From an uncultured Ruminococcus sp. (GTDB taxonomy: Bacteria > Bacillota > Clostridia > Oscillospirales > Ruminococcaceae), in contig NZ_CACWPP010000024.1 in the NCBI RefSeq assembly GCF_902762735.1, forward strand, positions 1-37,787: a DNA stretch of 37,787 nucleotides, in the 5' to 3' direction. Made by a program: the position numbers and the translations under genes. Below are positions 1 through 37,787 of the stretch, piece by piece. Under the pieces are notes generated by a model. The model was not told where the DNA came from, made no database searches, and worked only from the letters and a program-made list of their open reading frames with translations. Position 1 is the first letter of the stretch; each line of letters starts with the position of its first letter.

Positions 1-326
1 CGGAACAATTCTAAAGCTGCCATATCCAAACTTATGTTTGAATGTCTTATGGAGCCGAATATGATTTCGAGGGTGATTTTTGAAAATTGATTTCCGTGAA
101 CCCCGTTTGAAAAGGGTTGCATTTACTGATTTAATATGCTATAATTATCAACGAATTATTTTCAAAGTGTATCACTGCAAACAGCATGGAAGAGCATTTT
201 TAAGGCTGACACGTCAGAAGATCCACTCAGTTTTATTGAATACATACAAAATAGCAGCATGAAGTTTGTGCAGTTTCACACCATAAAAATCCAAATGACC
301 AAACGTATATATTATGTCGAAGGGTG
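1..326. other. Left-edge intergenic region with operon leader
   Basis: No convincing complete gene is visible. A short frame open from the left edge stops at 88-90 and could be the tail of a gene cut by the window, but its codon use is not distinctive. A good sigma-A promoter lies at 117-145, leaving an untranslated leader of roughly 175 bases before the sigma factor gene. I found no clear hairpin terminator or riboswitch in that leader. Confidence 0.4.
117..145 (+). promoter_or_regulatory. Sigma-A type promoter of the ECF sigma operon
   Basis: TTGCAT (117-122) and TATAAT (140-145) are separated by 17 bases, and a TG precedes the -10 box (extended -10). It points at the sigma factor gene about 180 bases downstream. 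I did not see a typical ECF-type AAC/CGT promoter, so autoregulation is not shown by the sequence. Confidence 0.6.
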
Positions 327-890
327 ATGATAAAATTGACCGATAAGGAGTTTGACCTGTGTATACAAAGAATACTCGGGAAAGACAAAAACGGTCTTAA
401 AGACATTTACACCTGCTACGGCACGCTGGTATACAACCAGATGCTGGCAGTGGTCAAAAGTCCGCAGGACGCTGAGGACCTGACAAGTGACTTGTTTTTA
501 AGACTATGGGAGACAGCGGCGCAGTACCGTTCCGGGACGGGACACAAGCGCTACATAACGGTGATGGCAAGGAACATGGCGATCGACTTCCTGAGAAAGA
601 CAAAACATGTGGAGTACACTATCGACGATGAAAATGTTTACACCGAGGAACAGGCAGACCCCGAAGCACCGACAGATGTTCAGGTGGAAAGCGGCATGGC
701 TTTCAGTCAGGCACTGGAAACGCTGAACGACGCGGAAAAAGAGATCATCAACCTTCGCGTGGGCTTCGATATGACCTTTAAGGAGATCAGCGGAGCGCTG
801 GGTATACCTCTCGGCACTGTTGCATGGAGATACAGACAGGCTTTGAACAAGCTGAAGAAAACAGTAAAGGAGGGCAGTATTTATGGCTGA
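327..890 (+). CDS. ECF-family RNA polymerase sigma factor
   Basis: A protein of about 187 residues, the usual size of an extracytoplasmic-function sigma factor. Region 2 is visible around residues 20-95, with the DAEDLTSDLFLRLWE core-binding helix. Region 4 lies around 130-180, with a helix-turn-helix (FKEISGALGIPLGTVAWRYR). The protein would redirect RNA polymerase to a small regulon when released from its anti-sigma factor. A GTG codon sits directly upstream at 324; the ATG at 327 is preferred because the AGGG at 320-323 abuts the GTG, though it is close to either start. The stop overlaps the start of the next gene by 8 bases, which suggests translational coupling with the anti-sigma factor. 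Confidence 0.88.
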   Translation: MIKLTDKEFDLCIQRILGKDKNGLKDIYTCYGTLVYNQMLAVVKSPQDAEDLTSDLFLRLWETAAQYRSGTGHKRYITVMARNMAIDFLRKTKHVEYTIDDENVYTEEQADPEAPTDVQVESGMAFSQALETLNDAEKEIINLRVGFDMTFKEISGALGIPLGTVAWRYRQALNKLKKTVKEGSIYG

Positions 891-1836
891 CTTGAGAAAT
901 GAATATACACAGCATATCCGGAATACTGCACCCGACATGGATAAGCTGTGGAACAAGATCTCTGAGGAGATAGACAAGAAAGAGAACACAAAAGAAACAG
1001 AAACGGAAACAACAAATACCGAGCATGAACAGATAAAACGTTCGGGCGGGTACATGAAGATAGTTGCCGCTGCGGCAGCATTCATCGTGATATTCGCGGG
1101 GATAAACATCATCAGCGAGTCAAAAAAGACAAAGACCGCGATGAACAATATTCCCACAAGCAGAACAGAGAAAGCAGGCGCGTCAGATAAAACAGACAAC
1201 GCCGCGGCTGCTGAGGAAAAAGCAGGAGACAACACAAACGAAGCACTTTACGATGATGCTGAACAGGCGACAGAAGATACAGCGGATATATCGGGACAGA
1301 AAAATCACGGACTGACCGTAAAATACGATCAGCTGGCTCTCAATGAAACGCACACGATCTCGTTCATGGCTGACTACGTGCCGAACGGCGATGAATACTT
1401 CGTCGAGAAGAACGTGCTGGAACAGACAGATATTTTTGCGGATGTCATAGTGGACGATGTTGAGTTTGAAGCAGATTCAAGTGCGGTATACACGCTGGAA
1501 GTCGTGGCGATGTACGACAAAAACGGAGAGATCAGGGGCGAAAATATCACGCTCAGGAGCAGTACACCTTATATACTCCAGCAGAACCGTGAGTATCTGA
1601 TACCGCTAAAAGTAAACAGCAGCGGCGATTACGGCATAGTTTTCGAGAATGCACCGCAGATAGAGATCACCCTCGACGGCGGCGCAGTATTCCAGAACGG
1701 CTGGAGTTCGCTGGATAACGGTTCAATGTCGCTGGAAAAGGAAAGCCTGAATGTTAACGACTTTTACTTTGACAGAATGAAGTACACGCCGCAGTTCGAC
1801 ATGGAACAGCTGATGACCGAATGGAAAAACGCATAA
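883..1836 (+). CDS. Membrane-bound anti-sigma factor
   Basis: 317 residues. The first ~55 are hydrophilic and likely cytoplasmic, where they would bind the sigma factor. A single membrane segment follows at about 58-77 (KIVAAAAAFIVIFAGINI). The next ~70 residues are a low-complexity Thr/Ala/Glu linker, and the C-terminal ~180 residues look like an extracytoplasmic beta-rich sensor domain. The gene overlaps the sigma factor gene by 8 bases. Sigma plus single-pass overlapping partner is the standard sigma/anti-sigma arrangement. I did not recognise a named ZAS zinc motif (HxxxCxxC), so the assignment rests on topology and position. It may resemble the DUF4179 group of anti-sigma proteins, but this was not verified. 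Confidence 0.75.
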   Translation: MADLRNEYTQHIRNTAPDMDKLWNKISEEIDKKENTKETETETTNTEHEQIKRSGGYMKIVAAAAAFIVIFAGINIISESKKTKTAMNNIPTSRTEKAGASDKTDNAAAAEEKAGDNTNEALYDDAEQATEDTADISGQKNHGLTVKYDQLALNETHTISFMADYVPNGDEYFVEKNVLEQTDIFADVIVDDVEFEADSSAVYTLEVVAMYDKNGEIRGENITLRSSTPYILQQNREYLIPLKVNSSGDYGIVFENAPQIEITLDGGAVFQNGWSSLDNGSMSLEKESLNVNDFYFDRMKYTPQFDMEQLMTEWKNA

Positions 1837-1853
1837 CAAACGGAGGCAGTAAA

Positions 1854-2897
1854 ATGAAAATGACAAAGAGATATTCAGTAATGGCAATAGCACTTATGAT
1901 GATGATGACAAGCTGCGGCAAGGTGGAAGAGAAGAACGAACCTGCCGCAAAGCCCGATAATGAAATGAACAGAGAGATAACCGTCAACGCATGCACCAGC
2001 GAATACCCCACAGATGAAGAAACTACCGAAGAAGAAGAGGTGACAACTTCTGAGGAGAACAGTTTCTGCGAGGAATATGTAAACGAGATACTGGGTGACG
2101 GCGAGTTCGGTTTTGAGATGTACGATGACGGTCACATCGCTGACTGCTGGGAACACAGAATGGAAGCTGCACCGATACTTCTGGAAGCAGCTGCAAACGC
2201 GAGTGCCGATGATACGGTCGATACCGAATACAGCATAGAACAGCTCAACGGTTTTGAAACAAGCGGCTTTATGACGCACATCAAGTTTGAAGATGCAAAG
2301 CCTTTCATCGTGGGCGACACGATCATTGAGGGCAATACGCTTACAGCTGCGGGCGAGGACGGACAGTATTTCTTCTGGGTAGAGTACTTTGACGAGAATG
2401 GCGAATTGGCAAGTTCACCTTACTACGCATTTGATGAAAGCTATAAGGACAGAATGACAGAAGTTATGGGCAGCACTGCCGCTGAACCCGAATATGTCAC
2501 AGGCATTGTCGATTTCTCAGCTGAGGGCGATGAACTGGTGACAGCTGCTTACAACGGCGAGTATCCCATAAAGGATATGGATACCAAAAAGATAGTCGAG
2601 ATAGCTTCTGAAGCACTGAACGACCCCGAAACTCAGGCGCACACACTTAATCAGATGATAAGCGAAGAATGGACTATGGAGTGCATCGAGGGCGGTCTTG
2701 ATATTGAGATAATACTGACAACAGGGCTTGACGGTCTGAATGACACAACTTCGTTCGATGCATCTTCTGTAAGTTCACAGATAATTCAGATATGCGGCAA
2801 AGACGGCAAATACAGCATAGCAGTAAACAACGGCAGCGAGATGGAACTTTCTTCCGACTACGCTGAAAGACTTATCCATGAGGGTCTGCACCGTTAA
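1854..2897 (+). CDS. Putative lipoprotein of unknown function
   Basis: 347 residues from the ATG at 1854, which is preceded by GGAGG at 1842-1846. An in-frame ATG at 1821 lacks such a site and lies inside the previous gene. The N-terminus is a lipoprotein signal: KRYS, a methionine-rich hydrophobic stretch, and Cys21 in MMTSCGK. A Glu/Thr-rich linker follows, then an acidic globular region with no motif I recognise. It lies between the anti-sigma factor and the VWA lipoprotein in a tight same-strand operon, so it is probably a surface protein controlled by, or signalling to, the sigma pair. The function is unknown. Confidence 0.7.
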   Translation: MKMTKRYSVMAIALMMMMTSCGKVEEKNEPAAKPDNEMNREITVNACTSEYPTDEETTEEEEVTTSEENSFCEEYVNEILGDGEFGFEMYDDGHIADCWEHRMEAAPILLEAAANASADDTVDTEYSIEQLNGFETSGFMTHIKFEDAKPFIVGDTIIEGNTLTAAGEDGQYFFWVEYFDENGELASSPYYAFDESYKDRMTEVMGSTAAEPEYVTGIVDFSAEGDELVTAAYNGEYPIKDMDTKKIVEIASEALNDPETQAHTLNQMISEEWTMECIEGGLDIEIILTTGLDGLNDTTSFDASSVSSQIIQICGKDGKYSIAVNNGSEMELSSDYAERLIHEGLHR

Positions 2898-2923
2898 GAC
2901 CTTTTTAAGAAAGGATGATAACT

Positions 2924-4576
2924 ATGAAAGAGAATACAAAGAGAATTTTTGCGATGGCAGCAGCCATAATGATGACTGTGACGATGTTCGCATCATGCGG
3001 CAGCGCATCTGACGGTACATTCGGAGGCGCGAAAAATGAATATGCCGCTACCAATGATGCAAAAGGCGCAGAAAGAGCCGAAAACATCACGGCGGATGCT
3101 GAAACCAACGGCGGTGACGAGTTCGGGTATTACACCGAAGAAACCATTCCTGAGATAAACACCGAAGAATACAATCATTATGCAGAAAACTCTTTCCTGA
3201 GTGTGGCTGAACACCCGCTCTCCACATTCTCGACCGATGTTGACACGGCTTCTTTCACCAATGTGAGAAGAATGATAGAGAACAGGCAGGATATATTTGC
3301 AGATGCGGTGAGGACTGAGGAGTTCATAAACTACTTCAAATACGACTACCCGCAGCCCGACAACGATGACAAGATAGGCATAACCACCGAACTTTCAGAC
3401 TGCCCGTGGAACGAAGAGTCAAAGCTGATGCTGGTGGGCTTGCAGGCTAAGGACATCGACGTTCAGGACATCGACTCAAACATAGTTTTCCTGATAGATG
3501 TCAGCGGTTCGATGGCTGACGCGAACAAACTGCCGCTGGTGGCGCAGGCTTTCGCGATGCTGGCTGAAAATCTCGGTCAGAACGACCGCATATCAATTGT
3601 CACCTACGCGGGCAGAGATACTGTTGAACTGGAGGGCGAGAGCGGTGCTAACTACTCAAAGATAGCCGAGACCCTCGCAGGGCTGACAGCAGGCGGTTCT
3701 ACCGCAGGCGCGGCAGGCATAAACACAGCTTACGACCTGGCACAGAAATACTTCATCGAAGGCGGCAACAACCGCGTGATACTCGCAACAGACGGCGACC
3801 TGAACGTGGGTATCTCCTCACAGGAAGAGCTTACCGCACTTGTCGAAGAGAAGAGAGATATGGGCATTTTCCTGTCAGTGCTGGGCTTCGGCATGGGCAA
3901 CTACAAGGACAACAAGCTGGAAGCTCTGGCAGACAACGGCAACGGCAACTACGCTTACATAGACAGCATTGACGAGGCTGAGAGGGTGCTTGTCACCGAA
4001 ATGAACGGCACTATGTTCACAGTGGCTAAGGACGCAAAGGTACAGGTGGAGTTCAACCCTGCTAATGTTTCTTATTACAGACTGGTGGGCTATGAGAACA
4101 GGCTCCTTGATGACAGGGATTTTGAGGACGACACTAAGGACGCGGGCGATGTGGGCGCGGGTCAGCAGGTGACAGCTCTCTATGAGATAATCCCCACCGA
4201 AGCTAAAGCCGAAGAAAACACACGTACACTGAAATATCAGGACGATGTGGCTTACCCCGAGCCTGAAAAAGCTGACGAAGGCGACCTCGACCGTGAACTG
4301 CTGACGGTATCGGTAAGGTACAAGGAAAAGGACGAGAACGACAGCAAGCTGGTGGATAAGCCCGTGATGCTGGCAAGCTATGTCAGCAAAGACGAGATGA
4401 GCGATAACATGAGACTGGCAAGTGCGGCGGCAATGTTCGCAAAGACGCTGGGCAACTCCGAGGACAAGTTCACTATGGCTGAGATCCGCGAGCAGGCTAA
4501 GGGTCTTGAACTGAACGCTGAAGAACTGTTAAAACTGATAAGCGACTACGAGACAAATTACGAGAACAGACAGTGA
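2924..4576 (+). CDS. von Willebrand factor A domain lipoprotein (YfbK-like)
   Basis: 550 residues from the ATG at 2924, which has AAGAAAGGA about 8 bases upstream; the ATG at 2915 overlaps that site. The signal peptide ends in a lipobox with Cys25 (MFASCGS). Residues ~90-180 match the N-terminal region typical of YfbK proteins (SVAEHPLSTFSTDVDTASF). The VWA domain follows at ~185-370 with a complete MIDAS motif, D192-x-S194-x-S196 (IDVSGSMAD). The C-terminal ~150 residues fit the DUF3520-type tail. Such proteins are anchored outside the membrane and bind partners through a metal ion; the ligand is not known. It is the last gene of the sigma operon, 26 bases after the preceding lipoprotein. 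Confidence 0.88.
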   Translation: MKENTKRIFAMAAAIMMTVTMFASCGSASDGTFGGAKNEYAATNDAKGAERAENITADAETNGGDEFGYYTEETIPEINTEEYNHYAENSFLSVAEHPLSTFSTDVDTASFTNVRRMIENRQDIFADAVRTEEFINYFKYDYPQPDNDDKIGITTELSDCPWNEESKLMLVGLQAKDIDVQDIDSNIVFLIDVSGSMADANKLPLVAQAFAMLAENLGQNDRISIVTYAGRDTVELEGESGANYSKIAETLAGLTAGGSTAGAAGINTAYDLAQKYFIEGGNNRVILATDGDLNVGISSQEELTALVEEKRDMGIFLSVLGFGMGNYKDNKLEALADNGNGNYAYIDSIDEAERVLVTEMNGTMFTVAKDAKVQVEFNPANVSYYRLVGYENRLLDDRDFEDDTKDAGDVGAGQQVTALYEIIPTEAKAEENTRTLKYQDDVAYPEPEKADEGDLDRELLTVSVRYKEKDENDSKLVDKPVMLASYVSKDEMSDNMRLASAAAMFAKTLGNSEDKFTMAEIREQAKGLELNAEELLKLISDYETNYENRQ

Positions 4577-4829
4577 GCGGTAATGACCTCGCGGTGACAA
4601 TAAGGGCATTCATCGCGGGGATCGGGTTAAAAACGATAATGTGGTTATCCAGCTGACACACCATAAAAACAGCGGTTTTACAGAACTTAAGGTGGTTGGC
4701 GTATATCTTTCCCCCGCCTGCGGCGGGGGAAAGATAACATCAACTCAGTTTTTCCTCATTGATAAAGGTATTTTGCAGTGGTGTGCTAAAGGGTAGTCAT
4801 ATTAAATAATTGTGAACAAAAATCAGTGC
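4577..4829. other. Intergenic region holding an R1 repeat
   Basis: No gene is seen between the VWA gene and the MarR promoters. Most of the space is taken by R1 copy A (4643-4802). Its long GC-rich hairpin might slow transcription leaving the sigma operon, but the T-run lies some distance past the stem, so I do not call it an intrinsic terminator. Confidence 0.5.
4643..4802 (+). repeat. R1 dispersed palindromic element, copy A
   Basis: About 160 bp, closely similar to 5735-5898. The core is a perfect 15-bp stem, TATCTTTCCCCCGCC / GGCGGGGGAAAGATA, with a TGC loop. The right half is nearly identical to copy B, running from AACATCAACTCAG through CTCATTGATAAAGG to GGTGTGCTAAAGGG. The left half (CTGACACACCATAAAAACAG) matches the half-copy at 10572-10619. 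The ends are imperfect inverted repeats: CTGACACACCA at left against TGGTGTGCTAAAGGG at right. Confidence 0.8.
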
Positions 4830-4889
4830 TTGACAATGTAAAATATTGATTAATATAGTAATTGACTTTTTGGGGTTTCGTGATATAAT
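4830..4889 (+). promoter_or_regulatory. Tandem promoters for the marR-like operon
   Basis: There are two good sigma-A promoters in a row. P1 is TTGACA (4830-4835) with 18 bases to TATAGT (4854-4859). P2 is TTGACT (4862-4867) with 16 bases to TATAAT (4884-4889). P2 would start transcription near 4896, which makes the upstream in-frame ATG at 4898 unlikely as the real start. The closeness of the gene leaves room for autoregulation, but no clear MarR palindrome was identified. Confidence 0.65.
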
Positions 4890-4936
4890 AAATTAAAATG
4901 AGATCGTTTATTCGTTTGTTTCAGGGGGAGAACATT

Positions 4937-5383
4937 ATGGATAATGATACCAGAACTCGCTGTATCATGGAATTCTACGAGATATACCCGCTCAGCCGCA
5001 AGCTGGTCTTTGATACTTTTGACCAGAAGAAATACCATATGACGCGCACCCAGCAGATAGTGCTTCTGGCGCTCTCGGTCAGCGGCATGATGAACATGAC
5101 ACAGCTCGCCACAAGGATAAACACCTCGAACGAGCAGGCTACCCGCGCGGCGGCACAGCTGGCTGACATGGGCTTTATCAAGCGCGAACATCAGCAGGGC
5201 AACAGGCGTGTCGTGAACATCTCGCTTACGCCCGAAGCCGAAAATTTTATGAAAAAAATGAAAGCGGAGATACACGATGAACTGCTGAAGCGGTTTGCAA
5301 ATGTCTCCGATGAGGATATGGAGAAGCTATATGAAGCACTGGTGCAGGTAAGCTCGGTGCTGAAGCAGGTGACAGATATATGA
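4937..5383 (+). CDS. MarR-family transcriptional regulator
   Basis: 148 residues, typical for MarR. The ATG at 4937 is chosen because GGGGGAG lies at 4924-4930 and the alternative ATG at 4898 falls at the likely transcription start. A winged helix-turn-helix is visible (MTQLATRINTSNEQATRAAA, then the wing around KREHQQGNRRVVNISLT), flanked by the dimerisation helices (C-terminal MKAEIHDELLKRF...YEALVQVSSVLKQ). Proteins of this family bind palindromic operators as dimers and usually respond to small aromatic or oxidising compounds; the ligand here is unknown. The stop overlaps the start of the following small gene (ATGA). Confidence 0.87.
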   Translation: MDNDTRTRCIMEFYEIYPLSRKLVFDTFDQKKYHMTRTQQIVLLALSVSGMMNMTQLATRINTSNEQATRAAAQLADMGFIKREHQQGNRRVVNISLTPEAENFMKKMKAEIHDELLKRFANVSDEDMEKLYEALVQVSSVLKQVTDI

Positions 5384-5577
5384 ACAAAAAGAAGAAAAAG
5401 GCTTTCACATCATGCGACAGCTGTGTAAACAACGTCTTTGACGACGAACTGGAGTGTTATACCTGTGAGGTCTGTCTTGATGAGGACGAGATGTACAGGC
5501 TGTTCAATGAACCGCACTACGCATGTCCCTATTACAGGCTCGATGACGAGTATGCTGTGGTAAGAAAGCAAAACTGA
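5380..5577 (+). CDS. Small cysteine-rich protein, DUF6472-like
   Basis: 65 residues starting at the ATGA overlap with the MarR gene. The N-terminus is lysine-rich, followed by CDSC, then CYTCEVC, a DEDEMYRLF segment and a single Cys in ACPYYR. The six cysteines suggest a metal site. The pattern resembles the short clostridial proteins I know as DUF6472; that name is from memory and not verified. It is translationally coupled to the regulator and followed by a terminator, so the two form a complete two-gene operon. Confidence 0.7.
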   Translation: MNKKKKKAFTSCDSCVNNVFDDELECYTCEVCLDEDEMYRLFNEPHYACPYYRLDDEYAVVRKQN

Positions 5578-5589
5578 GAAATTGGTGAC

Positions 5590-5620
5590 AGGTCTGCTGA
5601 AACGGCAGACCTTCTTTTTT
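5590..5620 (+). terminator. Intrinsic terminator after the marR-like operon
   Basis: Stem AGGTCTGC / GCAGACCT at 5590-5612, followed by CTTTTTT. Confidence 0.85.
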
Positions 5621-5734
5621 TGTGACAAAAAAATAAAAAAGTGCAAATGCCCGCATATGTGATTGACGGAATGGGGAAAATGTGGTAAACTTAATGGTGT
5701 ATGTTTAATTATATAGTAAACGACATTAAAAATT

Positions 5735-5898
5735 GTTATTATCCCGCTGATACACCAAAATAAACAATGTTATATCGGGAATTGAATACAGTTGGCGGTT
5801 ATCTTTTCCCCCGCCTGCGGCGGGGGAAAGATAACCTCAACGCAGTTTTTCCTCATTGATAAAGGTATTTTGCAGTGGTGTGCTAAAGGGATAGTTAT
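5735..5898 (+). repeat. R1 dispersed palindromic element, copy B
   Basis: The most complete R1 copy, about 164 bp. The core hairpin is GGTTATCTTTTCCCCCGCC / GGCGGGGGAAAGATAACC with one bulged T. The outer ends are imperfect inverted repeats (ATTATCCCGCTGATACACCA against the complement of TGGTGTGCTAAAGGGATAGT). A 10-bp direct repeat ATTAAAAATT flanks it at 5725-5734 and 5899-5908, which could be a target duplication. The other copies do not show an equally clear one, so the true ends are uncertain. Confidence 0.8.
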
Positions 5899-5970
5899 AT
5901 TAAAAATTCCACATAGACCGCTTGCGGATACTGCGATAATGGTATCTGTGAGCGGGATATGTATGAAAAT

Positions 5971-6069
5971 CTCCCAATTTTGATATGTATTGCTGATGAT
6001 ACAAAATGGCTGTTTTTTCGTATTGTTCCCCCGCCTTCGGCGGTGGAACAATACACAGCCAAATTGGGA
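5971..6069 (+). mobile_element. R2 MITE-like element, copy 1 (99 bp)
   Basis: 99 bp from CTCCCAATTT to AAATTGGGA, flanked by a perfect 9-bp direct repeat TATGAAAAT (5962-5970 and 6070-6078), as expected for a target-site duplication. Inside is a second hairpin, GTATTGTTCC..CCGCC-TTCG-GGCGG..GGAACAATAC, with a UUCG tetraloop. There is no coding capacity. Matching copies are at 13781-13879 (opposite orientation) and 20660-20758. It lies about 70 bp from R1 copy B and immediately upstream of the spermidine synthase gene. Confidence 0.85.
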
Positions 6070-6114
6070 TATGAAAATTTATGTTTTTTACTATAATAGA
6101 CGGAGTGTAGTTTT

Positions 6115-7794
6115 ATGAAAAAGAATAATACAAACGAAAGACCCGCCGCAAAAGGCGTGCTGAGCAGCAAGCTGTATCTGTACCTGACAGAGTTCTTCGC
6201 GGGCATGTCGGTAATGGCGGTGGAACTGGGTGCAAGCAGACTTTTAGCGCCGTATTTCAGCTCTTCGCAGATAGTGTGGACTATAATTATCGGCACTATA
6301 ATGATAGCTATGGCACTGGGCAACTACTTCGGCGGAAAAAGCGCCGACAAAGACCCCGACCCCGACAAACTGTACAAGCGGGTGCTTTTCTCGGCGGTGT
6401 GGATAGCGGCTATCCCCTTTTTCGGCAAGATGGTCATACTGGGCGTTTCGGCGCTTCTGGTAGTAACGGTCAGCACGAATTTCCTGATATGGGCGGCGTT
6501 TCTGGCTTGTATGATAGTTTTCGTGTTCCCGCTGTTTCTGCTGGGCACTGTCACTCCGTCACTGGTAAAATACACCACTGACAGCCTTGATGACAACGGC
6601 AGGACAGTCGGCACACTGGGAGCTTTCAATACGGTGGGCAGTATCATCGGCACATTCGCACCCACATTCATCACTATACCGTCAGTGGGAACGGCGGTGA
6701 CATTTCTGATATTCTCTGGCATTCTGCTGGCGCTGGGCATAGTCTATTTCGTTTCCTGCAAGAGGGGTTATCTGCGGGTGGCTGTATGCACTGTGCTGTT
6801 CATAGTCTGCTGTGTGGTAAGCACTCTGCTGGGTTTCGCTTTCTGGGAAAAGTCTCTGAAATATGAGGGCGAATCGGTGTACAACTACTTGCAGGTCAAA
6901 GAGGACGAAAAGCAGGTGGCACTCTCGACAAACGTGCTGTTCGGCATACAGTCGATATATATGAAAGACGGCGGACTGACAGGGCTGTATTATGATGTGG
7001 CTATGGCTGCCCCGCTTATGGGTGAGGGAGATGACATCTCCGAAAAGAACATATTGGTGCTGGGCATGGGTACAGGCACTTATGCAAAACAGTGCAGAGA
7101 ATTCTTTCCGGGAATAAGCACACGCGGCGTTGAGATAGACGACAAGATAACCGACCTTGCCCACGAATATTTCGAGCTTAATCAAGACATACCCGTGACC
7201 ACTTATGACGGCAGGGCTTATCTTCAGGCGCTGAGTGCGCAGAGAGGCAAAGTCAACAGTGCCGCAGGTGTGATCGACCAAAGCATCGGCGACCTCAAAT
7301 ATGATGTGATAATGGTGGACGCTTATCAGGATATAACCATTCCTTTCCAGATGTCAACGGTGGAATTTTTTACGCTGGTGAAGCAGTCGCTGAAAGAAGG
7401 CGGCGTGATGGTGGTCAACATGAACATGCACTCCGACAAAGAGGGCAGCATCAACCAGCATCTCAGCGACACCATAGCATCGGTGTTTGACAACGTGTAC
7501 ACAGTTAAGGTGAACGGCACTACCAACCGCGAACTTTTCGCATCTGACATGGGCGGCATGCCCGACAGACTGTACAAGAGGGCTGACAGTCTGGAAGATG
7601 ATGACCTGAGAACGCTTATGCTCGACATTTACGAGAGAATGGACCGCTATGAAGGCGGCGAACTGATACTCACCGATGACAAAGCGCCCGTTGAACTGCT
7701 GGGCATGAACGTTATAGATGACCTTATCTCAAAAGAGCTGAAATACTACAAAAAAGCATTTAAAGAAAAGGGCATACAAGGGCTGATCGAATGA
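6115..7794 (+). CDS. Membrane-fused spermidine synthase-like protein
   Basis: 559 residues. Roughly the first 245 hold about seven membrane helices, including one with GMSVMAVELGASRLLAPYF. The C-terminal half is a Rossmann aminopropyl/methyltransferase-like domain: NILVLGMGTGTY (nucleotide loop, ~residue 320), GVEIDD (acidic ribose-binding residue), and DVIMVDAYQD with the Asp expected of spermidine synthases. The architecture is the known 'fused spermidine synthase' type with an MFS-like membrane half; its substrate is not established. The RBS is CGGAG about 10 bases before the ATG. The stop is TGA at 7792-7794, but the same frame stays open to 8040 with coding-like codons at first (see findings). 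It appears to be transcribed alone. Confidence 0.85.
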   Translation: MKKNNTNERPAAKGVLSSKLYLYLTEFFAGMSVMAVELGASRLLAPYFSSSQIVWTIIIGTIMIAMALGNYFGGKSADKDPDPDKLYKRVLFSAVWIAAIPFFGKMVILGVSALLVVTVSTNFLIWAAFLACMIVFVFPLFLLGTVTPSLVKYTTDSLDDNGRTVGTLGAFNTVGSIIGTFAPTFITIPSVGTAVTFLIFSGILLALGIVYFVSCKRGYLRVAVCTVLFIVCCVVSTLLGFAFWEKSLKYEGESVYNYLQVKEDEKQVALSTNVLFGIQSIYMKDGGLTGLYYDVAMAAPLMGEGDDISEKNILVLGMGTGTYAKQCREFFPGISTRGVEIDDKITDLAHEYFELNQDIPVTTYDGRAYLQALSAQRGKVNSAAGVIDQSIGDLKYDVIMVDAYQDITIPFQMSTVEFFTLVKQSLKEGGVMVVNMNMHSDKEGSINQHLSDTIASVFDNVYTVKVNGTTNRELFASDMGGMPDRLYKRADSLEDDDLRTLMLDIYERMDRYEGGELILTDDKAPVELLGMNVIDDLISKELKYYKKAFKEKGIQGLIE

Positions 7795-7890
7795 GAACTG
7801 ACATCAGACAGGCTGAATTTTTACCCGATATTCAAAGATGACGGATATTACTTCGGTGAGATGAATGCCGCCGACATGATAAAAGCATAC
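7795..7890 (+). pseudogene. Possible broken C-terminal tail of the upstream gene
   Basis: Directly after the TGA of the spermidine synthase the same frame continues with codons like those of real genes here, reading ELTSDRLNFYP, FKDDGYYFGEMNAADMIKAY. It then enters R1 copy D and stops at 8038-8040. Either the TGA is a recent nonsense change in a longer protein and the R1 element replaced the natural end, or this is the remnant of a separate gene. I do not recognise the peptide. Confidence 0.35.
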
Positions 7891-8008
7891 GACTATCCCT
7901 TTAGCACACCAACTAAAAATGCGGTGAACAAAAAGATAACCGCCAACTGTATTTGCTTCCCGATATATCATCGTTTATTTTGGTGTATCAGCGGGATGAT
8001 CACAATTT
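7891..8008 (-). repeat. R1 dispersed palindromic element, copy D (internally deleted)
   Basis: In reverse orientation relative to copies A and B. One end, ACTATCCCTTTAGCACACCA, matches the right end of copy B. The other part (AGATAACCGCCAACTGTATT, then TTTATTTTGGTGTATCAGCG) matches the complement of its left half. The hairpin core and much of the right half are missing, leaving about 118 bp. Confidence 0.75.
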
Positions 8009-8087
8009 CTTATAAAGCTAATTCTTTAAACCAAATTTAAGGATAATGACATATACTGTAAACAACGAAAACAAAGGAACATCTGAA

Positions 8088-9137
8088 ATGGTTATTGACA
8101 ATATTTACATCGTCATACCCGCCTATGAGCCTGACGAAAAGCTGACAGCCGTTGTAAACGAACTGGATGATAAAGCAAAATACAAACTGATCGTCGTAAA
8201 TGATGGGAGCGGCGCAGATAAAAACAGCATATTTGAAAGTGTAAAAAGCAAGGCTGTCCTGCTGGAGCATGAGCATAATCGCGGCAAAGGTGCGGCGCTG
8301 AAAACTGCATTCGCATATATAAAAGAAAATGCCGCAGGGAACTATGGTGTCATAACTGCCGATGCTGACGGTCAGCACAAGCCTGCTGACATTGAACGTA
8401 TCGCTGAGGCGCTGAAAGAAAATCCCGAAAAGCTCATAATGGGCTGCCGCAAATTCACGGGCAGCATACCATTCAGAAGCCGCTTTGGAAACAGTGTGAC
8501 GCGGGCTGTTTTCAGGTTTGCGGCAGGTGTCGGTGTCAGTGACACGCAGACAGGTCTCAGAGGGTTTTCGGGAAAGCTGACAGACTTCATGCTGGGGCTT
8601 TCGGGAGAACGGTACGAATTTGAGATGAACATGCTGCTGGAAGCGGCAAGAGAGGGCATAGCTTTCTTTGAAGTGCCTATCGAAACAGTCTACATCAATG
8701 ACAACAAAAGCTCCCATTTCAAGCCTGTGCGCGATTCGTTCAGGATATACAGGGATATATTGATCTTCTCCTGCTCTTCCCTGCTGAGTTTTCTGTTGGA
8801 TTACAGCTGGTACTCGGCGGTGCTGTTTTTCAGCGGCAACGTAAGGTTCGCGAATATTTCTGCCAGGAGCGTAAGTTCGGTACTGAATTTTATTCTGAAC
8901 AAGAAAGTCGTATTTAAGAACAAGGATAATATATTTTTCTCGGCGGCGAAGTATTTTCTGCTCGCGTTCGTCATATTGACCGTCAACACAGAACTTCTGG
9001 AGCTGATGGTGAAAAAGCTGAAAATAAACGGATATATCGCAAAGATAGCCATTGAGATGCTCATGTTCCTGTTCAGCTGGACTATGCAGAGATGTTTTGT
9101 TTTTAAGAAGAAAGGTCTGACAAAAGATGAAAAATAA
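8088..9137 (+). CDS. GT2 glycosyltransferase fused to a GtrA membrane domain
   Basis: 349 residues from the ATG at 8088, which has AAAGGAA eight bases upstream. The in-frame ATG at 8046 has only AAGGA two bases away. Residues ~5-225 are a GT-A family 2 domain: IYIVIPAYEP, VVNDGS, HNRGKGAALKTAF and the metal-binding ADADGQHKPAD (Asp92/Asp94). This resembles dolichyl- or undecaprenyl-phosphate sugar transferases of the DPM1 type. Residues ~235-345 carry four membrane helices of the GtrA type. The expected role is making or moving a lipid-linked sugar for surface-glycan decoration. It overlaps the next gene by 11 bases. Confidence 0.87.
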   Translation: MVIDNIYIVIPAYEPDEKLTAVVNELDDKAKYKLIVVNDGSGADKNSIFESVKSKAVLLEHEHNRGKGAALKTAFAYIKENAAGNYGVITADADGQHKPADIERIAEALKENPEKLIMGCRKFTGSIPFRSRFGNSVTRAVFRFAAGVGVSDTQTGLRGFSGKLTDFMLGLSGERYEFEMNMLLEAAREGIAFFEVPIETVYINDNKSSHFKPVRDSFRIYRDILIFSCSSLLSFLLDYSWYSAVLFFSGNVRFANISARSVSSVLNFILNKKVVFKNKDNIFFSAAKYFLLAFVILTVNTELLELMVKKLKINGYIAKIAIEMLMFLFSWTMQRCFVFKKKGLTKDEK

Positions 9138-10305
9138 GCGAATGCCCGTCTGGGCGATGGCAGTCACCGATACACTTATGATATGCGCGGCTGTGGGGAC
9201 TTTCATGCTGTTTGACTATGTAATGCCGCACAGTTCAGACGAAAAAGGAACTGTTGTGGCGCAGACAGACGATACAGCTCAGATCAGCTTTTCACTGCCG
9301 ACAGCTGGCAGTACGGATAAAGAAAACGCTGAAAAAAAGCAGGCGGGTGTACACAGCGAAAGCAGTACAGCTGAAAGCGAAAGCGCATCTGAAGCTGAAA
9401 GCATCACTGAAGAACCTTCCGAAAGTTCTGCTGTAACTGCCGATGAGAATAATACTCCTTTGCGAAAAAATAAGGCGCATCACGAGCATACCGCAGAAAA
9501 CTGGTACGACAACACAGACACTGATGAATACACTGCCGATGACACGCTTGTGCAGTCGGTGCTGGACGCTGATGTTAATTCGGAACAGGTGCAGTATTAT
9601 GAAAGCGATGACGCGGTGATAACCATTGACAAAAAATGGTTCGGTGAGGGCGATGACAAGGTAACTTACTACACGGCTGACATTTACGTGAGCAGTGTTG
9701 ATGTGCTGAAAACTGCCCTTGCCAAAGACACATACGGCAAGAACATCAAGGACTCGATATTCAGCATGGCGGCTGAACACGGTGCGGTATTTGCAGTGAA
9801 CGGCGATTTCTACGGCAATTCGGAAGAAGGCATAGTGGTGCGCAACGGCGTGAAATACCGCGACAACCTCAACGATGTGGACATCTGTGTGCTGTTCACA
9901 AACGGCGAAATGAAAACTTATGCTTATGACGAATTCGACACTGATGCAGTGCTGGCGCAGGGCGTATGGCAGGCGTGGTGCTTCGGACCGATGCTTCTTG
10001 ACGGGAACGGCGGAGTTCTGGAAACGTTCAACACCACCACATACCTCAACAGCGAAAATCCGCGTTCAGCGATAGGCTATATCGCACCAGGTCATTACAA
10101 GATAGTCACGGTCGATGGCCGTGACCCGGGCTACTCAAAGGGTGTCACCCTCAGTGAACTGGCGGCGATAATGGCTGATGAAGGCTGTCTGACTGCGTAT
10201 AATCTTGACGGCGGCTGTTCGGCGATGATGGTATATGACGGAGAACTTGTGAATATCCCCGACAGAGGGCGAAACATCAGCGACATCATCTATATCGGAG
10301 GTTAA
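9127..10305 (+). CDS. Phosphodiester glycosidase family protein (NAGPA domain)
   Basis: 392 residues. An N-terminal membrane anchor spans about 9-31. A ~110-residue Ser/Glu/Thr-rich linker follows, then a NAGPA-type domain at ~190-390. Diagnostic parts are AVNGDFYG, FGPMLLDGNG, NPRSAIGY, TVDGRDPGYSKGVTLSELA and YNLDGGCSAMM. This domain is known from the enzyme that uncovers mannose-6-phosphate and from bacterial exopolysaccharide-associated proteins, and it cleaves sugar phosphodiesters. The topology puts it outside the membrane. The 11-base overlap with the GT2-GtrA gene suggests that the two act on the same surface polymer; that link is inferred. Confidence 0.85.
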   Translation: MKNKRMPVWAMAVTDTLMICAAVGTFMLFDYVMPHSSDEKGTVVAQTDDTAQISFSLPTAGSTDKENAEKKQAGVHSESSTAESESASEAESITEEPSESSAVTADENNTPLRKNKAHHEHTAENWYDNTDTDEYTADDTLVQSVLDADVNSEQVQYYESDDAVITIDKKWFGEGDDKVTYYTADIYVSSVDVLKTALAKDTYGKNIKDSIFSMAAEHGAVFAVNGDFYGNSEEGIVVRNGVKYRDNLNDVDICVLFTNGEMKTYAYDEFDTDAVLAQGVWQAWCFGPMLLDGNGGVLETFNTTTYLNSENPRSAIGYIAPGHYKIVTVDGRDPGYSKGVTLSELAAIMADEGCLTAYNLDGGCSAMMVYDGELVNIPDRGRNISDIIYIGG

Positions 10306-10308
10306 GGC

Positions 10309-10551
10309 ATGAAAAGACTGGCGAGGATACTGCCCCACGCAACTATCGTCATGGTGGGAATGTTCATATTCTTCTGGGTGCTGGACATACTGAACCCGAC
10401 AATGAATTTCATAAACCGCAAGGCTTCAAACAAGCTGATGATAATAATGCTGGTGCTTTCGATGGTGACTGCCATTATGGACATCTACCACGAGAGAAAG
10501 TGTGACAGGCTGAAAAAACTCAGTGAGGACAGCGCTGATAACGGGCGGTGA
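10309..10551 (+). CDS. Small two-helix membrane protein
   Basis: 80 residues, starting 3 bases after the preceding stop, so it is very likely in the same operon. Two hydrophobic segments (about 10-28 and 42-58) are followed by a basic/acidic cytoplasmic-looking tail (YHERKCDRLKKLSEDSADN). I recognise no named family. Its position after the phosphodiester glycosidase suggests an accessory role in the same surface-glycan process, but nothing in its sequence shows an activity. Confidence 0.65.
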   Translation: MKRLARILPHATIVMVGMFIFFWVLDILNPTMNFINRKASNKLMIIMLVLSMVTAIMDIYHERKCDRLKKLSEDSADNGR

Positions 10552-10571
10552 TATTAAGTTTGGTCATCGCC

Positions 10572-10619
10572 GCTGACACACCACAGAAACAGCGGTCTTA
10601 CGGAACGAAAGATGTGGCA
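10572..10619 (+). repeat. R1 element, left-half fragment (copy E)
   Basis: About 48 bp aligning with 4652-4700 of copy A (CTGACACACCA, AAACAGCGGT, TTAC.GAAC), with roughly 80 percent identity by eye. The hairpin core and right half are absent. The fragment ends just before the ribosome site of the next gene. Confidence 0.65.
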
Positions 10620-10627
10620 CAGGAGAT

Positions 10628-11245
10628 ATGCTTTTTATACAATCATTGAATACTTATTACGAAAAACAGGGACGTTCCTCCGAATACGCGCGGCTGAGGA
10701 CAGGTGATCTGTTCCGCAGGATAGATGTAAGCAAGATCGGTGAGTGTGAAGTGTTCGCACAGCTGATAAGCATGAGATATGATGCCCGCAGCGGAGTTTC
10801 GCAGGCAGAACCGTACAGTGAAACATACAGGAAATACGGCAAAAGTATTTTTACCGAAGGCACAAGGGACAGATATAAGAATTTCAACGACCTGATGCAA
10901 TTCATACGCATTTTCAAGGAAGATGACAGATACAGGATAATGTTCTGCGATGAAAACGTTGAGTGGTGCCCCACAAAGCATCGGGGACACAATGAAGCAT
11001 TCTGCGATACGAACTCCATATATTATCACAGGGACATGCTGAACGAAACGGCATTCGTTCTTGATAAAGGCGGATATGGCAGGATAATATACAACAACCG
11101 ATACGTTGACCCCGACAGTCAGTACTGGCATTACGGCTGGCATATCTACAATATCATCAGCTGTGACATTACCGAATGCAGGGAAAAAATGTTTTTCCAA
11201 AAACAGCCCGAACACGAATACAGACAGCTTCTCGATCTCAGATAA
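10628..11245 (+). CDS. Hypothetical protein, 205 residues
   Basis: I do not recognise this protein. It is hydrophilic, with no signal peptide or membrane helix, and rich in Tyr, Arg and Asp. The second half has features such as MFCDENVEWCPTKHRGHNE and YYHRDMLNETAFVLDKGGYG. The ATG at 10628 has AGGAG only two bases upstream, so the start is weakly supported; the next in-frame ATG is about 48 codons in. It follows a half-copy of R1 and is closed by a strong terminator, so it is likely transcribed as a real gene. The function is unknown. Confidence 0.55.
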   Translation: MLFIQSLNTYYEKQGRSSEYARLRTGDLFRRIDVSKIGECEVFAQLISMRYDARSGVSQAEPYSETYRKYGKSIFTEGTRDRYKNFNDLMQFIRIFKEDDRYRIMFCDENVEWCPTKHRGHNEAFCDTNSIYYHRDMLNETAFVLDKGGYGRIIYNNRYVDPDSQYWHYGWHIYNIISCDITECREKMFFQKQPEHEYRQLLDLR

Positions 11246-11248
11246 TAT

Positions 11249-11288
11249 AGATCCCCTGAACGTTTTCAAGCGCTCAGGGGATCTTTAT
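11249..11288. terminator. Bidirectional terminator between converging genes
   Basis: Stem AGATCCCCTGA / TCAGGGGATCT (11249-11259 and 11274-11284), with TTTAT on the plus side and AT-rich sequence on the minus side. It serves the orphan gene on the plus strand and glgB on the minus strand. Confidence 0.8.
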
Positions 11289-13066
11289 CAGTATCTCTGT
11301 TTAATTATGGTACAACTCAGCGGTGCAAGCTGTATGTTCAGATTATAATTATATGAGCGCAGGTCGCGGTTAAGGCAGTTTGTGCCTGCGTAGATGTCCT
11401 TGTCGGAGTTTAGCAGTTCTTCGTAATCGCCGTTTTGCTCCACTTTCAGACCGTAATTCTGGCGAAGTCCCGAAAAGTTGAACACGAAATAAATGCCCTT
11501 GCCGCTTTCTTCTTTTCTGACAAAAGCGTATATCGACTGGTTGCTGTTGTTGGCATCGACCCAGCGGAAATACCCTGAATTGTAATCATTTGCGTAAAGT
11601 GCAGGTTCATTCAGGTAGATGCGGTGAAGTTCCTTGACATAGTGGTGTACCGAATCGTGGGCGGGATATGTGAGCAAATTCCAGCCAAGTTCCTTGTTTG
11701 GCCGCCATTCCATATATTCAGCTATCTCGTTGCCCATAAAATTCAGCTTTTTGCCGGGATGACCGAACTGAAATGCGTACAGACACTTGATGGTAGCTAT
11801 CTTCTCCTCATGCTTGCCGAAACATTTGTCAAGCATGGTCTGCTTGCCGTGTACCACTTCATCGTGGGAATACGGCAGGATATATAGGTCATTATAGAAA
11901 TAACTCATGGAGAAAGTCATTTTGTTATGATGTGCGCGGCGCTCGTAGGGAGGGGTCTTTACATAGTTGATGGTGTCGTGCATATAGCCCAGATCCCACT
12001 TGTAGTCAAAGCCCAGCCCGCCGAATTCCACAGGGGCAGTGACTTTGGTGTAGTCGGTGGAATCCTCAGCAAAGAGGATAACATCGGGGTGGGCTTTCTG
12101 AATGGCGTAATTGGTGTTTTTGAGAAACCATATGCCTGTATCATTCAGACGCTCATCACTTCTGCCGTGATGGAATATAAGGTTAGCCACAGCGTCATAG
12201 CGCAGACCGTCAACGTGGAATTTCTCTATCCAGAAATTCACAGCAGACTTCACAAAACTCAGCACATGAGGCTTGCTGTAATCGAAAAGCGCAGTGCCCC
12301 ACTCAGAATAACGCTCTTCCTCACGGTCAGACTCAAAGAGAGAACTGCCGTCATACATATGCAGTGCATAAAAATCGGTAACAAAGTGGACAGGCACAAA
12401 ATCAAGGATAACGCCGATACCCTCGCGGTGGCAGGCATCAATGAAGCGCATAAGCCCCGCAGGTTCACCGTAGCGCGAGGTCGCGGAGAAATAGCCCGTC
12501 ACCTGATAGCCCCACGAACCGTCAAACGGGTACTCGGTCAGCGGCATAAGTTCGATGTGAGTATATTTCATTTCCTTGACATAAGGTATCAGCATGCCGA
12601 TCATTTCATCGTAGCTGTAAAGGCGGTCGTCCTCTTCGCTGTCAAATTTAGTGCGCCACGAACCGAAGTGTACCTCGTAGATATTCATGGGCTTATCATA
12701 GCATTTATCGCGTTTTGCCAGCCATTCACCGTCCTGCCAGCTGTAACAGTCAATATCGTAGACGATGGAGGCGTTTTTTGGTCTGACCTCGCTGTAAAAA
12801 GCAAACGGGTCTGAGCGGTAGTGCTTCTGCAAAGCCTGTGTCGTTATGAGAAACTGGTATATATCGCCATTTCCCGCAGGTCTCACTGTTTCCCAGACAC
12901 CGCTTTCAAGGCGCTGCATATCGAACTCAGCACCATTGAGCATCAGTTTAACATCGCGGGCATTCGGGGCATAAGTGGCAAAGCGCACTCCCCCATCGAC
13001 AAAATGTGCGCCGAAATAATCATAAGCACGCATGCTCTGCCCCTGCAAGAATTCGTTTATTATCAT
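11288..13066 (-). CDS. glgB: 1,4-alpha-glucan branching enzyme
   Basis: 592 residues, shorter than the ~640-730 of most GlgB because the N-terminal region holds only one compact beta domain before the GH13 barrel. Branching-enzyme landmarks are present: GAHFVDGGVRFATYAPNA, MNIYEVHFGSW, ELMPLTEYPFDGSWGYQ, DGLRYDAVANLI (nucleophile Asp), LFAEDST (acid/base Glu) and YSHDEVVHGK. The C-terminal sheet includes YFRWVDANNSNQSIYAF. The enzyme cuts alpha-1,4 glucan and rejoins the piece as an alpha-1,6 branch in glycogen synthesis. The RBS AAGGA lies about 10 bases upstream. No other glycogen gene is next to it, and it is divergent from a TetR regulator, which may or may not control it. Confidence 0.9.
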   Translation of the reverse strand: MIINEFLQGQSMRAYDYFGAHFVDGGVRFATYAPNARDVKLMLNGAEFDMQRLESGVWETVRPAGNGDIYQFLITTQALQKHYRSDPFAFYSEVRPKNASIVYDIDCYSWQDGEWLAKRDKCYDKPMNIYEVHFGSWRTKFDSEEDDRLYSYDEMIGMLIPYVKEMKYTHIELMPLTEYPFDGSWGYQVTGYFSATSRYGEPAGLMRFIDACHREGIGVILDFVPVHFVTDFYALHMYDGSSLFESDREEERYSEWGTALFDYSKPHVLSFVKSAVNFWIEKFHVDGLRYDAVANLIFHHGRSDERLNDTGIWFLKNTNYAIQKAHPDVILFAEDSTDYTKVTAPVEFGGLGFDYKWDLGYMHDTINYVKTPPYERRAHHNKMTFSMSYFYNDLYILPYSHDEVVHGKQTMLDKCFGKHEEKIATIKCLYAFQFGHPGKKLNFMGNEIAEYMEWRPNKELGWNLLTYPAHDSVHHYVKELHRIYLNEPALYANDYNSGYFRWVDANNSNQSIYAFVRKEESGKGIYFVFNFSGLRQNYGLKVEQNGDYEELLNSDKDIYAGTNCLNRDLRSYNYNLNIQLAPLSCTIIKQRY

Positions 13067-13104
13067 ATTTGTTCACGTCCTTAAAAATAATTTACTAAAA
13101 TTAC

Positions 13105-13132
13105 TTGAATTTTTTTTTGATTGTGTTATAAT
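13105..13132 (+). promoter_or_regulatory. Promoter of the TetR-like gene
   Basis: TTGAAT (13105-13110), 16 bases, TATAAT (13127-13132). It lies in the short glgB/tetR divergent region. The sequence there is very AT-rich and I could not pick out a convincing operator palindrome. Confidence 0.5.
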
Positions 13133-13170
13133 TATATTGTGGAATTATGCCATAATGAAAGGAAAAGCAG

Positions 13171-13731
13171 ATGTCAACATCAACTATAACCAAAACAGCA
13201 CTCTGCAAAGCGCTTAAAGAGCTTTGCGGTCAAAAAGATTATGAAAAGATCTCCATATCAGAGATAACAGGCTTTTGCGGAATGAACAGACAGTCTTTCT
13301 ACTATCATTTTCAGGATAAGGAGGAACTGTTGTCATACATATATTACAATGAGCTTTTCAAGAACATCACCAGAGGTGTCAACTACGATAACTGGTATGA
13401 GCGTCTTGAGGGTTTTCTTGAGAACATGCAGAAAGACCGCAGGTTCTACTCAAACACCCTGAGAAGCAACGAAAAGACCTTTGAGAAATACCTTTACCAG
13501 AGTATGCACCGCCTGTTTCTGAGGTTTTTCTACCACGCGGTAGCGAACACCCGCAAGCGCAGTGACAAGGCGAAATTCTTCGCGGATTTCTACTCACACG
13601 GTTTCTGCGGCATGATAATCGACTGGGCTAAGCAGGGCATGAAGATCTCGCCACACATGGTCATGCTTCAGATGAAAGAACTTGCATTTGAAAACGTCAT
13701 CATCGGCAAGGGCTTCATTGAAAATCTTTGA
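13171..13731 (+). CDS. TetR-family regulator (DhaS-like)
   Basis: 186 residues. The N-terminal helix-turn-helix is clear: ALCKALKELC, KISISEITGFCGMNRQSFYYHFQDKEELL. The C-terminal ligand and dimer domain ends in AKFFADFYSHGFCGMIIDW, resembling the DhaS / TetR_C_8 subgroup seen near dihydroxyacetone kinase or as orphan regulators. The RBS AAAGGAA is about 6 bases upstream. It is followed by its own terminator, so it is monocistronic. The natural target is unknown; divergent glgB is the obvious candidate by position only. Confidence 0.87.
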   Translation: MSTSTITKTALCKALKELCGQKDYEKISISEITGFCGMNRQSFYYHFQDKEELLSYIYYNELFKNITRGVNYDNWYERLEGFLENMQKDRRFYSNTLRSNEKTFEKYLYQSMHRLFLRFFYHAVANTRKRSDKAKFFADFYSHGFCGMIIDWAKQGMKISPHMVMLQMKELAFENVIIGKGFIENL

Positions 13732-13737
13732 TACCAC

Positions 13738-13775
13738 AAAGCACGGCAAGGCTCGGGTCTGCCGTGCTTTTATTA
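13738..13775 (+). terminator. Terminator of the TetR-like gene
   Basis: Perfect 11-bp stem AAAGCACGGCA / TGCCGTGCTTT (13738-13748, 13760-13770), then TATTATTTTA. R2 copy 2 begins ten bases later, so the element has inserted just past the terminator. Confidence 0.85.
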
Positions 13776-13780
13776 TTTTA

Positions 13781-13879
13781 TCCCAATTTGGTTGTGTATT
13801 GTTCCTCCGCCGAAGGCGGGGGAACAATACGAAAGAACAGCCATTTTGTATCATCAGCAATACACATCAAAATTGGGAG
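13781..13879 (-). mobile_element. R2 MITE-like element, copy 2 (99 bp)
   Basis: In opposite orientation to copies 1 and 3, running from TCCCAATTT to AAATTGGGAG, exactly 99 bp. The flanking 9-mers are ATTATTTTA (13772-13780) and ATCATTTTA (13880-13888), 8 of 9 identical, consistent with an ageing target duplication. The inner hairpin is GTATTGTTCC..CCGCC-GAAG-GGCGG..GGAACAATAC. Confidence 0.85.
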
Positions 13880-13931
13880 ATCATTTTATCTGTATTGCCT
13901 GTGATACAAGATAGTGATATTATACTTATGC

Positions 13932-15428
13932 TCAGTTATCGCTGACATATGCGGCAAATCTGTCAAATGCGGCTTTGCCCTCTTCGGTGCGCTTGAAAAC
14001 GCCCGCATGTTCAAGCACCTTTGAAAAGACCTTGCCTATCTCGTCTTTGAGGATACCATCAACGTTCTCTTCTGTGAAAGTGTACTGCTTTTTCAGTTCG
14101 TCCGCCCAGTCTGCATGTTTGGAAAGGACTTCATCAGCGCTAATGTCATCGCCGCTTACCAGTGCTTTTGCCAGCAGTTCCATCTCGCCCTTTAAGCGCG
14201 ATGGCAGTACTGCCAGACCCATGACCTCGATAAGACCGATATTCTCTTTTTTGATGTGGTGCAGTTCGGCATGGGGATGGTAAACGCCCAGCGGGTGTTC
14301 ATCGGTAGTTATGTTGTTCCTCAGCACCAGATCCATCTCATACCTGCCGCCGCGCATACGAGCTATGGGGGTGATGGTGTTGTGCGGCTCGCCGTCAGTT
14401 TCGGCAAAGATGAATGCCGCTTCATCGGTGTAACCGCGCCAGAGAGTGAGTATCTTGTCAGCCAGATCGACAAGGGCGTTTCTGTCGGCGCTGTTCAGCC
14501 TGATGACCGACATCGGCCACTTGACGATGCCTGCTTCGACATTATCAAAACCACTGAACACCAGCTTGCGCTCGACCTCAGCCTTAGCCATAGCAAATTC
14601 GTAATGACCGCCCTGAAAATGCTCATGCGAGAGGATAGAGCCGCCGACTATGGGCAGATCGGCATTAGAGCCGACAAAATAGTGCGGGTACTGCTCAACA
14701 AAATCGAACAGCTTGTTGAAAGCCGACTTGTTTATGACCATCGGGGTATGGGTCTTGTTGAAAAGTATGCAGTGTTCGTTATAATAAACATAAGGGGAAT
14801 ACTGCAAGCCCCAGTCTGCGCCGTCAATGGTGACACCGATGATGCGGTGGTTCTGCCTTGCGGGGGAATTCACCCTGCCCGCATAGCCCACATTCTCATA
14901 GCACAGCAGGCACTTGGGGTAGCCCGACTGCTTCGCCAGCTTTGCGGCGGCGATGGCTTTGGGGTCTTTTTCGGGCTTGGAAAGGTTGATGGTAATATCT
15001 ATCTCGCCGTACTCGGTCACGGTTTTCCACCTGACATCTTTGCAGATGCGGTATCTTCTGATATAGTCGGTATCCTGCGACAGCTTGTAGAAATAATCGG
15101 TGGCATCTTCGGCAGAGACTGCTTTTTTTTCGGCAAAAGTGCGCTCAACTTCCGACGGGCGAGGGGTCAACAGACCCATCAGCTTTGTGTCAAAAAGGTC
15201 GCGGTAGACCACAGAATTTTCGCACAGACCCTTTTCGCAGGCGTAGTCAAGCAGTTCTGCGAGGGTCGATTGTAGGTCAATATTCTTATAATCGGCAGTG
15301 GGTTCTTCATACTCCTCAATACCCAGCGTTTCAAGTATGCGGTTGGTCGCCCACACCTTGTCGGCAGGGGCGATAAGCCCTGTTTCAAGACCATAGCAGA
15401 CTAACTTTTTTATACTTTCAAATATCAT
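13932..15428 (-). CDS. galT: UDP-glucose--hexose-1-phosphate uridylyltransferase, class II
   Basis: 498 residues, the length of the Gram-positive class II GalT (class I enzymes are ~350). Typical segments are an N-terminal helical region (ETGLIAPADKVWATNRILETLGI), GLLTPRPSEVERTF, CLLCYENVGYAGR, a catalytic His cluster in ILSHEHFQGGHYEFAMAKA, and GVYHPHAELHHIKKENIGLIEVMGLAVLP. It swaps UMP between UDP-glucose and galactose-1-phosphate in the Leloir pathway. The gene stands alone here, without galK or galE. Its promoter is at 15481-15509. A fixed ATG with an upstream AGGGGTG-type ribosome site fits the assigned start. Confidence 0.93.
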   Translation of the reverse strand: MIFESIKKLVCYGLETGLIAPADKVWATNRILETLGIEEYEEPTADYKNIDLQSTLAELLDYACEKGLCENSVVYRDLFDTKLMGLLTPRPSEVERTFAEKKAVSAEDATDYFYKLSQDTDYIRRYRICKDVRWKTVTEYGEIDITINLSKPEKDPKAIAAAKLAKQSGYPKCLLCYENVGYAGRVNSPARQNHRIIGVTIDGADWGLQYSPYVYYNEHCILFNKTHTPMVINKSAFNKLFDFVEQYPHYFVGSNADLPIVGGSILSHEHFQGGHYEFAMAKAEVERKLVFSGFDNVEAGIVKWPMSVIRLNSADRNALVDLADKILTLWRGYTDEAAFIFAETDGEPHNTITPIARMRGGRYEMDLVLRNNITTDEHPLGVYHPHAELHHIKKENIGLIEVMGLAVLPSRLKGEMELLAKALVSGDDISADEVLSKHADWADELKKQYTFTEENVDGILKDEIGKVFSKVLEHAGVFKRTEEGKAAFDRFAAYVSDN

Positions 15429-15480
15429 TCAAAACACCCCTGTTCCGGCTTTCAATATAACAGTTCACTCGGATAATTTT

Positions 15481-15509
15481 ATTATATTATAAAACTGACC
15501 TAAAGTCAA
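15481..15509 (-). promoter_or_regulatory. galT promoter
   Basis: On the minus strand TTGACT (15504-15509), 17 bases, TATAAT (15481-15486), leading to a leader of about 45 bases. No CRE box was identified with confidence. Confidence 0.65.
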
Positions 15510-15580
15510 CATATTTTTGTAAACTTCTCCGCCTGATGCACGGCAGATATTAATAATATGTTAAATAAACAGACTTTCCC

Positions 15581-15609
15581 TTGACAAGGGAGTGAAAATG
15601 TAATATAAT
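15581..15609 (+). promoter_or_regulatory. Consensus promoter of the T-box transcript
   Basis: A perfect sigma-A promoter: TTGACA (15581-15586), exactly 17 bases, TATAAT (15604-15609). The strong promoter in front of a T-box means control is mainly by attenuation. Confidence 0.85.
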
Positions 15610-15624
15610 AAAACATGTAAATAT

Positions 15625-15896
15625 GTGAATGGCGTTGAGAGGAACAAAAACGCTTTACGGAACTTTCAGAGAGCTGCCGCATGGTGCGAGGCAGCATTCC
15701 GACTGCGCGATAACTCGTCCTTGAGCTGATACGGTGAAATCCGCTTGGCGGGCAGTAGCTGTGTTCGGGTTCTCCCGTTACAGAGATACGCATTGTTCGA
15801 TGCGGCAGAGGTGTACAGCGTGAGCTGTGCATGAATGAGAGTGGTAACACGGGTATTTCGCTCGTCTCTATTTTTATAGGGACGGGCGTATTTTAG
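15625..15896 (+). ncRNA. T-box leader (tRNA-sensing riboswitch)
   Basis: The leader has the layout of a T-box. Stem I parts are visible: GAGAGGAAC, CAGAGAGCTGCC, GGTGCGAGGCAGC and TCCTTGAGC. The T-box sequence GAGTGGTAACACGG is at 15838-15853. The terminator hairpin is at 15859-15888. UGGU would pair with an ACCA tRNA end (discriminator A). The specifier region reads GATAACTCGTCC. CUC (Leu) is my preferred codon because a purine follows it and tRNA-Leu has A73; AAC (Asn) and ACU (Thr) cannot be excluded by eye. Uncharged tRNA would stabilise the antiterminator and turn on the S66 peptidase and probably leuA. Confidence 0.88.
15859..15894 (+). terminator. T-box regulated terminator
   Basis: Stem CGCTCGTCTCTAT / ATAGGGACGGGCG with two G-U pairs and a TTTT loop, then TATTTT. 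Its 5' arm overlaps the sequence needed for the antiterminator, as in other T-boxes. Confidence 0.85.
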
Positions 15897-15943
15897 TTGT
15901 CGGGCTTTCTTGACACCTTCTAATGCGGCAAGGAGGTATGCAA

Positions 15944-16987
15944 ATGGTAAAAAATGTGGCTATCGTCAGCCTTTCAAGCGGGCTTGCAGGCGAAGGATAT
16001 GAAAAATTCGCACTGGATATAGGTCTTAAAAGGCTGGAGAAGTACGGAATGAACGTTAAGTTCATGCCGAATGCCCTGAAAGGCATCGAATACCTGAATG
16101 CTCACCCCGAAAAACGGGCTGATGATCTGTTGCAGGCATTCAAAGACCCTGATACCGACATGATATTATGTGCCATAGGCGGAGATGATACCTACCGTTT
16201 GCTGCCTTACCTTTTTGACAATGATGAACTGAAAAATGCAGTGAGTGACAAGATCTTTCTTGGTTTTTCAGATACGACCATAAACCATTTCATGCTGCAC
16301 AAGCTGGGGCTGAACACCTTTTACGGTCAGGCTTTTCTCACGGATATTTGTGAGCTGAGCAGCGAGATGCTCCCCTATACGCAGAAGTATTTTGAAGAAC
16401 TCATCACCACAGGCACTATCAGTGAGATAACACCCGCTGAGGTGTGGTACGAGGAAAGAACGGCCTTTGATGAAAGTCAGGTGGGCGTACCGCTGAAAGA
16501 GCATAAATGCAGCGGTTTTGAACTGTTACAGGGCAGCCCTGTTTTCTCGGGCAGGATACTGGGCGGCTGTATCTGTTCGATGTATGATATGTTTGACAGC
16601 GAGCGAAATGAGGATATGCCGCAACTTTGTAAAAAGTACGGTATCTTTCCCGATAAGGACGAATGGAAAGGGCGTATACTTCTGCTGGAGTCAAGCGAGG
16701 AAAAGCCCTCACCCGAAAAATACCGCAAGTCACTGGAATATCTCAAGGCGGAGGGCGTTTTCGATGCTGTATCGGGCGTTCTGGTTGGAAAACCAATGGA
16801 TGATGCCTATTCGGAGGAATACAAAAAGCTGCTGGTAAGCGTTATCGACCGTCCGGAACTGCCGATACTTTATGATCTGAATATAGGTCATGCAAACCCA
16901 AGATGTATAATGCCCTTTGGCATAGATGCTGTTGTTGATGCCGAAAAGCAGTGCATAAGGTTCTCAGATCGGGAGCATGCAAAATGA
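15944..16987 (+). CDS. Peptidase family S66 protein (MccF / LD-carboxypeptidase-like)
   Basis: 347 residues from the ATG at 15944, placed seven bases after AGGAGG (15931-15936); upstream in-frame ATGs at 15923 and 15938 are badly spaced. The S66 triad is visible: Ser109 in FLGFSDTT, Glu249 in RILLLESSEE and His316 in NIGHANPRC. The N-terminal VAIVSLSSG and the CAIGGDDTYRLLPYL block also fit. The family contains murein LD-carboxypeptidases and MccF, which destroys aminoacyl-adenylate toxins. The long middle segment with Trp168 (EVWYEERTAF) looks more MccF-like, but this is a judgement by eye. No signal peptide is seen, so it is cytoplasmic. It is controlled by the T-box and lies 73 bases before leuA. 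Confidence 0.85.
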   Translation: MVKNVAIVSLSSGLAGEGYEKFALDIGLKRLEKYGMNVKFMPNALKGIEYLNAHPEKRADDLLQAFKDPDTDMILCAIGGDDTYRLLPYLFDNDELKNAVSDKIFLGFSDTTINHFMLHKLGLNTFYGQAFLTDICELSSEMLPYTQKYFEELITTGTISEITPAEVWYEERTAFDESQVGVPLKEHKCSGFELLQGSPVFSGRILGGCICSMYDMFDSERNEDMPQLCKKYGIFPDKDEWKGRILLLESSEEKPSPEKYRKSLEYLKAEGVFDAVSGVLVGKPMDDAYSEEYKKLLVSVIDRPELPILYDLNIGHANPRCIMPFGIDAVVDAEKQCIRFSDREHAK

Positions 16988-17006
16988 CATCGGAAAAAAA
17001 TGAATA

Positions 17007-17036
17007 TTGCATGCTCTGATATAAATATAGTACAAT
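17007..17036 (+). promoter_or_regulatory. Possible internal promoter before leuA
   Basis: TTGCAT (17007-17012), 18 bases, TACAAT (17031-17036). If active, leuA would have both its own start and read-through from the T-box transcript. No terminator is visible between the peptidase gene and leuA. Confidence 0.4.
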
Positions 17037-17060
17037 CATTCTACCAAGGAGGAATTTTAG

Positions 17061-18725
17061 ATGAAAAACGCTGAAAAGTACGCAAGAGGATATTACATGC
17101 CTCCCAAGAAATGTATGAAATGGGCTGAGAAGGACTATATCGACCACGCGCCCATATGGTGCTCGGTAGACCTGAGAGACGGCAACCAGGCACTTATAAT
17201 ACCCATGAGCCTCGAAGAAAAGCTGGAGTTTTTCAAAAAGCTGGTAGACATCGGTTTCAAGGAGATCGAGATAGGCTTCCCTGCTGCGTCGGAGACTGAG
17301 TATGAGTTCTGCCGTACACTGATCGAAAAGAACCTTATCCCCGATGATGTCACCATTCAGGTGCTGACACAGTCGAGAGAGCATATTATCAAAAAGACCT
17401 TTGAGGCGATAGACGGCGCTAAGCACGCTGTCGTTCACCTGTACAACTCCACATCTGTTGCACAGAGAGAGCAGGTGTTCCGCAAGTCTAAGGAAGAGAT
17501 AATCAAGATAGCGACCACAGGCGCTGAACTCTGCAAGGAGTACAAGAAGAAAGCCAACGGTCACATCACATTTGAGTATTCGCCCGAGAGCTTCACGGGA
17601 ACTGAGCCTGAGTTCGCGGCTGAGATATGCAACGCTGTCATAGATATATGGGAGCCTGATGCTGACAACAAGGTGATAATCAACCTGCCCGTTACTGTTG
17701 AGATGTCTCTGCCGCACGTTTACGCACAGCAGGTAGAGTACATGTGCGAAACTCTCCACAACAGGGAGAATATTATAATCTCGCTCCACCCGCACAACGA
17801 CCGCGGCACAGGCATCGCTGACACAGAGCTTGGTCTGCTGGCAGGCGGTGACAGGGTTGAAGGCACATGCTTCGGCAACGGCGAGAGAACAGGCAACGTG
17901 GACGTTATCACACTGGCACTTAACATGTACACTCACGGCGTTGAGCCTAACCTCGACTTCACTGATCTCCCCTCGCTGATAGAGCTTTATGAGAGAGTCA
18001 CCAGAATGAAGGTATATGACAGACAGCCTTACTCAGGTGCGCTGGTATATGCGGCATTCTCAGGCTCACATCAGGACGCTATCGCTAAGGGCATGAAGTG
18101 GCGTGATGAAAAGAACGACCAGCACTGGACCTGTCCTTATCTGCCGATCGACCCGCACGATGTGGGCAGAGAGTATGAGGGTGATGTTATCCGCATAAAC
18201 TCGCAGTCGGGCAAGGGCGGCATCGGCTTCATAATGGAACAGCAGTACGGTTACGATATGCCTAAGGCCATGAGAGAAGATTTCGGCTACAAGGTAAAGG
18301 ATATTTCCGACAAGGCTCACAAGGAGCTGAGCAGAAGTGAGGTACACCAGATATTCAAGGATACTTACCTGAACATTAATGCACCTGTTGACATAGTTGA
18401 AGCCCACTACACCCAGAAGGCTGATGAACTCATCGGCGCTAAGGTAAAGGCTGTCATCAACGGCAAAGAAGTCGAGTGCAGTGCAGACGGCAACGGCAGA
18501 CTTGATGCTGTGGCAAACGCTCTGACCACTGAGATAGGCATGGAGATAAACGTTGACACCTACACCGAGCATGCGCTGGAGAGAAAGACCACCTCTGAGG
18601 CTTGCTCTTACGTGGGCATAAACGTGGGCAACAAGATATTCTGGGGTGTCGGCAGACATTCAGATATTATCGTATCGTCAGTAAGGGCGCTGGTATCTGC
18701 CATCAACAATGCTATGAAGAAGTAA
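17061..18725 (+). CDS. leuA: 2-isopropylmalate synthase
   Basis: 554 residues, the long type related to fungal and actinobacterial enzymes. The catalytic barrel begins with WCSVDLRDGNQALI (the R-D-G signature) and includes EIEIGFPAASE, HLYNSTS, the metal site SLHPHNDRG and GNGERTGNVD. A connecting region and the C-terminal LeuA regulatory domain (~430-554: VKAVINGKEVECSADGNGRL...DYTEHAL-type) provide leucine feedback. The enzyme condenses acetyl-CoA with 2-oxoisovalerate, the first committed step of leucine synthesis. The RBS AAGGAGG is strong. It stands directly behind the T-box/S66 unit, which supports a leucine-responsive leader. Confidence 0.94.
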   Translation: MKNAEKYARGYYMPPKKCMKWAEKDYIDHAPIWCSVDLRDGNQALIIPMSLEEKLEFFKKLVDIGFKEIEIGFPAASETEYEFCRTLIEKNLIPDDVTIQVLTQSREHIIKKTFEAIDGAKHAVVHLYNSTSVAQREQVFRKSKEEIIKIATTGAELCKEYKKKANGHITFEYSPESFTGTEPEFAAEICNAVIDIWEPDADNKVIINLPVTVEMSLPHVYAQQVEYMCETLHNRENIIISLHPHNDRGTGIADTELGLLAGGDRVEGTCFGNGERTGNVDVITLALNMYTHGVEPNLDFTDLPSLIELYERVTRMKVYDRQPYSGALVYAAFSGSHQDAIAKGMKWRDEKNDQHWTCPYLPIDPHDVGREYEGDVIRINSQSGKGGIGFIMEQQYGYDMPKAMREDFGYKVKDISDKAHKELSRSEVHQIFKDTYLNINAPVDIVEAHYTQKADELIGAKVKAVINGKEVECSADGNGRLDAVANALTTEIGMEINVDTYTEHALERKTTSEACSYVGINVGNKIFWGVGRHSDIIVSSVRALVSAINNAMKK

Positions 18726-18735
18726 TACAAATGAC

Positions 18736-18772
18736 AACAGCCCGCAGTGCGAAACTGCGGGCTGTTTTTTGC
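18736..18772 (+). terminator. leuA terminator
   Basis: Perfect 13-bp stem AACAGCCCGCAGT / ACTGCGGGCTGTT (18736-18748, 18754-18766), GCGAA loop, then a T-run. Confidence 0.92.
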
Positions 18773-18821
18773 GTTTTTTTCACAGTAAAGATAAAACTGT
18801 GACATGTAGTCAGATGATAAA

Positions 18822-18855
18822 TAAAAACGGCGCTTCTTACATCGAAACGCCGTTT
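18822..18855 (-). terminator. Terminator of the zinc-ribbon membrane protein gene
   Basis: Stem AAACGGCG / CGCCGTTT (18825-18832, 18848-18855); read on the minus strand it is followed by TTATTTAT. Confidence 0.75.
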
Positions 18856-18877
18856 GTTTTTAGCTATTATCCAAAGA

Positions 18878-19420
18878 TCAGTTGAGCTTTGCACCGCAGC
18901 TTGTGCAGAATGCGTTGCCTGCGGGAACTTTGCTGCCGCACTGAGTGCAGAACCTCTCGCCTGCTGCGGGTGCTGCCGCAGGAGTAGGTACAGGTGCAGG
19001 GATCTGCTGAGGCTGTGCCATATTCTGCTGAGGCTGTGCGAACTGCTGAGGCTGTGCATAGTTCTGGGCAGGTGCAGGAGCGGGCTTCATGGACTGTGCT
19101 ATCTGAGGATTGTCGCTGATAGCCTTCATTACCTCAAGCACCTTGAAACCGATGTATACGATAGCGATTATCCAGAAAAGGATCTGGAGAAATGTTACAA
19201 AGCCTGTGCCGCCCGAAGAAGTCTTTACAGATGATGCTTTGCCGCCAAGTTCTTCCATGATAGCCTGATTGAGCATTTCGCCCAGAGCATTCTCTTTGGT
19301 CGCCTTGTAAGCCTGGAAGCCGTAGTTAGCGCCGATGGTGATGAAAAGTGCGAAAAGCGCTGAAACTGCAGGTCCGATGATCTTATACTTGCTGTTCATA
19401 AAATTGTTGATTCCGTTCAT
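18878..19420 (-). CDS. Membrane protein with C-terminal zinc ribbon
   Basis: 180 residues. Two hydrophobic helices at about 14-33 and 73-95 enclose a short loop. A Pro/Gln/Ala-rich linker follows (repeats of AQPQQ), ending in a zinc-ribbon: FCTQCGSKVPAGNAFCTSCGAKLN. This layout is common in Firmicutes proteins of unknown role; the ribbon would be cytoplasmic. Start chosen at 19420 because GGAGG lies eight bases upstream. It has a near-perfect promoter (19458-19486) and its own terminator, so it is monocistronic. No enzymatic function can be assigned. Confidence 0.75.
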   Translation of the reverse strand: MNGINNFMNSKYKIIGPAVSALFALFITIGANYGFQAYKATKENALGEMLNQAIMEELGGKASSVKTSSGGTGFVTFLQILFWIIAIVYIGFKVLEVMKAISDNPQIAQSMKPAPAPAQNYAQPQQFAQPQQNMAQPQQIPAPVPTPAAAPAAGERFCTQCGSKVPAGNAFCTSCGAKLN

Positions 19421-19457
19421 GTTCTATACCTCCAAAAATTAAATATATAATAACCAT

Positions 19458-19486
19458 ATTATACATATTATTCACGTTTTTGTCAA
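19458..19486 (-). promoter_or_regulatory. Promoter of the zinc-ribbon protein gene
   Basis: On the minus strand TTGACA (19481-19486), 17 bases, TATAAT (19458-19463). Confidence 0.7.
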
Positions 19487-19523
19487 TAGCAAAACCACAA
19501 AATTTATTAAAATATTTATTGTT

Positions 19524-20633
19524 TTAATTGTCAGCTGCGATAAGGGAGATGACCATAAAGTCATTTGCACTGCCCTCTTCGGCTATTTCGACCTTAATGG
19601 TGTGTTTTGCGCCCTTTGCGGCGCTTTCGGTGAGAGTGGTGAGACAGCAGAGATCGCCCCATGTCTCATCGAAATTTGCGTCCAGCTTTACACTGTTGGC
19701 GATGTCGCCGTCAATGGTGGCATAAGCGACGGGTGCGGGCTGTTTGACAGTGCGCCGCCACTGTAACATAAGTATGCTGCCCTCAGCCTCAAATGTAACA
19801 GAAGCGCCCTTAGCCGAACCTGTCCAGCCGTCTTTGAACGGGTCACAGAAGCGGTCTGCCTTGTGGGTGTCAGCAAAAAAGCCGTCAAGTATGGGGGTGC
19901 AGTTGGTGTTGCGGTAAATGACTGCGTCCTCGTATCTGCATGGAGTTATCTTCTCGGCAAGGGCGGGCTTTGCGCCGAAAACACCGCCGTTTTTATAAGC
20001 GCTGTAATTCTCTTCCAGCAGACCTTTTATCAGGTCAGCTATCATCTTATGACCTATATCGGTGGGATGCAGGTTATCATCGGTGTAGACTTTAGGGTCT
20101 ATCTCGCCGCTTTCAACTAACTGCCACGCATAATTTTTCACGCTGACGATGGGCAGGTCATAATGCAGACCTATCTCGTTATGGACACGCTGGGCGTTCC
20201 TGCCGTCATCGTAGAAGAGGTTGTTTATCAGCAGCACTGCTTTTACGCTTTCAGCGGCGAGAAGTCTGCGAACAAGGCTTTCGTAAGTTTCTTTGAAGAA
20301 GTCGGTATCATCATCGTTTACAGAGAACTCTACGAATACCACATCAGGCTTGCGGGAAAGCACATGTTCTTCTGCGCGGGCTGCGCCGTACTGCGAAGTT
20401 GTTGCGCCTATACCTGCGTTGAACATGGTAATGTCAGCCGCAGGAAATTTCTCTTTCCACCACTGAAATGACAGGTCAACATAGCGCTTATCCTCAGTTG
20501 AGGCGTTACAGCCCTGTGTTATCGACCCGCCCAGATATATCACGCTGAGTCTGCCCTCATTTTCGGCTTTTTTGAATGCGTTTCCCAGGAAACTTAAATT
20601 GCCCTTATTGACTATCGAAATGCTCTTATCCAT
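19524..20633 (-). CDS. SGNH/GDSL-family esterase with C-terminal beta domain
   Basis: 369 residues from the ATG at 20633, which has GGAGG at 20641-20645. A longer frame continues upstream through the R2 element but has no start support. Residues ~30-215 form an SGNH hydrolase: block I YLGGSITQGC (nucleophile Ser37), NAGIGATTSQYG, block III FVEFSVNDDD, and block V DNLHPTDIGH with the Asp-His pair. The last ~130 residues look like a beta-sandwich (VTFEAEGSILMLQW, HTIKVEIAEEG). No signal peptide is seen, so it is probably cytoplasmic and may deacetylate imported oligosaccharides. It could be related to CE2- or CE17-like acetyl esterases; the exact family is not resolved. Confidence 0.82.
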   Translation of the reverse strand: MDKSISIVNKGNLSFLGNAFKKAENEGRLSVIYLGGSITQGCNASTEDKRYVDLSFQWWKEKFPAADITMFNAGIGATTSQYGAARAEEHVLSRKPDVVFVEFSVNDDDTDFFKETYESLVRRLLAAESVKAVLLINNLFYDDGRNAQRVHNEIGLHYDLPIVSVKNYAWQLVESGEIDPKVYTDDNLHPTDIGHKMIADLIKGLLEENYSAYKNGGVFGAKPALAEKITPCRYEDAVIYRNTNCTPILDGFFADTHKADRFCDPFKDGWTGSAKGASVTFEAEGSILMLQWRRTVKQPAPVAYATIDGDIANSVKLDANFDETWGDLCCLTTLTESAAKGAKHTIKVEIAEEGSANDFMVISLIAADN

Positions 20634-20659
20634 ATTTATCCTCCATTTTAGTTTACTAT

Positions 20660-20758
20660 CTCCCAATTTTGATGTGTATTGCTGATTATACAAAATGGCT
20701 GTTCTTTCGTATTTTCCCCCCGCCTTCGGCGGGAGAACAATACACAACCAAATTGGGA
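20660..20758 (+). mobile_element. R2 MITE-like element, copy 3 (99 bp)
   Basis: Exactly 99 bp, CTCCCAATTT to AAATTGGGA. The flanking 9-mers GTTTACTAT (20651-20659) and TCTTACTAT (20759-20767) agree at 7 of 9 positions, an older target duplication. The inner GC hairpin has a TTCG loop. It sits only 26 bp upstream of the SGNH gene start, so that gene must be transcribed through it or from within it. Confidence 0.83.
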
Positions 20759-20774
20759 TCTTACTATAACAATA

Positions 20775-20818
20775 GTTAGCGTTTTTTCTCCTGCCTGCGG
20801 CGGGAAAAGAAAACATCT
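20775..20818. repeat. Degenerate R1-like hairpin
   Basis: GTTTTTTCTCCTGCC-TGC-GGCGGGAAAAGAAAAC keeps the TGC-loop GC hairpin of R1 with mismatches. Only faint similarity to R1 continues on the right side. The 20819-20943 remainder is AT-rich and I see no gene in it. Confidence 0.45.
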
Positions 20819-20943
20819 CAATAAATGCTCTATGTTATACCTTTATTCTTAATAGTTTCTTATAGAAACAGCCAAATTTAATTATAAAACTACCTGTTTA
20901 TTTTAGCACATTTTACGCCAAAAGTAAATATGATAAATTGAAC

Positions 20944-22248
20944 TTATATCAACTCACCAAAGCAATTATCTTCGTCTGCCGAAGTTATCTTCACCTGCCT
21001 GAACTGTCTGCGCAGGCTGACATCGGGCGATGAGCGGGGCACTTTTACGGTGACATAGTTGGGCGCGTGACCGTTGTGCCAGTCCTGCTCACTTTCACGC
21101 TCAAACAGCACTTTGAAAGTCTTGCCAACGCAGGAAGCCAGATATTCCGCCTTTGTTTTATTACAGACCTCTGCCATTTTTGCGGCGCGTATATGCTTGG
21201 TGTGACCATCGACCTGACCGTCAAAAGTATCAGCTTTAGTACCCTTGCGCCGTGAATACGGAAAGATATGCGCTTCCGCAAAAGCTATCCTTTCGGCAAA
21301 TGCAAGCGACTCGGCAAACTCAGCTTCGCCCTCGTGCGGAAAGCCCACCATTATATCGGTGGTTATGGCACAGTCGGGGAAGTATTCCCTCAGGTCATGG
21401 CAGAGCTTCTCATATTCAGCAGGGGTATAGCGGCGGTTCATCATTTTCAGCGTAGATGCACTGCCGCTTTGCAGAGAAAGATGAAAATGCGGACACAGCT
21501 TATCCAGCGCCGCCAGCCGCCTTATGTCATCCTCCAGCATCATTTCAGGCTCTATCGAACCCAACCGCACACGGAAATCGCCTTCAATGGCGCAGATGCG
21601 TTCCACAGCATCGGTGAGTGTCAGCGGCTCGGAAAGTCCCCTGCCGTAAAAACAAAGATTGATGCCTGTGAGGATAAGTTCTTTATGACCTGTTGAAACG
21701 GCAGCTCTCGCTTCGCTCAATATATCTTCAATGGGCTTTGAGCGCAGATGCCCGCGTGCAAACGGTATTATGCAGTAGGTGCAGTAGCAGTCACAGCCGT
21801 CCTGTATCTTGATGTAGGCGCGGGTCTTGTCGGAGTCGCCTTTGTTGGTCATACGGTCGAAGGCTTCGCCCCTTGCATGGGGCTTTACTGCGACTATCCG
21901 CTCACCCGACTTCATAAAGCTGTCCACCAGTTCGGGGATACTTCCCTTCCCCTCTGTACCCACGATAATATCGCACTCGTCAAGGGCTTCTGCGCGGCTC
22001 TGAAAAGCCTGCGGAAAACAGCCCGCCAGCACTATCACCGCCTGCGGAGCGGCTTTGCGTATGCGCCTGAGCATCTGCATGCACTTTGAGTCTGCCTGTT
22101 CGGTGACAGTGCAGGTGTTTATGACACATACATCTGCCGCAGAATGATCGCGCACAGTTTCGTGACCGTTTTCAGCAAAACGCTCGCGGATATGCTCAGT
22201 TTCATACTGGTTGACCTTACAGCCGAATGTATAATAATATATTTTCAT
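20944..22248 (-). CDS. mtaB: tRNA t6A37 methylthiotransferase
   Basis: 434 residues from the ATG at 22248 (MKIYYYTFGCKVNQYE), the standard family start. A longer frame upstream reads through the AT-rich leader. The N-terminal UPF0004 domain has its three cluster cysteines (FGCKVN, NTCTVTEQAD, LAGCFPQ). The radical-SAM motif CxxxCxxC is in DGCDCYCTYCIIPF, followed by RGHLRSKP and SIEPEMM. A C-terminal TRAM-like part is at the end. The enzyme adds a methylthio group to t6A37 of ANN-decoding tRNAs. The cofactors are two 4Fe-4S clusters and SAM. The RBS is modest (GAGGTG about 12 bases upstream). Confidence 0.93.
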   Translation of the reverse strand: MKIYYYTFGCKVNQYETEHIRERFAENGHETVRDHSAADVCVINTCTVTEQADSKCMQMLRRIRKAAPQAVIVLAGCFPQAFQSRAEALDECDIIVGTEGKGSIPELVDSFMKSGERIVAVKPHARGEAFDRMTNKGDSDKTRAYIKIQDGCDCYCTYCIIPFARGHLRSKPIEDILSEARAAVSTGHKELILTGINLCFYGRGLSEPLTLTDAVERICAIEGDFRVRLGSIEPEMMLEDDIRRLAALDKLCPHFHLSLQSGSASTLKMMNRRYTPAEYEKLCHDLREYFPDCAITTDIMVGFPHEGEAEFAESLAFAERIAFAEAHIFPYSRRKGTKADTFDGQVDGHTKHIRAAKMAEVCNKTKAEYLASCVGKTFKVLFERESEQDWHNGHAPNYVTVKVPRSSPDVSLRRQFRQVKITSADEDNCFGELI

Positions 22249-22269
22249 AATTTCAGTCAGCACCTCGAA

Positions 22270-22297
22270 ATATGTAGGATATGTACAAAATATGTAC
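22270..22297. repeat. Three ATATGTA repeats in the mtaB leader
   Basis: ATATGTA occurs at 22270, 22279 and 22290, and the last two form GTACAAAATATGTAC, a small inverted repeat. They lie between the mtaB start and its presumed promoter. They could be an operator or a leader structure; no regulator is indicated. Confidence 0.3.
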
Positions 22298-22388
22298 TCT
22301 GCTATTGTGAAATGCACACAAAACGAGTTCAAGTTCACCTTTGCTATTGACTATTGTACCATATTTTATTTTTTTTTGCAAATATGCC

Positions 22389-22416
22389 TTGACATTTCCA
22401 AAAAATTGTTTATAAT
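22389..22416 (+). promoter_or_regulatory. Promoter of the HPr-like gene
   Basis: TTGACA (22389-22394), 16 bases, TATAAT (22411-22416). The transcript would begin at a short stem-loop, TTGCAGC / GCTGCAA (22422-22443). Confidence 0.7.
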
Positions 22417-22490
22417 TATAATTGCAGCTAGAGAATGCTGCAAGAGAGAAAGCAATTGATAAGTGAGAATTTTGTAAGGAGGAAACTTAT

Positions 22491-22721
22491 ATGAAAAAGG
22501 TAAAGATCTCGTTAGATTCCATTCAGGCAGTCAAGGATTTCGTAAGCATCGTTATGATGTATGATTTTGATGTTGACCTGACCAGCGGCAGATATGCTGT
22601 TGATGCAAAGTCCATCATGGGTATTTTCAGCCTTGACCTGTCCAATCCTATCCAGCTGACAGCACACACAGATGATGCTGACAAGTTCTTCGGTGAGATC
22701 AAGAAGTTCATCGTTGAATAA
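22491..22721 (+). CDS. HPr-like protein lacking the phosphorylatable histidine
   Basis: 76 residues, slightly shorter than HPr (85-88). The C-terminal two-thirds fit HPr: YAVDAKSIMGIFSLDLSNPIQLTAHTDDADKFFGEIKKFI. Ser41 sits where HPr and Crh have Ser46, the target of HPr kinase. The active-site block GLHARPA is absent: the region reads LDSIQAVKDFV and contains no His. It therefore cannot pass phosphate in the PTS and may be a Crh-like regulatory protein or a structural relative. It has a consensus promoter, an excellent GGAGG site and a strong terminator, which suggests a well-expressed single gene. Confidence 0.8.
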   Translation: MKKVKISLDSIQAVKDFVSIVMMYDFDVDLTSGRYAVDAKSIMGIFSLDLSNPIQLTAHTDDADKFFGEIKKFIVE

Positions 22722-22754
22722 TCTTAGCTGATCGCGCATACAATAGAATATAAC

Positions 22755-22789
22755 AAGCGGCAGTCTGTGTGAGACTGCCGCTTTTATTT
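22755..22789 (+). terminator. Terminator of the HPr-like gene
   Basis: Perfect 12-bp stem AAGCGGCAGTCT / AGACTGCCGCTT (22755-22766, 22772-22783), then TTATTTA. Confidence 0.9.
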
Positions 22790-22814
22790 AAGCAAAAACT
22801 AAGAAATTATTAAG

Positions 22815-22843
22815 TTGACTGTTCTTCCGTGATATGATATAAT
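22815..22843 (+). promoter_or_regulatory. Promoter of the 22883 / SanA-like operon
   Basis: TTGACT (22815-22820), 17 bases, TATAAT (22838-22843), about 40 bases before the first start codon. Confidence 0.7.
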
Positions 22844-22882
22844 ATTATCAGAAACAAAAGAAATTAAACAGGAGGAACAGAT

Positions 22883-23398
22883 ATGACAAAGAAAAAAAAG
22901 ATCATAGTTTCGATAACTGCGGTGTGCGCGGCAGCTGTGCTTTTTCCTGCGGGACGGGTAGTATGGTTCAGAAATTACCCGATGGACAGGATAACAGGAA
23001 GGGTAGTGCTGAATGTTAACGGTGAAAGCTGTATGCTGAATGATGACAACATCATCTCCCGCAAGAATATCGACTTCACCAAAGAAGCGGCTGTCACGCC
23101 CAACGATGACGGCAGTGCAGATATTGCAATTCACGGCGGTCAGTACGGCGCTTACAAATTCAGCATAACTTCGGGTCAGCTTAATGAAAAGACTGTGGGT
23201 GTCAGATGCTTTCAGCCCAACTGGTGGAACGTCACTGAATTTGAGATTGACATTGACGCTGACACTAAGAAAAATGTGGTGAATTACAGCGGCTGGTACA
23301 CCTATATCGACGAGATGGGTTTCAGGCACAAGGACGACATATCTGCCGTGAAACCGCTGAACGACGAAAACAACGGTGTTTCATTCGGTATGAACTGA
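22883..23398 (+). CDS. Membrane-anchored or secreted protein of unknown function
   Basis: 171 residues. MTKKKK and a hydrophobic helix at about 7-27 form a signal peptide or anchor. The rest is polar and beta-rich (ITGRVVLNVNGESCMLNDDNIISR, WNVTEFEIDIDADTKKNVVNYSGWYTY). No motif I recognise is present. The RBS GGAGG is eight bases upstream. The next gene starts 17 bases after the stop, so they are probably co-transcribed; both would act at the cell envelope. Confidence 0.7.
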   Translation: MTKKKKIIVSITAVCAAAVLFPAGRVVWFRNYPMDRITGRVVLNVNGESCMLNDDNIISRKNIDFTKEAAVTPNDDGSADIAIHGGQYGAYKFSITSGQLNEKTVGVRCFQPNWWNVTEFEIDIDADTKKNVVNYSGWYTYIDEMGFRHKDDISAVKPLNDENNGVSFGMN

Positions 23399-23415
23399 GC
23401 GAGAGGAAAGCTAAA

Positions 23416-24174
23416 ATGACCATAAGACATGTAATACTGGCGGTGGAGATATTTTTTCTGCTGTTGTTCATAATACCTATCCCTATTATCAACGAGGGCA
23501 ATACAGCAGGCATTGCGTTTTTCGGGCTTGTCATCGCAGTCACTGCAAAGTTTGAGCCTTTTTGCGGACTCATTCGCAGGCTGTGGGGGAAAACTCCCAC
23601 GCGGGTGCTTGTTATTGCTGCGGCAGTATTTCTGGCGGCGGGATTCATCTATGTGGGCATACTGTCTTTTAAGATGTATCGGGCGCAGGAGAATGCCCCT
23701 GATGATACCGAACTGATAGTCGTGCTGGGCTGTCAGGTCAAGGGTACAAGACCATCGAGAATGCTTAGACGCAGGCTTGATGTGGCGCTCACGGCGATGG
23801 AGAAGCACCCTGATGCGGTCTGTGTGGTATCGGGCGGTCAGGGGTACGGCGAGAAGATCTCAGAAGCTAAGGCTATGCACGACTATCTCATAAGCAAGGG
23901 TGCTGACGAGAGCCGCATAATCATGGAGGACAAGTCCACCTCGACCTTTGAGAACATCAAATTTACATTTGCGATAACCGACAAGCTGGGCTATGGGCGC
24001 GACATCACCATAGTGACCGACGGCTTTCACCAGTACCGTGCAAGCCTCATAGCAAAGCAGGAGGGTGCAGGCAGGATAACCGCATACTCCGCACATACCG
24101 AGCCGCGCTATCTTTTTACATTCTGGGTGCGCGAATGGCTGGGACTGACATATTTTTGGATATTCGGCAAATAA
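23416..24174 (+). CDS. SanA/YdcF/ElyC-type DUF218 membrane protein
   Basis: 252 residues. Two to three membrane helices occupy the first ~85 residues. The DUF218 domain starts at ~100: ELIVVLGCQVKGTRPSRMLRRRLD, VVSGGQGYGEKISEAKAM, IIMEDKSTSTFENIKF, ITIVTDGFHQYRA. E. coli relatives SanA and ElyC affect envelope barrier function and peptidoglycan precursor metabolism, but the reaction is unknown. The RBS AGAGGAAA is near 23403. It is the second gene of a two-gene operon closed by the hairpin at 24182. Confidence 0.85.
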   Translation: MTIRHVILAVEIFFLLLFIIPIPIINEGNTAGIAFFGLVIAVTAKFEPFCGLIRRLWGKTPTRVLVIAAAVFLAAGFIYVGILSFKMYRAQENAPDDTELIVVLGCQVKGTRPSRMLRRRLDVALTAMEKHPDAVCVVSGGQGYGEKISEAKAMHDYLISKGADESRIIMEDKSTSTFENIKFTFAITDKLGYGRDITIVTDGFHQYRASLIAKQEGAGRITAYSAHTEPRYLFTFWVREWLGLTYFWIFGK

Positions 24175-24181
24175 CACCAAA

Positions 24182-24224
24182 AAGACCTCCTGCGGGAATG
24201 AGCCGCAGGAGGTCTTGCTTTTCA
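24182..24224. terminator. Bidirectional terminator
   Basis: Perfect 14-bp stem AAGACCTCCTGCGG / CCGCAGGAGGTCTT (24182-24195, 24203-24216), with GCTTTTC on the plus side and TTTTTGG on the minus side. It is shared by the SanA-like gene and the converging HD gene. Confidence 0.88.
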
Positions 24225-24233
24225 GTTTTTGTC

Positions 24234-24770
24234 TTACGCTGACTTGTTGTGCCTGTGTATGGAATGTACGGTGTGCGACAGCTTGTTTTTGCAGTGTACA
24301 CCAAACTCCAGCATAGCGGCATACTTGTCGATCATAACTATAACATAGCTTTCAGCATAACGCGGCAGCTTTATGGTCAGCGGCCACATGTGCTTTACTA
24401 TTATATCCTCTTCCAGCTTGTCCAGCTCAAAATGCTCTCTGGCATTTTCAAGGGCTATTTTCGGGTGAGAAAAACCGTGCGGCAGCTCACCTTTTTTACG
24501 CGGCTCGTCCCGCCAGTCATACAGAAACAGGTCGTGGAGCATTCCCGCTCTCGCGGCAGCCTTCGCATTCAAGCCCAGCTTTTTGCAGACGATGTAGTTA
24601 TAGTAAGAAACGTTCAGACAATGCTGATAACAGGTAGTGCTGTAATGGTGCCTGTATTTTTTCATCTCGGAAACCACCTCATGGTCGAGGAGATCCTTGA
24701 CGAACTCAAAATACTCCCTGCTCTCCTTCGAGCTTTCAACGGAGTATCTTGAACCCATAGCTTTAGACAT
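24234..24770 (-). CDS. HD-domain phosphohydrolase
   Basis: 178 residues from the ATG at 24770, which has AGAGG eight bases upstream; ATGs at 24776 and 24758 are alternatives. HD-fold residues can be seen: first His in CYQHCLNVSYYN, the HD pair in RAGMLHDLFLYDW, then GFSHPKIALENA and KHMWPLTIKLPRYAESYVIVMIDKYAA with a late Asp. Such proteins are metal-dependent nucleotide or nucleic-acid phosphohydrolases; the substrate is unknown. It has its own consensus promoter and is a single-gene unit. Confidence 0.82.
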   Translation of the reverse strand: MSKAMGSRYSVESSKESREYFEFVKDLLDHEVVSEMKKYRHHYSTTCYQHCLNVSYYNYIVCKKLGLNAKAAARAGMLHDLFLYDWRDEPRKKGELPHGFSHPKIALENAREHFELDKLEEDIIVKHMWPLTIKLPRYAESYVIVMIDKYAAMLEFGVHCKNKLSHTVHSIHRHNKSA

Positions 24771-24853
24771 TGGCATGACCTCTTTTCTCTATCCAAAAAA
24801 AGACAGTAATATGTTTGTTTTGTGAAAAGAACCAATTCACAGTTCCTATTGTC

Positions 24854-24882
24854 ATTATACAGCATTTGAATCGTTTTGTCAA
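24854..24882 (-). promoter_or_regulatory. Promoter of the HD-domain gene
   Basis: On the minus strand TTGACA (24877-24882), 17 bases, TATAAT (24854-24859), a perfect consensus. The leader is about 80 bases long. Confidence 0.8.
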
Positions 24883-24923
24883 GGGTTAGCTATTACAAAT
24901 CGGTTAATTTTTCACACATTTTT

Positions 24924-24958
24924 TCAAAAAAAGCAGTCCCGCGCTGTGCAGGACTGCT
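24924..24958 (-). terminator. Terminator of the GH25 lysozyme gene
   Basis: Stem AGCAGTCC / GGACTGCT (24932-24939, 24951-24958), followed on the minus strand by a run of seven T. Confidence 0.85.
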
Positions 24959-24971
24959 CAATTTACAAATT

Positions 24972-27212
24972 TTACTTTAAGAGATCCTCAAAGCTGAAAA
25001 CTTCCTGCTGAGGTCTGTTTTTTTCGCTGCCTTTTATATACAGCTGATTTGAGAACTTGCCGAAGCTGACAATATCATCGCTGTAAACATAGCCCTTGAC
25101 CCTGACGCTGGCAAACTCAGCATCTTTAAGTCCGCCTATAACAGCCATAGTGCCCTTTACGGAAGTATAGAGCTTATAGCCATTACCGAGATCAACATAC
25201 ACTCTGTACTCATCACAGCCTGTGATACCGTCCCATGAGATGACAGCCGAATCACCTGCTAAACTTTCCAGCTTAGCTTCAGTTACTTCAGGCAGTGATA
25301 TAACAACTTTGTTTGACGGAGCAGTGAAATATTCCTGACCGTCTTTAACGTTGTAAGCCTTCACGTAATATACAGTACCGCTCAGCTTATCTGCGCTGTA
25401 ATGACATTCACTTACGCGAGCCGCCTCAGTTTCAGTGCCGTCAGCAGCTATCTCGTATACCACGTAGCCGAGTGCATCTTCTATCTTGTTCCACACCAGT
25501 TCACCATCGCCCGAGTCAAGCATCACATCGCCTCTCGGAGGATAGCTTATGCCCTTGAATTCGCAGGAGTTGGATTCGGGCGAACGGTACTTTCTGCCCT
25601 CAAGCATTATATATGCCTGAACATAATACACACCGTCAAGGCTGTCATTGATGAACATGCTGTTTCCATCGACCCTGAATTCATCAAACACCTCAGGACC
25701 GTTGAGCGTTACGATATAGCCATCAGCATCATCGACCTTTGACCATACAAGTCTTGTGCCCACACGCTCAAGCTGCGGCGCGGTTTCGGGCGCATTGGGG
25801 AGAAGTCTTACCGCATCGGAAGCCTGTCCGCTCTTCCCGAAAGAACTGTATGCTATGACATAAGCCGAACGCTCACCGAGCTTTTTGCCGCTTATCTCAA
25901 ACTTAGTGTCCTTAGTCGTACCTGCAAGTTCAGAAGTACTGCCGTCGGTAATATAGACTTCATAGCTTGCCGCACCATCGGTGGGCGACCAGCTCAGCAT
26001 GTTTTTGTCGATGCCCGAACGTTCAACGCTCAGCCCCTCTGTAACAGCCGAGAAGTTATCTATCACGACCTCCGATGATCTCGGACCGTAATATCTCTTG
26101 CCTGAGAAGTAGTTATATGCCGCAACATAATAGCGGGAAGCCTCCTGCCCCGAGATGTCATAGCTTGTCCCCGCACAATCACCGATAAGATAGCTGTCAT
26201 TTCCGTTGACACTGCCGTATACCGAATAACCGTCAGCGCCGCTCGCCTTATTCCAGCTGAGCGTACTGCTGTTAAGCGAAGCATTCAGCTTTGTTGCAGG
26301 CGAATAGTCAACATCATACATGACACTAATATCAACGTTGCCGTAAATGCCATCAATATAAGCCTGTGAAGAATACTGCCACATATCATAACTGCCGCCG
26401 TAGTCGAGGGAAGAAAGATAAGCAGCGACCCAAGTTTTGTAATTCATGCCCAGCGAAGGACCGTCGATAAGGCAGGTCAGCCAGTAAAGATTTGCATAAA
26501 TGCCCGACTGATAGCCGTAAGACTCTATCCTGTCACAGAAAGCACTGCACAGGTCTGTCTTTTGCTTGTACGAAAGACCTGCGTTGTCAAGTCTGCCATA
26601 GTCATAGTCAACGCTTTCAATATCAAAATAAACAGGCAGTTCAAGCGAATAACCTTTGAGTGCAGCCGCGCAGTAATCAGCTTCTTCACGCGCCTCAGCA
26701 ACAGTTATCGCCTGAGTATAGAAATACACACCCACATTCATGCCTGCCGCTTTTGCGTTTCTGATGTTCTCATAATAGCGGTCGTCCATCATAAGCGTAC
26801 CTGCCGAACCGTAGCCGCGCACACCAAGCCTTATGATACAGTTATCAATGCCCGAAGCCTTGACAGCTTTCCAGTCGATATAAGACTGCCACATGGAAAC
26901 GTCGACACAGAAATCCCTGTCCATGCCGTTGAAGCGGCTGTCGTGTGTCAGGTACGAACCATAAGAACAATATTCAAAGAAATCCTTTTTTATCCTGCCT
27001 GCGGGAGAACTGCCTGTCGCCGCCTGCACAAAAAGGTCATGCTTATATTCGAGATATTCTGCATCCTGTGCTGTATCAACTGTCCTGACTTCAAAAGTGT
27101 TGCCGCCCGCGCTGATGAATTCGCCATCAGACTCAGCCGAAGCCGCTATACAAGCGCCCGAACACAATACAGCCGAAACAAGCGCACTTACTGCCGTTTT
27201 AAGTAATTTCAT
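24972..27212 (-). CDS. Secreted GH25 lysozyme with fibronectin III-like repeats
   Basis: 746 residues. A signal peptide is clear (MKLLKTAVSALVSAVLCSGA, cleavage near ASAES). After a ~70-residue spacer the GH25 muramidase domain spans ~98-305: DRDFCVDVSMWQSYIDW, IIRLGVRGYGSAG, MNVGVYFYTQAITV, LPVYFDIESVDYD (catalytic acidic pair) and MWQYSS. Five FN3-like modules of about 80 residues follow to ~730, each with an LSW/LVW...YxVY...YYVxAY pattern. The tail (QQEVFSFEDLLK) is charged and has no sorting signal or dockerin. It would cut the MurNAc-GlcNAc bond of peptidoglycan, for remodelling or against competitors. It is monocistronic, with a perfect promoter. Confidence 0.9.
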   Translation of the reverse strand: MKLLKTAVSALVSAVLCSGACIAASAESDGEFISAGGNTFEVRTVDTAQDAEYLEYKHDLFVQAATGSSPAGRIKKDFFEYCSYGSYLTHDSRFNGMDRDFCVDVSMWQSYIDWKAVKASGIDNCIIRLGVRGYGSAGTLMMDDRYYENIRNAKAAGMNVGVYFYTQAITVAEAREEADYCAAALKGYSLELPVYFDIESVDYDYGRLDNAGLSYKQKTDLCSAFCDRIESYGYQSGIYANLYWLTCLIDGPSLGMNYKTWVAAYLSSLDYGGSYDMWQYSSQAYIDGIYGNVDISVMYDVDYSPATKLNASLNSSTLSWNKASGADGYSVYGSVNGNDSYLIGDCAGTSYDISGQEASRYYVAAYNYFSGKRYYGPRSSEVVIDNFSAVTEGLSVERSGIDKNMLSWSPTDGAASYEVYITDGSTSELAGTTKDTKFEISGKKLGERSAYVIAYSSFGKSGQASDAVRLLPNAPETAPQLERVGTRLVWSKVDDADGYIVTLNGPEVFDEFRVDGNSMFINDSLDGVYYVQAYIMLEGRKYRSPESNSCEFKGISYPPRGDVMLDSGDGELVWNKIEDALGYVVYEIAADGTETEAARVSECHYSADKLSGTVYYVKAYNVKDGQEYFTAPSNKVVISLPEVTEAKLESLAGDSAVISWDGITGCDEYRVYVDLGNGYKLYTSVKGTMAVIGGLKDAEFASVRVKGYVYSDDIVSFGKFSNQLYIKGSEKNRPQQEVFSFEDLLK

Positions 27213-27262
27213 TTATAAGACCTCCGTGAAATATTACACAACGGTTACATAATTTCTTGTTT

Positions 27263-27291
27263 ATTATACAAGATTTTTACCAAATTGTCAA
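27263..27291 (-). promoter_or_regulatory. Promoter of the GH25 lysozyme gene
   Basis: On the minus strand TTGACA (27286-27291), 17 bases, TATAAT (27263-27268). Confidence 0.8.
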
Positions 27292-27325
27292 TAGAAACAA
27301 TTTACCAAATGAAAGAAAAAGCTCC

Positions 27326-27371
27326 CCAAAACGACTATTTTTGTTAAAAACAATCATTTTTGAGGAGTTTT
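27326..27371 (-). terminator. Terminator of the fhs-rpiB operon
   Basis: Long imperfect hairpin: on the minus strand CTCCTCAAAA pairs with TTTTGGGGAG and ATTGTTTTT with AAAAATAGT, followed by CTTTTTC. It lies about 50 bases after the rpiB stop. Confidence 0.6.
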
Positions 27372-27421
27372 TATGGCAATACTGCACAAGTTTAGATGCG
27401 ATAATTAATCATAATTTTACA

Positions 27422-27862
27422 TTACAAATTTTCGATCTCATGTATCTTATCTACTCTGCGCTGATGTCTGCCGCCTTCAAAAGGAGTATCCAGAAAGACC
27501 TGTATCAACTCGCATGCAAGTCCCGCACCAACGACCCTTGCACCGATGCACAGCACATTCGCATCATTATGTGCGCGTGTGAACTTAGCAGAAAAATAAT
27601 CAGAACAGCATGCAGCCCTGATGCCTTTTACCTTGTTTGCAGCCATAGACATGCCGATACCCGTGCCGCAGATCAGCACAGCCATGTCACACTCGCCGCT
27701 TATCACCTTGTCACAGACTTCTTTCGCCTTGTCAGGATAGTCACACTTTTCACCTTCCTGAACACCCAGATCAATGTAGCCGATACCTTTTTCGTCAAGG
27801 TACTTCAAAACCTCTGCTTTAAGCGCAGGACCCGCATGGTCACAGCCTATCGCAATTTTCAT
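27422..27862 (-). CDS. rpiB: Ribose-5-phosphate isomerase B
   Basis: 146 residues from the ATG at 27862 (MKIAIGCDHAGPALK), with GGAGG eight bases upstream. RpiB/LacAB motifs are present: GCDHAG with substrate-binding Asp-His, YIDLGVQ, DYPDKA, LICGTGIGMSMAANKVKGIRAA with the catalytic Cys, and the HNDANVLCIGARVVG segment. It interconverts ribose-5-phosphate and ribulose-5-phosphate in the pentose phosphate pathway. It is the last gene of the operon that starts with fhs. Confidence 0.94.
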   Translation of the reverse strand: MKIAIGCDHAGPALKAEVLKYLDEKGIGYIDLGVQEGEKCDYPDKAKEVCDKVISGECDMAVLICGTGIGMSMAANKVKGIRAACCSDYFSAKFTRAHNDANVLCIGARVVGAGLACELIQVFLDTPFEGGRHQRRVDKIHEIENL

Positions 27863-27895
27863 CAACGGTTTCCTCCTGTCAATATTTAGTTTATC

Positions 27896-28585
27896 TTAAC
27901 TATCACGGTGCGCCTTGTCTTTTTCAGCTTTAGTCGCCTGGAGATAAGAAACTGCCAGGTCATCGGCACTGCAAATTAGCCCGTGATCGTCCTCAACAGC
28001 CTCACAAAGCGAAGAAGCCCTCTGCAAAACGCAGTTTTTAGGCGCACATCTGACATTTTTGCTGTCCGCAAATCGGGACTGCTTTATTTCCTCAGCACAG
28101 TCCCCCACCAGCATAAGATGATCGCAGGGGTCGAACTGTGAGAAAAACTCGTCCTCAGCGCAGACTTTATCCTCAGTCACACGGATGATCTCACCGCCTG
28201 CACACTCAAAAACAGCGCCATAAATTATCTTTGGACGCGCCCGCATCACAGCGGCGATCCTGCCTTCAAAAGCGCGGCAGTTATATGCCAGCGCAAGCAG
28301 AGTCGAAACACCCGCAGCCTTGATATTCGGCGCACCCATACAAATGCCCTTGACAGCCCCTATCCCGATGCGAAGCCCTGTATACGAACCCGGACCGTCA
28401 GCAACAGCAATACAGTCAAGTTCAGAATAATCTAACCCAGTCTCTGCCAGTGCCTGAGTTACCATTGGCAGTATGACCTGCGAATGGGTAAGTTTAGTGA
28501 AAATTATCTTTTCCCAGAGCAGTTTTCCGTCGCTGACAGCAACAGAGGCGATCTTGCCGCTGGTATCAATTGCCAATATTTTCAA
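27896..28585 (-). CDS. tsaB: tRNA threonylcarbamoyladenosine synthesis protein TsaB
   Basis: About 229 residues if the TTG at 28585 is the start; it gives MKILAIDTSG, the usual family beginning, with GGAG nine bases upstream. The ATG at 28594 and GTG at 28603 are worse placed. ASKHA-fold features include AIDTSGKIASVAV, KLTHSQVILPMV, AVADGPGSYTGLRIGIGAVKGI. TsaB lacks the metal site of TsaD and acts as its partner in making t6A37 on tRNA. The start lies inside the tsaE end, so translation is coupled. rimI and tsaD, frequent neighbours, are not here. Confidence 0.9.
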   Translation of the reverse strand: MKILAIDTSGKIASVAVSDGKLLWEKIIFTKLTHSQVILPMVTQALAETGLDYSELDCIAVADGPGSYTGLRIGIGAVKGICMGAPNIKAAGVSTLLALAYNCRAFEGRIAAVMRARPKIIYGAVFECAGGEIIRVTEDKVCAEDEFFSQFDPCDHLMLVGDCAEEIKQSRFADSKNVRCAPKNCVLQRASSLCEAVEDDHGLICSADDLAVSYLQATKAEKDKAHRDS

Positions 28586-29072
28586 ATCTAACATCTCCGT
28601 CACAGGTCTCTATGACGATCTCGCGCTCGTCATCAGAAAGCCTGTTGATAGTAATTTTAATGCAGTCCTCAGGAAGATCTTCATCAATGTTCTCAGACCA
28701 TTCGACAGCCAGCACCGCATCATCGTCCATATAGTCAAAAAAGCCCGTAGTTTCAAGGTCTTGCCCCGAAGTTATGCGGTACATATCGAAGTGGATAAGG
28801 CTAATTTGGCAGTCCTTTTTTCGGTACTCGTTGACCAATGCAAATGTCGGCGAAGTGACTTCATCGCCAAGTCCCATACCTTCCGAGATCCCTCTGGTGA
28901 TGGTGGTCTTACCTGCCCCCAGACCGCCGCGATAAGCTATGACCTCACCGCCGTGCAGCCGTCTGCCTATCTCTCGTCCGAGCGCGATAGTATCCTCAGC
29001 TGAATACGTTTTATATGTAAAGTTCAATTTATCACAACCATTCTTATTCGCCCGCAAAGCTATGCTCGCCAT
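28566..29072 (-). CDS. tsaE: tRNA threonylcarbamoyladenosine synthesis ATPase TsaE
   Basis: 168 residues if started at the ATG at 29072, or 153 from a TTG at 29027 that better fits the family's N-terminus (LNFTYKTYSAEDT). The ATG would overlap the upstream gene by 29 bases and has no clear ribosome site, so the start is open. The P-loop is GGLGAGKTT (Lys55), and TSPTFALVNEY and IHFDMYRI are typical, with AVEWSEN near the end. TsaE is the ATPase that regulates the TsaB-TsaD complex. It lies between a DUF3810 gene and tsaB. Confidence 0.9.
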   Translation of the reverse strand: MASIALRANKNGCDKLNFTYKTYSAEDTIALGREIGRRLHGGEVIAYRGGLGAGKTTITRGISEGMGLGDEVTSPTFALVNEYRKKDCQISLIHFDMYRITSGQDLETTGFFDYMDDDAVLAVEWSENIDEDLPEDCIKITINRLSDDEREIVIETCDGDVRFENIGN

Positions 29073-30240
29073 AATAATTCAGCATAAGATCGACCATTCT
29101 GCCGTAGCTTTTTTTGCCGTCCTTGACACCGTTTGCATGCAGTGATGCTTCCATAGCCTTGTCGCTGACTTCGCTGACCGTCTGGCTGTCAAACACCGTA
29201 TCTTCGGCTTCTTCGACCGATTTCCAGAACTCGCGGTTAGCATCAATATCAGTCCATACTTCGTCACAGATGGAACTGTCAAGCCTTATCTTTGTATCTT
29301 CGTCAGCATACTCGAAGATCTTATTGCGCACATATGTCAGCGCGGAGAGGTATCCTGAATATCTGAACTCTGCATCATCACACCTGTCACAGGCGACAAA
29401 AGCTATGAAATTAGCTTCTTCCTCGCGCATGAAGCCCTTAGTATGGGCAAGCTCGTGACAAGCGGTACACGGCAGCTTCGCCTTGTACATCTCTGTATTG
29501 TAGTTAGCCTCCATCGAAAAGGGAAAATAAATTCCCATCAGATCCATCTGGCTCATAAAAAACGAGCAATAAATGCCTTTCGGACGCACATAGTAGCCGC
29601 CGAAGTTCTTGAACTCATCGTCAAGAGCCGCCACAGCCCCACACGAGACCTCAGCAACATCAGATGTCAGCAGGAATTTTCCGTCGGCATCGCGTTCGAC
29701 CTCTTTGGCGAGCACATTGATTTGTTCAGTCAATCTGAACGCAAGCGTTTCAAGCTCTTTATCGGTATGCTGAGATGTGCTGATACCATTCAGCTGCTCA
29801 AAAGTGGAGGTATGGTACAACACAAAGCAGTTCAGCGTTTCTGTACCAACAATGAACACTAATATCCAGCCGTAAACAAAGCCGAAGATCTTCGCAACTT
29901 TCCCGCGTTTGCCCTTTTTGAAGATCAGCAGTACCGCCATCACTATCAGCGAGAGCGGTATCCCGAATACAGCCACTGCTATAAGCAGTTCGCCGAAAGA
30001 GAACGGCAGCAGCGAAGTCAGCCGTCCATAGGTCTGCCCCCAGACGGGGTATACCCAATGCTGGTAGAAGTCACAAAAAGGCGTGCTTATCAGCGAAATG
30101 CCGTTCAGCAGCATGAAAAACACCATGCTGCCGATCAGCCATTTCAGCTGTTTATGTTTATGCTTTTTGTCCGTTTTAGCGGACTTTTCTGTGTCACTAT
30201 CCTCAGCTGTCACCCTTGCGGGCATGGCTTTGGTTTTCAT
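29044..30240 (-). CDS. DUF3810 membrane protein with HExxH zinc-protease motif
   Basis: 398 residues. A basic 30-residue head is followed by three membrane helices (about 33-53, 85-105, 118-140), then a large soluble domain. This contains CHELAHTKGFMREEEANF, an HExxH motif with a following Glu, and FIAFVACDRCDDAEFRYSGY. That pattern is what I know as DUF3810, a presumed membrane-linked metalloprotease family. The substrate is unknown. The RBS GAGGTG is six bases upstream. It is the second gene in an operon with fhs and tsaE, and its end overlaps tsaE. Confidence 0.85.
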   Translation of the reverse strand: MKTKAMPARVTAEDSDTEKSAKTDKKHKHKQLKWLIGSMVFFMLLNGISLISTPFCDFYQHWVYPVWGQTYGRLTSLLPFSFGELLIAVAVFGIPLSLIVMAVLLIFKKGKRGKVAKIFGFVYGWILVFIVGTETLNCFVLYHTSTFEQLNGISTSQHTDKELETLAFRLTEQINVLAKEVERDADGKFLLTSDVAEVSCGAVAALDDEFKNFGGYYVRPKGIYCSFFMSQMDLMGIYFPFSMEANYNTEMYKAKLPCTACHELAHTKGFMREEEANFIAFVACDRCDDAEFRYSGYLSALTYVRNKIFEYADEDTKIRLDSSICDEVWTDIDANREFWKSVEEAEDTVFDSQTVSEVSDKAMEASLHANGVKDGKKSYGRMVDLMLNYYGEHSFAGE

Positions 30241-30261
30241 TTCGCACCTCAGTTCAGTTTA

Positions 30262-31932
30262 TCAGAACAGTCCGTAGATATTGCCCTGATTGTCGCAGTC
30301 GATGTTATTAGCAGCAGGAACCTTAGGCAGACCCGGCATGGTCATTATATCGCCTGTATAAGCTACAACGAAGCCTGCACCTGCCGAAACTCTCAGGTCA
30401 CGGACGGTTATCTCGAAGTTTTCGGGCTTGCCCAGCTTGGTAGGATCATCAGACAGCGAATACTGGGTCTTTGCAACGCATACTGGAATATCGCCGTAAC
30501 CCAGCTCATTGATCTCTTTCAGCGCCTTTTCAGCCTGCGCGGTGAAGATAACGCCGTCAGCGCGGTATATCTCCTTAGCGATGATATTCAGCTTTTCCTT
30601 GATGGGCAGCTTTTCGTCATAGATAGGCTTGAAATCGCTATTATTGTTGTCTATCGTGCTGACCACTTTTTGCGCCAGATCAGTTCCTCCGACACCGCCC
30701 TTAGCGAATATCTCAGCCAGAGAAACTTCAACGCCCATCTCGGCGCAGGTTTTCTTGATGACTTCTATCTCAGCATCGGTATCAGTGCCGAAACGGTTGA
30801 TGGCAACAACGACAGGAACGCCGAATTTGCGCATATTCTCGATATGTGTTCTAAGGTTCACGATGCCTTTTTCAAGCGCGGGAACATTCTCTTCGGTGAG
30901 TTCTGCGCGCGGCACTCCGCCGTTGTATTTCAGTGCGCGGATAGTTGCCACCAGAACTACGCAGCTGGGCTTGAGTCCTGCAAAGCGGCACTTGATGTCA
31001 AAGAACTTCTCAGCGCCCAGATCCGAGCCGAAGCCCGCCTCTGTGATGGTATAGTCAGCCAGTTTCAGCGCAAGTTTTGTTGCACGAACCGAGTTACAGC
31101 CATGTGCAATATTTGCGAAAGGACCGCCGTGAATAAGAGCGGGGTTATTCTCCAGTGTCTGAACCAGGTTTGGCTTCAGCGCGTCTTTGAGCAGAGCGAC
31201 CATAGCACCGCAGCCGCCGATGTCCTTAGCGAAAACAGGCTTGCCGTCGGTGGTGTAAGCGACCAGGATGCGCTCGATGCGCTTTTTCAGGTCATCAAGG
31301 TCAGCCGCCAGACAAAGTATCGCCATTATCTCGGAAGCAACGGTTATCTGGAACGAATCCTCACGCGGAATACCGTTGACCTTAGAGCCGAGACCGATGA
31401 TAATATCTCTCAGCGCACGGTCATTCATATCAAGGCAGCGCTTGAACATTATACGGCGCTGGTCGATGTGCAGAGGATTGCCCTGCTGCATGCTGTTGTC
31501 GATAAGTGCGCAGAGGAGGTTATTTGCCGCAGTAATTGCGTGCATGTCGCCTGTAAAATGGAGATTTATGTCCTCCATCGGGACTACCTGTGCGTATCCG
31601 CCGCCTGCCGCACCGCCCTTGATACCGAAAACAGGTCCGAGAGAAGGCTCTCTCAGGGCGAGAATGGAGTTTTTGCCGATAACGTGCATCGCTTCATTCA
31701 GACCTACCGAAATAGTAGTCTTGCCCTCACCTGCGGGGGTGGGGTTGATAGCTGTGACGAGTATCAGCTTGCCGTCGGGCTTATCCTTAGTCTTTTCATA
31801 AAGACTTTCTGAGAGTTTAGCCTTATAGTGACCGTATGGCTCATACTCCTCATCGGAAATACCCAGTTTCTTTGCGATCTCGGAGATCTTCAGCATTTTA
31901 GCCTGCTTGGCTATCTCAATATCTGAAAGCAT
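30262..31932 (-). CDS. fhs: Formate--tetrahydrofolate ligase
   Basis: 556 residues from the ATG at 31932, with AAAGGAA about nine bases upstream. Motifs include the P-loop [50 protein letters not shown], the [15 protein letters not shown] and [20 protein letters not shown] segments, and [16 protein letters not shown] near the C-terminus. The enzyme makes 10-formyl-THF from formate, ATP and THF, feeding purine and fMet synthesis. Here it leads an operon with genes for tRNA t6A modification and RpiB. No acetogenic Wood-Ljungdahl genes are next to it. Confidence 0.96.
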
Positions 31933-31971
31933 ATTTTTCAGTTCCTTTCTGCTCAAAATTAATACATTTTA

Positions 31972-32000
31972 ATTATAACACACAGCGCCGCAAATTGCAA
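31972..32000 (-). promoter_or_regulatory. Promoter of the fhs operon
   Basis: On the minus strand TTGCAA (31995-32000), 17 bases, TATAAT (31972-31977). Confidence 0.7.
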
Positions 32001-32019
32001 TAGGTAAATTTACACTTAC

Positions 32020-32050
32020 AAAAAAATCGGGCAGCCGATGACCGCCCGAT
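32020..32050 (-). terminator. Terminator of the lysine operon
   Basis: On the minus strand stem ATCGGGC / GCCCGAT (32026-32032, 32044-32050), followed by a T-run (32021-32025). Confidence 0.85.
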
Positions 32051-32056
32051 ACTTTT

Positions 32057-32815
32057 TTAAACTTCTTTCAGCATATCGCCCATAGCGTACAGACCCGCAG
32101 GTTTGCCGCTGAGGAAAACAGCCGCATTAACTGCGCCCACGCCGAATACCGACTTCGAGTGTGCTTCGTGTTTCAGGCTTACGACTTCGTCACGGCCTGC
32201 AAAGATTATCTCATGCTCACCGACTATCGTGCCGCCGCGTATCGAGTGCATACCGATCTCGTTCTTTGTCCTCTTTGCGCGGACAGAATGTCTGTCGTAG
32301 GTATAGCTGCACCTGTTGTCAAGTTCTTCATTGATAGCATTTGCCAGCATGATAGCTGTGCCCGATGGAGCGTCTAACTTCTGGTTATGGTGCTTTTCGA
32401 CTATCTCGATGTCGAACTGGTCGCCCAGTATTTTTGTAGCCCTTTTAGCGAGGTCAGCCAGCAGGTTGATGCCCAGCGACATATTGAATGTGAAGAACAG
32501 CGGGATCTGTTCAGCCGCCTTTTTGATCTTAGCAGTCTGCTCCTCATTATATCCTGTTGAGCCGATGACCAGTGCTGTGCCGTTGGACAGGCAGTAATTC
32601 AGCAGATCATCGAGAGTTGAGGGGTGAGAAAAGTCGATGATGACATCGGGCTTTTCAGTCAGCTCACCTGCTGATGCAACTATTGGGAAATCAGCATACG
32701 CGGTGGTGAACTTGTCAATACCCGCAATAACCTTGCAGTCTCCACGTCCGCTTATAACATCAGCGATAACTCTGCCCATATGACCGTTAGCACCGCAGAT
32801 AACGATATTTGTCAT
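32057..32815 (-). CDS. dapB: 4-hydroxy-tetrahydrodipicolinate reductase
   Basis: 252 residues from the ATG at 32815, with AAAGGA about nine bases upstream; a longer frame begins within an intercistronic hairpin and is not supported. The dinucleotide-binding N-terminus is IVICGANGHMGRVI. Catalytic and substrate segments are VEKHHNQKLDAPSGTA and RGGTIVGEHEIIFAG. It reduces the DapA product with NAD(P)H in lysine and diaminopimelate synthesis. It is the last gene of the lysine-riboswitch operon. Confidence 0.95.
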   Translation of the reverse strand: MTNIVICGANGHMGRVIADVISGRGDCKVIAGIDKFTTAYADFPIVASAGELTEKPDVIIDFSHPSTLDDLLNYCLSNGTALVIGSTGYNEEQTAKIKKAAEQIPLFFTFNMSLGINLLADLAKRATKILGDQFDIEIVEKHHNQKLDAPSGTAIMLANAINEELDNRCSYTYDRHSVRAKRTKNEIGMHSIRGGTIVGEHEIIFAGRDEVVSLKHEAHSKSVFGVGAVNAAVFLSGKPAGLYAMGDMLKEV

Positions 32816-32850
32816 TTTTATCAGTCCTTTCATTTTCACATTAAAACATA

Positions 32851-32877
32851 AGGGCAGAGCGTTCACCGCTCCGCCCT
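32851..32877 (-). other. Intercistronic hairpin between dapA and dapB
   Basis: On the minus strand AGGGCGGAGCG pairs with CGCTCTGCCCT around a 5-base loop. No T-run follows, so it is more likely an mRNA-processing or stability element, or a weak pause, than a terminator. Confidence 0.5.
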
Positions 32878-32890
32878 CGCAGTTTACTTT

Positions 32891-33787
32891 TTACTTTACA
32901 AGACCCAGCTCAGCCATCTTAGCTCTCAGCTTTTCGATCTTAGCCTCTTCCATCTTTACCAGCGGCAGACGGCACTCGCCTACCTCCTTGCCCATCAGGT
33001 TGAGAGCTTCCTTGACAGGAATTGGGTTGACATCGCAGAACAGACCGTTGGAATTTGCAAATTCCAGCAACTTGTTCATCTTAGCCTGAGCCTCAGGATA
33101 CTTGTTATCAAGACACAGCTGTGCTATCTCGTGAGTTTCCTTAGGCATAACGTTTGACAGCACCGAGATAACGCCCTTGCCGCCAATAGCCATTATGGGC
33201 ACGATCTGGTCGTCATTGCCCGAATAAATATCAAGGTCATCGCCGCAGAGTGCCGCAACTCTTGCTATCTGCGAGATATTGCCGCTTGCTTCCTTAACAG
33301 CCACGATATTCTCCACCTTAGACAGCTCCCTGAGAGTCTCGGGTGTGATGTTCACGCCTGTTCTTGACGGAACATTATACAGTATTATCGGGATATTCAC
33401 AGCGTTTGCGATAGTTGTATAGTGAACTATCAGACCCTTCTGTGAGGTCTTGTTGTAGTAAGGCGTTACCAGCAGGATAGCATCAGCGCCGACTTCCTCA
33501 GCCTTCTTTGAAAGACCTACTGCATAATCGGTGTGGTTAGAGCCGGTACCTGCTATAACGGGTACTCTGTGATTTACCCTGTCAACAGCGAACTTGATGG
33601 TATCAATATGCTCTTCATCTGTCATAGTGGAGCTTTCGCCTGTTGTACCGCAGATGATGATGGCATCTGTGCCCTCAGCGATCTGCCAGTCGATCAGTTC
33701 GCCCAGCTTATCGAAATTAATAGAACCATCGGCGTTCATAGGTGTGATGATAGCCACGCCTGCGCCTGTAAAAATCGTATTCTTCAT
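32891..33787 (-). CDS. dapA: 4-hydroxy-tetrahydrodipicolinate synthase
   Basis: 298 residues, normal for DapA. Visible motifs: TGAGVAIITPM, IICGTTGESSTMTDEEH, the catalytic Tyr in PIILYNVPSRTG, the Schiff-base Lys in IVAVKEASGN and the Arg of that NVPSRTG block. It condenses pyruvate with aspartate semialdehyde. Its AAGGAG site lies in the last codons of the preceding metallophosphoesterase gene, and only two bases separate the genes, so their translation is coupled. Confidence 0.96.
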   Translation of the reverse strand: MKNTIFTGAGVAIITPMNADGSINFDKLGELIDWQIAEGTDAIIICGTTGESSTMTDEEHIDTIKFAVDRVNHRVPVIAGTGSNHTDYAVGLSKKAEEVGADAILLVTPYYNKTSQKGLIVHYTTIANAVNIPIILYNVPSRTGVNITPETLRELSKVENIVAVKEASGNISQIARVAALCGDDLDIYSGNDDQIVPIMAIGGKGVISVLSNVMPKETHEIAQLCLDNKYPEAQAKMNKLLEFANSNGLFCDVNPIPVKEALNLMGKEVGECRLPLVKMEEAKIEKLRAKMAELGLVK

Positions 33788-33789
33788 AG

Positions 33790-34362
33790 TTATTCTCCTT
33801 GATCGTTATGATCGGATGCATTTTTGCGGAAACGAAGGTTGTTCGCCCGCAGTTCATCAAAAGTCACGGGTACGTAGCCGTTTATCATACAGCCCGCATT
33901 GAAGGCGTGTTCACCTCGCACGCCATCTGACATGAATTTAAATACCTCGCCCCTGTCGGCATGGATATGCCCGTAGATGTGGTAAGAACCGTGATGCGAC
34001 TTATACCAGTCTGCGATGGGGTAGTGGCTGAGGAACAGCACCCTGCCCTCGCTTACGAGATAGCGCAGGTGACAGCATTCTTCAAACATCGACTGTATTT
34101 TCGGCGAACGTATTATCGCACGGTCATGGTTGCCGTAGATGAGATGCTTGCGTCCTTTCAGCTGAGATATATAGTATCCTGCATCATGTGACTTGTCAAG
34201 GGACACATCGCCCAGTATCCACACATCATCATCGTCGCGAACCTTTTCGTTCCAGCGCATTTTCATAACGCTGAACATCTCTTCAGCGTCCCTGAACGGT
34301 CTTGGGTCGAAGCGGACGGCATTTTCGTGCCCGAAATGAGTATCGGAGATAAACAGATCCAT
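33790..34362 (-). CDS. Calcineurin-like metallophosphoesterase inside the lysine operon
   Basis: 190 residues from the ATG at 34362, with AAGGTG six bases upstream. All metal-site motifs are present: FISDTHFGHENA, WILGDVSL, IYGNHDRA, LFLSHYPIADW and IYGHIHAD. The short one-domain form resembles small bacterial phosphoesterases of the YfcE/YmdB-like size class, but the substrate is not evident. It lies between asd and dapA with gaps of 41 and 2 bases, so lysine controls it through the riboswitch. Whether it takes part in the pathway is unknown. Confidence 0.88.
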   Translation of the reverse strand: MDLFISDTHFGHENAVRFDPRPFRDAEEMFSVMKMRWNEKVRDDDDVWILGDVSLDKSHDAGYYISQLKGRKHLIYGNHDRAIIRSPKIQSMFEECCHLRYLVSEGRVLFLSHYPIADWYKSHHGSYHIYGHIHADRGEVFKFMSDGVRGEHAFNAGCMINGYVPVTFDELRANNLRFRKNASDHNDQGE

Positions 34363-34403
34363 GCCGTCACCTTCTTCCCTGCCGTGACAGATCAAATTTT
34401 AAA

Positions 34404-35489
34404 TTAGTCGAAATAGCCTTTTGCAGCCAGCAGTTCAGCCAGCAGGACAGCGCCGCCCGCAGCACCTCTCAGTGTGTTGTGAGACAGGCAAACGAACTTG
34501 TAGTCATACTGAGTATCTTCTCTCAGTCTGCCGATGGAAACAGCCATGCCGCCCTCGAGGTTTCTGTCCAGCTTAGCCTGAGGTCTGTCGTTCTCCTCGA
34601 AGTAGTTAAGGAACTGCTTAGGAGCGGAAGGCAGATGCATCTTCTGAGGAACACCTGCAAATTCCTTCCAAGCCTGAAGGATCTCTTCCTTAGTAGGCTT
34701 CTTCTCGAAGCTGACAAATACAGCAGCGGTGTGACCGTCGGAAACAGGAACTCTCAGGCACTGTGCTGTGATAGCGGGCTCAGTAGCGTCAACGATCTTG
34801 TCACCTTCGATGTGACCCCAGATCTTCATAGGCTCCTGCTCGCTCTTCTCTTCCTCACCGCCGATGTAAGGGATAACGTTGTCGAGTATCTCAGGCCATG
34901 TTTCAAAAGTTCTGCCTGCGCCCGAAATTGCCTGATAGGTGCAAGCCAGAGCCTTAGTTACCTTGTACTTGGTGTGCAGAGGTGCAAGAGCGGGAACATA
35001 GCTCTGCAGTGAGCAGTTTGACTTAACTGCGATGAAGCCGCGCTTTGTGCCCAGTCTCTTTCTCTGGGAAGGGATGATCTCGATGTGCTCGGGGTTGATC
35101 TCGGGGATGACCATAGGAACATCATCAGTATGTCTGTGAGCGGAGTTGTTGGAAACTACGGGGCACTCAGCCTTAGCGTACTTCTCTTCCAGCGCTCTTA
35201 TCTCGTCCTTCTTCATATCAACAGCGCAGAAAACGAAATCTACCATAGAAGCGATCTTCTCAACATCTTCCTCTGCGTTCATTATTACCATATCTTCCAT
35301 AGACTTAGGCATCGGGTCAGCCAGCTTCCACTTGCTGCCTGCTGCTTCCTTATAAGTCTTGCCTGCACTTCTCGGGGAAGCTGCCAGACAAACAACATCG
35401 AACCATGGGTGCTTGTCGAGTAGCAGAGAAAATCTCTGACCTACCATACCTGTTGCACCGATGATACCTACCTTGAACTTCTTTTCCAT
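34404..35489 (-). CDS. asd: Aspartate-semialdehyde dehydrogenase
   Basis: 361 residues from the ATG at 35489 (MEKKFKVGIIGATGMVGQRF), with AAAGGAG eight bases upstream. The nucleotide-binding GATGMVGQR, catalytic Cys in AVKSNCSLQ, and VSDGHTAAVFVSFEKKP are visible. The length and RSAGKTYKEAAGSKWKL segment suggest the archaeal/fungal type rather than the shorter enterobacterial type. It makes aspartate semialdehyde from aspartyl phosphate, feeding lysine, threonine and methionine. It is the first gene after the lysine riboswitch. Confidence 0.95.
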   Translation of the reverse strand: MEKKFKVGIIGATGMVGQRFSLLLDKHPWFDVVCLAASPRSAGKTYKEAAGSKWKLADPMPKSMEDMVIMNAEEDVEKIASMVDFVFCAVDMKKDEIRALEEKYAKAECPVVSNNSAHRHTDDVPMVIPEINPEHIEIIPSQRKRLGTKRGFIAVKSNCSLQSYVPALAPLHTKYKVTKALACTYQAISGAGRTFETWPEILDNVIPYIGGEEEKSEQEPMKIWGHIEGDKIVDATEPAITAQCLRVPVSDGHTAAVFVSFEKKPTKEEILQAWKEFAGVPQKMHLPSAPKQFLNYFEENDRPQAKLDRNLEGGMAVSIGRLREDTQYDYKFVCLSHNTLRGAAGGAVLLAELLAAKGYFD

Positions 35490-35582
35490 GACAAAAACTC
35501 CTTTTCTCTTGCGCATTCGTCATATCAGCCAAACAGACAAACAGTACATGCGATATTTTTGCGCAAAACATAAAAATTTGTA

Positions 35583-35611
35583 GAATAATAAAAAAACCGG
35601 TTGAAAACCGG
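35583..35611 (-). terminator. Expression-platform terminator of the lysine riboswitch
   Basis: On the minus strand CCGGTT-TTC-AACCGG (35597-35611), followed by a run of eight T and ATTATT. It lies about 90 bases before asd. Confidence 0.85.
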
Positions 35612-35656
35612 CGCATCATACAATATAATTAGAATGTTGGCAAGATAATTTCCGCC

Positions 35657-35837
35657 GATAGCACTCCATCATAAAGGCATGATGACAACCGATGATCTGT
35701 TGAACCATCAGTCAGCAAGCGGGTTCCCGCGCCGCAGGCTTCGGCAGTTTTACCTTTCGCATCGGTCTGTGGGCATGGGCTGCTTTGACCTTTCGGGGGT
35801 CAGACCGTGTTACTCTTTTCAACTGCACCTCTATCTG
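35657..35837 (-). ncRNA. Lysine riboswitch (L box) aptamer
   Basis: On the minus strand the conserved lysine-aptamer blocks are seen in order: GATAGAGGTGCAG at the 5' end, AAGAGTAAC, GAAAGGTAAAACTGCCGAAG, the TGACTGATGGTTCAACAGAT block and GGAGTGCTATC closing P1. A promoter precedes it and an intrinsic terminator follows. High lysine should favour termination and shut off asd, the phosphoesterase, dapA and dapB. Confidence 0.94.
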
Positions 35838-35848
35838 TTCTAAACCAT

Positions 35849-35877
35849 AGGATAACACACTTTCGCCCGCTTGTCAA
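35849..35877 (-). promoter_or_regulatory. Promoter of the lysine operon
   Basis: On the minus strand TTGACA (35872-35877), 17 bases, TATCCT (35849-35854). Transcription would begin right at the 5' edge of the riboswitch. Confidence 0.7.
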
Positions 35878-36031
35878 TAGACTTATCACGCTTCAAAGCG
35901 ATATTTTTATGAATTTTTTGTAAATTACCGTCTGCAAAACCTGAGTTTTCCGCACTTTGCGGACATCTGACCGTCTTGCAGGAACATCTGAAAATTAGGG
36001 TAAAAAGTTTAAATCATTAAGGAGAATTGAA
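35878..36031. other. Divergent intergenic region before queA
   Basis: No gene is visible. It contains a small palindrome CCGCACTTTGCGG (35950-35962) and the queA ribosome site AAGGAG. I could not find a convincing queA promoter. Confidence 0.35.
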
Positions 36032-37099
36032 ATGCTGGACATCAACGACATGAAGAAGTCAGACTTTTACTACGACCTGCCGCAGGAGCTTATCGCGCAG
36101 ACCCCCATCGAGCCGCGCAACGCTTCGCGAATGCTGTGCCTTGACAGGTACACGGGAGAGGTGGGACATGACCACTTCTACAATCTATGCGACCACCTCA
36201 GAAAAGGTGACCTGCTGGTGCTGAACGACTCGCGTGTTCTGCCTGCGCGCATCTACGGCGAAACTGAGGACACACACTCGTTCATTGAGTTCCTGCTGGT
36301 GGAACAGAGGGGCAACCTTGAATGGGAGATACTTTGCAGACCCGGCAAAAAGGCGCGTGTGGGCAGGCGCTTTGTATTCGGGGAAGGTCTGCTGAGAGCT
36401 GAGATAACAGAAGTGCTTGAGGACGGCAACCGCATCGCAAGATTTGAGTGCGCTGACAGCACAAATCTTTTTGCGGCGCTGGACGAGATAGGTCAGATGC
36501 CGCTTCCGCCGTACATCACCGAAAAACTCAAAGACAAAGAGCGCTATCAGACAGTCTACTCCAACGAGATAGGTTCTTCTGCCGCGCCCACTGCGGGTCT
36601 GCACTTTACAAAAGAACAGCTGGCTGACATCGAAGCTATGGGCGTGAACATCGCATACGTTACGCTGCATGTGGGTCTGGGGACTTTCCGACCTGTCAAG
36701 GAGGACAGGGTGCTTGACCACAAGATGCACCGCGAGCATTATGAACTTCCCGCAAGAACAGCCGAACTCATCAATAAGACAAAAGCTGAGGGCGGGCGCG
36801 TCATCGCAGTGGGAACGACCTCCTGCCGCACACTGGAGAGCGTTGCGGCGCTTTACGGTGACATTCGCCCATGCGACGGCTTTACCGAGATATTCATTTA
36901 TCCTGGATTTGAGTTCAAGGTGCTGGACGGTCTCATAACGAATTTCCATCTGCCCGAAAGCACGCTGATAATGCTTGTTTCGGCATTTGCGGGCTACGAC
37001 AACACCATGAACGCCTACAAGATCGCCGTTGAAGAAAAATACAGGTTCTTCTCTTTCGGCGACTCCATGTTCATAGCACCCGATGCAAACAAAAAATAG
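36032..37099 (+). CDS. queA: S-adenosylmethionine:tRNA ribosyltransferase-isomerase
   Basis: 355 residues, standard QueA length. Typical parts: KKSDFYYDLPQELIAQTPIEPRNASRML, LLVLNDSRVLPARI, GQMPLPPYI, GSSAAPTAGLHFT, YVTLHVGLGTFRPV, HREHYELP and GTTSCRTLES. It builds epoxyqueuosine on tRNA with SAM as ribosyl donor. The first ATG is supported by AAGGAG nine bases upstream; a second in-frame ATG six codons later is possible. The rest of the queuosine pathway (tgt, queG) is not in the window. Confidence 0.95.
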   Translation: MLDINDMKKSDFYYDLPQELIAQTPIEPRNASRMLCLDRYTGEVGHDHFYNLCDHLRKGDLLVLNDSRVLPARIYGETEDTHSFIEFLLVEQRGNLEWEILCRPGKKARVGRRFVFGEGLLRAEITEVLEDGNRIARFECADSTNLFAALDEIGQMPLPPYITEKLKDKERYQTVYSNEIGSSAAPTAGLHFTKEQLADIEAMGVNIAYVTLHVGLGTFRPVKEDRVLDHKMHREHYELPARTAELINKTKAEGGRVIAVGTTSCRTLESVAALYGDIRPCDGFTEIFIYPGFEFKVLDGLITNFHLPESTLIMLVSAFAGYDNTMNAYKIAVEEKYRFFSFGDSMFIAPDANKK

Positions 37100-37217
37100 T
37101 ACACGATAGGATCGTACCGCTCCCCTGTCTGCGTAAAATGACCGCAAACTATCGCCAATGCCCGCAGAAAGGCTTCACAGCGCGGCATATCGGCGTGACA
37201 GCAATAATAAACAAAAA

Positions 37218-37234
37218 GGGGCTGTTGCAGCCCC
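37218..37234 (+). terminator. GC-rich hairpin after queA
   Basis: Perfect stem GGGGCTG / CAGCCCC with a 3-base loop; AACAAAG follows, so it is not a complete intrinsic terminator alone, but it precedes the stronger hairpin at 37242. Confidence 0.5.
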
Positions 37235-37241
37235 AACAAAG

Positions 37242-37290
37242 AAAAAGAGCCCGGCACAGACCTGAAAGGTAGTGCCAAGCTCTTCTTTTT
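37242..37290 (+). terminator. Terminator downstream of queA
   Basis: AAAAAGAGC..GGCAC pairs with GTGCC.AGCTCTT, with a short internal bulge, followed by CTTTTTG. Confidence 0.7.
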
Positions 37291-37470
37291 GTGGTATAAT
37301 ATAATTGCAAAAACCATTAAACCAGCGAAAGGATCGTACCACAAAAATGAGAAATCGTCAAGTGCGAATGAACGGGAGCTTTCGGCGTTCTTAAACAGGA
37401 CTATGGTTTCAGAAGATCTCTGTGCAGAAGCAAGCCAAAAACGAGAATACAAGTCGATCCCACCACTAAA

Positions 37471-37708
37471 TTGACAAAATTGACAAAAGCTGACACGAAA
37501 ATGTCAACTATATAAACCCCGAAAAATAGGGCTTTCAGGGGTCAAAACATAAAAGTTGACAAAATTTATTGGAAGTTATCTATTGTTTTTACATTTTATC
37601 ACTTACCCTGTCAACATTGTCAATTTTCTCAAAAACAAGGCTGAAACGCCGTAAAATAGGGCTTTTAAAAGTTGACAAAGCAGTGTCGATTTGTGTCAAC
37701 TTTGTCAA
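37471..37708. repeat. Array of TTGACA / TGTCAA motifs (iteron- or operator-like)
   Basis: Exact TTGACA at 37471, 37480, 37556 and 37672, with CTGACA at 37490. Exact TGTCAA at 37502, 37609, 37618, 37694 and 37703. Three tandem pairs are spaced exactly 9 bp (37471/37480, 37609/37618, 37694/37703). A longer block (AAAATAGGGCTTT, then AAAAGTTGACAAA) occurs twice, near 37523-37563 and 37651-37679. The array ends about 40 bp before a start codon. Confidence 0.7.
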
Positions 37709-37746
37709 CTTTTGTATTAGCGTGCTAAAGTGAAAGGGGTCTATCC

Positions 37747-37787
37747 ATGAAAAAAATACCTGATGACCGTATATACCTATTTCGTTT
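37747..37787 (+). CDS. Start of a gene cut by the window end
   Basis: The ATG at 37747 follows AAAGGGG (37733-37739) by seven bases and reads MKKIPDDRIYLFR before the window ends. Too short to identify. It is placed right behind the TTGACA array, as a replication or mobility gene would be placed behind iterons, or a regulated gene behind operators. Confidence 0.5.
   Translation, partial: MKKIPDDRIYLFR

Follow-up and report, generated by a model that had tools for sequence, protein, structure and literature searches.

What is R2, a repeat found three times in a window of 37,787 nucleotides from an uncultured Ruminococcus sp. (positions 1 to 37,787 of contig NZ_CACWPP010000024.1), and how did it spread? 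A preliminary description had proposed three 99-bp copies of a non-autonomous element with 9-bp target-site duplications. We found the three copies at the places first given, one of them reversed, with ends and a central hairpin common to all (Table 1). Their number, positions, orientation, and shared ends thus stand, but the unit is 100 bp (CTCCCAATTT...AAATTGGGAT), its final base being T in 59 of 61 distinct copies from the same genome. The ends are sharply defined (CTCCCAATTTTGATGTGTATTG / ATCCCAATTTGGTTGTGTATTG) and form imperfect terminal inverted repeats of about 22 bp whose consensus is identical at 19 of 22 positions; the preliminary description had given about 20 bp with two mismatches. 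Searches of the host genome recovered 494 matches to the R2 ends, corresponding to about 247 copies, against 2 for a reversed-pattern control. R2 is a short sequence, present in many copies, that carries no transposase gene. The 38 distinct 100-bp copies differ from the consensus at one to four positions (mean, 2.03), a low estimate of divergence because the sampling favors good copies, many being either best matches to one query or picked around exact ends. Some contig edges coincide with R2 copies.

Table 1. Copies of R2 in the window and their target-site duplications
Feature	Positions	Strand	Remarks
R2 copy 1	5971..6070	+	100 bp; GC hairpin 6020-6054
Copy 1 left target duplication	5963..5970	.	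ATGAAAAT
Copy 1 right target duplication	6071..6078	.	ATGAAAAT; 8/8 identical
R2 copy 2	13780..13879	-	100 bp; GC hairpin 13796-13830; between convergent tetR-like and galT-like genes (names assigned by eye from translations)
Copy 2 left target duplication	13772..13779	.	ATTATTTT
Copy 2 right target duplication	13880..13887	.	ATCATTTT; one mismatch, 7/8
R2 copy 3	20660..20759	+	100 bp; GC hairpin 20709-20743
Copy 3 left target duplication	20652..20659	.	TTTACTAT; empty site seen in a relative
Copy 3 right target duplication	20760..20767	.	CTTACTAT; one mismatch, 7/8

We then compared the left and right flanks of the R2 copies in the host genome by using a cleaned set of 61 distinct copies, of which 59 have both flanks (the original table of 63 rows counted two tandem-duplicated copies twice). 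Over 61 rows of the original table, the left and right flanks agree at a rate of 0.80 to 0.93 at each of eight positions and no more, the values being 0.52 for what would be the ninth base and 0.15 at the opposite edge. The duplication is thus 8 bp long; a length of 9 bp is ruled out because the ninth base is the 3' terminal T of R2 itself. It follows that the graded flank identities first scored in the window as 9/9, 8/9, and 7/9 become 8/8, 7/8, and 7/8. The absence of duplications from copies elsewhere in the genome had been named beforehand as evidence against transposition; among these 59 copies, the duplication is perfect in 40 and has one mismatch in 12 (52/59 with at most one), the other seven showing two to six, and shuffled flanks agree with at most one mismatch in 0.97% of cases. 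In the targets, the first base is A or T in 52/52 cases and the eighth in 49/52.

Constant occupation of orthologous loci had likewise been put forward as an argument against mobility. Ruminococcus albus 8, which is syntenic at the window, lacks R2 at all three sites; at two of these it has the target 8-mer once, and at the copy 1 site the exact target is not readable. The interval of copy 2 is free of R2 in all six relatives looked at. These empty sites and the duplication statistics together support the original interpretation of R2 as a transposed non-autonomous element. We also recovered an R2 nested in another repeat, R1, with CAAAATAG/CAAAATAA on either side and the 8-mer present once at that point in R1, as well as an R1-like repeat inside an R2; of 36 R2 copies, 11 have a piece of R1 no more than 300 bp away. 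Insertion at different times, also suggested earlier, is plausible in view of the range of zero to six mismatches and the nesting in both directions, although the decay of so short a duplication (8 bp) makes a weak clock. R2 has probably been active recently.

The defined ends, 8-bp duplication, copy number of about 247, intergenic sites, empty orthologous sites, and nested insertion lead us to conclude with high confidence that R2 is a miniature inverted-repeat transposable element (MITE), i.e., a gene-less, non-autonomous DNA transposon of 100 bp, which we infer to have been moved in trans by a DDE-type transposase. It represents a genuine MITE family, a new member of a known element type that is apparently undescribed, as the preliminary description had also thought. 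We found no such family in the literature searched: no paper there linked R. albus to miniature inverted-repeat elements, and a search combining Ruminococcus, MITEs, and transposase listed one microbiome review. According to the review PMC10969869, bacterial MITEs (e.g., Correia elements, Chunjie, QMITE1/2, and ERIC) are likewise shorter than 500 bp, intergenic, and flanked by target duplications, have inverted ends usually of about 4 to 30 bp, a range that includes those of R2, and, like R2, form stem-loops and have shortened copies that retain ends and repeats. The copy number of R2 is above that of several examples given there and below that of ERIC in Photorhabdus (711). The same review describes BOX, RUP, and SPRITE of Streptococcus pneumoniae as different families that cluster and insert into each other, as do R2 and R1; their host is unrelated to that of R2, and the likeness noted is one of arrangement. 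The host group of R2 is also distinct, as the main text of PMC10969869 does not mention Ruminococcus, Clostridia, or Firmicutes.

In the mechanism that we propose, a DDE-type transposase from an insertion sequence with matching ends would act in trans on R2 by binding its inverted ends of about 22 bp. The enzyme would then cut AT-rich intergenic DNA with a stagger of 8 bp, and joining and gap repair would leave the duplication behind. Consistent with the earlier statement that the window holds no transposase, none was seen when its open reading frames were read by eye. Searches for an autonomous partner with four families, IS256 (PF00872), ISL3 (PF01610), DDE_Tnp_1 (PF01609), and IS1595 (PF12762), recovered 17 transposase matches in four genomes, none with an R2-like end pair (one end comparison covered 16 of the 17 loci and another 11, the remaining locus being compared separately). 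Among 29 genomes of the genus, no exact R2 end was found with a different interior base at the position tested; viral contigs gave no exact match to the end pattern, phage records gave no R2 match, and plasmid records gave a single 32-base match (E = 0.3) in Enterococcus. A scan of 234 sequences (1.17 Mb) likewise yielded no autonomous relative sharing the ends of R2. The same sequences contain three end pairs 300 to 5,000 bp apart whose duplications have at most one mismatch. Two of these, at 327 and 420 bp, are short for a transposase, and the third, at 752 bp, encloses a 186-aa open reading frame with no Pfam match above the cutoff; since its duplication (AAAAAAAT) is A-rich, this last form may instead consist of a gene with a separate element on each side.

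As to which family supplies the enzyme, we think it fairly probable that the mover belongs to an insertion sequence family other than IS256, e.g., IS66, IS6, or IS1, or one yet undescribed. Members of the IS6 family also make 8-bp duplications, which are hence not specific to IS256 (PMC7986276), and none of the transposase elements examined matched the TCCCAATTT..TGTGTATTG end of R2. Against this, the one positive lead is a partial likeness to an IS256 end. An IS256-type enzyme is a tentative first guess because published features of that family fit (20- to 30-bp ends and 8- to 9-bp duplications in PMC12587605, compared with about 22 and 8 bp in R2) and because the end of one IS256 family element in R. 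albus 8 partly resembles that of R2, with an ATCCCAA..TGTGTA pattern in common. However, the outer GAGTC is absent from R2, which reads TGTGTATTG in place of the TGTGTAAAC found in R. albus 8. No IS256 end examined in the host genome, where the fragment ends read GAGACTGTTT..TGTGTAAACTC, or in R. albus 8 matches those of R2; the R. albus 8 elements start with GAGTC(A/T)ATCC..TGTGTAAAC and so have ends distinct from those of R2.

A further question concerns the relics of 48 to 81 bp that retain intact ends. Of 16 deletion copies, 15 have lost the hairpin partly or wholly. We propose that the central GC palindrome, being unstable once inserted, would often be deleted in situ through slippage between short direct repeats, which would produce such relics. 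Alternatively, the short forms might be mobile subfamilies in their own right, which we regard as unlikely: both flanks are present in 15 deletion copies, and in 14 of these the duplication shows no more than one mismatch, as expected of mobile units; six copies share a length of 48 bp (in two forms), but in most of the remainder the breakpoints are particular to the copy. Moreover, the four 48-bp copies with an ATACA junction differ among themselves (GATATG/GATGTG and CAGCC/CAACC) at positions where full-length copies also vary, which suggests repeated independent loss of the hairpin.

With codon-scored gene calls, none of 36 R2 copies checked shares more than 30 bp with a predicted gene, whereas 76% of random points fall in genes; a first pass had placed 16 of the 36 in open reading frames, those in the window being spurious or over-long. 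It is highly improbable that R2 is instead a REP- or terminator-like palindromic repeat retained for a transcriptional or RNA function, as might be argued from its very stable fold (-34 to -44 kcal/mol, z = -5.1 to -7.6, for the three window copies), its intergenic location in all 36 cases, and the 7 of 31 classified copies lying between convergent genes (about 14% expected, by crude calls that class one copy as convergent with both listed neighbors on the plus strand), for the 8-bp duplications, empty sites, and nesting speak against it, the hairpin is often gone while ends and duplications persist, and Rfam gave no match above the gathering threshold, only subthreshold snoRNA matches. A secondary role of the inserted MITE may nevertheless exist.

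Elements with similar ends, 8-bp duplications, and other interiors were found in three other genera of the host's family. A bolder proposal, to which we give rather little credence, is that R2 is a branch of a family-wide class with (C/A/G)TCCCAATT...TGTATTG-type ends, 8-bp duplications, and unrelated interiors of 48 to 420 bp (possibly including the 752-bp form with a passenger gene). Its mover would be a transposase lineage with unrecorded ends, and its GC palindrome would be a recombination hot spot at which halves are trimmed, duplicated, and swapped between repeat families. In the genome at hand (4.06 Mb), R2 makes up at most about 0.6%, from about 247 copies of no more than 100 bp, some of them shortened. 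Its presence varies between close relatives. Its copies can serve to mark recent changes in Ruminococcus genomes, and the full-length and hairpin-deleted copies constitute a natural set for the study of palindrome instability.

The three copies of R2, the MITE-like repeat family under study, were found at the coordinates assigned to them by the preliminary description, whose account of the family held in substance, with its element length (99 bp) and its target duplication length (9 bp) each one base out. Since T follows GGGA in 59 of 61 distinct copies from the same genome (GCF_902762735.1), R2 is a 100-bp element, CTCCCAATTT...AAATTGGGAT, with an 8-bp duplication. The left and right flanks agree at exactly eight positions (0.80 to 0.93); agreement falls to 0.52 where the T lies and to 0.15 at the opposite side. 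Both flanks could be compared in 59 distinct copies: the duplication matches at 8/8 positions in 40 and at 7/8 in 12, and has two to six mismatches in 7. When the right flanks were shuffled among the 61 rows, 0.97% of pairings had one mismatch or fewer and 0.15% were perfect. In the 52 copies with at most one duplication mismatch, the duplication always begins with A or T, and its eighth base is A or T in 49. The copies (30 from best matches, 3 from the window, and 28 from 20 stretches around exact end matches) are not a random sample, because best matches were used and the stretches were chosen around exact ends.

Repeat copies and RNA elements located in the window
Feature	Position	Strand	Details
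R2, copy 1	5971-6070	+	
R2, copy 2	13780-13879	-	
R2, copy 3	20660-20759	+	
R1 (second repeat family)	5735-5898		164 bp, GTTATTATCCC...GGGATAGTTAT; own GC hairpin; 10-bp duplication ATTAAAAATT
R1, further matches	4645-4800 and 7931-8003 (partial)		
T-box leader	15626-15872	+	gathering score
Lysine riboswitch	35651-35841	-	gathering score

A search of the 4.06-Mb genome with the end pattern TCCCAATTTNNNTRTGTATTG (up to three mismatches) recovered 246 forward and 248 reverse matches, and thus about 247 copies with two ends each; the reversed-pattern control gave 0 forward and 2 reverse matches. The 38 distinct 100-bp copies carry 1 to 4 differences from the consensus (mean, 2.03), a low divergence that suggests recent spread, with the reservation that good copies are over-represented in the sample. 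In this genome, 199 kb contain R1 at about 22 places, and Ruminococcus albus 8 has dozens of R1 matches.

R. albus 8 shows synteny with the window region, and the search for empty sites in relatives proposed in the preliminary description was borne out there for copies 2 (..GATTATTTTTTTCTGTGCTCAG..) and 3 (..TTTTAGTTTACTATAACAATA.., with an R1-like repeat inserted close by), both of which lack R2. At the copy 1 site, R2 and the adjoining R1 are both absent, and the flanks are too altered for the exact target to be read. The copy 2 interval is without R2 in all six relatives examined (G002, G003, G004, G005, G009, and G026). One stretch (L192) has R2 inserted within R1, flanked by CAAAATAG and CAAAATAA, the latter being present once in intact R1; the reverse nesting, an R1-like repeat within an R2-like element, is seen in R. 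albus 8 (L060).

Gene calls were compared with the 36 R2 copies in the window and the 20 stretches, 199 kb in all: no overlap exceeds 30 bp, as against 76% of random points falling in genes. An earlier, cruder calling that put 16 of the 36 inside ORFs was discounted, these ORFs being over-long or spurious. By crude context, 20 copies lie between tandem, 7 between convergent, and 4 between divergent genes, with 5 at edges (expected among intergenic points: 50%, 14%, and 37%, respectively); the low count for divergent pairs would be consistent with selection against promoter insertion, the numbers being small.

Shortened copies (48 to 89 bp) make up 16 of the 61, and 15 of them have lost some or all of the central GC hairpin (consensus positions 50 to 84). 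Their breakpoints mostly differ, and junction microhomology averages 2.1 bases versus 0.8 for size-matched random deletions, a mean raised largely because four copies have a common 5-base ATACA junction; a 57-bp copy aligns poorly in this analysis. The duplication is retained with at most one mismatch in 14 of the 15 shortened copies with both flanks. Two further copies, of 155 and 170 bp, have partial tandem duplications, and an alignment of L197 (936-1051) revealed half an R2 fused to half an R1 at their common GC palindrome. Such chimeras suggest recombination between the two families, and we infer from these sequences that the deletions, tandem duplications, and R2/R1 joins may have arisen at the hairpin by slippage and template switching. 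By eye, further R2/R1-like joins are seen at or near the GC palindrome in L197 (4098-4164 and ~5488-5590) and L069 (~3800-3870).

With the 100-bp query, at least 12 of 29 genus genomes gave matches at an E value of ≤0.001 (up to 31 candidates scored per genome). Among the matches listed, six genomes have near-full-length R2: G000, G004 (R. albus 8), G007 (UBA3800), G009 (Ruminococcus sp. RGIG4311), G010, and G026 (SRR873597_bin.128). The consensus matched 20 of 396 family genomes, many through the hairpin alone, and an R2 end within two mismatches is present in 11. Because similar ends with 8-bp duplications occur with other interiors, namely, in genera g71 (285 bp, GACAGATA, and 159 bp, TTATCTTT), g36 (420 bp, TTATCTTT), and g28 (109 bp, TTACTTTT), R2 seems to be a single branch within a broader group of such ends. 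In its own genus, G025 has a 327-bp R2-ended element (L039, 91-417) whose duplication has one mismatch. Inspection by eye of this and other longer R2-ended elements (327 to 420 bp, two genera; L220, 1500-1919, in G063, and L219 in G336) found alike interiors with GGGG-rich inverted segments.

R2 would be moved by a transposase supplied in trans. No R2-ended transposase element was found among four transposase families in four genomes, and the 29 genus genomes yielded no exact R2 end that departs from R2 at the interior base tested, a search blind to a parent element having the first bases of the R2 interior. The nearest lead as a source is the end of an IS256 of R. albus 8, which fails the identity test. 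Duplications of 8 to 9 bp and ends of 20 to 30 bp are described for IS256 (PMC12587605), IS6 elements have 8-bp duplications (PMC7986276), and precise IS256 excision is thought to require ~8 bp of homology, via replication slippage (PMC5225508). A 752-bp stretch (L114, 773-1524; G419:C26) has R2-like ends, a AAAAAAAT duplication, and a 186-aa ORF with no Pfam match above the cutoff; it is possibly a passenger-gene element or two elements on either side of a gene. Separately, an element around a DDE_Tnp_1 transposase (L081, 1385-2614; G000:C3) has identical 20-bp ends (CACGGAAATCAATTTTCAAA) unrelated to R2 and a 9-bp duplication (GCAAAATTG).

R2 agrees with the description of prokaryotic MITEs in a review (PMC10969869), in the main text of which a term search recovered no Ruminococc-, Clostridi-, or Firmicutes. 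Given its ends, duplication, empty sites, nesting, and spread, R2 is a real MITE family, apparently unnamed to date, that has probably been active recently.
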